Assembly (NCBI GenBank): GCA_032358255.1
Contig: JAULBX010012985.1
Location: 36,708-100,707 of the forward strand
From: Heterotrichella gracilis
Lineage: Eukaryota; Sar; Xanthophyceae; Tribonematales; Xanthonemataceae
Direction of reading: 5' to 3'
DNA: 64,000 nt
Shown: positions 1 through 64,000 of the stretch, piece after piece
How positions within the stretch are numbered: the stretch's first letter is position 1
How the letters are laid out: each line of letters opens with the position of its first letter
Notes under the pieces: generated by a model
The model's input: the letters and a program-made list of their open reading frames with translations, nothing else
What the model was told of the DNA's origin: nothing
The model's database searches: none
Translations under genes and position numbers: made by a program

Positions 1-136
1 AGTGTTTGGGACAAGTCAGTAACTGCATGGCAACATAACCATACATTGCAAGCTATGCACACTCATTAGTAATACTCAGCATTTGCGCAGCAGATCGTGG
101 CCTACAGGTACATCAGAATGAGGGCTGTGTGCTCAC

Positions 137-916
137 CTGCCAGCTTGCAGCCAGACATGATCTTGTTGGCCTGGACCATGTCGACATCAGAGGGGTCTTC
201 CCACCACCTGGTGGGGTCAGCAGGCTCAAGCTCAGCCACTGGCAGCAGCTCAGGGCTGTCAAAAGGGGTCAAGAAGGAAGGTGGAACCGCATCCCACTGA
301 TCTCCCAGTGCCTGGCGCGCAGCGCTGCAGTCATTGCCACGTGAGCACAGGGTCTGCTGCAGCTCCACCCAGCTGATGTCACAATCCACCTCACTCCCAG
401 AAGCAGCATCGGTCAGAGCCATGTCCGACTGCAGGGAGTAGGCCATTGCAGGGCTATCGGAGAGCCTTCCTGGGCCACTGCCATACCGCTGGGGCGGTGG
501 GATGACCATGCCCTCCTCCCAGACGCTCTGGCATGCAAAGGCTGACATCAGCTGCAGCGCCTCCGTGTCAGACATGCAGGAGGAGTTGGAGCCAGCAGAC
601 TGCAGCCCCCTCTGGCCGTTGGATGAAAGGTCGGATGCGCTGACTGGGGTGATGTTGGCGCTGATGGGGCCAGACAGGGGCCTCTCCACAGACACCTGAG
701 AACAGAACAGATCATTTTAATTCAAACCCTGTATGTGTACATTACAGGATACAACCCACAACCCACAACCCACAACCCACGACGGTAAAGAGGATATCCC
801 AGGGTATCTGGGCTTAAAACCCAGAGTTTTTCAAATTACACTATTACCTTAAAGTGGTCACGGCAATGCATGCAGGTGGACTGTGTGAAGTCAAACAGGG
901 ACACCATTGGAGGCAT
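137..916 (-). CDS. Unrecognised protein, 3' part beyond the left edge
   Basis: Two minus-strand exons are supported: 848..916 (23 codons from an ATG, phase 0) and 137..695, joined by a GT-AG intron. A good donor at 136/135 shows the gene continues past the left edge. The first exon encodes a short segment with Cys-x2-Cys (STCMHCRDHFK), which might be part of a metal site. The second is Ser-rich at first, then acidic, with a WWEDPSDVD stretch near its end. I do not recognise the family. The ATG at 916 is preferred because an in-frame stop lies just upstream of the exon and the only nearby AG acceptor would be out of phase with the next upstream open frame. An additional 5' exon remains possible. 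No signal peptide or membrane segment is visible in this part. Confidence 0.5.
751..780. repeat. Short tandem repeat of ACAACCC
   Basis: About four copies of a 7-base unit (acaaccc) stand in the intron between the two exons of the left-edge gene. It is a simple microsatellite with no visible function. Confidence 0.8.
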
Positions 917-981
917 CACCACTTTGAATTACAACTGGAACTGTTACAATAGCAAGGGGTTAATGCTTGTAAGGTGCTCAC

Positions 982-1480
982 CGGCCTCTTGTTGGACCTG
1001 GAGTGCTCGGGCTGGGTTGCGCAGGTCCTTTTGCAGGAGTTGTTCAGCGGCACCCGTCGGTGATGGGGCTGCTGCGTGGGAGTTGGCGCACTGGGCGCAG
1101 CTACGTATGGCAGCGTAGCAGACTCCACACTCAGGTTCAGCTGGGATCCCCGGCTCCTGGTGACTGCAGTGTCAGGATGATGTGGGAGGCCGGTTGGCCG
1201 GGCTGCTCCCTGCTGTGCGGAATACTGCTTCCCAGTGGGCCTGGTGGAGTGGTTGCCATTGCCTTGTGTGGAGTCCTGCACTGATACAGCAGCTCCCATT
1301 GCGTGCCTGCTCAGTCGAGCTGGGACAGTGGATTCCGCTGCTGGGAGTTGTTTGCTGTTTGAAGAAAGCCCTGCTGCTGTGCAGAAGGCTGCCAGCCGCT
1401 TCTTGAAGGGCAGGCTGTTGGTATGTGGTCGAGCCTGGCTTTGGGCAGGTTCCTGGGCTGGTTGGTCGTCGCTGGGGTGT
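982..1480 (-). other. Open frame that may be an upstream exon (uncertain)
   Basis: A minus-strand open frame rich in Ser, Thr, Gln, Pro and Arg is bounded by a plausible acceptor (ttcttccag, exon start 1480) and a strong donor (gtgagc, exon end 982). If it is an exon it should join the gene at 137-916, but its phase 0 end does not match the only usable acceptor before 921. It could belong to a separate or alternative transcript, or be non-coding. The composition is low-complexity and matches no family I know. Confidence 0.25.
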
Positions 1481-1806
1481 CTGGAAGAAGACTTAAAGTG
1501 GAACATCATTCACTGCCAAAGCTCAAGGTGGTGCGCAACTCCCGATAAGCCTGCAACACATGATGAAGCATCATTTTAGTTCAAGCTCTGCTTGCTCAGC
1601 TAGACAGGAATTTGAAAATAATGCAGTAATGGGGTTATCATGGTGCCCACAGCAGTCTGCTGAGCAGTGCCTGATACCTGGTCTGCCATGCAGCATGCAA
1701 AACGTTTAGAATGGTGGCCATGGTGCACATGAAATTCTAACGTGGTAACCGCTATTGGCAAACAGTATCATATGAGTTATTTAAAAAAGAGTTGAGCAAA
1801 TATCTG

Positions 1807-2046
1807 TCAGGTGCCAGATATCTGTCTACCAACCGTTAAGGTCAACTGCTCACTGGCAGCAGTGAAAGGTGAATTAATGGGTGCAGAATTCGACTGGTAA
1901 GGCATAGCAGGCAACACAACGACGGCAACTCGCTCTAGCGTCATTGAAATGCCATTGCGGTCCCATGCTCCACAGTTTCGCACCTCAGAAGAGTCTTCAG
2001 AGCATACCCAGAATGGCCGCCACAGTTCAGTGTCGGCTTCCCGCAT
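1807..2046 (-). other. Orphan protein-like open frame, perhaps a decayed exon
   Basis: This minus-strand frame has Trp/Cys-containing, then beta-strand-like Val/Leu/Thr content. The same frame is open again beyond a single stop just upstream (to about 2125). That pattern would fit an old exon or a pseudogene remnant. I do not recognise the sequence, and no splice chain links it to a neighbour. Confidence 0.2.
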
Positions 2047-3102
2047 TCAGTGACCTTCAACAAGGCTGTGAACTGTGTTGGAGAGCAGACTCAGTGGCAC
2101 TGTCACCGTGACTTTTTCAGACTGCCAAGAAACTGGGACTTTCAGAGGTGAACAAAATTACACACGGGTTTACTCACAAAGGGCACGAACTGCAGATAAA
2201 CTGAGCTGAACTGGTTACATGGCATGCATTTCAAGAACTGATTGGCGGTTGAAGCTCAGAGCAACATGGAAGGCACCGAGCTTCTAGAACAACAGCTTAT
2301 TGTATCCTGCTGGCTGGCTGTGGGTAACAGCCGCTTTGTCACCGCCTGTTGACCCAAGTGGTCAGGACGGCAACGTTGCACCGGAGTAGTGAACGCAGCT
2401 TCGTTCGGATTGGCAACACGTTGTACATGGATACACGAAGCAGCTAAAAAAGACCTCACATGTTGCTGGGTTTCGACTGCTTAAGAGCAGCCAAAAGGGT
2501 TCTGCCTGCTTATGAGAAGCCAAAAACGGGCGCGCCAGACCTCACGGTCCCTGGGCATGAAATTAAATCCCCCCCCTGTATTGCAGTTGTAGGATGACTC
2601 AGCTGACGTCGGCCAGCCAATGGACCGTGACTCATCAAGCCCAAAAATGACCCCATTTCTGGCCATTCGTTGGCTGAGAGCTGTATTTTGGTTACCTCAG
2701 ATGGCATCGCATGGACCAGAATCTGATCCAGCTCGCCACGTCAGCTGACGCCTCTGCAGAGGCGGAACGGACCACTTCTGTGTGGGTGGTGGCGGCAGGT
2801 GGACCACCTGCCCGGCGGCGCCATCACCAGGTGGGGATGGAACCTTCATGATGGGGATGATGGCAGCTGGTTCAAAATCCCCTCCAGCAATCAGTCCCCT
2901 ATATCAGATGGCTTGGCGTTGAAGCACAATATGAATTGCCCACACACTTGCTGCAAGCCAGGCCAGGCCCTACAACAAGAGCCATTTGGTCTGACCAAAT
3001 GACTCATTGAGAGTCTCAGATGATCTCAGACATGTCTGTTACAGTACAGACACTGAGTGTAACCGCATGCACATGGCCAAGGGCAGTGAGCCACCGGCAG
3101 GG

Positions 3103-3165
3103 TATCCAAAAATTTGCACGCAGGATCCAAAAATTGGCACGCAAGATCCAAAAATTTACACGCAG
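3103..3165. repeat. Three-unit tandem repeat, about 22 bp
   Basis: The core atccaaaaatt followed by (t/g)gcacgca recurs three times in a row with small changes. It lies in the gene-poor stretch and has no visible coding or RNA role. Confidence 0.8.
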
Positions 3166-5272
3166 TTTAATGTAAATTGCATGACGCAATGGTTGCATGA
3201 TTTTGGCATTGCAATGGCATTGCATGCCGTCATGTGTCTGCTTCAAATATTATAAGTACCCTTTCCTGCCTGGCAAGAAAACGCAGGTAAATTTTGTGTG
3301 GCAGCCCCTTTGCCAGCAACGGTGCATGCACGCTTGCGCTGACCTTGGCAACCAAGTGAGCAGAAACCTGCCATGACAGACTATTAAGGGGTATTATTTC
3401 AGTGCTATAATACAGGAATATCCATCTAGACATTGCTCCATGCCCATCAATAGGGCATGTTGAAAACAGTCTCAGCATGCAGGCACCAACTTGCCAGTGC
3501 TCGAATGGACTGAGGCAGTGCCAAGACCATGCGCCCAGCAATGAATCTCTGTTCAGTGAACAGGCTAATGCAGCGATGCACCTCTGTACACTACTCTCGT
3601 AGAACCACATTTGTACGCACTAGTGTTTCCATAAGCTCAGGTATTGTGATGCTGAATTATCCATCGCAGTGCGCATGCCGTGCCCATAGACCCTAAATGT
3701 AGACCCATGATGGTTGTGGCAGTGCGCATGCCATGCAGTCATTGCAGACTGCAGTGGATACGCATGGAGAAGACTCATTAATTCTTGCTCCGTAGATTCA
3801 TCGCAATGCACGCATGCAATGTCATCTTTTGACTGCAGTGGATGCCTAATTGTCTACCAGCAGAGTGCTTACATACCTGCCATGGTCACAGTGATAGTGT
3901 CAACATAATCACCCACGTGACCAGACTTCAAAATGGTCCTACCATGATTTAAAGAGCTGTGCACCACATGTGCATGTGCAGGTGCAGCAGATGGAATGCC
4001 AACGCCCACAGGGTCTGGAAGAGTCGCTGCCCTTCCTGACCAGTGACAGAGTCATCTCCACATGCCAAGCCAGACTGGCTGGTACCCATTGCCAATGGTT
4101 TAGGCTGGTGGGATACTGGGGATCAGAATGGGGATGGTGCCACAAACTTTCGCAAGCAACTGTTTCCTGCCATGACACAAAACAATGGTGGTACGAGTAT
4201 ACATGCATATAGTTGCTGCATGTGGGGGGACTGGAGGGAGCTAGTGGCTAGGGTGAAGGAGCAAAATGGGGTCAGCAGTGATCTTCAGTGCTTGGTTGGT
4301 GGTGGTGTCTTCATATTTCCCTGTGCACTTGCTTGATATATACTATCCTAGGAGGCACGTCAACAGTAGGTGACGTCAGTTGCCATGTCCTGCCACTGAT
4401 GACAATTTATTCCTGTTTGCCCAATTGTCTATGGATGATGTCTGTTGGTTAGTGCAGATGATCGCTTCTTAATTCCACGTATGCAGTCTGCGGCCACTGG
4501 TTGTGGCAAGCCACGCTTATAAATTCCAAGCGCTGTCACTACAGGGCTGCACTGGGTGCTGTGGGTCTGGTGGGGTGGTCGCTGCACCGCCGCTGTGGGT
4601 CTATCAATAGCAATCTACTAGTAATACGCCAAGATCGGCGTGTGTATTTGCCTGGAAATCAAGTGATGCGGATTCCAGTATAGTTTTTTCCCCAACTTTG
4701 TTATATTATCTATTATGCAAAGGATATAATCCAGACACCCAAGGGGCTAGTGACAGGACTCACATGGCAAAATAGACAATACGGTACAACAACACAACGT
4801 AGACAAGCAGAGTACCCTATACATGTAGAGTAAGAGGAACGTGCTGTGTATACGCCTGCCCTGTGCCACCCCATGACAGCTTGCTATAGGCTTGTCCATG
4901 GCTGGATATACAGGGTACCGCACTGCCCACGGGGCCTGAACGACATTCCTCCAGATGGTAGGGTTTAGGGTTTGTCACTGCCCAGGCGGTTACAAGGAAT
5001 GGAGGAGGGCATACGCCTATATATTCACGTTATCAGGCACTATCCAACGTTGCAAAGTCGCAACTCAGACTCCCCTTTTTTCTCGAGTTATTCACAGCAT
5101 GGATCGGCAACACACAAGGGTATACAAGGGCCAATTAGACAACGCAAGCATGTGCAGCACCATAGTGTGCCAAGTGGGTTGACAAGGCGAGCGCCAGTCC
5201 AGGCGACTCTGAAGTAGTCACCGGGGATTTTGAATATCATTAGTCGCTCGGCACTTGGCTGGTATCTGCACA

Positions 5273-8200
5273 ATGGCAACTGGGTTCCTAAGCAAAGTGT
5301 TCACCCAAGTGCAAGCAGGCGTGGGCCATCTCCATATTGCTAGCCGCCCAATCCAGCTGCTGGGAGTGACGATAATATCGTTGTTCATACTGGGCCGTGC
5401 TGCTCGGCTTTTTGCGAGGTAAGTGTGAAGACCACCCTGTACCATCCTACCAAAGGTGCATACATGCCAGATGCATGCATATGTTGGATAGGGACAACCG
5501 GCTACAGAGAGCACTGGTAACCAGAAGCGTTCAATACCGCAACCCCTTAACTTGATAGAGCCGCTTGCTGTCTGTTCTGATGACACCCTGCTTGTATTTC
5601 CCAGGTTGAATGCAAGGAGCATCGCAGCTGCAGCCCTGGCCACCACCCTGGCCCTCGCTGTTGGCCCATATGAAACCGCCAAGGTGCTGTGCGCCTGTCT
5701 GGTGCTGCTGGTGGCGGTTCTGACGTGGCGCCAGCCCGTGGACAACATAGGGCACAGATGCGGGTCAGAAGGCTATGCAGGTGGGTCAGTATTGCCCATG
5801 CATGTGCGCACAGTGGCTGGTAAGGGTATTGTAAGGTGGACGTATGCGGCTGTGGAGCGGCGTATGGGGCGCTGTTGGGATAGGAGCTTGTAGGCAAAGG
5901 GTACTGCACGCGTATGGTACTGTAGGCATAGGGTATTGAAGGGGTACTGTAGGGTGGCGTATGGTTGCGGGTAGGTACTGGCTACTGGCGGTTGTGGTGG
6001 CCTTGGTGGTTGGTGGCAGCCCGTGGATACCCTTCAGACCACCAATGGGGGTCACTGGGCTACACATGTGAGCAACGCGCTGCGTGCACTTCAAATCCTG
6101 AACCCTAAACACGCATTTAACCCTAAACCCCAAACCCTAAACCCTGTGAGCAACGCCCTGCTCGCACAGGCCATGAGGTTGCGTATGCCCTTGCTAGTGT
6201 GACACAGGGGTACTCAAGGTTCTGTTTAGGGTACTGTAAGGGTGTGTAGGGTACTGAAGGTATTGGATGCGTACTAGGGATGGTCCTGTGGATGTATATC
6301 TGGTGGGCTACTTGCATGGGTAGGGGGTAGGGTACTGTAGGTGCATACTCACAATATTTTGGTGTGCGCATTTTGGACACCACTGCGAGAACACGCTGGA
6401 GAGCCTGGCGGAGCTGATTTGGTTGCGATCACTCCTGATTGGGTACCGATCACTGTAGGACATCACTGCGAGAACACGCTGGAGAGCCTGTCGGATCTGA
6501 TCAGGAGGGACAACAGCAGCCAGGGGCCACTGCCAAAGCTCTCCTACATAGAGTTTGACATCCAGGTAGCAGTGCTCAGGGTTGCGGGTTGCGGGTTTAG
6601 GATTAGGGTTTAGGATTAGGGTTTGGCATCCAGCTAGGCAGTGGCTGGGTGGTGCTGCTGACTGGCGTTGCAGATCAAGCAGGGTCAAGCCTTGCACTTA
6701 TCTTGTATTTTTGTCGAGGCATGGACATGGACACGGTCAATGGATTTGTTCTCGGCACTGTGCATGGCTAATCCATTTTGTTTTGTGACATGCCGCATGG
6801 AGAGCGTGGTGGCTGTAGAAAGGCACGTGTGGCTGTGCATGGATGCATAGCATGGGTACAGATGTATGGCAGGGAAAGGAGCATTTTGTGTTTAGGTGTG
6901 GCTACCCATCCTGTGTGTAGGAGACGAAGGATGGGGAGCTGGTGGTGTTCCACGACGCAACCCTAGCTAGGGCATTCCCAACAGAGGGGGCGAACGGGGA
7001 GATCCTTCAGTCCCTGGGGATCGATGCATCCCAGCTGGGATCAACACGCGTGCAGGTGGGTGCACAGCCTGGCTTGCACATGCTTGCACAGCTGACCCCG
7101 TTTTTGCATTGTGTGTTGGGCTTTCATATTATCCCTGGGATGAACACTGTGCACTGTGCAGGTGGGTGAACAGCATGGCGTGCACATGCATACACTGGCT
7201 GACCCCTTGCATGCTACATTTTGGCGTGGGAATGTGACCAGCGCCTTAGCCTCCCCTACGCGCAATGGGCCATGCTTCATCGCCATGCATGGGGCACCCT
7301 TGCAAGCCTAAAGCCTGAACCCTAAACCCCAAACCTTGCAATCTCCTGAGTCATACAATGTTGCTCTAGGATGTGACCCTCCATGAGCTGCAGCGGTTGC
7401 GCATCGGCGGGCGGGAGGGGGTGCATGTGCCCACACTGGAGGCATTCCTCAGGTAATGATCGCTGCTGATCAGGTAGGCAATTACTGCTGATCACATATC
7501 AATTATGTGCCCACACTGGAGGCGTAGTTTAGGAAACCCCGAGCGGGGATTTTTCTGAATTCTAAGCAGGTTGTTGTGCGTGACATGGCATGCTGTGCTG
7601 GCTCGCAGGTGCTGTTCCGAGCACAAGGCCTGCCGGACCATTGCGGTGGAGGTGAAGGAATTGCACTCCAATGCAGCCAGGCTCAAGCTCGTGGAGCTGC
7701 TTATGTGCGTATGGTGCACAGCATCGCATCTAATGTCTTGCATTGAGCTTCAAGGTTGAGGGCTGTTTTAGGGTTTGTGTAGGTTTTATCTCGCAGTGGA
7801 GGGGAAGGCACTGCTCAGCATTGCAGCCAGGCTCATCGACCCACTCATCTGCGCCACTCATCTGCGCCACATGGCATTGATATGAATATTGCACCTTGAT
7901 GGTGCGGCATCTTGATCTTGGGCAAGCGGCTGGCTGCATTTCACAACTTCAGTGAAGTTCAATGTTGTGCACGTGCTTGGGTCATAGTCGTGAGATTATA
8001 CTTCACGGTATATGGGTACATGGTCACCCAAGTCAGAATGTAATCTGCCACAGTGATACAGCGGCTCGCTGGCGGTTAACCTCGCTATACTGATGAAATG
8101 CATGTATTTATTTAAAACCAAAATAAAATCTGAATAACTAAATTGTGGACCAATCGCAGGGACTACAAGAGCAGAGAGTGTCAGCGGCTACACGAGCTCC

Positions 8201-8394
8201 ACCTGGCGCAGCAGTACAGGCCCTTCCAATGGATTGGGGTCATCTGCTTTCCAGACGTGCTGGAACACAGCTTTGGAGCTTTTGGGTCCATTGAGTGGCA
8301 GTTCTGGGCGCGGAGGTTCACGAGGGCAGGGATACCACTGCGGTCGTGCGTGTTCCATGCGCTTGACTACACGTATGGAAGCTCCTTGGAGTAA
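5273..8394 (+). CDS. Glycerophosphodiester phosphodiesterase (GDPD) family protein, membrane-anchored
   Basis: Seven exons join in frame: 5273..5418, 5605..5780, 6459..6565, 6921..7055, 7370..7452, 7609..7704, 8160..8394 (325 aa). GDPD enzymes are TIM barrels that hydrolyse glycerophosphodiesters to glycerol-3-phosphate and an alcohol, using metal. Family signatures are present in order: HR at about residues 99-100, ENTLESL, IEFDIQ (138-143), then TKDGELVVFHD with the catalytic-type His at about 154, and a later VEVKEL strand. The first 90 residues hold two hydrophobic segments (near 28-42 and 55-88), so membrane anchoring with an ER or plastid location is likely. Two things are odd. Four extra residues (GHHC) stand between the HR motif and ENT, and the C-terminal strand usually carrying a Trp-x-Val-Asn motif is not obvious, so a further exon could be missing. 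Activity is inferred from motifs only. Confidence 0.85.
6375..6420 (+). repeat. Upstream copy of the start of GDPD exon 3
   Basis: The bases ggaca(c/t)cactgcgagaacacg and what follows repeat the beginning of the exon at 6459 with few changes. This copy lacks an AG acceptor directly before it (ttttgg instead of tgtag), so it is probably skipped. Confidence 0.8.
6579..6626 (+). repeat. Telomere-like TTTAGGG cluster in a GDPD intron
   Basis: Degenerate repeats of gggtttagg/attaggg begin 14 bases after the exon 3 donor. They resemble plant-type telomere repeats but are too few and irregular to be a chromosome end. Confidence 0.7.
7157..7206 (+). repeat. Downstream copy of the GDPD exon 4 donor region
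   Basis: About 50 bases from tgcag|gtgggt onward at 7051-7100 recur here with scattered substitutions, placing a second potential donor about 106 bp into the intron. Confidence 0.75.
7504..7850 (+). repeat. Downstream partial copies of GDPD exons 5 and 6
   Basis: The stretch 7504-7532 repeats the end of exon 5 (gtgcccacactggaggc), with the splice donor degraded. The stretch 7794-7850 repeats the exon 6 segment around gcagccaggctc in diverged form. Neither keeps the gene's reading frame usefully. Confidence 0.65.
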
Positions 8395-9460
8395 CATACC
8401 TAGGGTAATCAGGGGTTGCCGGCAACCATTACTCTGCCGTAACATAATAGCTGCCATAATATGATTGCCATAACGTAAGTGGCAGCATTAGCGCTACGTG
8501 GTACTCCTCTTGACCATCATGGTACCCTATGGGCATTGCCGGCCTGATTCCTGACTTGCAGCACCATTCTGCTGATAAATTCTGGCCCCCATGCTGTGAA
8601 GGTGTACACGAACGTAGTGCCCTTGTGCAAGCCCTGAGTGGCCCCCTCACTCTGTGTTGTAAGGGGCCACTCATTGCTCGCACGAGGGCACTACAACCCG
8701 CGAGAACTGCTGATCAACCAGCCTGCCTGGCATGTGAAGGGGTGTTTACTTATAACCTAGGTAGTAAATTTCTTCTCACTTTCGTCTCACTTGTCGTCCA
8801 ACGAATGTACAAAGGGATGCAGTGGAGCAAGGCAATGACAGACTATTAGACAAGCATCTTTATTGATACCAGACTTGAAGAAGGAGACCTCAACTACTTG
8901 CAAAAAGTTATTTATATTCACAAGGGCAAAACGGCGGACCCCAGGAGATGGCGCGGCAGGCGGCAGGCGGCATTGTATTTTCACCCAACCTGGGGGTTGA
9001 TATCGGTCGGAGAATCTCACTGGGGCACATTCTATATTTGTGCTGGCGACATGCCACTGCCCCCCCGTATTTCCAATGTGACCCACATTTGCATCGACCC
9101 GCGGATGTGAGGTGGACAGTTCACACGCCATTCCTGTGCGCCTCATAAAACTCTACAAATAAACATGCCTTGCGTTTTTGCGACCTCTACACTCGCGCCC
9201 TCGACGAACGAGCTGCTGAAGTTGCTGTAGTGTGTTTGTACTGAACGAGACCTCGACACGCGCGTTTCACAGTTGTGCATGCATCTTCCTCGAACCAGTG
9301 CATGCAACCCACGTGTGCCCAGCAACTCCCCTCAGCACCCACAGCCCACAGCCAGCAACTGCATCTCCCTATTGACGTCGTGGGTGGCCTACAGGATTGA
9401 CGGGTTACAACCGGTAACTTTTAACTGGGGGGAGCAATACGCGCACCCACATAGGGATGC
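8395..9460. other. Intergenic: GDPD 3' region and MFS 5' region
   Basis: No gene is seen. The open minus-strand frame at 8787-9146 has no splice context or recognisable content. The sequence should contain the GDPD 3' UTR and the promoter of the MFS gene. Confidence 0.6.
8658..8662 (+). terminator. TGTAA polyadenylation-like signal for the GDPD gene
   Basis: TGTAA is the usual polyadenylation signal in Chlamydomonas and relatives. This copy lies about 265 bases past the stop codon. Use here is inferred. Confidence 0.35.
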
Positions 9461-12400
9461 ATGCCTAGCAACCAGGACACCCTGCTGTTCGAGGAAGAGA
9501 TGCAGGAGGGGTTCCTCCAGCAGCTATGGAGGACCTCCACGTGGAGGCTGTTCCCCATGCTCTTCACATACATCACGGGTGAGGGTCCCAGGTTACAGCA
9601 CTACTATGCGTTTACCCTTTGGGGATGCATCCACCCACAGGTACCAGGTCATACACTCCTATCCTGCACAAGCCGTCTGTCAAGTGCACCAGCTTCATAC
9701 ATGTCGTATCTGGCGCACAGTGCTTACACCTGGGTGTGGGCCCTGGTATCTGGGCCTTTTCTGGTAGCCAGCCTGTAGGTTGCCTGTAGGGTGGGGTTAG
9801 GGTTTTGGGGTGATGTTGGAGGTTTAGAGTTTTGGGTCATTGCTGGTTGTGGGTGATGCATGGCCTGTGGCAAGCCGTGGACACGTACAGGAGGTGCACA
9901 TACCGTGCTGATTCCCGCCGCAAACCCTAAACCCTAAACCCAGACCAAGATGTACCCCATCCAGGAGTAGCCTACACCCACCCACACCACAGCAAGCGCA
10001 CCATGTTATCATCATATCCCTAGTACAAGGCCATCTGCTCTGCATAGGGTCCATGCAGAACCCCTTCCCCGCTGCTGATGCTCTCCCATGCCCCCCCCCC
10101 CACACACACACACCGCACACCAGCCCTCAACCCCCACCCCCTCCCCCCACCCCAGGCCTCATCATGCTGGCCCCCGTCACCCCCACCCTCCTCACCGACT
10201 TCTTCGCATCCCACCGCGCACACGAGACCCTGCACTGCGAGGACTTCAAGAGCGGCGAGGCCCCTGATGCGTGCATCAACGCGCACTCTGACACAGTGGT
10301 GTGGAGCTCGCTCAGCTCCTTTGTGTCAAACGCCATCCTGTCTTTCTTGATGGTGCGTGCTTACCTCTGCATCAACCCTAAGTTGACTGTAACCTCAACC
10401 TGAACTTTAGCCCCGATCCTCTGCAGCAACACCAATTTACTCGCTGCATGTAAATTGACCACTCACATGTGGTGCATGCAAGCCACCCTCAACACCGCTG
10501 CATGTAAAATACTGAACATTGATCCACTTTAACCACCCCCCTGCCACCACCCCCAACTCCCACAGGCGCCCATCATCGGGGATTGGAGCGATGCGTATGG
10601 CCACACACCATTCCTATTGGCAGGCCAGCTTTTCTTGACTCCACCACTGGCTGGTTGGCGCATGTCACCCAATCACATGCATCTGACAAACACCCCCCTA
10701 CTTGCTCACTCACCACCCACATGCACTCCACAGGCGCCCATCATCGGGGACTGGAGCGATGCGTACGGCCGCAAGCCCTTCCTATTGGCAGGTCAGCTTT
10801 TTCAGATGATCCCCGTGGTTGTGCTGCTGGCGCATCTGACTGCAGGCCTCCCGCTGTTCTTCTACTTCCCAGCCAGCGCATTCAGTGGGGGGGTGTCCAC
10901 CATCTCTATCTCGCTGGCATATGTGGCGGATTTTATGGAGCCTCGGCACAGGTGGGGGCAATATGCACTGCAATGATCACAATCACAGTACATTTTAACA
11001 TTGTAAATTCTGTGGACCACGGGATAAGCCGAAGTGAGCGGTGTTTTTCGTGTTTTGATACTATGGCAGTAAACTGCATATGGTGGCGTATGGATGTGCG
11101 GACACACACATGCTCGCATGGAACCGCACACCAACACCCCATCCACCCACCCACCCACTTACCCACAAAAATCTCCACAGGGCCCCTGCGTTTGGCCTCA
11201 TCATGGCATCATTCTCAGTGGGCGCACTGGTTGGGCCCATATTGGGAGGTTTCCTTCAGCCCATCCAAGCGGCATGGGCCTCGTTCGGCGCCATGTCCTT
11301 CTGCCTGTGCTACACCCTAGTAGGGTTGAAGGAGTCACTCTCGCCTGAGGCCATGCAGCAGGTGGGGTCACGTAATAGGCACTGAGGGAAATGTATCGAT
11401 ATTTGATGTGTTGGCATGGGAGGGAGTGCGCACAAAAGGTGGCCATTTCCACTCCCACGTCACCAGCATGCCGGGTTGTGACGTGGCCTTATGGCGCATG
11501 CATTCATGTCATGTCATTTGCATTCTTGAACCCGCATTTGAGCCACTCGTGCCTTTGGCTTGCAGGCCATCCGGCGCCAGAAGGAGGGCAGCCGCCACGC
11601 GTTTGGCTCCACCTTCCGGGCCCTGCGCATCCTCATGCGCAGCCGCCTGTTCCAGAAGCTTACCGTGTGCCTCATGATGACCGGGGTGGTGTTTGAGGGG
11701 GTTATGGACCTGCTCATGCAGTACCTGCAGGTAGGGTGTAGGGTTTATATTTTAGGGTGCAGGGTTTATTGTTTAGGGTGTAGGGTGTAGGGTGGTATTT
11801 TGAGGGGGTCGTGGACCTGCAGGTATGAAATATAAATTATTAACTGTACATTCATATTTTTAGATTTACATGGACTGACCTCAATAGCAGGACCTTGAGC
11901 TGGCATTACAATTCTTCCACCATACATCGCAAACGCTCAACTGCTTGGCGCCGCATGTGCAAGTCCGACTGCTACTGGTGAAGTCAACCCAGAAACCTGT
12001 TGCAAACCCTAAACCCCACCCACCAACCCGCAGATCAAGCTCAACTTCCGGATCAAGGACCAGGCCATCCTGTTTGAGGTGTGGGGCCTGTCAAGCCTGG
12101 TGGTGCAGGCGCTGCTGCTGCGCCCGCTGCTCAGCATATTTGGGGAGACGCGGGTGCTGTGCATAGGTGAGACAGGATTTGAAAAGGGCAATAAGGGCAT
12201 CCCAGTGCAGCAAAAATGAAATGGGCACGCTTGCATTCGAATTGTCTTTCGGGCATGGGTGGTGAAGGCGGTGCTGTTGCGGCCACTGCTGTATATCTTG
12301 TATGATTGTAATGAAACATTAATCGTACATCATATGATTTTTAATTCTTGTCCCCTCTTTCCCTGCAGGCCTGCTGGGCAGCCTGGTGCAGCAGATTCTG

Positions 12401-14127
12401 TATGCCCTTGTGGAGAACAAGGGAATGGCGTATGCGGCTGCGGCTGTGGGCTCGATAGGTGCGCACTCAACCCTGCAAATGAGCGTGAACCCGATAAAAA
12501 CAGGGGGCGCGGTGCCTAAAGGAGCCATTGTCCTGGGGTGTGCGCCCTAGTGCTCTATGATGTGCATGCGTTGTGGCTTTACAAGGTGCCTTGTGCGGGG
12601 TGTTCCGCCGCTGGTGGTGCCAATACACTGTACACCTTTAAAGAAAGCAAATGGTTGCCTGCCTTCAAGTAAAACCACATGGTTGCATGCTCGGTGGCCT
12701 TTAGTTGTTTGTTTGAGCATAAGACAGCAACAATATATTTCCCTCGCCCAGCAAAAAACCATTTATTTTACAGGCTCTGTCGCCTTCCCCGCCACCAGCA
12801 GCATCAAGTCTGTAAATGAGGAGGAACATGGGCAGACTGAAAATAAAACAAACAGTTGACCAAATTGGCTGCAAACAAAAGCGCGGGCCATTCTGCTACA
12901 AATCTCGCCGCGCCAAAAGGCATTTTGTCAACTGCTTGCTTTTTGCTTGTCTGCAGGTTCTGTCGCATTCCCCGCTATTAGCAGCATCAAGTCTGTCAAT
13001 GCAGAGGAGCACGAGCAGGGCGCGGTGCAGGGGGCGCTCTACGGGGCCCGATCTCTGGCCATGGGCTTTGGACCCATCCTCTTTGCATGGGTGTTCACCC
13101 TTTTCACCCGCACAGATCGGCCCGAGTACATCCCCTACTACCCCGGGGCGCCCTTCATCCTCGCGGCAGTGCTGCTGATTATCCCCCTTGGGGTGGCGCT
13201 CACCATCAGCAAGCATGCGGGCAAGGGCGCCAGGCGATCACAGTCGTTCAAGGTGGGTGGGGCAGGGGAGGCCGGCAATGTTGCATGCGTTGACACTACC
13301 AGCATGCGGTGGGTAAGGGAGGGTGTGGGGTGCTGTGGGGGTGGGTGGGGGTGCACCATGCGTCATGTCGATGGGCGTTGTCTCACCATCAGCCTGTACC
13401 AACCTTAGCTAAGAAGGAGATTTGCAGTCGTTCAAGGTGGGTGGTGGGTGGGTGGAGGACGGGGGTGGCCTTGCTTGCATGCAGGACTAGAGTAGCTTTG
13501 GTACTGGTACGTGGTGGTTGAGGCAGGGTGGTGAGATTTCCAGTTTGTTTTTTCCAAGTTTCTTTCAAGTTGGGTGGGGGTTGGCTCAAGACCAACCGAA
13601 ATGTTATTCATCATGAAAACACTTTGCAGAAGTGCTTCAAATATCTTGTTATCTTGCGAATATGTGTGCAAAGGCTGCTGCTGAGCAAGCGGCTGAACTA
13701 GAGCGAGGAACCGGGGTAGAGCCGGGGACTCTCCCGCCATCCAGCCTGGAGCAGCGGGACGCAGATGACGAGCCAAAATTCTATCAAATATTGGAAAAAA
13801 ATAGCCATACCATTATAAACTGGATTTCAAACTGAACTGAATTTGTATGTACAGGCTGCAGCGGAGCAGGCCGCAGAGCTAGAGCGAGGAACCTCGGGTG
13901 AGCCAGGGATCCCCACGCCAACGAGCCTGGAGCAGCGCGACGCAGATGGGGAGCTGTACGTGGAGCGGGTGGACTTGGAGGGCAAGGCGTTTGTGCTGGG
14001 GATCCCCAGCGGCGTCTCGCGCCTGGGGGAAAGGGCGAAGCACAGCAAGAAGATGCCGGGGAGGGAATATGTGTCGGAGCCTGAAGCGATCAAGGGCCCA
14101 CGCACTTCGCTGCATCGCCAGGAGTGA
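9461..14127 (+). CDS. Major facilitator superfamily transporter, MFSD14/TetA-like
   Basis: Nine exons join in frame: 9461..9578, 10156..10352, 10734..10951, 11181..11361, 11566..11730, 12034..12166, 12369..12458, 12957..13252, 13855..14127 (556 aa). The protein is a polytopic membrane carrier. The MFS motif A loop is clear at about residues 110-120 (GDWSDAYGRKP), between helices 2 and 3. It is followed by hydrophobic helices and a motif C-like GALVGPILGG segment in exon 4. The long loop after helix 1 with the acidic ETLHCEDFKSGE stretch, and the DTVVWSSLSSF segment, recall the HIAT1/MFSD14 and tetracycline-resistance-like branch of MFS. The substrate cannot be read from sequence. The C-terminal tail of about 90 residues is hydrophilic, Glu-rich and probably cytosolic. 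Three introns carry extra copies of the next exon's start (see repeats). Start codon: the upstream in-phase context has a tag stop in the overlapping frame, and this ATG opens the longest consistent model. Confidence 0.9.
9924..9945 (+). repeat. Telomere-like CCCTAAA pair in MFS intron 1
   Basis: Two to three perfect ccctaaa units stand in the first intron of the transporter gene. A looser gggttagggtttt run lies at 9788-9838 in the same intron. Confidence 0.8.
10561..10634 (+). repeat. Upstream copy of the start of MFS exon 3, with acceptor
   Basis: This stretch repeats 10729-10803, including the cacag acceptor and the first 25 or so codons. In the copy the motif A residues read YGHTPF rather than YGRKPF, and the frame continues into the intron. 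The AG acceptor is intact, so inclusion in some transcripts is possible in principle. Confidence 0.85.
11731..11794 (+). repeat. Telomere-like degenerate TTTAGGG run after MFS exon 5
   Basis: The intron begins with repeated gtagggt, tttaggg and gggttta words. The splice donor of exon 5 (gtaggg) is itself the first unit of this run. Confidence 0.75.
12771..12837 (+). repeat. Upstream copy of the start of MFS exon 8, with acceptor
   Basis: Here the codons for SVAFPA-SSIKSVN-EEH are repeated with synonymous and non-synonymous changes, 186 bases before the exon used at 12957. The acceptor AG is intact, but the frame runs out within the intron. Confidence 0.85.
13671..13772 (+). repeat. Upstream copy of the start of MFS exon 9, with acceptor
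   Basis: The AAAEQAAELERGT segment through the SLEQRDAD segment is duplicated about 184 bases upstream of the used exon. Divergence is moderate and the open frame is kept over 34 codons, which suggests either recent origin or some constraint. Confidence 0.85.
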
Positions 14128-15366
14128 GGTTACATTGAGTTGGGTGTTTGGGATTTTTTTACGTTTTTGTTTTGCTGCTACCATTTTGTGGCATGCGCTT
14201 GGAAAATGCCAACCAGTGGAGGGTGGCAGCAAATGGGGTATCCCATGGCGGGAACTGGGTCATTACATTTTGAAGCATTCCTAGAAGATGCTGTGGAAGG
14301 GGTAGGGGGGTATTTCTGCCAAAGTGAACTAGGGCCCATGCTAGCTGGTAGAGCATCCCCAGGCGGGAATTGGCGACATATAGGTATCCTCTGGGTGCCT
14401 GGGGACGCCACACTCGCCTTTTTTTTGGTGCTGGTAGTGCTGCTGCTCCGTGGCAATTTGTTCTACTCTTAAGGAACGCTTGGGGATAGGAGCTTCTGAC
14501 CTGCGCACTGCCCTGTCTTGGGGCTGGTTGGAGCCAACGCCGCCGTGGGACCAGGCGATAGACCGAAGCAGGTAGAAAGCCTAGAAAGCAACGGTTGCCA
14601 ATTGAAAAACGCCAATGGATGGAAAACTGAACGAATATCACTGATCAGGGTTGCTAGTTGTGTTTCTTCCAGGAGGCCCCTAGGGTGGCATGCATTTTGC
14701 ACAACCTGTACTTTGCCCAGGGGTTGCTTGTCGAATGTTGCATTGCAGTTCTATCCAGTTTTTGCGCAGCACTGCCTTAGCCAATGGTGTAGGAGATACA
14801 GTTATATCATGCATAGTCATTGTTGAAAAATGCCTTATTGTGGCAGTTGCTCAGAGAACTGCACATGTTGTGCATTGATGCAGCCTGATGTTGTTCACGT
14901 TTGCTGCGTTAGGCATTCTCTTTTGCCTGTAAAAAAACACTTCAGTTAATGTTCCATGCAACCCAGCCATATCATGGCCCATGACTCACTACCTAGTGCA
15001 GTGGTTTCAGGGGCACAAGAATGTTGCAACCCAAAAACAAAATCCAATTATTTTTTGGGAATATTCCTTCCCAAAAATGAATTCTATTTCCGATTGGCCG
15101 TTCCAACGCTGCGAGCGCAGGTGCTTTGCAGCAACACTTGCAGCTACAAGGTCTTGCTGTGTTGTGACAACTGGTTGCACTTGCAAGTTGGCTTGCATAG
15201 TTGGCGGCGTGGCAGTGCTATAAGTTGCTACCCTGTTGGCAATTGACGGTTGGAAAAGTCTGCGGGTAGACCAGATCGTGCACCTGCCTAGATCAACTTT
15301 TGTGTGACCGAACTCTCTACTATTTCAGTGGACCAAAAGGATTGTGTGCACTATCCTTCAGCAAAG
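14128..15366. other. Intergenic between the MFS and UGM genes
   Basis: No gene is seen. A TGTAA word near 14928 is far from the MFS stop. The end of the stretch should hold the UDP-galactopyranose mutase promoter and leader. No clear TATA box stands out. Confidence 0.6.
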
Positions 15367-19366
<4,000 letters not shown>

Positions 19367-20380
19367 GCGTCCGCCGCGAGGCAAAACCCTGGCTGGGCAT
19401 GTGCGGCGCAGTGGGGAGTCGGTATCACTGCGGTGCCCCAGCGAGCCAGCAGTGCGCACCACACCCCACAATCGGGTCAGCTGTTGGGGTTTGAGGAAGG
19501 CTGAAGCATGCCCAATGGTGGGAATGGCATGCAGATGCCAGTGAGAGGGTCACAGGCGCCCGAGGCAGTGGCAGGGTGGGGGGGGGGGCACAGGGAAATG
19601 TATCCATTCGCAGGCAAGCACCAATGTATTCTTCTTCAGGCAAGAACTGATTGGCTTGATGCTTGTGCGGCCACCATGGGGCGCACAAACCAGGCAGGTT
19701 GCATCGTCCACTTTTTACCAAAGCAAGGGTTGGCAGCGCGCATGGGTCTGCCGGGTGGCACTCGATGTGCATGAGACTATTGTTGGACGCAAGGGGGTGG
19801 CATTGCACTGGAGTACTTGGGAGGGAAGGGTTGGGGTAAGGGGTGCATGGCATAGGTAGTACCACTACGTACTTCGTAAATACGCAATAGTATTGCAGTC
19901 TGGCACATGTGACTGGTGTTTAAACAATTTGTTATTAACACTGTCGGACGGGTGTCGGACACAATGTGACATTGTAGAGCAATGCCATGGGATTATTACG
20001 GATCATGGACGGAACCCAGTCTCAGACTGGCCAAGTGGGCGTGATGATGCTTCAATCATGATTGACTCAAATCAACTGGATAATTTCTGTAATTCAAACA
20101 TAATCGTGTACATGATTACGCCAACGATTACGCCAACGATGGTAAAGAGCCCAACACTGGGCCAGTGACTGGCAAGCCTTGTCATAAGCTGCGGTCACTG
20201 CCACTCAGGCTGATCCACCAAGGAATAGCCTGGGCCAGTTACTGTATCAATGTCAGATGTGACGATAATGCCATGGCATTGCACCAATTGGTAAATGATT
20301 GGCGCGCTCCCCATACTGACCCAACGCTCGCGTAGCTTAGACCTCCAATTTAGAGCCAAATGCCCGCCGGGGGCCCCCAC
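19367..20380. other. Convergent intergenic region, UGM and kinesin 3' ends
   Basis: This region holds the 3' UTRs of two converging genes. A short duplication (tacgccaacga) lies near 20119-20141. No gene or RNA is seen. Confidence 0.6.
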
Positions 20381-31309
<10,929 letters not shown>

Positions 31310-32753
31310 CTCTGCACGCACAGAGCACACCGGACGTCAGGGTTGACTTCCAACTTGCAACCACAGCTCTGAGGGCAGCCTGCCTTGCAGTTCCCCGCCC
31401 TTTGTCATACCATGTCAGCCCATTGTCTACAAGTCCTACAGTTTTAGCATATTGTCTACAACGTCCTACAGACCCGGGATACAGTGTGGTGCACTAGGAT
31501 GCAGGTTGGTGCACTAGGATACAGGTTGGTGCATTGCTTTCTCTAGTGAGTATTCCAGTGTGTTCTGACCTTGCACCCACCTTCGTGTTGTGTTTGAGAC
31601 CGCCTGAACGACCTCCTGATCCTTGTCAACATGCCGTGTGGATTCTTCTAGTCAACAGGCTCGCAAGCAGTGTACTGTACGTCTGCACTGAAGTGCCCAC
31701 TGCTATATACGCAGGTTCGTATCGGTTGTATCCAGTCAGCAACCAGCTAATAAGTCAGTGACATAGAGCAGGCAGACACTAACTGCACAACCAGTACACT
31801 GTGTTTGAGGTAAGCAAGAATGCTGGCGAGTTCGTGTATATGCATGGATATGGGTGCAATACGTCTCCACCATCTCGTAGCGTGTGAAACGACCACAACA
31901 TCCGTAAAATCAGTTTACCAATAAGCATCGTGTTAAAAGTCGGCCCTGTTTGTGAGAGCAAACAAATGGTGGGTGCTACGGCATGGGTGCACATGTCTGG
32001 AGCTCAAGCTTTGACCAAACCCAGCTATGGTTGATAATCAAGATCTGCCACCTTGTTTCCATATCCTATTGGAAAACTACTCAGGCATGGTTTGTGTGTA
32101 CCACAGCAGCAGTAGAGTCCCAATTGTGCATGGCGTGGCGAACTTCTGTTCTGCAAAAGTTGGCGCGACCTAGGTGGGAGCTTCGCGCCGAGCCGAAGTA
32201 AGGAATTCTGCCAAGTAGTATAGGGGCTTTGGGAAATTGTGACAAGTAGTACAGGGGGTTTAATTTGAGGACCCAGATGCCGGCTAAATCCAATCGAGCT
32301 TCGAGGAATATATACCCCCATCCTCAGCATATTGAACTGAAATACGTGGAGCACATTAAAACGTACCCTGGTTTTGGCTTCAATGCGGGCTTGCCCCCCA
32401 TATAATTACTTTGGGGTGTCGCTAATGTAGTGAACTTACTCCAGACAACCGAAATTTTCCCGGCAACCATTTTTCATTTCGGCGCGAATAACAAAGCGGC
32501 AAGTGGAGGTTTTAGCTCTGTTGCAGTTGTGTACATGACTACGGGCCACGAAGCCTTCCGCACCACAACCGCAGCCTTGTCACATGTATTGGCCAGGTTG
32601 TTAACAACGTTGTGCAGCGTTACCCCTGCGCTCCCAGACTCCCTAGCTTGTGAAACCACAGAACAGCTGGAACCCCCCCAGTACCATTCAATTGTACCCG
32701 TGCGTGCACAAGCTAAACACACCGACTGCGCCCTACGGGTCGACACCTGCACG
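31310..32753. other. Divergent intergenic region, kinesin and root-cap-like genes
   Basis: This is the shared upstream region of two head-to-head genes. Short direct repeats lie at about 31424-31530 (gtctaca-gtcctaca and ggtgcactagga-acaggtt, each at least twice). No gene is seen. The open plus frame from 32430 is 5' leader read-through in another frame. Confidence 0.6.
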
Positions 32754-35700
32754 ATGCAGGAAACCCAGTGGCCTCGGCTGCTGCTATTTGTGCTTTTGCT
32801 GTCGGCATCCCTCCGCGAGGCGCAGGCAGGTGGGTGGGTTGTACCTCATGCCTGGGCACAGGATGCATGCCTGGGCACAGGATGCATGCATGTTTTGAAC
32901 AAGGCACGACTGCCCCTGCAACCTCTGCAGACATAGCAATGCAGCACCATACTCGTGACGCGAAGTCTTCTGCACGCAAAGGCATCTAGATCTGTGCATT
33001 CCCGCCCAAACCGAGGCCATGCCGCAGACGTCTGTCGACACGCGGGAGCCCATGCCGGCCACATTCCCGTAAGAAGTCAACACTAAACCCTACACCCGTT
33101 CCCTCGCTACCCTAGGTGACTGCCCCTTCACCGCTCGGTGGCACTGCTCGGCCACCGACAATAGCGCAGGCGAGCTTGCCTGGAGTTGGGATGGCGCATC
33201 AAATGGGGGGTACGAGAAGGGCAACTGGAAGGACTGCTGCAAAACCTGCAGGCTGTCAAAGACCTGCAAGTTCTGGAACTACCTGGAGTCCAACGGCAAG
33301 GGCAACCCCACCGACTCGCAGCAGAACGAAAAGGTGCGTGCAGACCCACCGCGTGAGCCAGCGCTTGCACGCGAGGGCTTTGCGCGGACTGCTACCAAGA
33401 TTGCGCGCCATGGTACCTATGGTGGTGGCAATGTGGCGCTCCACTGGTTGCAACACGACACTGCTGGGGTTGCACAGGAATTTTGGGTATACGGGCCTGC
33501 GCTTGTATATTACTCATGCTTTTATGCAGACACAGTGCAAGCCACCACAGCGCACACGTTAAAGCGACGTTGCAACCAGTACTTTACCTTACAGCGGTTA
33601 CAGCTTGTTTGCTTCCCTGGGGACTAGGTTGCTATCCTCTTCTTGCGAGTGTGCATGCAGTCGTGGCCTCATCCTGCAAACCTAGCCAGGAAGAGTTGCC
33701 CCTCCTGACTTACCGTAAACCCTAAACCTTGACCGATCACCCAGTTGGCATACTCTATACCCTAGGCAAGACCCTTCAGCTGCCAATATTTACTGAGCTC
33801 TAATCAAACCGCCATTTGCTGCTACTGCAGGAGTGCTGGATTTACGACGTAGACGCATACCCCGTGCCTAGCCCCCCCCTCAACGAGGCGCTCTTCCCCT
33901 TCCCCCCTGCGTCAACTGACCCAGGCTACTTTGCGCCAAACTGGAAGTGCGGAAACCCCGATGATACAGGTAAGCACTGCCATGGCCACTTTGCACACTG
34001 TCCTTGCAATTTTGGGAAGGCAGTATTACTCCATCGCATATACCATTGGCTATCACCCGCCTGAAGTGGTAAAGATGTGCACGCCACTGTACAGAGCAGG
34101 CTGCAAGTGCCAGGGCATACAAATGGCAAGTGAGACCGTTGCTGTTCATATGTGACCACTTGTGTAGCGGTGTAAACAGGGCCATGAAAGTCTATTTTGC
34201 CCTGTATCAGGGCTTGATGCTCCGTTCCCGCCCTTCCCGCCACCCAACCCTCCTTCGCCACCACCATCCCCGACACCACCACCAAGGCCACCACCAACTC
34301 CACCACCAAAGCCGCCACCACCTACTCCCCCACCATCACCCCCACCACGCCCATCGCCACCACCCTCGCCACCGCCGTCACCACCACCACCATCACCCGC
34401 ACCTCCTTCCCCTGCCCCGCCTTCGCCAGCGCCACCATCCCCCAAACCTCCATCGCCAGCGCCCCCATCCCCCACACCGCCATCACCCGCACCTCCTTCG
34501 CCCGCACCTCCCTCCCCAGCGCCCCCATCCCCTGCCCCGCCACCACCCCCATCACCAGTGCTTTCGCCACCACCCCCTTCGCCCACACCGCCACCACCCC
34601 CATCACCAGAGCTTTCGCCACCACCCCCTTCGCCCACACCGCCACCACCCCCATCACCAGAGCTTTCACCACCACCTCCTTCGCCCACACCGCCACCACC
34701 CCCATCACCAGAGCTTTCACCACCACCCCCTTCGCCCACACCGCCACCCCCGTCACCAGTGCTTTCGCCACCACCGCCATCACCAATTGTGGACTCCCCC
34801 CCTCCACCTTCTCCAAATGTGGACTCCCCTCCACCTCCATCACCATTTGTGGACTCCCCCCCTCCACCTTCTCCAATTGTGGATTCGCCGCCACCACCTG
34901 CTCCCCCTCCACCTTCGCCAGTGGACAACTCCCCACCCCCACCCGAGTCAGCCGCACCAGCTCCCGGCCCAGATGGTAACACAGGCGGAGTCCTGGACGA
35001 CCCCCACATCTACGGCTTTGACGGCAAGCACTTTGACTTTCCCGGCTTGCCCAACGAGGTGTTCAACCTGCTGAGCGAGCCTCGCCACCAGCTGAATGCC
35101 CTGTTCTCCAACCTGGGCCACATCCACACGGTGAACAACTACATGACCCTCATCGGGGTGCTCTACGGGGACGTGCGCATAGCAGTGGAGGCGCGCGGCA
35201 AAGCCCAGATGGGAGGTGAGCGCCTCAAGTCATGGCATTCATGTACAAAATGACGAACAAGAAAATGAAATGACAGTGTTCATGAAATGATGATGCGTTG
35301 GTGATATGGATGTAGATCATTGTGATGGAAAGAAATCACAACATGGCTGCAATGATGCATTATGGCATGCCGTCATGTGTGTTGGTCGCAAGACACCAAT
35401 GCTCCTCATGGCAGGCCTCATGATCTTGGGATGCTGTATGCTGCCTTGCCTACATAATTCTGCGATTTGCTATAGCCCTGGTCCCCCATCCCTTTCCCTA
35501 CTAACCCTATCCCACCCCCCCTGCGGTGCCCACCTGCGACAAATTGCTCCCTGAACCCCCTTCCTCCAATAGCTTCAAATTCTCTCTGTTTTCGTTTTGT
35601 TTGATTTTACTGTGTCCCCGTGCAGTGTACATCTCCGATGTTGACGTCACCAGCCTGCTCAAGATGAACAGCCCCTTCCGCATGCGCTCCGCACCCACGG

Positions 35701-37173
35701 TCACACTGCTACTCAAGGTAAACCCTAAGCCCTCAACCCTAAACCTACTGTCACACTCCTACTCAAGATAAACCCTTAACCCACTGCCACACTCCTACTC
35801 AAGGTAAACCCTTACCCACTGCCACACTCCTACTCAAGGTAGGGGCCATGTCCTACCCTGTGCTGATTGATTATTCCCATCAACCATTTTTTTCATGGTA
35901 GCGCGCCAATAGTAGCGCGGCACTATTCAGAGCACGAGACTCGCATGTTCAGGGACGGTCTGCACGTTTGTGTGCTTATTTTGCACCTCGGTCGCTCATG
36001 GACTTGTAATTTGTGGTACTTAGTTCTGGTCAGCTACATGCATTCCAGCCGTATAGCCAGATGAGCAGTCACCCTTGCACATGCGCCGCCAAGCAGCTCC
36101 TTGCTGGCACTGTCGACACCACCCATTGATCCTACCCGATTTCACTTATGTTTCTCTCCCTATGTCCTGTATATATAACTCCTCCTCTCAGGGGCGAGCC
36201 AGTGGCCAGGGCATGGGCCTGATCATCACCACCCCTTGCGTGTATTTCCCCTCTTTCTAAACCCTAAACCCTAACCCTTTCCTCCCCCAGGGGCGAGCCA
36301 GTGGCCAGGGCATGGAGCTCATCATCACCACCCCCTACCTGCGCTTCCACATCCTGAGCCAGCCTGAGGAGGCCTGGCTGGACTTCACAGTGGATGTGGT
36401 GTCGAAATCTGTGGTGGACATGCATGGCGTGCTGGGGCAGACCTGGAGGGGCGGGCATGCAGTGACCCTGCCGGTACGTGGGGGTTCTGACACAGCGCAT
36501 ATTTATCATCAGTATTATTATTATTATTATCATATTATACTTACGTGGGGGTCGGGATGGGCTTGCTGGGCATAGTCCAGCAGTAGTCGAGAGCATTCTG
36601 TGTCCGCACAAACTGAACGTGGCTTGGAATTGCACACTCACTATTGGTAGTTTAAAATTGCATGTCGCATTGGCCAGCCAGTCTACTCGCCCCTTATTAC
36701 AATGCACTCAATGCCTTACTGCCCGTCGAGTGTATACACTTACCACCTGTTTGCTTCCCAACTGCATATTAGTTCTTACGGCGGAGCGATAATCTGGCTG
36801 TGTTGCCAGAATGCATGTCACTAGCCACACAACAGTGGGCCATGTCTGGCAACAGAAGCGCTGTGACACTGACCCACTTCATTATATCCACTTCATTTAT
36901 ACTATCCATTATTTTATTGGATGTTTTTTATTTCATCCATTGCAGGTGGTGAATGGCGAGACGGCCTGGGCTGGCTCCACCAGCGACTACATCGTCAAGG
37001 ATGGCCTGTTTGGATCCAAGTTTGAGTTCAACCAGTACGTGCAACCGGCAACTGTTAGGACGCTGGTGCCCCGGCGGTCCATGGCAGAGGTCATCCTCCT
37101 TGAGCCTGCACATGACAGCGCAGCCTTGGAGGCTCACGCGCTTGGCGTGGGTGGGGTGGTGGCGGCATGGTAG
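32754..37173 (+). CDS. Secreted Cys-rich / Pro-rich / root-cap-VWD-like extracellular protein
   Basis: Seven exons join in frame: 32754..32829, 33116..33333, 33831..33969, 34211..35215, 35626..35717, 36291..36473, 36946..37173 (646 aa). It starts with a signal peptide (hydrophobic LLLFVLLLSAS core, cleavage likely after AQA). Next comes a Cys-rich module with DCCKTC, CKFWNYLE and CWIYD, which resembles the PAN/apple-like modules common in algal surface proteins. A Pro/Ser-rich linker of about 250 residues follows, built from SPPPPSPTPP-type repeats and probably hydroxyprolinated and arabinosylated as in pherophorin and extensin rods. The C-terminal part begins DDPHIYGFDGKHFDFPG and continues with the NEVFNLLSE and HQLNALF blocks of the plant root-cap/VWD-like family. 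An extracellular matrix or cell-wall role is inferred. The last about 45 residues have no recognisable fold. Donor and acceptor copies occur in two introns. Confidence 0.85.
34558..34830 (+). repeat. Tandem SPPPPSPTPP-coding repeats
   Basis: Within exon 4, a unit of about 57 bases encoding ELSPPPPSPTPPPPPSP recurs four times with nearly identical codons, indicating recent unequal crossover. A shorter VDSPPPPSP unit recurs after 34790. Confidence 0.9.
35749..35841 (+). repeat. Three downstream copies of the exon 5 donor end
   Basis: The end of exon 5 (cacactgctactcaag|gtaaacc) recurs at about 35749-35770, 35781-35808 and 35818-35843. Two of these keep the GT donor. The intervening text is ccctaa-like. 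Confidence 0.85.
36187..36238 (+). repeat. Upstream copy of the exon 6 acceptor end
   Basis: The sequence tcag|gggcgagccagtggccagg and what follows, through the atcatcaccacccc stretch, is repeated 104 bases before the used exon. Its acceptor is intact. Telomere-like ccctaaaccctaa lies between the copies. Confidence 0.85.
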
Positions 37174-38919
37174 ATGTTTTCCATGCTATTGTCATGCGAT
37201 GAGGTAGCGTGTTTACCGCCAACTGTACACGTGCGCCAACGATTAATTGTGCTGAATGCTGTGCCCTTCTGTATTGTATAGTACGACACAGCATGTTAGC
37301 GTGTTTCCCAGTATGAACACTCCCTATTGGTTTTGCTATTCCATCGAATCTTATTCAAGCATCATTTCTCCTGGTATTGTTACCCATTGTTTCCATTGTT
37401 GTGTTAGCAATGGTTTTCAAACACACATCCGTACAGTCCTGGCATGTTTCATTTGCATACCACCCTGTTTCCTTCACATCCCTACAGTCTTGGCTACTAA
37501 CCATCAGTTTTCCTTTACACCCTTACAGTCCTCGTGGGCTTCCTCGTATACATATTTTTTCCTATACATCCTTACCAATTATGGTTTGTTGCTTTTGCGT
37601 TCATTTGCGTTTCCCATTACCTCTTATGCGTGCACAAGCAATCAGTATGTGGCCTATCCACTGGCAAACATAACCTTACACACAATTACAGTGTGCAAAT
37701 GCTAAATTATATTAGCAGACAAGTGTTTGAGGTGGTATTCAGCTACGGTCTCAAAACTGCAGATGTGTAGGTAAATGCATTTACCTACTATGTGTTCACC
37801 TGTCAGGCTATCACTCACATTACCTACTCGCTTTACAAGCTTGGCAATGCCATGCACGTATACAAGTACACTGCGTTTAGCTCCCAGTCTTTTCAAGTAC
37901 CAAGTACTCCCACTTTGATTTACGCCGGTCCATCCGCCATTGCTGCATAGCTTACCATTGAGTACTTAAACTACGCCTTTGTGCGTCCCCTTCCTTTCTT
38001 GCCTTTCTTCTTCTTCTTTGTGCAGCATTGGGTTATACTTGTGGGCTGCAACTGCAAAGCTTAGCTACCCACACAGCTACCAAGTAATCACCGGTAATAC
38101 CGATACTATCCTGAGTCTGACTCAACAGTAAAGAAATGCCAATTGAAATCATTCCAATTGGAATCACTGAATGATTCCATCTTTATGACTCGCGAGGGCT
38201 TGCAGGCCCCGGGAGCAATCTTGATGTTGTGGATTCCACTTCCGAAGTCAACACGGCATGTCATGTAACAGTTGTTGGCCAGACCACAACTTTACACGCT
38301 GCTGCTATGCTGCATTATAATGTAATTACAGGACCAGTATTCATTTGCCGGACTGAGCTGCATATCTTTGTCCACATGAGCTGACCAGGCGTTATGTGAT
38401 TTAGATTTAGCCAATGCCGTATTCCAAGGGATGCCACCAGTGGTGCAAGTAAAGCCATTACAGGGTACCCCTGGTTGGCGCAAGGCGTGACGGACGGACT
38501 GCTAATCTTGAGGTTTCCTGGAGCGGCTGCAAGTAAGTGTAAACTGAGTCCAACAGGTGAAATGAAATCATATGAGCAATTCGCTGATACCCTACGTTAG
38601 GGTCTAGATAAATCAATGCATTTTGCAAGTTTAAATGGGCATAAAGTGCTCCCTCCGATAAAGCTGCCAAGTTGCGACCAACCAGCGACCAACCCAAGAC
38701 TTCTCATCGTGGATAAGAACGCACCGTGCTCTTGCCTCTTGGGTTCTTACTCTTGGGTCGATGCCACACCAAGTCCAGACCTGCCTACCGGCTTCTTACA
38801 TGCCAACACAAAAGCAACTTGTGTAACTAGCTGGTACCCTAGTGTACGTTTTGCTGCCTGAGTGCCCCCAAACACACCCATTCGTCCTTGAAGAGCCTTT
38901 TCCTTCGTCTGGGAGGGCC
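37174..38919. other. Intergenic before the acyltransferase gene
   Basis: No gene is seen. The stretch is T-rich with repeated ccttaca/tcctac words at 37420-37580. A perfect 22-base palindrome lies at 37767-37788. The region near 38130-38180 is rich in gattcc/aattgg words. Confidence 0.6.
37767..37788. repeat. Perfect 22-bp palindrome
   Basis: The sequence gtaggtaaatgcatttacctac equals its own reverse complement with no spacer. It could be a dimeric factor site or a chance foldback. Nothing nearby decides. Confidence 0.9.
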
Positions 38920-41900
38920 ATGGCGAACCCCTTTCAGCTACGGCAACCCCTGCCAGACCACACATCACGAGCCACATGGTGGCCTGCCTTCCTCATCTCA
39001 GTGTTTGTGATGTATTGGAGCGTGCCCATCGCTGTGCTGTGCCTGCGGATCAGGATGTGGAACTGGAGCAAGCAACGGAACGATGCATATGAATGGTACG
39101 GTTGTGGATTATGCTGGGATCATCGTGTTTTTGTGCACGCCTGGGTCTAGGCAAGGGCAAGTACGAGGTTGCTGGTGTGTGCTGCAGGGGGAGGTTTCTG
39201 AAGGACTACTTCCGGATTCGGTTGTTTCAGGTCACCGAGAGGGGCATCTACAAAGGGGGCAAGTGCATCTACCTGGTGAGCCTCAACCCAGTTTGCTGGG
39301 TTCTTTCCAGCACGTCATAGCGTAGCCCACCACCATTGCACAGCGTGCGCAACTGAGTTCTGTCCTGGCAGTGGTAATTCCATCTCTGAGTGTGTGGACT
39401 GCCTCAAGCATATAGCGCTGGCAGCCCATCTGCCCCAAAGCACCAGATCACAGGGAAACGCCCTGAACTATTGTTGTCAACCACCCACAGGCCAACCACA
39501 GGTCCTGGACGGACTTCTTTTTGGACATCTACCTGACTGAAGGAAGGGCTATCATGCTGAGCAGGTATGGAAGTATAGCCTCAAGGGTTCTTGCCCAACA
39601 ATCACAGCTGCTAGGCAACACCCGTAGATGCCTTTGCCCACAGCGTACCCACGCTGTAACCGTTCTGGTGTGCAGGATGGCGCTGATCTTTGTCTTCCCC
39701 TTCGTATTAATTTCGGTGCTGGCGCTCAACTTTGTGGCCCTCTTCAGAAGAGACAAAGTCAGGGACTATGAGGTGAGTTGGGTCCCCATAGCTAGTACCA
39801 GTTGGTTGGTGACGTGCGCTCCAGTAGTGAACCCAACTAGCGGCCACCTGTGCAGAGGTTGTGCCGGCCAACCTTGCGTTGGCAGGCCTTGACGTATCAT
39901 AAGTTCCAACCAGTAAAATTTTAGGATCCCTGTTAACCATTAGCTCAGCCAATGTAGCCCTGGTGTCCCCACAAACCCGTGCCCTATCACCTGTCCATAC
40001 AGCATGCACTTTGATGCGCCTGCTATCCATGCTTTCCAGATGGCAGCTTCAGCCTGCTCTAGACTCTTCAATGACTATGCCCTTATGAATACCTGTGGTG
40101 CCGCTGTCTCGAAACACCTGTCGCACCCCCCCACACATGCATTCCCGCTCAACAGAAAAATTACCTATCGATCCCTGTACATGCAGTTGACAGGCACATC
40201 GGTCTGAAGTGCTCCCCTTTGTGCTAGCCCACCCATTAACAACGTCTGAATCTTCATGCTATTGCTGCAGGCATTTAACAGCTGGCTTGACAAAATCCTA
40301 GCTTCCACCACAGTCCCAGGCCTGGTTGTCTATCCCGAAGGTATGTTCTAGGCACCCAGCCCTTGCAACAGGGTTTCTTTCCTGTCTTTGGGCATGGCTG
40401 TGGTGTACCAGGGTTTAGGGTTTCAGTGCCACCCTTAAATGCAGTGACGGTCTCCAAAGCCCTACGTAATGTGATAGCACATGGCAACTTATAGGCACAT
40501 ACCTGTGTAGGGTCTAGGGTTTAGGTTGCCTGACAATAAAGCGCCCACAGAGCTCACAACTCCTTTAGGGTTTAGGGTTTCAGGGTTCCTGACAACGAGC
40601 CGCGCCCCTCAGGCCACCGAAGCACCAAGCCCAAATCGCTGCCCCTGAAGCGCGGCATGCTCAAGTACGCCTTCTCTCGCAAGCGCGTGTGCCAGATGGT
40701 CATCACCACAAACAAGGAGGCGGTGTTGTCGGAAAAGGCCATGACAATGCACTTCAAGCAGCGGCTAGCGGTGGGCTTCTCGGAGCCCATAGACCCCTCG
40801 GACTACCCCACCTTTGCGGAGTTCTTTGCGCACGTGGAGAAGACATGGGAGACGCTGTGGGCGAAGGTGTACGCGGCTGACACCACAGGCGAGTGCTGGG
40901 AAAGAGCAGGTGGAAAAGCAGTGTGCACAGGCGATGCATTGGCGTTGTGAAACCTGCATGCTCGTACTTGTAGCTGTATTTCAACCCAACAGACTCGCAC
41001 ATGCATTGTGTATTTAAGCTGGTCAGATGTCCATCATCATTATCTGTCAAGTTGCATTGACTTGCAGCACTGCAGGACTTGCAGGAGGTATCATTTTAAA
41101 GGAATTTGAATGGTTTAAAATCAATAAATATAATAAACAATAGTGCTCATTGTCCGACCAGTTGCATCATCTTCTGCAACTCAGGGAAGTGCAGGCCTCC
41201 CCCCTGTCCATCCCTGAGCGGTTTGATGGCAACCACAGCCAGTGGTCCAAGCTCATCCAGATCCCAAATATTATATGATCATATGAAGATATTGGTCTAA
41301 TACTATAAATAATGTTTATTGTCCGACCAGTTGCATTGTCCTGCAGGCCTCCCCCTGTTCAACCCTGAGCGGTTTGATGGCAATCACAGCAAGTGGTCTA
41401 AGCTCATCCAGATCCCCGTCATCATTATTTACAAATCGCATTGTCTTGCAGGCCTCCCCCTGTTCATCCCCGAGCGGTTTGATGGCAACCACAGCCAGTG
41501 GTCCAAGCTCATCCAAATCCCCATCATGAGCACCTCAGTGGCTCTGCTGCTCCTCACCCTCTACGGCATCCTGCGGACAGCGGCGTTCCTGGTTAGCCTG
41601 CTGCCGGATGGCCTGGCGGTATGATTTACGCATGGTTGCATTGCGCTGCGGGGGAAAGGTGTAGTTGTCAATAGTGGTCTGGGTCCAGCGTTAGGGTTTG
41701 GTTAGGGTCAGCGCTAAACTGTATTCATCCCATGAGGTACCATTGTCTGCCTGCCTGTTCACAGTGTGCCTCGCCCTCTAGTCCTTGGCGTTCCTGAGCA
41801 GCCTCCTGTTGGATGGTGAGCGTCAAGGTCTATGGCATGAACAACCAATTTCATCTTGATTGGTCTCCTGTGGTAGGAGTACAAAATTGTTGTTGTAATC

Positions 41901-42337
41901 CGAAATAATTATCGAGCATGATATAATCCAAACGTAGAGTTGGGAGCAGCGAGGTGACAGACTCTCAGTAAGCTTTTATGATGGCATTGCGGTGATGGCA
42001 TTGCGGGGGTCCTATATGAGTTTGGTGGACTCTGTGCACTGGCGGTGGAGTGGCCACGTGTGCGTTGTAAGTACTGAACTCTGCAGTTGCACTGCCTGGA
42101 CCTGGGTGGGAATGGAATGTTAACCTGCCTTGACCTGGGGTGCATGTCTTGACCTGCCTCCTTCACCCCCCGCAGGCGCTCTCGGTCACCTTTGTGCTTG
42201 CCTTCACGGTAATGTCCTTCCTGGAGTCAAACCTGGAGCCCAAGGCGCCCAAGCCAGCTGTGGGCATCGGTGCGCAGCCAGCGATGGATGGGGTGGATGG
42301 GGCATCATCGTCGGGGGCATCAGGCGCTGCAAATTGA
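38920..42337 (+). CDS. Lysophospholipid/1-acylglycerol-3-phosphate acyltransferase-like protein
   Basis: Eight exons join in frame: 38920..39095, 39188..39275, 39491..39564, 39676..39772, 40271..40340, 40613..40888, 41452..41618, 42176..42337 (369 aa). The LPLAT superfamily transfers fatty acyl groups from acyl-CoA to lysolipids. The catalytic NHRSWTD box (NHx4D) is at residues 90-96, and VYPEGHRST (166-173) matches motif III. Membrane segments are visible near 20-42, in exon 4 (LIFVFPFVLISVLALNFVALF) and in the C-terminal third (STSVALLLLTLYGIL, LSVTFVLAFTVMSFL). This agrees with an ER-type multi-pass AGPAT or a lysophospholipid acyltransferase of the plant LPAT4/5 or animal LCLAT1 style. 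Exon 6 ends either at a GC donor (gcgagt, after 40888) or 22 bases later at a GT donor; my length assumes the first. Three copies of the exon 7 start complicate the acceptor choice, but only the third continues as a full exon. Confidence 0.85.
41190..41424 (+). repeat. Two upstream copies of the AGPAT exon 7 start
   Basis: The stretches 41191-41267 and 41341-41424 repeat gcag|gcctccccctgt, the ccgagcggtttgatgg segment, and about 70 more bases of the exon at 41452. The intron text before the acceptor (attgtccgaccagttgcat) is repeated too. Both copies keep AG acceptors, and the first runs to a stop in frame after about 26 codons. Confidence 0.9.
41786..41820 (+). repeat. Downstream copy of the AGPAT exon 7 end
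   Basis: Decayed repeat of the segment encoding AAFLVSLLPDG, about 170 bases beyond the used donor, followed by gtgag. Confidence 0.6.
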
Positions 42338-44677
42338 GGGCGCGGCATCGCCGCGGGCGTGGTGGTGGTGGCACATGCAGCATGGCAGGGATTTACCCTT
42401 ACGGTGAGGTGGGTGTAGCAATGCGGCAGGGGTGGTTGCAGCAGGGGGGGAGGCAATGGGGCGCGCAAATGCCGCAGGCATGGCAATGGTATACGCAGCT
42501 GCCAGCAGGGGCTGATGGGGCGGCCGGGGGAAGCATCCTCAGGCACATTGAGCGGCGCGGAGTGAGGGCGGTAGTGGTAGGTGCAGCGAGGCGTTGCGGG
42601 TAGGCATGGTGCTGGTACGTGCAGCTTGACCACGCATGGCACTTGGGAGATTTGAGGCAGCGGGGGGCATGGGTGGGCAGCCGGTGGCATGGGTGGGCAG
42701 CAGGTGGATGGGGCAGCTGTGCCCCAGCGCCGCAGAGTGAGGGGAGGCAGCATAGGCGACGGCACAAGAGATGTCAGATTGCGGGGCATTGCGGGCAGAC
42801 TGGCAGATGTGGTATCACCGACCACAACCGGCTAGGGGTTGATGCAGTTGCTTTGACCAAAGCAGGCAGTGAGTGGGAAGCTGGACATAGGGTGTAGGGT
42901 GTAGGGTTTTCCATCCAGTGCAGCCTTGGAATGGGTATCACAGTGAAGCAGGCAGCATGTTTTGAAATGCGCTCAATTCCCCGCAATGATATTTCACAAG
43001 CCAGGGCTCAGTGAGGAGGCTGTTTAGGGTTAGGGTGTAGGGAGGCCATACTTCATTTATGGCAGGCAGTGCATGCATGCTTTGTCACAACACCAAAGCA
43101 TGCGCCCTGCTAGCAGATTGCTGTATTGAAGGAGGTGGGACACAAACGCATGTTTATGTGCTATCGACACCTGCTGGTGGCGTGTTTTCCGTGCTTCCAG
43201 GGCGTTGGTGCAGTTGGTGTGGTGCAGGGTCGTGGCCACAGTACCGATGTAGCCGTGGGTTAGGGTTCTAGGGTTCATGTGGTGTCCTGTGTCGCGTTCC
43301 TGACCATATGGTAGGGGTGGGTTGGTGCAGGGGGGCGCGTATTGTTGACATGGTGTAGGGGTTAGGGTTTAATAGTTGGGGTGCCTGTGGCAAGGAGAGC
43401 AGCAGGTTTCACCTGGCCCTGGACCAGCATCTTGCATCTCGTATTTCTGAGGACATCCTGGCGGGTTGGTTTCATTGTGGCCAGAGTTGTTGTGACACAG
43501 GGGACAGTTTGGTTACCAATTGAATTGTTTGTCTCAAATTGGCCCTTTTGGGCCAGCTCCATCTGTTTGCACTGAAGTTGTTACAGAGGGGGAGTGTGCA
43601 CCTGCAGTGCTGTTGTTGTAAACGCTTTCCAGTTCCGTTGGCCAAACCTTCTTACTGACTTTTAGCTTGCACCTTGCCTGGCGCATCGCAGGCAACTGGC
43701 CTAGCTTGAAACAGGGTTTCTACCCTAGGCATATTGATGGCAGCCCTTTGCCTAGGCATCATGATAGCAACCCTAGGCACCACGATGGTAGGATGCTCAG
43801 CGTTCAGCAGCAAATTGCCTACATTGACTCGTGTTTGCAAAGGATGGATACAGAAACATCACACCACTGTGGCTCACTGCCTGTGGTTCCAGAGCCATCG
43901 CTCATTGAGATAGTGGCACTTTGAACCGGCAGTCCCAGGGACGTCCTCGCTGGGCATAAACCCCAACTACATGACACAACGTACAGAACAGTCACACAGT
44001 ACCACTCTTTTTTTCCTTTGTTGCCCAGTGAAACGTTGTTGTTTGACTAGTGCGCAACGACCCACAACCCATTGGGCGCAGCAAAAACTGGCCACCACGC
44101 AAGGCCTTGTGCTTTACCGTTTCTTTGTGACCCAAGTGGGTGCGAAGGGGCGCAAGCTGTGCCTTCCACCAGGTGTTGGGGGCAATGGAGTGAAGGTACT
44201 GCCTTAAGGCACATACCACGAGTTAAAAGTGGAGCCGTTAGTGCCAAACTGTGACCTAGTGGGTAGAGCATGGCCCATACTAATCAATCGGGTTGTGTTT
44301 CCTGCACTTGCAAATGCCGGTGCACCATGAAACTTGCAAGTTTCCCAATCAAAAGTTCCAAGCAGCTGCTCTACTCTGGTGCAGTAAGCTAAGGGCGCAT
44401 TGCTCTACGATACGTCAGGAACAGACTGCCTGGGTTCTTCTGGTTGCACCAGATCTCAAAAGATTATCCTCATGCCCAGCGCCCAGTGATTAGGTAGGTG
44501 CTCTACCGTGGTATGAAGCCTCAAGCTCGCCTCCAAAAGTCATCACTTTTCCCCCTTTACTTTATGTTGTCCTCCGCACGGACCTTTTACATCTCCTTAC
44601 CGTGCCCTCCTCAGGTACTGTTTCAGCTGTGGCGGGTGGTATGGAAGGGATGTGATAGCAGCACGCACACCTTGGGA

Positions 44678-44710
<33 letters not shown>

Positions 44711-44734
44711 GGGGAGGCACCCACCCTCCCCACC
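42338..44734. other. Intergenic before the GT90 gene
   Basis: No gene is seen over 2.4 kb. Runs of ggcatgggtgggcag are tandemly repeated near 42665-42705. Telomere-like gtagggtgtagggt words lie at 42889-42908, 43021-43040 and 43255-43280. Degenerate repeats with ccctaggca lie near 43720-43790. Confidence 0.6.
44682..44708 (+). repeat. Run of 27 T
   Basis: A homopolymer of 27 thymines ends 26 bases before the GT90 ATG. It is either a length-variable tract in the 5' leader or promoter, or the relic poly(A) of a reverse-transcribed insert in minus orientation. No flanking target-site duplication was found by eye. Confidence 0.9.
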
Positions 44735-47700
44735 ATGCAGCCCCAAAGGGGAAGCACCACCGCCACCCACCATACCACCACGCGTCGCGCCACCCACCGC
44801 ACCACCAGCCACGCCCCCACCACTCAGACCAGCACAGGCATGCTCCTCCTTCTCTTGGCATGCGTCTCAATCCCTGTTGTGTCAGGCGATACCAGCATTG
44901 CACAAGCGCATGGCCAACACCCAATCAGCTCAGCCACACCCTCACCAGGGTTTGCAGCCAGCCACCAACCCTATGGGAAAACCCTAGCAGAAAACCCTAG
45001 CAGCCAGGCGCACATACTAGCCCAGCTGAGAGAGACCCTTAGCCAGTTACCGATACCCCAATCCCATGCACTGAATCAGCCTGACCAGCAGCCAGGGGGG
45101 GATACAAAAACATTACCCCAGCAGCCAGCGGGAGACACCAAAACCCTAGCCCAGCAGCCAGCACACGGCACACAAACCCTAGTCAGGCAGCCAGCGGGTG
45201 ACACAAAAGCCCTATCCCAGCAGCCGGAGGGTGACACAATAACCCTAACCCAGCAGCCAGCAAATGGCACGGAAACACTAGCCCACACCTCCTCCTTCAG
45301 CGAGGTTCAAACCCTCGCCAAGACCCTCCTCGCCCTGGCCAAAACCCTAAACCCTGCGCGGCGGCGCCCACCACTTGCAAACAGCCAGGAGGAGATGGTT
45401 TCCTCCCCACACGGCCCCACCCCCCATTCCTCCCCTTGCACCGCCAGGCTGGCGGGGCAGTTCCACCGTGCCCTCCTGCAGCAAGGGGCGGAAACCCTGC
45501 CAGGCGCAGAAACCCTCCAGGTGAGATTTACGGTGGTGTTTCATTCTTTTTATTGTACCATCTTGTTAACCATGACAGGTTGTTTACAAAACACAGCAAT
45601 TTTCAACTCGATGTTTAGACGCAAAAAGGATAGCGAACACAAACACGAATGCATGGCGACATTGCATCTTATGTCAAGAATTAAAATCATCAAATATATT
45701 GATGGGTTACCCAATTGGCGTTGTGATCAGCCTTTGACGCTCCATTCCTAGGCGCAGCTGGCTACCAACTTGGACTACCTTTCTGCCCTGATGAACAGCT
45801 TGGGTGCGGACCACAAGCCCATACCTCAGGAGGCCCTCCTAGGCTTACAGGTACCCCATTGGGTTGGTGTGGGGCATCATTGTTGTACCACAACGTACAA
45901 AATGCGTTCAGGTACCCGCAGTCTGTGGCATGCTTCCCACATCATATGCCGCTATGACTGGCGTATTAGGGTCCCCAATACGCCCGATATGCATCCGTCA
46001 TAACTACTTATTGGGTCATACCTTCTGATTGATTGTCCGCTTTTGTCACCGCAGGATGTGAACGCTCAGTGCGCCCAGTTTGTTCAAGGGATCAAACTCC
46101 AAATCGTTTTCAATTCGCGATGTAATGTTTTCCCTTCTCGTACATCGCAGGAGGTGAACGCCCAGCTGAGCAAACTCAGTGCGCAGGGCTTGTTCAAGGC
46201 CTTTGACTCCACCCGCTCACATGTGCAGCTGGTGCGGCGCGTGGGTGATGCATGCGTGAGAGTGCAAGACCCAGAGCTAAAGGTGAGGGCCGGGCAAGTT
46301 GTAAACATCAAAAATAAAGAAGTGAAAGCCTACGTGTATGAGAGATTCACTCTAACTTGTAGAAATATAAATAAAAATAATATGTACTATAAAATGTCCC
46401 GTTTCCAGGGGGATTTTATACTTCCACTGCCATTTTCCTCCCCTTCTTCCCCACTTCACACCCCCTGTTACCCTCGACCCTTGCAACATCCGCCCCCTGC
46501 ACTTTCCTTAATACCTCTCCCCCCTTAACACCCCAAGAAATGCGCGCTTTGGGCGTCCATTTAAGTACCGAGTGTTTCTCTCTATGTGTCCCCTTAACAC
46601 TTCCTTGGCTGCCCCCCTACCCCCCTCAGGAAATGCGCGCCCGCATGCACCGCGCATCAATGGACTGGGCGCGTGACCCCCCGTGCAATGGGGCCCAAAT
46701 CCCAAATGTGGTTGGGGAACCAGTGGACCTCATCCGGGATTCTCTGGACGCTGACCTGGCACCATACAGGTGACAACACCCCCTATTTGGAAGTCCATGT
46801 ATATTTTTTTGGTGTTAATATGTACATATGTATACTTCGTGTTCACATAGCACGAAAGTGCGGTAAGCGGCACGACTGGTTGGCCACCATCTGCCACACT
46901 GAGCCTTGGCTCTAGGACTGGGTGAGGCATACCCAGACATGCTAACCTGGCTTCATAGCTGGAAAGCAAACACTTACTTACTATGTTCACGTTGCTAAGT
47001 GGAAGCAGGGGGTTGATACTATAATCTAGACATTTCTGGTGGAATTCATATCCAACCTGGGGCTGCTGGCTACAAAAGTGTGCGTCGCATTTTGAATCCG
47101 ACGTTGGTTCCTACAGGGCCCGGGGGGGATTCACGGCTGCTGACGTGGACCAATTAGCAAAGCGCTTTCCCGAGGGTGACATCCAGGTGCTGGTAGAGAT
47201 CAAGGGGGGAGTGCTAAGGTGCGTTTGCAGGGGAGGAAGGGTGGCCACAACCCTAATATGGCCAAACCCTAAGCTCTAAGCCCTAAATCCTCCTAAGGCA
47301 AAGGCTCTGGCGGCATGTGAAAACCCTGGTGAAGGGTTAGTGTAGGATTTCCCCAGGGTGATGGCTGAACCTCAGACTTGCCCTGCTCCATGCAAAGTCC
47401 TGTCTAGATTCAAACCACCAGGCAAAATTCCTCAAAACCTGTCTACCCTTCAACCTGTAACGTCGAAGCATACTATGCAAGCTAATGCTTTCAAATACCC
47501 TAAACCCTAAACCCCCCTAGCGCAGGTTCCCCAGACGGAGCACACCCGAGCCGTGCGAGGGGTGCAACGTGCACCACTTTGCTACCCAGTGCTTGCCAAA
47601 ACCCTAAAGCCTCAAAACTAAACCCTAAACCCCCCTCGCGCAGGTTCCCACGGTGGGCCAACCCCGAGCAATGCGAGGGGTGCAACGTGCACCATCTTGC

Positions 47701-49051
47701 AACCCGGCGCTTTCCAAAACCCTAAACCTAAACCCTAAACCCTAAATCCCCCTTGCGTAGGTTCCCCCGGCGGTCCACCCCCGAGCAATGTGAGGGGTGC
47801 AACGTGCATGCGCGCGGCATCACCGATGCCCTGACCACAGCCCTGCGCACGGGGGAGATTAAAGTGAGGGACACCAGGTTCCTGCTGAATGTGCACGACT
47901 GGGGCAAATGCGACGACCTGGCTGACCCTTTCAACCCCTACTCGGGCTGCCCCGCGCCCCTGTTCAGCCTCATCAAGCGCAATGGGACTGGAGACCTGCT
48001 GGTGCCCCAGGTGGGTGGGTAGGGTTTTTATAATGTAGGGTGTGAGGGGATGGGGTTTGGGCTTCCAAACTCACTGCATTTGCGTGACATGGGTATTGAA
48101 AATGGACCCCATTGACCCCTACTCGGGCTGCCCCGCGCCCCTGTTGAGCCTCATCAAGCGCAATGGGACTGGAGACCTGCCGGTGCCCCAGGTGGGTGGG
48201 TAGGGTTTTGGAGGGTTTAGTGTGCGAGGGGATGGGGTTTGGCACCCAGAATCACTGCATTTGCATGACATGGGTTTTCAAGGTAGGGTTTTTATAATGT
48301 GAAGCGTGAGGGGTTTGGATTGGGGCCCCACATCACTGCGTTATTGAAATCAGCTCCTTGTGCACATGGGTTCTTAACCTAGCTGTGCCGCAGGTGTTAT
48401 CAACTCAATGCATGCATATGCTTTGACTTCCATTTCACATGCTGTTAACTCCTTTCTCACGACCCGCAGATGGCGCAGACCGAGGTGGACGCGCCCATGA
48501 ACCACCCATGGGAGCAGAAGCAAGAGACAGCCTTCTGGCGGGGGACCAAATTCTGTGCGGAGCACGCCCCCCACTACATCGGCGGCGAAATCGTGGAATG
48601 CTCCCGCATGGTCCTCCCCCTGGTGTCCCAATTCTTCCCCGAGCACCTCAACTGCAGCCTGGTGCGGCGATTCAACCTCCCCTCCTACATCACCAACGTG
48701 CCCCTTGCCGCGCACGCGCAGTACAAGTACCTGTTCGGTCTCGATGGCTTCACCGCTTCCTATCGGCTGTACAAGATCGCCATGACAAACTCGGTGATCC
48801 TCAAGCAGGAGTCGGGGTATATCGAGTATTTCTACCGCTCCTTTAAAAAGTGCGTGCATTACTACCCGGTGTATATTCGGTCGGAGATAGATGCTCTGCC
48901 CACCGTGCGGTACCTAAAGGCCAATGATGAGGTGGCCAAGAGGCTGGCGGCAAATTCGCAGCATTTCTCGGCCACCTATTTGACCCGGGCACAGCGGCTG
49001 AAGTTCTGGGAGGCGGCGCTGGAGGCCTATACTTCCCTCATGCGCGGGTGA
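44735..49051 (+). CDS. Family 90 glycosyltransferase (CAP10/POGLUT-like), type II membrane protein
   Basis: Seven exons join in frame: 44735..45520, 45752..45850, 46151..46282, 46630..46769, 47117..47218, 47761..48010, 48470..49051 (696 aa). GT90 enzymes transfer glucose or xylose to proteins (Rumi/POGLUT) or polysaccharides (fungal CAP10), in the ER/Golgi. The C-terminal exon has the family core: FWRGTKF (about 525-531), YKYLFGLDGFTASYRLYKI (588-606), the NSVILKQESGYIEYFY block, and the HYYPVYI segment. The N-terminus has a short basic/Thr-rich head and a hydrophobic MLLLLLACVSIPVVSG segment at residues 36-51, which gives either a type II anchor or, from the internal Met, a signal peptide. 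Residues about 115-195 are a tandem Gln/Pro/Thr/Leu linker with unusual telomere-like codon content. EQCEGCN plus LLNVHDWGKCDD lies in exon 6. Acceptor substrate unknown. Copies of exon ends occur in four introns and after the stop. Confidence 0.88.
45085..45275 (+). repeat. In-frame tandem linker repeats containing CCCTA words
   Basis: A unit of 36 to 39 bases encoding TKTLAQQPAGD-like residues recurs five times. Each unit contains aaaccctag, aagccctat or aaccctaac, so the repeated Thr-Leu or Ala-Leu pair is encoded by a telomere-like word. Confidence 0.85.
46051..46092 (+). repeat. Upstream copy of the GT90 exon 3 start
   Basis: The sequence gcag|gatgtgaacgctcag and the gtgcgcccagtttgttcaag segment repeat the exon at 46151, with one internal shortening. 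The acceptor is intact. Confidence 0.8.
47521..47697 (+). repeat. Two upstream copies of the GT90 exon 6 start
   Basis: Copies at 47521-47578 and 47639-47697 repeat gcag|gttccc through the cccgag and gaggggtgcaacgtgca segments of the exon at 47761, at about 118-base spacing. Each is preceded by aaaccctaaacccccct, so telomere-like text forms part of the repeated unit. Both copies have AG acceptors. Confidence 0.9.
48113..48210 (+). repeat. Downstream copy of the GT90 exon 6 donor end
   Basis: About 97 bases repeat the exon end (cctactcgggctgccccgcg to ggtgccccag|gtgggtggg) with only a few changes, 181 bases downstream. It is one of the least diverged copies in the window and keeps a perfect donor. 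Confidence 0.9.
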
Positions 49052-49128
49052 GTTGCGGTGTTTTTTTCACCCTCGGGAAAGAATGGCAGCCACTGCAATC
49101 ATGGGCATCGTGTTGATTGCATTTAATG

Positions 49129-49495
49129 GGGATTTTCCATGGAATGTTTCGGCCACATGTACAACCTGCCAGCAGTATTTTGGGGGGCAGCGCTGGAGGG
49201 CTACACTTTGTTAATGCGAGAGTGACATGCGGGAGTTTTCTGTTTAGAGTGTAGGGTTTAGGGTTATCACCGTGGGGGAGGATGGAGAGTTCATGCGGCG
49301 GTGCACTGACGGGCGGCAAAAGGGGAGGGGGCTGGTGAACCATCACGTTCAACGATTCAGGCATCTTGGTGATTAATTGCGGCATCCAATGAAATTTTCC
49401 ACTGCATTTTTCAGCCAGCTACTTGTCCTGCCAGCAGATTTCAAGCTTTGGGTTCCTCATGGAGGCCTCCACCTTGCTCATGTTCGCGTGAACTG
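49129..49495 (+). repeat. Two decayed copies of the GT90 terminal exon end
   Basis: The stretches 49129-49224 and about 49391-49492 resemble the last 95 bases of the coding exon (catttctcggccacctatt to ctccctcatgcgcg). They lie beyond the stop codon, in the 3' UTR or flank. Confidence 0.7.
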
Positions 49496-49670
49496 TAGCA
49501 CAGTAAATTATATTTTTTTTTTCATTAATGGGGATCCCTTCGAGGAGTGACTAATATGGTCAAAATAGTGGCTACCATGCTTGCAGTTGAATCAAATGGA
49601 GATTTCCACATCTGCAGACCTCAGCCATCATTGGTCTGACCCACCACGCCAGTAGCGGTTTCAGCAGTTC

Positions 49671-49835
49671 ACTCAAAAGTGCCTCTGAGGCACTTTTGAG
49701 TCAGGCTCTGAGTCAGGCTCTTGAGTCAGGCTCTGAGTCAGGCAGCGTTGGTGTCAGGCAGGAGTCAGGCAGTCTGGCAGCACTTTTGAGTCAGGCTCTG
49801 AGTCAGGCTCTTTCGGGAGGCAGCGTTGGTGTTTA
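49671..49835. repeat. Perfect hairpin followed by gagtcaggctct tandem repeats
   Basis: Arms actcaaaagtgcct and aggcacttttgagt (14 nt each, 3-nt loop, 49671-49701) form a perfect inverted repeat. Its right arm then recurs (cacttttgagtcaggctctgagtcaggctct) at about 49781-49811, with short gagtcaggc units between and after. The structure looks like a foldback amplified in tandem. Confidence 0.85.
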
Positions 49836-50894
49836 GCCCAAGGTGTACACTTCAACCTGCTTGCTGATGCTGTTTGTCTGAAGTTAGGCTGCATGCATAA
49901 TAATACACTGTAATACACGTGGCAAGCAATGTGGCACTTGTGAAATCTGTAGTCCCAGATCGGCTGTACACTGTAGGTGCAGCTGCTTGCATAGCAGCGT
50001 TGAAGAGCAGGGATGGTACATAAAATTGACATGCATTGTAGTAATATGATTAGGGCAATGATGGTGAAGCATAGGTTAATTGTATATGCCTTTTCTACGT
50101 AGTGTGTGCGATTGGTATCACTAGTGTAACTTCAAGCTACACTACTATCACAGCTAGCTATTAGTAGTACTTATAACTGGCCTAGCAGTTGGACAGCTAT
50201 ATCCGTAAATTCTGAAGCTGTCCGCTGATTTTGCCATATTACTCGCTGTAAAGATCCGAGGTTTGCAATGCAGGTTAGTGCGTCATATGTTCTGTTTATC
50301 TAATTGGATTTCGATTACAGCCGACGAGGTGTGGCAGCAGAAATTATTATCAACTATTATAGCCAATAGTAATTGGATTTGGTTGCCAAGTTGAAGACAG
50401 CGTACTGTGTAAATAGGTGAATATTCATAGACACTGTTAACCATGCATTACTTCATATGTCAATTTTTTATGGTGAGGCATAAATTTGTATAGATTGAAG
50501 GAAATGTTGTTACAGCAGGAGAACATATATTCAACAAGACAGCACCATTCCACTTTTTCAATTGTTATACGTGCTCATGTTCACATCACAATGTGTTTGA
50601 CAAGTAGAAATGTTATATCACACTCCAATATCGTCCTTTTCTTTCTAAATTGTAAAAATCAATAAAGTGTACAAATTTTTCAACAGGGTGTCAACTCATC
50701 ATCCTGTTGCGAACAGGCAGCATGCATTTAACACTGACAACATTGGTGTAAATTCATCAAGTACACATCTCATGTCATTGGAAGGGAAACCATTTCCTAG
50801 CATATCGAAAGCGCTGCAATGGCAGACAATATCTTCGACCAATACTTCACCAGCAAATTATCTTCACGCAATATTCTCCCTACTTGTGAAACAT

Positions 50895-50899
50895 TTACA
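50895..50899 (-). terminator. TGTAA polyadenylation-like signal for LHCSR
   Basis: On the minus strand this reads TGTAA about 50 bases after the LHCSR stop, which suits the green-algal signal. Confidence 0.4.
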
Positions 50900-50948
50900 T
50901 ACTACAACGAAGCATGTTCACGTCCACACTATTCTGTAAGCTACCCAT

Positions 50949-52789
50949 CTAGAAGCCAGTAGCTGGGGGCAGGGGCGAGCTAGTGTCGATTGGCACACCC
51001 GCCAGGCGGTCGGTGAGCTGCTGCAGCACAGGCTTCCTCTCAATCAATTCCTGCACAGCGAAGGCTGCGACAGCAAGCATGGCCAAGCGCCCATTGTTCA
51101 GCTCCTTGGTCTGCATGTCCTTCCTGCCAGCTGGGTCCTGGGGGAGCAGGCCCAGGGGGTCGAACCCTCCATTGCCGGGCTCATAGTCGTCCCTGAGGGT
51201 GTAGAAGCGGGAGCCGGTGGGGAAGGCCCAGCCCACCGCCACGCGGTAAGATTCGGCGATGCCGATGGCGATGGTGATGGGCAGCCAGAAGATGGTGCCC
51301 TTCGCCTCCACTTGCTGGAAGTGGGTGAGGGCGGGGCCTGCGGTGGGAAAGGGCAAATTAGGGTCAGAATTGGTGGCAACAATCCCTTTCTGCAAGGTTG
51401 GCATTTGCAAGTACAATGCCATACCAATATGTTATTTCCCAGCAATAGATCTAATTATGTACAATGACTGACAATGCATATTCAATGCATATTTGCATGG
51501 GCAACAATTTCTACCCTTTATGATACTACTGCAGGCGCATAGCTCTTAGGCATAAATCAACAACCATATTCCTCCATGCATACAGGTTCAGAGGACACTG
51601 AACCACAAGTAATGGGTCCTACCTGTCACGTGTGGGAAGGGTGCGGATTGCCAGTCAGCCACAAACTGCTCCTGCACCAGCCAGCCCAGGGCAGCCAACA
51701 TGGCAACGCGGCCGTGGGTGATCTCACTCTCCCTCCACCTGCAGGATTCAACAATAGGTTTCCAGTGTTCGGCATGGAAATCCAACTAAATCAATGATGC
51801 CACATATGGGCACTACAATCAGGTGGAATTGGCTGCGCATGGCGAATAGGACTTGGCTGTTAACATACTGCCATGCCAGTGGTGCTGTGGCAAGGTTTTA
51901 AGACACCATTCCAGTACAAATGAGCAGAGGATGCTGGCCCTGCCAGTGGCGCCAAACTACCCCTCCAAAAGTGGGTGCAGCACTCGCCCAACTCATGCCA
52001 TTTTGTCTGGCAAAGACTGATGCAGAACATCTCATACCCCACACAATGTTTCTGGCTACCTAAGTAACTTCACAGACATAGAGTGCCATCAAATTTTGCA
52101 CTGCCAGCATGCACCCTCTGGCACCGCAGTCAGCCAACACCCACCTGCGCAGCTCCTTCTTTGGCTCGTTGGTTGAGCCCACGTATGCCAGCATGTTGAG
52201 GGGGTCGAACAGGTTGGGGAAGGGCTGGCTCACACCGGGCATCTTCTTGGCGTCTGCATAGGAATCAACAGAAATTGTCAGGGATGGAACTGTGGGTTCT
52301 TCAGGCAGGGCTGGGGCAGGGTTGGGTATTCGCAGGAGCATGACAGTGTGCCTCATATGACGCGCAAGCACGAGGAACACAAAGCGACAGGACAGGAGAC
52401 TTTACTGCTCTAAATGAACCATTCTGGTGATTTGCAGCGACGAACTAGGCCCCAACAGGCAATGTGTGCATGCGCATGCCGCTTCTAGACATGACTAACT
52501 TCAAGGAATTGAGTTCCCAGATCAGGCAAATGTGCAGGCTGCAGTGCAGGGTGCAGGGGGTATACTTACATGTGATGATGTCCTCGTCCACCTGGGGGGA
52601 GGTGGGGCCGGAGGAGCCGCCGGAGATGTCGTCAGCGAACTTCTTCATCTCCTCGATGGGGCCCTTGGAGGCATACACGGTGTTGGCCAGGGTCCTGCGG
52701 GGCGCCTTGCTGCTGCCGCCCAGGCTCGCGCGCCGCAGCGCGGGCGTGGTGGCGAGGATGCACCTCGAGGTGAGACCGGAAGCCATCAT
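50949..52789 (-). CDS. LHCSR: Light-harvesting complex stress-related protein (LHCSR/LI818 type)
   Basis: Four exons join in frame: 52789..52570, 52253..52145, 51738..51623, 51337..50949 (277 aa). LHCSR proteins bind chlorophyll and xanthophylls in thylakoid membranes and dissipate excess excitation as heat (qE) in algae. A Ser/Arg/Thr-rich chloroplast transit peptide fills roughly the first 35-40 residues. Three helices follow: helix 1 with [13 protein letters not shown] (112-124), helix 2 with [17 protein letters not shown] (169-185), and helix 3 with [16 protein letters not shown] (226-241). [15 protein letters not shown] between helices 2 and 3 is diagnostic of the LHCSR branch rather than LHCA/LHCB. 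The ATG at 52789 is followed directly by a second ATG, and either could start. A TATA-like box lies upstream. Compared with Chlamydomonas LHCSR3, the tail after helix 3 is short of acidic residues ([22 protein letters not shown]). LHCSR genes are typically induced by high light; no such element was identified here. Confidence 0.93.
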
Positions 52790-52898
52790 GGTGATCAAGT
52801 GTTTGGTTGAAAGGGGGTGTCAAAAGGGAGGCAGTGGAATTGATCAAGTTGACTGGGTAGTAAGAAGTGGAAGTGGGTATAGATCGGGGTCAGCGCGA

Positions 52899-52905
52899 AT
52901 ATATA
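52899..52905 (-). promoter_or_regulatory. TATA-like box of LHCSR
   Basis: The sequence atatata lies about 110 bases upstream of the LHCSR ATG, in an otherwise GC-richer promoter. Position suits a core promoter with a leader of about 80 bases. Confidence 0.45.
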
Positions 52906-54487
52906 CTGGCACCTGCGACTCGTGTGCGGGTTCAGCACTTTAGGTTCCACCCTCTTTTGCACCAGCACTTTTTTGTGTGGCCTTGAGAGGCTGAGGCGCA
53001 CTTCGCGGCACCCGCCCCCCAGCTACCGGGCACATACATGTGCGCCCCCTTCACCGCACGCATATAAAGCCTAACTTCCACACTCCTTCGGGCAAGTTGT
53101 TCTCGTTTCAGAAACCTCCACCTTGTGAGAAGAGCGCGCCACGACGCGCTGCGCGCCTGCCCTCCCCAACCACACAGGGAGCCCCGGTGACAGTCGACCT
53201 GCTGCACCACTTCGCTGCATGCATGCATCTGCAGCACCCACACACATCGCATGCTTGGGCCACGCGTGGGGGAGGGTCACCCAGTGAGACACGGCATATC
53301 TTGCTTGATGCCTCATGCAGAGAGTTCCCACTGCTTTGCGGGCCAGCTCCTCCTCCTGTTGCCACAAAGGTCAGGGTACATGTGGCAGGCAATAACCTTA
53401 GGGTTCCCATTGGCATGCATGACCAGTGGTAACTTAACCCTCACTGATACCCTGCCGCTGATGTGGTGTGCACACATGACTAACCCACCTTGATGGGCAG
53501 ATGGACTGTGGACGTTTTGCCAGATGTTTAGCTGGCTGCCGGTTGCCACAGCAGATGCCTCTAGGGTTGCACTAGAGTTGCACTGGTGATTCTGCAGCAG
53601 ATCAGGCCCACCACCTAGAAGCATGCTCTTTTGGGCAACCCATTTCAGCTCCTCATAGATTGGGCAGTGTGGTAAAAGTTGAGACTTCACAGTACCATGT
53701 AGCCCCGTTTCTGCCATGACAGCTGCCACTGCTGTGCCACAGCCGGGCTGCACAGCTGCACCAACTGGTTAGCCCAAGACCGTCGTTCAGTTTCACCACG
53801 CAAAGGCTTCAATGCACATTGCCAACTACAGTGAATGCAACGCAGATTCTGGACAGGCCCACCACCGATGTCAATGTTTTTGAGCTACTCATGGGGGCAA
53901 GAGATGATCTTAGAGCAGCTGGTACACACGGCTTGCACCGACAGCGGCTAGCGGTTTAGAAACACACCAGCGCGCCTCGAGCCTGTTCCCAGCGCTGGTC
54001 ACATGTGATGCTTTATTGACAAGTCTGGGAAAGGTGCTAAAAAGTGCGGCCATTGGCCAACGGTGCCACATAGTCCATGGCCTGCATGCGTACCACAGGT
54101 GGTGCCTTACTGGCTCTAGGAGGCTTACCAAGATGGCAGCAGAATAAGCTGAAGGGTTAACCCTGAACCCTAAACCTGGGTCAGCTATTAAACCCTAAAC
54201 ACAGCTGCGGCAGCCAACACAGTCGTGGCATGGCTCTACGCCGCCAGCCTGATGCTACGTGACCTCTTGGGGTTGACGCTGTGATTAGGGTTTAGGGTTA
54301 ATAATATTGCGCCATGACTGCATGCGCGCTGGTGAGGGTGCACTCACTAAATTCTCAGCGTGATTGCTGACCGTTCACAATGTCACTGCAGCCTCTGCAT
54401 GCTGCCTGCGGGTGACTACTCATGTGCCATAGTTGCTGCCCCCTGGCGGTGGCTTATGCCACCACACATGATGAACGTGCGTGGCCT

Positions 54488-54570
54488 CTGGTGACTCACA
54501 GGGACCTCTCCGCCATGCCCGTTGCCGCGCGCTGGTGCCTGCCCCCCCCTTGCATGGGCTGCCCAGATGG
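54488..54570 (-). repeat. Downstream copy of the CSN1 terminal exon end
   Basis: The segment cagggacctctccgccatgcc through gcgcgctggtgcctgcccc and tgcatgggctgccca repeats the region at 54615-54680 with few changes. It lies beyond the stop codon on the minus strand. Confidence 0.85.
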
Positions 54571-54611
54571 TTCATGCCACCACATGATTCATGCCATTGC
54601 TGGTGATGCAT

Positions 54612-57600
54612 TCACAGGGACCTCTCCGCCATGCCCATTGCCGCGCGCTGGTGCCTGCCCCCCCCCTGCATGGGCTGCCCACGCTGCACAAAGTCGTGCT
54701 GCATGATGCTCGCGCGCAGCAGCAGCGCGCGGGTGGTGCGCAGGCAGTCCTCGCCTGCAGGGGGGTAGGAGGGTGTTGGGGATACTGGGTAGGGGAATAG
54801 GGTTTTGTGCGGGTGCAGGGCGGGGCAGCGCAAGGGGTGGGTGGAGGCGGGGTTGGTGGGTTACAGCGGCACAGGGAGAGGGAGGAGATAGGGTTTTGCG
54901 GTGTGCTGTGGTGCATGATACTGGCATGCGGCAGCAGCGCGCAGGTGGTCCGCGGGCACTTCTTGCCTGCAGGGGGTTAGTGGCGATGGTTGAATAGGGT
55001 GGAAGGACTCTGCCCAGCATCAGGACTCTGCCCAGCATCATCAGGGCGCAGGTGGTGCACAAGAAGTTGTCATTAATAGGACAGGGCCTTGCCCAACTGA
55101 TGTGCCCCTTCATCATTTTGTAGCAGGGCGTAGGGTTTGCGCTAGGGTTTGCGCGCTCACCGTGCTGCATGGCCCCATGGAAGGTCGTGTTCCTCTGGTT
55201 GGCGGTGCGCGCATACAGCACCTTGGCGTGGGAGTCGATGCGTGCCTTGACCTGCCCGCTCATGATGAGGTCCGCAAGCTCACGCTCTATGCCACTGCAG
55301 CAGGGGGGTAGCGGCGATTGTGGGTTTGGGGGATGAGGCAGTGGTGGGTGGGGTGGCACAAGAGATTCTAGTTCGTTTACTTTCGCTGCATAATGCAAGC
55401 AGAGTGGGGTCGTGGGTGATGGGGTGTTGAAGTGGTCGATGCGGGCCTTGACCTGTACGCTCATGATGAGGTCTATGCCGCTGCCCAAGGGAGGGGAAGG
55501 CGGTGGTGGGTGGGTGGTGACAGAGTGGGGGTAGCCCTTTGCCATGCCGCTGCAGAATGGCAGCCCAATGGTGTCCAGGTCGAAGCACGTGAAGGGCAGG
55601 GTGCACAGGACGAGGGCGCGGGTGCGGTACCCACCTCGCCTCCCCGCCACCACCTTCACCGCCACCACCAAGGCAACCCCACTTCCCCTCCCCTCCCCTC
55701 CTCTCCTACTCCCCTCCCCCCCCCCCCCCAAACCACCACCACCACCACCAGCACCGCCACCCACCTGACGTCCGTGTTGAACGCCGCCGCCATGGTGTGC
55801 AGGTTGACCGAGGTAAAGGGAACGGAGTACTGGATGAGGGTGCGGGAGCAGTACCCACCCTCACCTCCCCGCCACCACCTTCACCAAGGCAATCCCCCCT
55901 CCCCTCCCCTCCCCTCCCCTCCCCGTCACCACCATCAACGCCATCTCCAGGCAGTTCCCCCTACCGACACCCACCAGCACCACCCCCACCCACCTGACGT
56001 CCGTGTTGAACGCCGCCGCCATGGTGTGCAGGTTGACCGACGTGAAGGGCACTGTGTACTGGATGAGGGCGCGCGAGCGGATTGCTGCGTACAGGTGCGC
56101 CACGTGGGGGTGCAGGTGGATGTCGAGTGCCAGCTGGCGCTGCAGGCGGGCCAGGGTGTTGAGGGCGCGGGTGTAGCGGGAGGCGTGGAAGTCAGAGATG
56201 AGCTCGCGCACCTGGGGGTGGGTGGGAGGGAAGTTTAGATTAACCTTGAAAAATAATGGATATTTTTTAGGGTAGAGGGCAGGTTTGAAGCGCAGTGCAG
56301 CATTTCCTAAGGTGGTTTGGGGTTGCACAAGGTGAGGGTTTGGGTTGCGTTTGGGGTGGGATTCCTTGTGGCGATAGATGAGTGCACGTGTGTGACGGGA
56401 GACGTGGAATTCAGAGGTGAGCTCGAATCATCAGGTGTAGCATGTACACCAATGTCCTGAGTCATCTCCCTGCCCTGCGCCGCCTCCACCGCCATAGCAG
56501 CATCTCCTCAACTTCTACGCACCTCCGGCACCAGCTCCAGCACCTCTGTGAACCCCACCTTGTCCACCACCTCGCACTTGAGCTCCCATCCAACCTCCAA
56601 CGGCAGCCATCTGCCTCCCTTGCCACCACTCACCTCCCATCCCCACCACCATCCCCCAGCATCCCACCCACCTCTGGCACCAGCTCCAGCATCTCCCTGA
56701 ACCCCACGTTGTCCACCACCTTGGACTTGAGCTCCTGGCGGTCAAAGGAGGCAAGCGCGCACAGGCCGCCATACAAAGCCAGGTCCTGGGGGGAAAGGGG
56801 AATGTAATAAGACAAAAACTAGTAGGGCCTTGTTATTCAGTTTTCTACCCTTGGGGAGGGGGAGGGCAAGGGGTGTGTGGAGAGGTGGCGTGGCGCAAAG
56901 CGCAGTCTGGGGCGGAGGGGTTATAAGTGGAAAGAAACGGGACGGCATGTGGGATTTTAGCTCCTGGCGGTCAAAGGAGGCAAGGGCGTACAGGCTGCCT
57001 ACAGGGCCAGGTCCTGTGAGTGGGTAAATAGGTGAGTGGGTCAACGACCCATGTAAAATGCCTTTTTGCAGGGGAAATGGTGGGTGGATCGGTGCGCTTT
57101 TGGGGAAGGAAAGGTACCAAACAAACCCTGCCAATACCCCTCACCTGCGGCGCATTGACCTCGCACCACCGCAACCCCAGCTCAGGGCTGAACCCCATGA
57201 ACCTAATCCAAAACCCTAATTAAAACCCTAATAAATCCCCAGCAGCAACCCTCACCTGCGGCGCGAGGACCTCGCACCACTGCGACCCCAGCTCAGGGCT
57301 GACCTCCGTGAACCGAACCCAAAACCCTACCCAAAACCCTAGCAGCCACCCTCACCTGCGGCGCGATGACCTCACACCACTGCGACCCAAGCTCAGGGCT
57401 GACCTCCGTGAACCTGCGCGCTGCTGTGCGGTACTTCTTGGTCTCCAGGGCCAGCAGTCCAGCCGCCACCTTGATCTTGCCGGCAATCACTGGGTCCTGC
57501 AGAGGGGGTACAAAATGTAGAGGGGGTAAAAAATATAGAGGGGGTAAAGAAAAGCAGGGCCGCAGCCACCTTGATCTTGCCGGCAATCACTGGGTCCTGC

Positions 57601-59999
57601 GGGGAGTGCAATAAAGTGGTTTAATTACTGAAAGAAATTGACGTTTAATGAAGCGTCATGTGCTGATTCTGCCGGGGAGTTTTATGACGTGTCATTCCAT
57701 GTGATGATCCTACCAGCGATCATGGGGTGGGTGGAGCGGAGCGGTGATCGGGAGTTTGATTGCAATTGTCACCCAATTGACAATGCAACGACTGCCATGT
57801 GGCATCCCCCAATCCCGCATCCCCACTCTCCACCACCTCCGGAGTCTGCTCCGCCTTCTGCACGTAGTTGTGCACATGCGTGTAGTTGCCCAACCCCCAA
57901 CCCCTACCACTGCAGACATCCATTCCACCTCAAATGCACATGAATGCAACCGTCGATAACCCCCCCACCATCCCAAGCACCACCACCTCCAATTCCTGAT
58001 TTGCATTGTGTGCCTGTAAATGCAGTTCGGTCATGACTCATGACCCCTACCCCCAACCCCGCCCAACTCACCACCACCTCCAGCGTCTGCTCCCCATTCT
58101 GCACGTAGTTGTGCACATGCATGCCATTGGCCGCCCCCCACCCACAACCATCCAACCCCCACTCCCGCATCCCCACTCACCACCACCTCCGGCGTCTGCT
58201 CCGCCTTCTGAACATAGTTGTGCACGTGCGTGTAGTTGCCCATCTCCAGCGCCACCTTGACTATGTGCAGGCACATGGTGATGATGTGGCGCGAGGTGGT
58301 GCAGTAGTCGCGCGTGCGCACGTAGCTCTTGAACGCGCCCTGCGGGTGGAGGTGGGTGGGAGGATGGTGTGCGTTGGGAAATGTGGGGATCAATCCAGCA
58401 GTGGTGGTGGTGTGCACGTGGATGTAATTGCCGGAAGGCCATGTTTGAATTTGTGCAGGCACGTGGTGATGATGTGGCGAGGTGGTGCAGTAGTCGCGCG
58501 TGCGCACGTAGCTCTTCAACGCGCCCTGTGAGTGGGGTGTGGGGGGAGCTATGGGAAGTGTGGGGGGTGGTGGCATTCATGGAAGTTGGGTCACATGGGT
58601 AGCAACCCAGCGCAGTGGTGGAGGTGGAGGTGTGTACGTGCGTGTAGCTCTTGAACGCGGGGTGAAATGGGGGGTGGAGGCAGGTCAGGTTGGGACAGCG
58701 CCAGTTGCGGTGATGGGGATTTGGCTAAATTCCGAACCCCAGCCCACTGTGGCCCAACCGCCATGCAGCTAACCACTGGAATGCAGACATGGCAACCATC
58801 ATCGCCACCACGTGGTGCAGCAAAGACAGCGGCACCCACCACCACCACCTGCATATCCACCACCGCCACCACCACCTTGACTGCCACAGCCACCCATCCA
58901 GCAGGTCTCCACTCTCGTAGAATACCACCCCCGGCTCGCAGTGTCCCATGCACCACCACCACTACCACCACCACCCACCTGCAGGTCCCCCCTCTCATAA
59001 AAGAAATCCCCCAGCTCGTTGTGCCCCTGGCGTATGCTCTCCTTGATCAGGTTAGTCTTGAAGTGGTTCAGCTCCGTCTCGAGCTTGTCCTGCTTCTGGG
59101 CCGCCCTGTTGTCAATAATATCCACCCAGTCCCTGCAAAAAACGGGTTGCAATGTCACAGTTGCAGTTATTTGCCTGTCCCAGGTGACTGGGCACACGTT
59201 ATGTATATCCATCCACTCCCTGCAATTCCTGAGTGCCAGGTTGGTTGGACAGGATCAAGTAAACAGACGTTGGTGGGACAAACTTGGTTGGAACACATAG
59301 GTTGCAGGGCTGGACCAACTGGGTTGGTTGGACAAAACAAGGATGGTTATCTAGGCAGTGGCCACTGTATGCAGGTACAGCACTTGTGGGTACCTGTCTG
59401 CTATGTACTTTGGCCCCAGCCTGCCCCCTATGCGCTTCATCACGTCGAGGTACCGGCTGGTGTTCTCAGTCTGTGAGCAAGGGAGTCGAGGTTTTTCAAA
59501 AGGTGGCAAGGAACAAGGGTTTTGCAGTGCAGCCAGGCAAGCAGTGCCCCAGGCACAGCTTGTTGCCACCCAGCTCTGTTTTGGGAAGGATGCTAGGTGA
59601 CCCACTGTGCACTGTATTTTGCATCAGGTCTGTGACATAGAAGTGATATAAACTGGTCCACCTAGTTATTCAAGCACCAGCCGGGCAGAGAGAGAAGGAG
59701 TATTGCTTGGGCATTGACAAAGCACTGGTGGCACCATACCTTTTTGAGCTCATCTGCAGCCAGTTTCAGAGCTTCCAGCTCCAGAGGGGTGTGGCCTGAC
59801 CTATCAGCGATAAAAATCAGCCGATCTATCTTTGCATGCGAGGTGTAGTTTGAAGCATACGCCTACAGGAGAGCCAAGGCAGGGAGTCTTGATAAATCCT
59901 GACATGCATCATCAGTGCACCCACCATGCATGCAGGACGATGCAGCCTGTGGCTTACCTCCAGGTCGAAGCTGAACTCCTCTGGCTGATCGATTTCCAT
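54612..59999 (-). CDS. CSN1: COP9 signalosome complex subunit 1
   Basis: Ten exons join in frame: 59999..59958, 59862..59740, 59470..59394, 59132..58979, 58339..58181, 57496..57356, 56785..56672, 56211..55994, 55294..55161, 54754..54612 (434 aa, against about 440 in plants). CSN1 is a PCI-domain scaffold subunit of the COP9 signalosome, which removes NEDD8 from cullins in the nucleus and cytosol. Recognisable blocks in order are: [145 protein letters not shown], the winged-helix [28 protein letters not shown], and a C-terminal [12 protein letters not shown]. The N-terminus is short. Copies of exon ends occur in at least five introns, which makes automatic gene prediction here error-prone. The last residues after HDF depend on a 9-G run; one base more or less would change the tail. 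Confidence 0.93.
54935..55075 (-). repeat. Upstream partial copies of the CSN1 last-exon acceptor
   Basis: The stretches 54935-54975 and about 55030-55065 repeat gcagcagcgcgc-ggtggt-cgc-g plus the tgcctgcag acceptor in decayed form. Confidence 0.65.
55430..55860 (-). repeat. Copies of CSN1 exon 9 acceptor part and exon 8 donor part
   Basis: The stretch 55434-55490 repeats part of exon 9 (gcgggccttgacctg and ctcatgatgaggtc). The stretches 55752-55860 and about 55556-55632 repeat the exon 8 end (acctgacgtccgtgttgaac, then gccatggtgtgcaggttgac, then the gtactggatgagg segment). The nearer copy is highly similar and keeps a GT donor on the minus strand. Confidence 0.85.
56515..56590 (-). repeat. 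Downstream copy of the CSN1 exon 7 donor end
   Basis: The segment accagctccagca, then accccac-ttgtccaccacct, then cttgagctcc repeats the used exon end at 56672-56735, about 150 bases downstream. Confidence 0.8.
56952..57015 (-). repeat. Upstream copy of the CSN1 exon 7 acceptor end
   Basis: The segment agctcctggcggtcaaagg through caggccaggtcctg-like text repeats 56730-56790. The copy has lost several bases in the middle, so it is out of frame. Confidence 0.75.
57138..57603 (-). repeat. Copies of both ends of CSN1 exon 6
   Basis: The donor side recurs twice downstream on the minus strand, at about 57138-57202 and 57249-57318 (ctcacctgcggcgc, cctcgcaccac, cagctcagggctga), with telomere-like aaaccctaa text between. 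The acceptor side recurs once upstream at about 57557-57603. Confidence 0.85.
57827..58130 (-). repeat. Two downstream copies of the CSN1 exon 5 donor end
   Basis: The stretches 57827-57895 and 58066-58130 repeat caccacctcc-g-gtctgctcc, then ttctgcacgtagttgtgcac of the exon end at 58181. The nearer copy has the donor GT on the minus strand. Confidence 0.85.
58436..58660 (-). repeat. Upstream copies of CSN1 exon 5
   Basis: The stretch 58436-58545 repeats most of the first 90 bases of exon 5 including an AG acceptor, but an internal deletion (gatgtggcga against gatgtggcgcga) shifts its frame. A shorter copy (gtagctcttgaacgcg) lies at about 58643-58658. Confidence 0.85.
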
Positions 60000-60693
60000 A
60001 TTAGCTAGTTGCTTCACCACCCAGGGCAGCACATCAGTACAGAACAGTAGAATGCATTCACACTGTACGCACGTACACCGCTTGCCCACCTACACGTAGC
60101 CTACTAACAAAAAGGTTGCATTCGTGCTGTGTTCCAGGAAGAAGTTTAGCTACAGTAGTCACTGTGTTTTATTACATAGCAGCAATCACCGGGTTCCACA
60201 CCCATGCACAATATGGATTCAGTGCCCACGTCACAGTTTTCACTCAAACACTTTCCTTCAAGCTCCAGCACGGTGAATGCAGCATATAGATACTAAAGGC
60301 CCATGAGTTTAGCTGCTTGTTGCTACAGAACCTGGGTTATAAGCTGATGGGCATTGCGCATGCATGCAAGTGGGCACTGTGGAAGGCTGAATACATCAAA
60401 GATAAAAAGTTGTTGAAGCAGCAGGCTGATCCCTACTTTCTTGTTACATTGTCCAGCTGATGTGAACGTTCCTGCCTATCCTTGACCTGTTCGTGTGCCA
60501 CCATAACAGCCCTTGGTTCTAGTATCTGTCGATTGGCATCTCAGTCCGTGTTGGGAGGTTGATTACTCTTAGCTGAAGAGTCACAGAGCGTCTGTTACAC
60601 AGGAACAGCTTCCAAGGCTCAATCTTAACTTCCAACTGGTACAGATAGCAGTGTTGACAGAAGCTACAGCTTAGAGCATCCCTCGCTGCAACC
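60000..60693. other. Head-to-head promoter region of CSN1 and gamma-SNAP
   Basis: This stretch of 694 bases separates two divergent ATGs. No TATA box or long repeat is obvious. A shared bidirectional promoter is plausible by spacing only. Confidence 0.5.
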
Positions 60694-63061
60694 ATGGGGA
60701 CCTCTGAGGCAGAAGCAGACAAGTTCCTGAAGCAAGCAGCCAAGCTATGTTCGCCCTCCATGCTTTCCCTGAGGTTCAAGCCTGACTGGGACCAAGCCAC
60801 TCCCCTTTATGAAGCAGCTGCTGTCACCTACAAGGTATTGTGCCCCACCCAGAATGTGCTATCCCTTTGTCCACAGAGGGTGCTCGACATGGGTTATGCA
60901 AGCGTGCAGCGTGGGTGGCTGTAGAGGGTGCACAGGCCTGTTTCTACGGACATGGACACAACCCCTTGTCCACAGAGACAGGCCTGTTCAATGCCACAGG
61001 GTTCATTGTACTTTCAAGGAGGATACAGTTGTGCACTCTCAGGCTTTGACAGGCCTGTTGTCTGACGCTTGCGACAACCACTGCAGAGGCTCAACAAGCT
61101 AGAAAAAGCGCAGCTTGCCTTTGAGAAAGCAGCCGAAGGCCAGGACATGATCCGCTCCCCGTGGAATGCCGCCAAGCACATGGAGAAAGCTGGCGAGTGC
61201 GCCAAGCAGCTGGGCAAAGTGGACCAAGTGCTGGACTTCTACAAGTAAGCTCCCCAGCTACAGCTACGCACCCACTTGGTGGCATGTGTGCTGACATGCA
61301 TACCGCTTTGCCTTGACAAGGTTCCCAACTGCTGGCATTTGGGTATTTGCTCAGATTTTCCCTCGTTATAGAGTCCGCGTAGAATGCCATGGCTGAACAT
61401 TTGCAAACACAGTTTGTTGGCATACAAGCTGACATGCTTGACGTGCGTTGCAGGAAAGCTGCAGACTACTATAACATAGCTGGGAGGAACTCCACCGCAG
61501 CGGACTGCCTTGCCAAAGCAGCGAAAATGATGGAGGACACAGACCCCAAGGTAATAGATTATTGGTACTAATATTTCTTGCCATTCCCGCAAGAAAAAAC
61601 AGATCAGCAGTCAGCCCTGCACAAGCCTGCGCCACCTAGCCCTGTCCTGACACTGCTTGTACCATTTCTGGTGGTAGATAGGGGTAACATGTAGTATTCC
61701 TCAGCGTGCATGTCTGTATCAACCTTGCCTTTCCTTCTGTCACTTCACCACCACAGTGCTGCAAGGTCACCCATGCACACTACTCCACAGCTTCTTGTTT
61801 CATGTAATACATTTCATCACCAGCGCACTCAGCACTCTCTGCATTTCTACCCAGCTGGCAAACGACCTGTACTTGGAGGCCATCGCGGCACTGGAAGCCG
61901 ACGGCAAGGAGGGCCTGGCTGGGGACATTTTCAGGCAGGCTATTGGCTGCCAGCTGAAAGCGGAGCGGCATGCAGAGGCTGTGTCTCTGCTCCTGAAGTT
62001 TGCCGCTGCGTGTGAGAACGTTAAGGCAAAATCCAGCCAGTGCAAAGCCTACCTGGGAGCTGTGGTGACATGGCTGTATGCCAAGGATGCCAAACAGGCG
62101 TGGGCGACGTTCCAGGTATGGCACCGCATGTTACCAATGCAGCTGCTGCACTGGTAGAGCATGGTCTACATGCAGAGCGTGGGGGACGTGTGGCATGCCG
62201 CAGTGGTGCCCATACAGCTAGTGCACTGGTAAGAAATGACAGCACAGCATCTTTCTTGGGCACCATGCTGTGCATGTGTTGTGGATCATGCTGCAGCAAA
62301 CGATGCACTGGTATGACACAATGGTGAAGGCCTGGGCAGTCATGCACATTGCATCTCAATGCCGCATGTGTCTCACCAACAGCCGTTAGCTTCTCTAGTT
62401 GCACTCATTGTCATGCTAGCTGCCGAGGTTTCATTGTAATCTAGGAAATTTGGCATGGTTTGCAAGTGTCCACGTCACCTATTGTGGAATCAATTGCATG
62501 CTGTTTATCCTTGTGGCAGCCTGGGGATTGCCATGCCCATTTTTCAGCAGCTTATCGCATCTGCCTCGATGCTAATGTAACCCCTATCACTTTCCTCAGG
62601 ACGCGCTCTCAGTGGACGCATTCGTCACCTCAATAGTCATGCCAGTCATTGCATCTGTTCTTAACAGTCAATCAATAGTACTGTTGCACATTTCCCATCA
62701 CTCCATGCATGTCATGAAGCACTGCATGGGACTAAATGCTAGTCATGCCCATCAATCTTCCTCAGCAATGCTAACCAAGATCATGAACCCTCCTCAGGAT
62801 GCCCTGTCAGTGGATGCCTTCCTCAGCTCCGACGAAGCCTTTGCTGCAGAGGCGCTGTTCGACGCATACAAGACAGGCGACCCGCAGCTGGTCAAGCAGT
62901 GCGTGGAAACCAGGTCAGCGCTCTTCTTCAGCCTGGATAACCAAGTTGCCAGGCTGGCGCGCAAGCTGCCCACGGGGGATGTGGGTGACATGGCGGTGGC
63001 CCTGGGTGGGGCAACGGGGGCGGTACAGCTGGGGGGGGACGACGGGGACGATTTCACGTGA
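60694..63061 (+). CDS. Gamma-soluble NSF attachment protein (gamma-SNAP)
   Basis: Five exons join in frame: 60694..60834, 61087..61244, 61454..61550, 61855..62115, 62798..63061 (306 aa, close to the roughly 312 of animal gamma-SNAP). SNAPs bind SNARE bundles and recruit the AAA ATPase NSF, which recycles SNAREs after membrane fusion. The protein is all helical with TPR-like hairpins. Recognisable parts are the N-terminal LRFKPDWDQATPLYEAAAVTYK, then AAKHMEKAGECAKQLGK, the KAADYYNIAGRNSTAADCLAKAAKMMED helix pair, DIFRQAIGCQLKAERHAEAV, and FAAEALFDAYKTGDPQLVKQCV near the end. FKPDW and the AAKHMEKAG block favour gamma over alpha SNAP. The C-terminus is Gly/Asp-rich and acidic. A copy of the exon 5 start lies upstream in the last intron. 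Confidence 0.92.
62598..62650 (+). repeat. Upstream copy of the gamma-SNAP exon 5 start
   Basis: The segment tcag|ga-gc-ct-tcagtgga-gc-ttc repeats the used exon at 62798 in diverged form, with an intact acceptor. The intron text before both (atgccagtca / catgcccatcaat) is also related. Confidence 0.75.
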
Positions 63062-64000
63062 CGGGGAGGTGCAGGTGTGGTGATGCGTGAAAGGGTGTGG
63101 TGAATGTGGGGGTTGCAACTTGTTGACAATTGCAGCCGTACTATACTTCATTTTGCATTGGCATCAATTTATTGGCACTGCCATAGGCCATGGATGCAGC
63201 AAGCTGAACAATGTGTATATTCTGGCAGGTTACTGATAAATATTGTCAATTCCATATCAATGTTCGTACTTTATGATTGGCACATTACAGTGGCACGTGC
63301 ATGAATTCTTATTGCGCGCAGCCGTGCAGCCGCTGTGTGGCAGAGTTGCAGCTGAGTGCTGTTGTACAACAACATAACAATTAATGCAATCTCATCGGTG
63401 TCCACTGAATAGTATAATTCATAATACAATTATAAGGAGCAGTAGATGCCACTGGATGCCCATGGCATGGCACAATCATTGCTCTATGCATTGTGCTGCA
63501 TGGCCCCTCTAGGATTCTAATTATTGCAATGAGCAGTAGATGCCCATGGCAGGCTTGCAGTGCATCACCGTCTATGCACGCAATGCGGCATGGCATATGC
63601 ATATGGCCCCCCAGGGGTGCGGCATGGCCAAAAGCCTTCACCACTGTCATCTATAGCCTAGGCCTCTAGCTCCTGTTATTTTGTGATGTTCCTCGTCAAT
63701 TATTTGGCCATGGTGCAATCATTGTGCCAAATGTTTATGAGGCAGATAGTCTCATTTCCCTAGATAGTCTCATTTCCTTGGGTCTCCCCACATCCACAGC
63801 CCTATCACTTTTAAAACGTTTACAAGTTATCGCCATCATCCGCACACATGCTCTCTATACCACAGGCCGCCGCCTAACACGTAGCCCACAGGGGGCACCA
63901 CCCTCGCCTGATACCGACAGCCTGCAGTGGGCACAGCCGCACCTTGATACCCCCAGCCCGCAGTGGGCATCTGCTTCACCTAGTTTTGACAATCCCCACC
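63062..64000. other. Right flank without a gene
   Basis: This is the 3' side of gamma-SNAP. Local repeats include agcagtagatgcc with catggca at 63440-63550, tagtctcatttcc doubled near 63746-63777, and a ctgataccga/cttgatacccc with cagcc-gcagtgggca pair at 63908-63970. No coding region was found. Confidence 0.6.

Follow-up and report, generated by a model that had tools for sequence, protein, structure and literature searches.

Gene content of the window

The window analysed here, a 64,000-nucleotide stretch of contig JAULBX010012985.1 of Heterotrichella gracilis, carries ten modelled genes.

5273..8394 (+): GDPD gene (PF03009) in 7 modelled exons, approximate in its 3' part
9461..14127 (+): MFS transporter gene (PF07690), 10 modelled exons
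15367..19366 (+): UDP-galactopyranose mutase (UGM) gene; exons supported by PDB 3uka over query residues 6-508
20381..31309 (-): kinesin gene (PF00225), modelled approximately at 27830-28060, 28916 and 24371-24424
32754..37173 (+): proline-rich gene, without Pfam match at E<=0.01; middle exon limits approximate
38920..42336 (+): acyltransferase-like gene; PF01553 at E=6e-4, below the Pfam cut-off
44840..49050 (+): glycosyltransferase family 90 (GT90) gene (PF05686), ending at stop 49050 or continuing from donor 49047 (3' end uncertain)
50949..52789 (-): LHC-family gene (PF00504), without copies
54612..59999 (-): COP9 signalosome subunit 1 (CSN1) gene, supported by PDB 9is6/4lct; 13 of 20 edges duplicated
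60694..63061 (+): gamma-SNAP gene (PDB 2ifu)

The Pfam match of the GT90 gene ends at 324/396, which leaves room for a donor at 49047 in place of the stop. The two PDB entries supporting CSN1 are presumably plant proteins; the CSN1 match, the LHC-family gene and repeats of the TTTAGGG type give the DNA a green-alga-like character. Scans of the window with Rfam (at the gathering score) and ARAGORN gave no match, and searches of CSN1 against viral_contigs and genome_contigs, and of UGM against viral_contigs, found no relative.

Diverged copies of exon edges

Self-BLAST of the window at E<=10 gave 74 direct matches at most 600 bp apart and 101 farther apart; at E<=1e-3 the numbers were 51 and three, with one inverted match. 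Five shuffled windows yielded 0, 0, 1, 0 and 0 matches within 600 bp. There are 44 local clusters, 38 of which pair an exon end with noncoding DNA, leaving six others. A diverged direct copy lies on the noncoding side of 42 of the 186 CDS edges in the ten gene models; these are 22/83 acceptors, 18/83 donors, 2/10 stops (54612 and 49050, the latter alternatively donor 49047) and none of 10 starts. Ten of the 42 rest on matches with E>1e-3 (7452, 11730, 12166, 13252, 18866, 24092, 40576, 49050, 59132 and 62798); one match is common to edges 12807 and 12982, and edges 24568 and 24628 share one in part. The copies are as follows.

6375..6418 (+): exon-start copy, acceptor 6459; copy without AG
7135..7206 (+): exon-end copy with intron text, donor 7055
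7505..7523 (+): weak exon-end copy, donor 7452, E=0.08
7793..7835 (+): exon-end copy, donor 7704
10545..10633 (+): exon-start copy, acceptor 10734
11790..11820 (+): weak exon-end copy, donor 11730, E=0.08, past a telomere-like spacer
12258..12290 (+): weak exon-end copy, donor 12166, E=0.02
12771..13018 (+): duplication (d=183) joining the 5' end of exon 12982 to small exon 12774-12807
13425..13444 (+): weak exon-end copy, donor 13252, E=0.02
13658..13773 (+): exon-start copy, acceptor 13855
18943..18965 (+): weak exon-end copy, donor 18866, E=0.02
20934..21160 (-): old duplication (69%) close to exon 20989-21066
23352..23403 (-): exon-start copy, acceptor 23283
23626..23870 (-): three exon-end copies, donor 23928
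24347..24373 (-): weak exon-start copy, acceptor 24092, E=0.08
24381..24688 (-): nested duplications about exon 24568-24628
26438..26672 (-): exon-start copies with intron text, acceptor 26380
29675..29816 (-): two exon-start copies with intron text, acceptor 29591, period 94
30320..30378 (-): exon-end copy, donor 30424, past a (TTTAGGG)-like spacer at 30379-30423
35779..35841 (+): two exon-end copies, donor 35717
36180..36235 (+): exon-start copy, acceptor 36291, then a CCCTAAA-rich spacer
40410..40426 (+): very weak copy, acceptor 40576, 17 bp, E=1, telomere-like text
41190..41422 (+): two exon-start copies, acceptor 41452
47497..47691 (+): two exon-start copies with CCCTAAA-rich intron text, acceptor 47761, period 118
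48115..48342 (+): exon-end and intron copy, donor 48010 (exon part 75/77), plus another partial intron copy
49178..49232 (+): downstream copy of the modelled coding end with its stop codon (49050), E=0.002
54496..54565 (-): copy of the coding end and stop codon (54612), 68/70
54908..54980 (-): exon-start copy, acceptor 54754
55435..55473 (-): exon-start copy, acceptor 55294
55568..55849 (-): two exon-end copies, donor 55994
56379..56425 (-): exon-start copy, acceptor 56211
56517..56586 (-): exon-end copy, donor 56672
56952..57016 (-): exon-start copy, acceptor 56785
57138..57314 (-): two exon-end copies, donor 57356
57553..57600 (-): exon-start copy, acceptor 57496, then an 18-bp pyrimidine repeat
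57803..58123 (-): two exon-end copies, donor 58181
58445..58565 (-): exon-start copy with intron text, acceptor 58339
58867..58947 (-): old exon-end copy, donor 58979
59205..59225 (-): weak exon-start copy, acceptor 59132, E=4
62593..62631 (+): weak exon-start copy, acceptor 62798, E=0.007

A preliminary description of this DNA had reported such copies in nine of the ten genes, which holds at the permissive threshold and falls to seven of ten at E<=1e-3: seven genes are strong, UGM and gamma-SNAP have one weak copy each, and the LHC gene is, as described, the only one with none at its edges. The rule that exon-end copies lie 3' of the donor and exon-start copies 5' of the acceptor was borne out, with copies (score >=34) on the correct side in 21/116 cases, on the wrong side in 0/116 and of the exon middle in 4/116; this comparison covered 58 internal exons of >=90 bp, one proline-rich exon of 1006 bp having been set aside. 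Two to three copies each are found at edges 23928, 29591, 41452, 47761, 55994, 57356 and 58181, in line with the multiple copies described, and the unit lengths (56-278 bp) cover a wider range than the spacing of 95-190 bases given there. The copies are nearby and direct, as for a unit spanning an existing exon-intron edge; co-duplicated intron text, claimed earlier as general, is detectable in 11 families and elsewhere is not detectable on its own. Nearly all copies are of partial exon ends, so that tandem duplication of entire exons including the two splice sites, as in mutually exclusive exons, is not the pattern (12774-12807 and the 24381-24688 cluster are possible exceptions), and the window self-alignment revealed no duplication inside exons apart from two coding repeat regions.

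Divergence, drift and intron length

The best-matching copy of each edge differs from its exon by 0-27% over 41 of the 42 edges (40576 has <10 aligned bases), and this divergence is heterogeneous (p=1.2e-4), in agreement with the graded divergence described earlier. The copy near 48113, put forward at that time as the youngest example, indeed proved to be 75/77 identical in its exon part. At this donor (48010), 2/77 exon positions and 25/103 intron positions have changed, a contrast that exceeds the neutral prediction.

Over 49 unit alignments, overlapping pairs included, mismatches fall on the three codon positions in the proportion 70:87:156, as expected of a drifting copy whose exon is constrained at positions 1 and 2. 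Rows in the coding-repeat regions 34228-34911 and 45085-45285, rows with <10 exon bases on the richer side and rows with >5 exon bases on both sides were left out. In 14 of the 49 rows, hand-picked as alignable over the whole unit, differences amount to 67/654 exon and 193/990 intron positions. The copies drift about neutrally. In many families (e.g. 57453, 56723) the exon part is ~90% identical and the adjoining intron text has no clear alignment, a pattern that plain tandem duplication would not yield unless intron text turned over fast or filler was added. Introns with copies are longer than the others (p=4e-4), as the proposal of intron growth had implied.

Origin of the copies

We consider that the copies probably arose by small tandem duplications, recurrent and about 60-280 bp long, each with a unit lying across the edge of a coding exon. 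A unit made of exon end and intron start, or of intron end and exon start, would be doubled in a single event; the splice site on the intact exon would stay in use and leave the protein unchanged, while the outer copy would turn intronic and drift neutrally, so that repeated events would yield a longer intron. Continued use of the splice site next to the exon would make such duplications harmless. The open reading frames and the PDB alignments of CSN1 and UGM suggest that one copy is spliced out and the product is intact. As to the cause, our leading guess, a tentative one, is DNA breakage or fork stalling at exon edges, tied to G-rich or C-rich, partly telomere-like spacer DNA.

A rival reading is random tandem duplication everywhere, without any edge preference, coding damage being purged and the frozen exon prolonging visibility at edges. 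Survivorship is surely part of the pattern, given the lack of in-exon duplications outside the two coding repeats, and exon parts do outlast intron parts. The 'boundary-anchored' appearance is thus in part a matter of visibility and selection, since only frame-sparing duplications survive and a frozen exon prolongs recognition of its copy. Edges are nevertheless struck more often than random duplication allows. In a masked test that controls for decay, 11 boundary clusters have self-detectable noncoding text and three clusters are noncoding-only, two of them without a short-period repeat; placement predicts 66% noncoding-only (p=0.00029 for 2/13 or 0.00094 for 3/14, on small counts). Scoring with one common script finds 38 boundary clusters and 6 others in the window (11 and 3 after masking), with ratios of other to boundary of 0.16 and 0.27, against lowest values of 0.78 and 1.40 (masked) in 40 simulations. 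In 24 earlier simulations the sequences had grown to 95-112 kb; the later 40, run at lower rates and scored with the script also used on the window, reached 63-80 kb and led to the same conclusion. None of the 64 approached the window ratios, with the caveat that noncoding text seems to decay faster in reality than in the simulations. Spacings <40 bp, which for the window means d=18 and d=21, were dropped from this comparison. A single noncoding-only candidate, a short-period repeat at 49690, lies in the 19.7 kb of intergenic DNA. The self-alignment check proposed in the preliminary description thus shows, for this window, an exon-end preference that exceeds random tandem duplication, and purely random duplication appears quite unlikely. 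The decay-controlled test comprises 14 clusters, and CSN1 contributes 13 of the 42 edges; both weigh against the explanation by edge-straddling duplications, as do the poorly alignable intron text of many families and the contrast at 48010.

The spacers are biased in composition, being G-rich on the coding strand at donors and C-rich at acceptors. G-runs number 3.85 per 60 bp in donor spacers against 0.88 beyond the last copy (n=16 of 18 donors, p=0.0015), and C-runs 2.86 against 0.99 per 60 bp at acceptors (n=20 of 22, p=0.004). With CSN1 left out, the G-run signal has p=0.036 for donors and p=0.43 for acceptors. The signal may be a result, through selection on the splice site in use, and not a cause. 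On the exon side, duplicated donors have a slightly higher GC than others (0.61 vs 0.58, p=0.01), with no clear difference at acceptors (p=0.11). The number of copies per gene increases with that of GGG/CCC runs (rho 0.65, p=0.04); the relation with telomere 7-mers is not significant (rho 0.58, p=0.08).

These spacers raise the alternative that staggered breaks near exon edges were repaired with G-rich, partly TTTAGGG-type filler, the filled-in overhang leaving an exon-edge copy on the far side of the filler. The run enrichments agree with it, as do the telomere 7-mers at 8/18 copy-bearing against 7/65 other donors (p=0.003), and edge 30424 has the corresponding layout: exon, 45 bp of TTTAGGG-like spacer, exon-end copy and different intron text. 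A precedent comes from the horse, in which telomeric DNA is reported to have been inserted at staggered breaks together with a direct duplication (PMC7215372). Against it, the acceptor association is not significant (5/22 vs 7/61, p=0.29), 7-mers occur in 15/42 spacers and in 11/42 stretches beyond the copy (130 vs 78 seven-mers, p=0.11), intron text is plainly duplicated in the 11 families, and the requirements of splicing would predict the strand pattern equally well. We regard filler repair as unlikely, and telomeric filler is unsupported as a general mechanism by the seven-mer counts. Under this alternative a DNA 3' end directed outward from the exon would gain G-rich DNA, and the splice site now used would itself be filler. 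An exon-edge-directed process of this lineage, in which edge breaks are repaired by outward re-copying with G-rich telomere-like DNA between, so that introns grow outward and fresh splice sites are made of filler, is similarly improbable.

Maintenance of the copies by selection as alternative or buffering splice sites could be read from the retention of GT in 16/19 and AG in 22/24 cases, often in good context, and from the six of 40 alternatives that would stay open in frame. The retention (38/43) is, however, about what 10% neutral drift is estimated to leave (~35/43); unit lengths have no multiple-of-three bias (14/40), use of the copy would bring in a stop codon in 28/40 cases, the mismatches betray no strong coding constraint on the copies, and one or two cases lie at stop codons. 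We therefore see no sign of selection for alternative splice sites and hold this explanation to be very unlikely. The birth of alternative splice sites, as raised in the preliminary description, is conjectural. Donor strength differs little between duplicated and other sites (5.55 vs 5.02, p=0.19, n=18 and 63; the modelled kinesin donors without GT, 27830 and 28916, were excluded). We found no point in favour of an assembly artefact or a mobile intron-making element, either of which is extremely improbable. The heterogeneous divergence of 0-27% does not fit assembly error, which the preliminary description had rightly dismissed. Introner-like elements are agents of mass intron change in protists and algae. 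The window has only three long-range direct matches at E<=1e-3, two of them >=60 bp and both of these involving repetitive stretches, and so, within this one window, there is no shared intron family.

Comparison with known systems

The closest case retrieved by our literature search, at the level of titles and abstracts, is the potato RdRp gene, with a tandem duplication across an intron-exon boundary including splice signals (Ma, Lan and Niu 2016, PMC4974935). There the duplication likewise crosses an edge and a small former exon piece becomes intronic; the case concerns one event in one gene, with the new intron confirmed by RNA reads. Here, by contrast, 42 edges in nine of ten genes are involved, some of them with several copies, mostly existing introns are lengthened, ages are graded and the evidence is DNA sequence. 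The exon-segment duplication model, as outlined in PMC3443670, shares a short local duplication tolerated via splicing, but makes a new intron, whereas the units found here straddle existing edges. Intron gain by tandem duplication of the Rogers type (a unit within an exon, AGGT serving as both splice sites) does not fit the 42 edges, at which an existing exon end is matched by noncoding DNA. In the staggered double-strand break repair of Daphnia, direct repeats also flank inserted DNA; they are described as short (PMC3443670), whereas here exon parts reach about 100 bp and lie at exon edges. Interstitial telomeric insertions resemble our spacers in their telomere-like tracts, some with a flanking direct duplication; PMC7215372 gives them a random-looking placement and plain duplication at 3 of 66 loci, while the 7-mers here are mainly intronic (346/441) and occur in 15/42 spacers. 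Introner elements, named in PMC12730881, differ in that no family sequence is common to the introns of this window.

The window thus makes visible a little-described mode of intron growth. Intron lengthening is rarely caught in the act, and here traces of it, of many different ages, persist at about a fifth of the window's coding edges, the apparently used splice site and its decoy standing side by side. If this is general in the genome, the rate of intron growth would become measurable, one could look into what makes exon edges hot spots of mutation, and the choice made by splicing between near-identical neighbouring sites could be put to the test.

Gene models and local duplications

Genes were predicted in the window with an in-house gene finder based on codon use and splice consensus, adjusted by eye and frame, and checked against Pfam and, for some genes, solved structures. 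The final set comprises 10 genes, split into 93 exons by 83 introns. COP9 signalosome subunit 1 (CSN1), gamma-SNAP, UDP-galactopyranose mutase (UGM; structure match spanning query residues 6-508), the LHC family gene and kinesin were those compared with structures; the 3' part of GDPD, the middle exon of the proline-rich gene, the 3' end of GT90 and portions of kinesin are approximate. A two-exon gene model at 102-1509, minus strand, lies outside the ten-gene count.

The duplications are genuine. Self-BLAST of the window gave 74 direct matches at E<=10 no more than 600 bp apart, compared with 0, 0, 1, 0 and 0 in five shuffled windows. Matches more than 600 bp apart numbered 101 at E<=10 and just 3 at E<=1e-3, and a single inverted match was found at E<=1e-3. 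An exon end was paired with noncoding DNA in 38 of the 44 local clusters; the remaining six are as follows.

34228-34911: coding repeat region, with nested repeats in the proline-rich exon, including a 51-bp unit (x4.7)
45085-45285: coding repeat region, with 33/99-bp repeats in the GT90 N-terminal region
49690: short-period repeat, intergenic
16898: 22-bp pair within an intron
31141: intron pair starting at a donor; at 31141-31262 a CCCTAAA-rich 57-bp direct repeat begins at the kinesin exon 1 donor, the match containing no exon bases
12771-13018: exon contact by both copies

Copies, i.e. diverged direct repeats of an exon end in the adjoining noncoding DNA, were present at 42 of 186 CDS edges (22/83 acceptors, 18/83 donors, 2/10 stops and 0/10 starts). 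Ten of these edges are supported by weak matches only and two edge pairs use common matches, so that the number of independent events is nearer forty. The preliminary description had reported such copies in nine of the ten genes, all except the LHC gene, and the counts per gene, weak matches included, bear this out.

CDS edges with a copy, per gene
GDPD: 4/14
MFS: 7/20
UGM: 1/20
Kinesin: 9/50
Proline-rich: 2/14
Acyltransferase-like: 2/16
GT90: 3/14
LHC: 0/8
CSN1: 13/20
Gamma-SNAP: 1/10

Preference for exon edges

For the 58 internal exons, each end was aligned to the intron on its own side as well as to the wrong-side intron, and the middle of each exon was aligned to both. At a score of >=34, matches were obtained in 21/116 alignments of ends on the own side, 0/116 on the wrong side and 4/116 alignments of middles. 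Edge-crossing tandem duplication predicts this own-side pattern, which scattered exon fragments would not. One such duplication (54496-54727) crosses a stop codon into downstream DNA, as probably does a second (49004-49232), for which a donor (49047) in place of the stop at 49050 is also possible; the process therefore seems not to be restricted to splice sites.

Some edge preference is expected from untargeted tandem duplication, because exon-internal duplications are purged and frozen exons keep their copies recognisable. When exons and exon-derived copies were masked, 11 edge-crossing clusters had a noncoding part detectable alone, versus 3 noncoding-only clusters, one of which is a short-period repeat. 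When units of the observed lengths were placed at random in the collapsed layout, noncoding-only events were expected to make up 66% of those tolerated (p=0.00029 for 2/13 to p=0.00094 for 3/14). Uniform duplication was also simulated forward in time, together with neutral substitutions and indels: 24 runs in which sequences expanded to 95-112 kb yielded 23-51 edge clusters and 46-87 others; in 40 lower-rate runs (63-80 kb), the minimum other/edge ratio was 0.78 and the minimum masked ratio 1.40. The window, scored by the identical script, gave 0.16 (6/38) and 0.27 (3/11), below all 40 simulations, which argues against random tandem duplication as a sufficient explanation. Since noncoding sequence in the window seems to lose its similarity more quickly than its simulated counterpart, we place more trust in the masked comparison, in which the edge excess is several-fold, from small counts.

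Decay of the copies and splice signals

Over 49 alignments, with overlapping pairs counted, exon-copy mismatches at codon positions 1, 2 and 3 numbered 70, 87 and 156, close to what is expected if the copy drifts by about 10% while the exon can vary at third positions only; were the copy itself coding, the third-position bias would exceed that observed. Best-copy divergence ranged from 0 to 27% (median 10%) and was heterogeneous among 41 edges (p=1.2e-4); the events therefore do not represent one burst, in agreement with the continual process originally proposed.

Splice dinucleotides are retained in most copies (GT 16/19, AG 22/24). If splicing took a copy rather than the site at the exon itself, the frame would change in 26/40 cases and a stop would be met in 28/40, and the reading frame would be kept and open in 6/40 (edges 10734, 21066, 41452, 55294, 59132 and 62798). 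The suggestion that copies may act as new alternative splice sites is thus far unproven.

Spacers, G-runs and telomere-type repeats

Introns are polarised: between the first and last deciles of the 83 introns, the number of GGG runs declines from 87 to 8, and that of CCC runs increases from 38 to 98. Spacers between donors and their copies carry 3.85 GGG runs per 60 bp, versus 0.88 past the last copy and 1.12 at copy-free donors; acceptor spacers carry 2.86 CCC runs, versus 0.99 and 1.54, respectively. G-rich DNA is therefore concentrated between exon and copy, the signal excluding CSN1 being p=0.036 for donors and p=0.43 for acceptors. This DNA might have arisen as filler during repair, might itself make forks stall, or might reflect selection favouring the used splice site over its decoy. 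Ahead of CSN1 acceptor 57496, an 18-bp pyrimidine-rich repeat (57501-57548, 2.7 units) forms a tract adjoining an exon-start copy.

Telomere-type 7-mers are about tenfold enriched in the window (441 observed versus about 43 expected), with intronic examples at 11731-11794, 30379-30423 and 47497-47760. In the TTTAGGG sense, 86 of 136 intronic occurrences lie within the first fifth; in the CCCTAAA sense, 113 of 210 lie in the last two fifths, yet 41 in the first. They are associated with copy-bearing donors (8/18 versus 7/65 without copies, p=0.003) but not acceptors (5/22 versus 7/61, p=0.29), and their presence in 15/42 spacers versus 11/42 stretches past the copy is not a significant difference (p=0.11).

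Relation to known events and proposed intron growth

One edge-crossing tandem duplication is described as having produced a new intron in potato (PMC4974935), a review treats intron gain via tandem duplication and via break repair (PMC3443670), and telomeric insertions are reported, a portion of them with direct duplications at staggered breaks (PMC7215372). No account of mass edge-crossing duplication was found in the open-access literature searched. The type of event is already known, and what we observe is an abundant form of it.

The observation of exon-edge duplication is confirmed. The accompanying proposal of intron growth is supported within the window: the median length is higher for introns that carry copies (389, 31 introns) than for those without (252.5, 52 introns; p=4e-4), a gap of about one unit length, and an exon origin can still be recognised for 2,378 noncoding bases, the introns totalling 27,553 bases.
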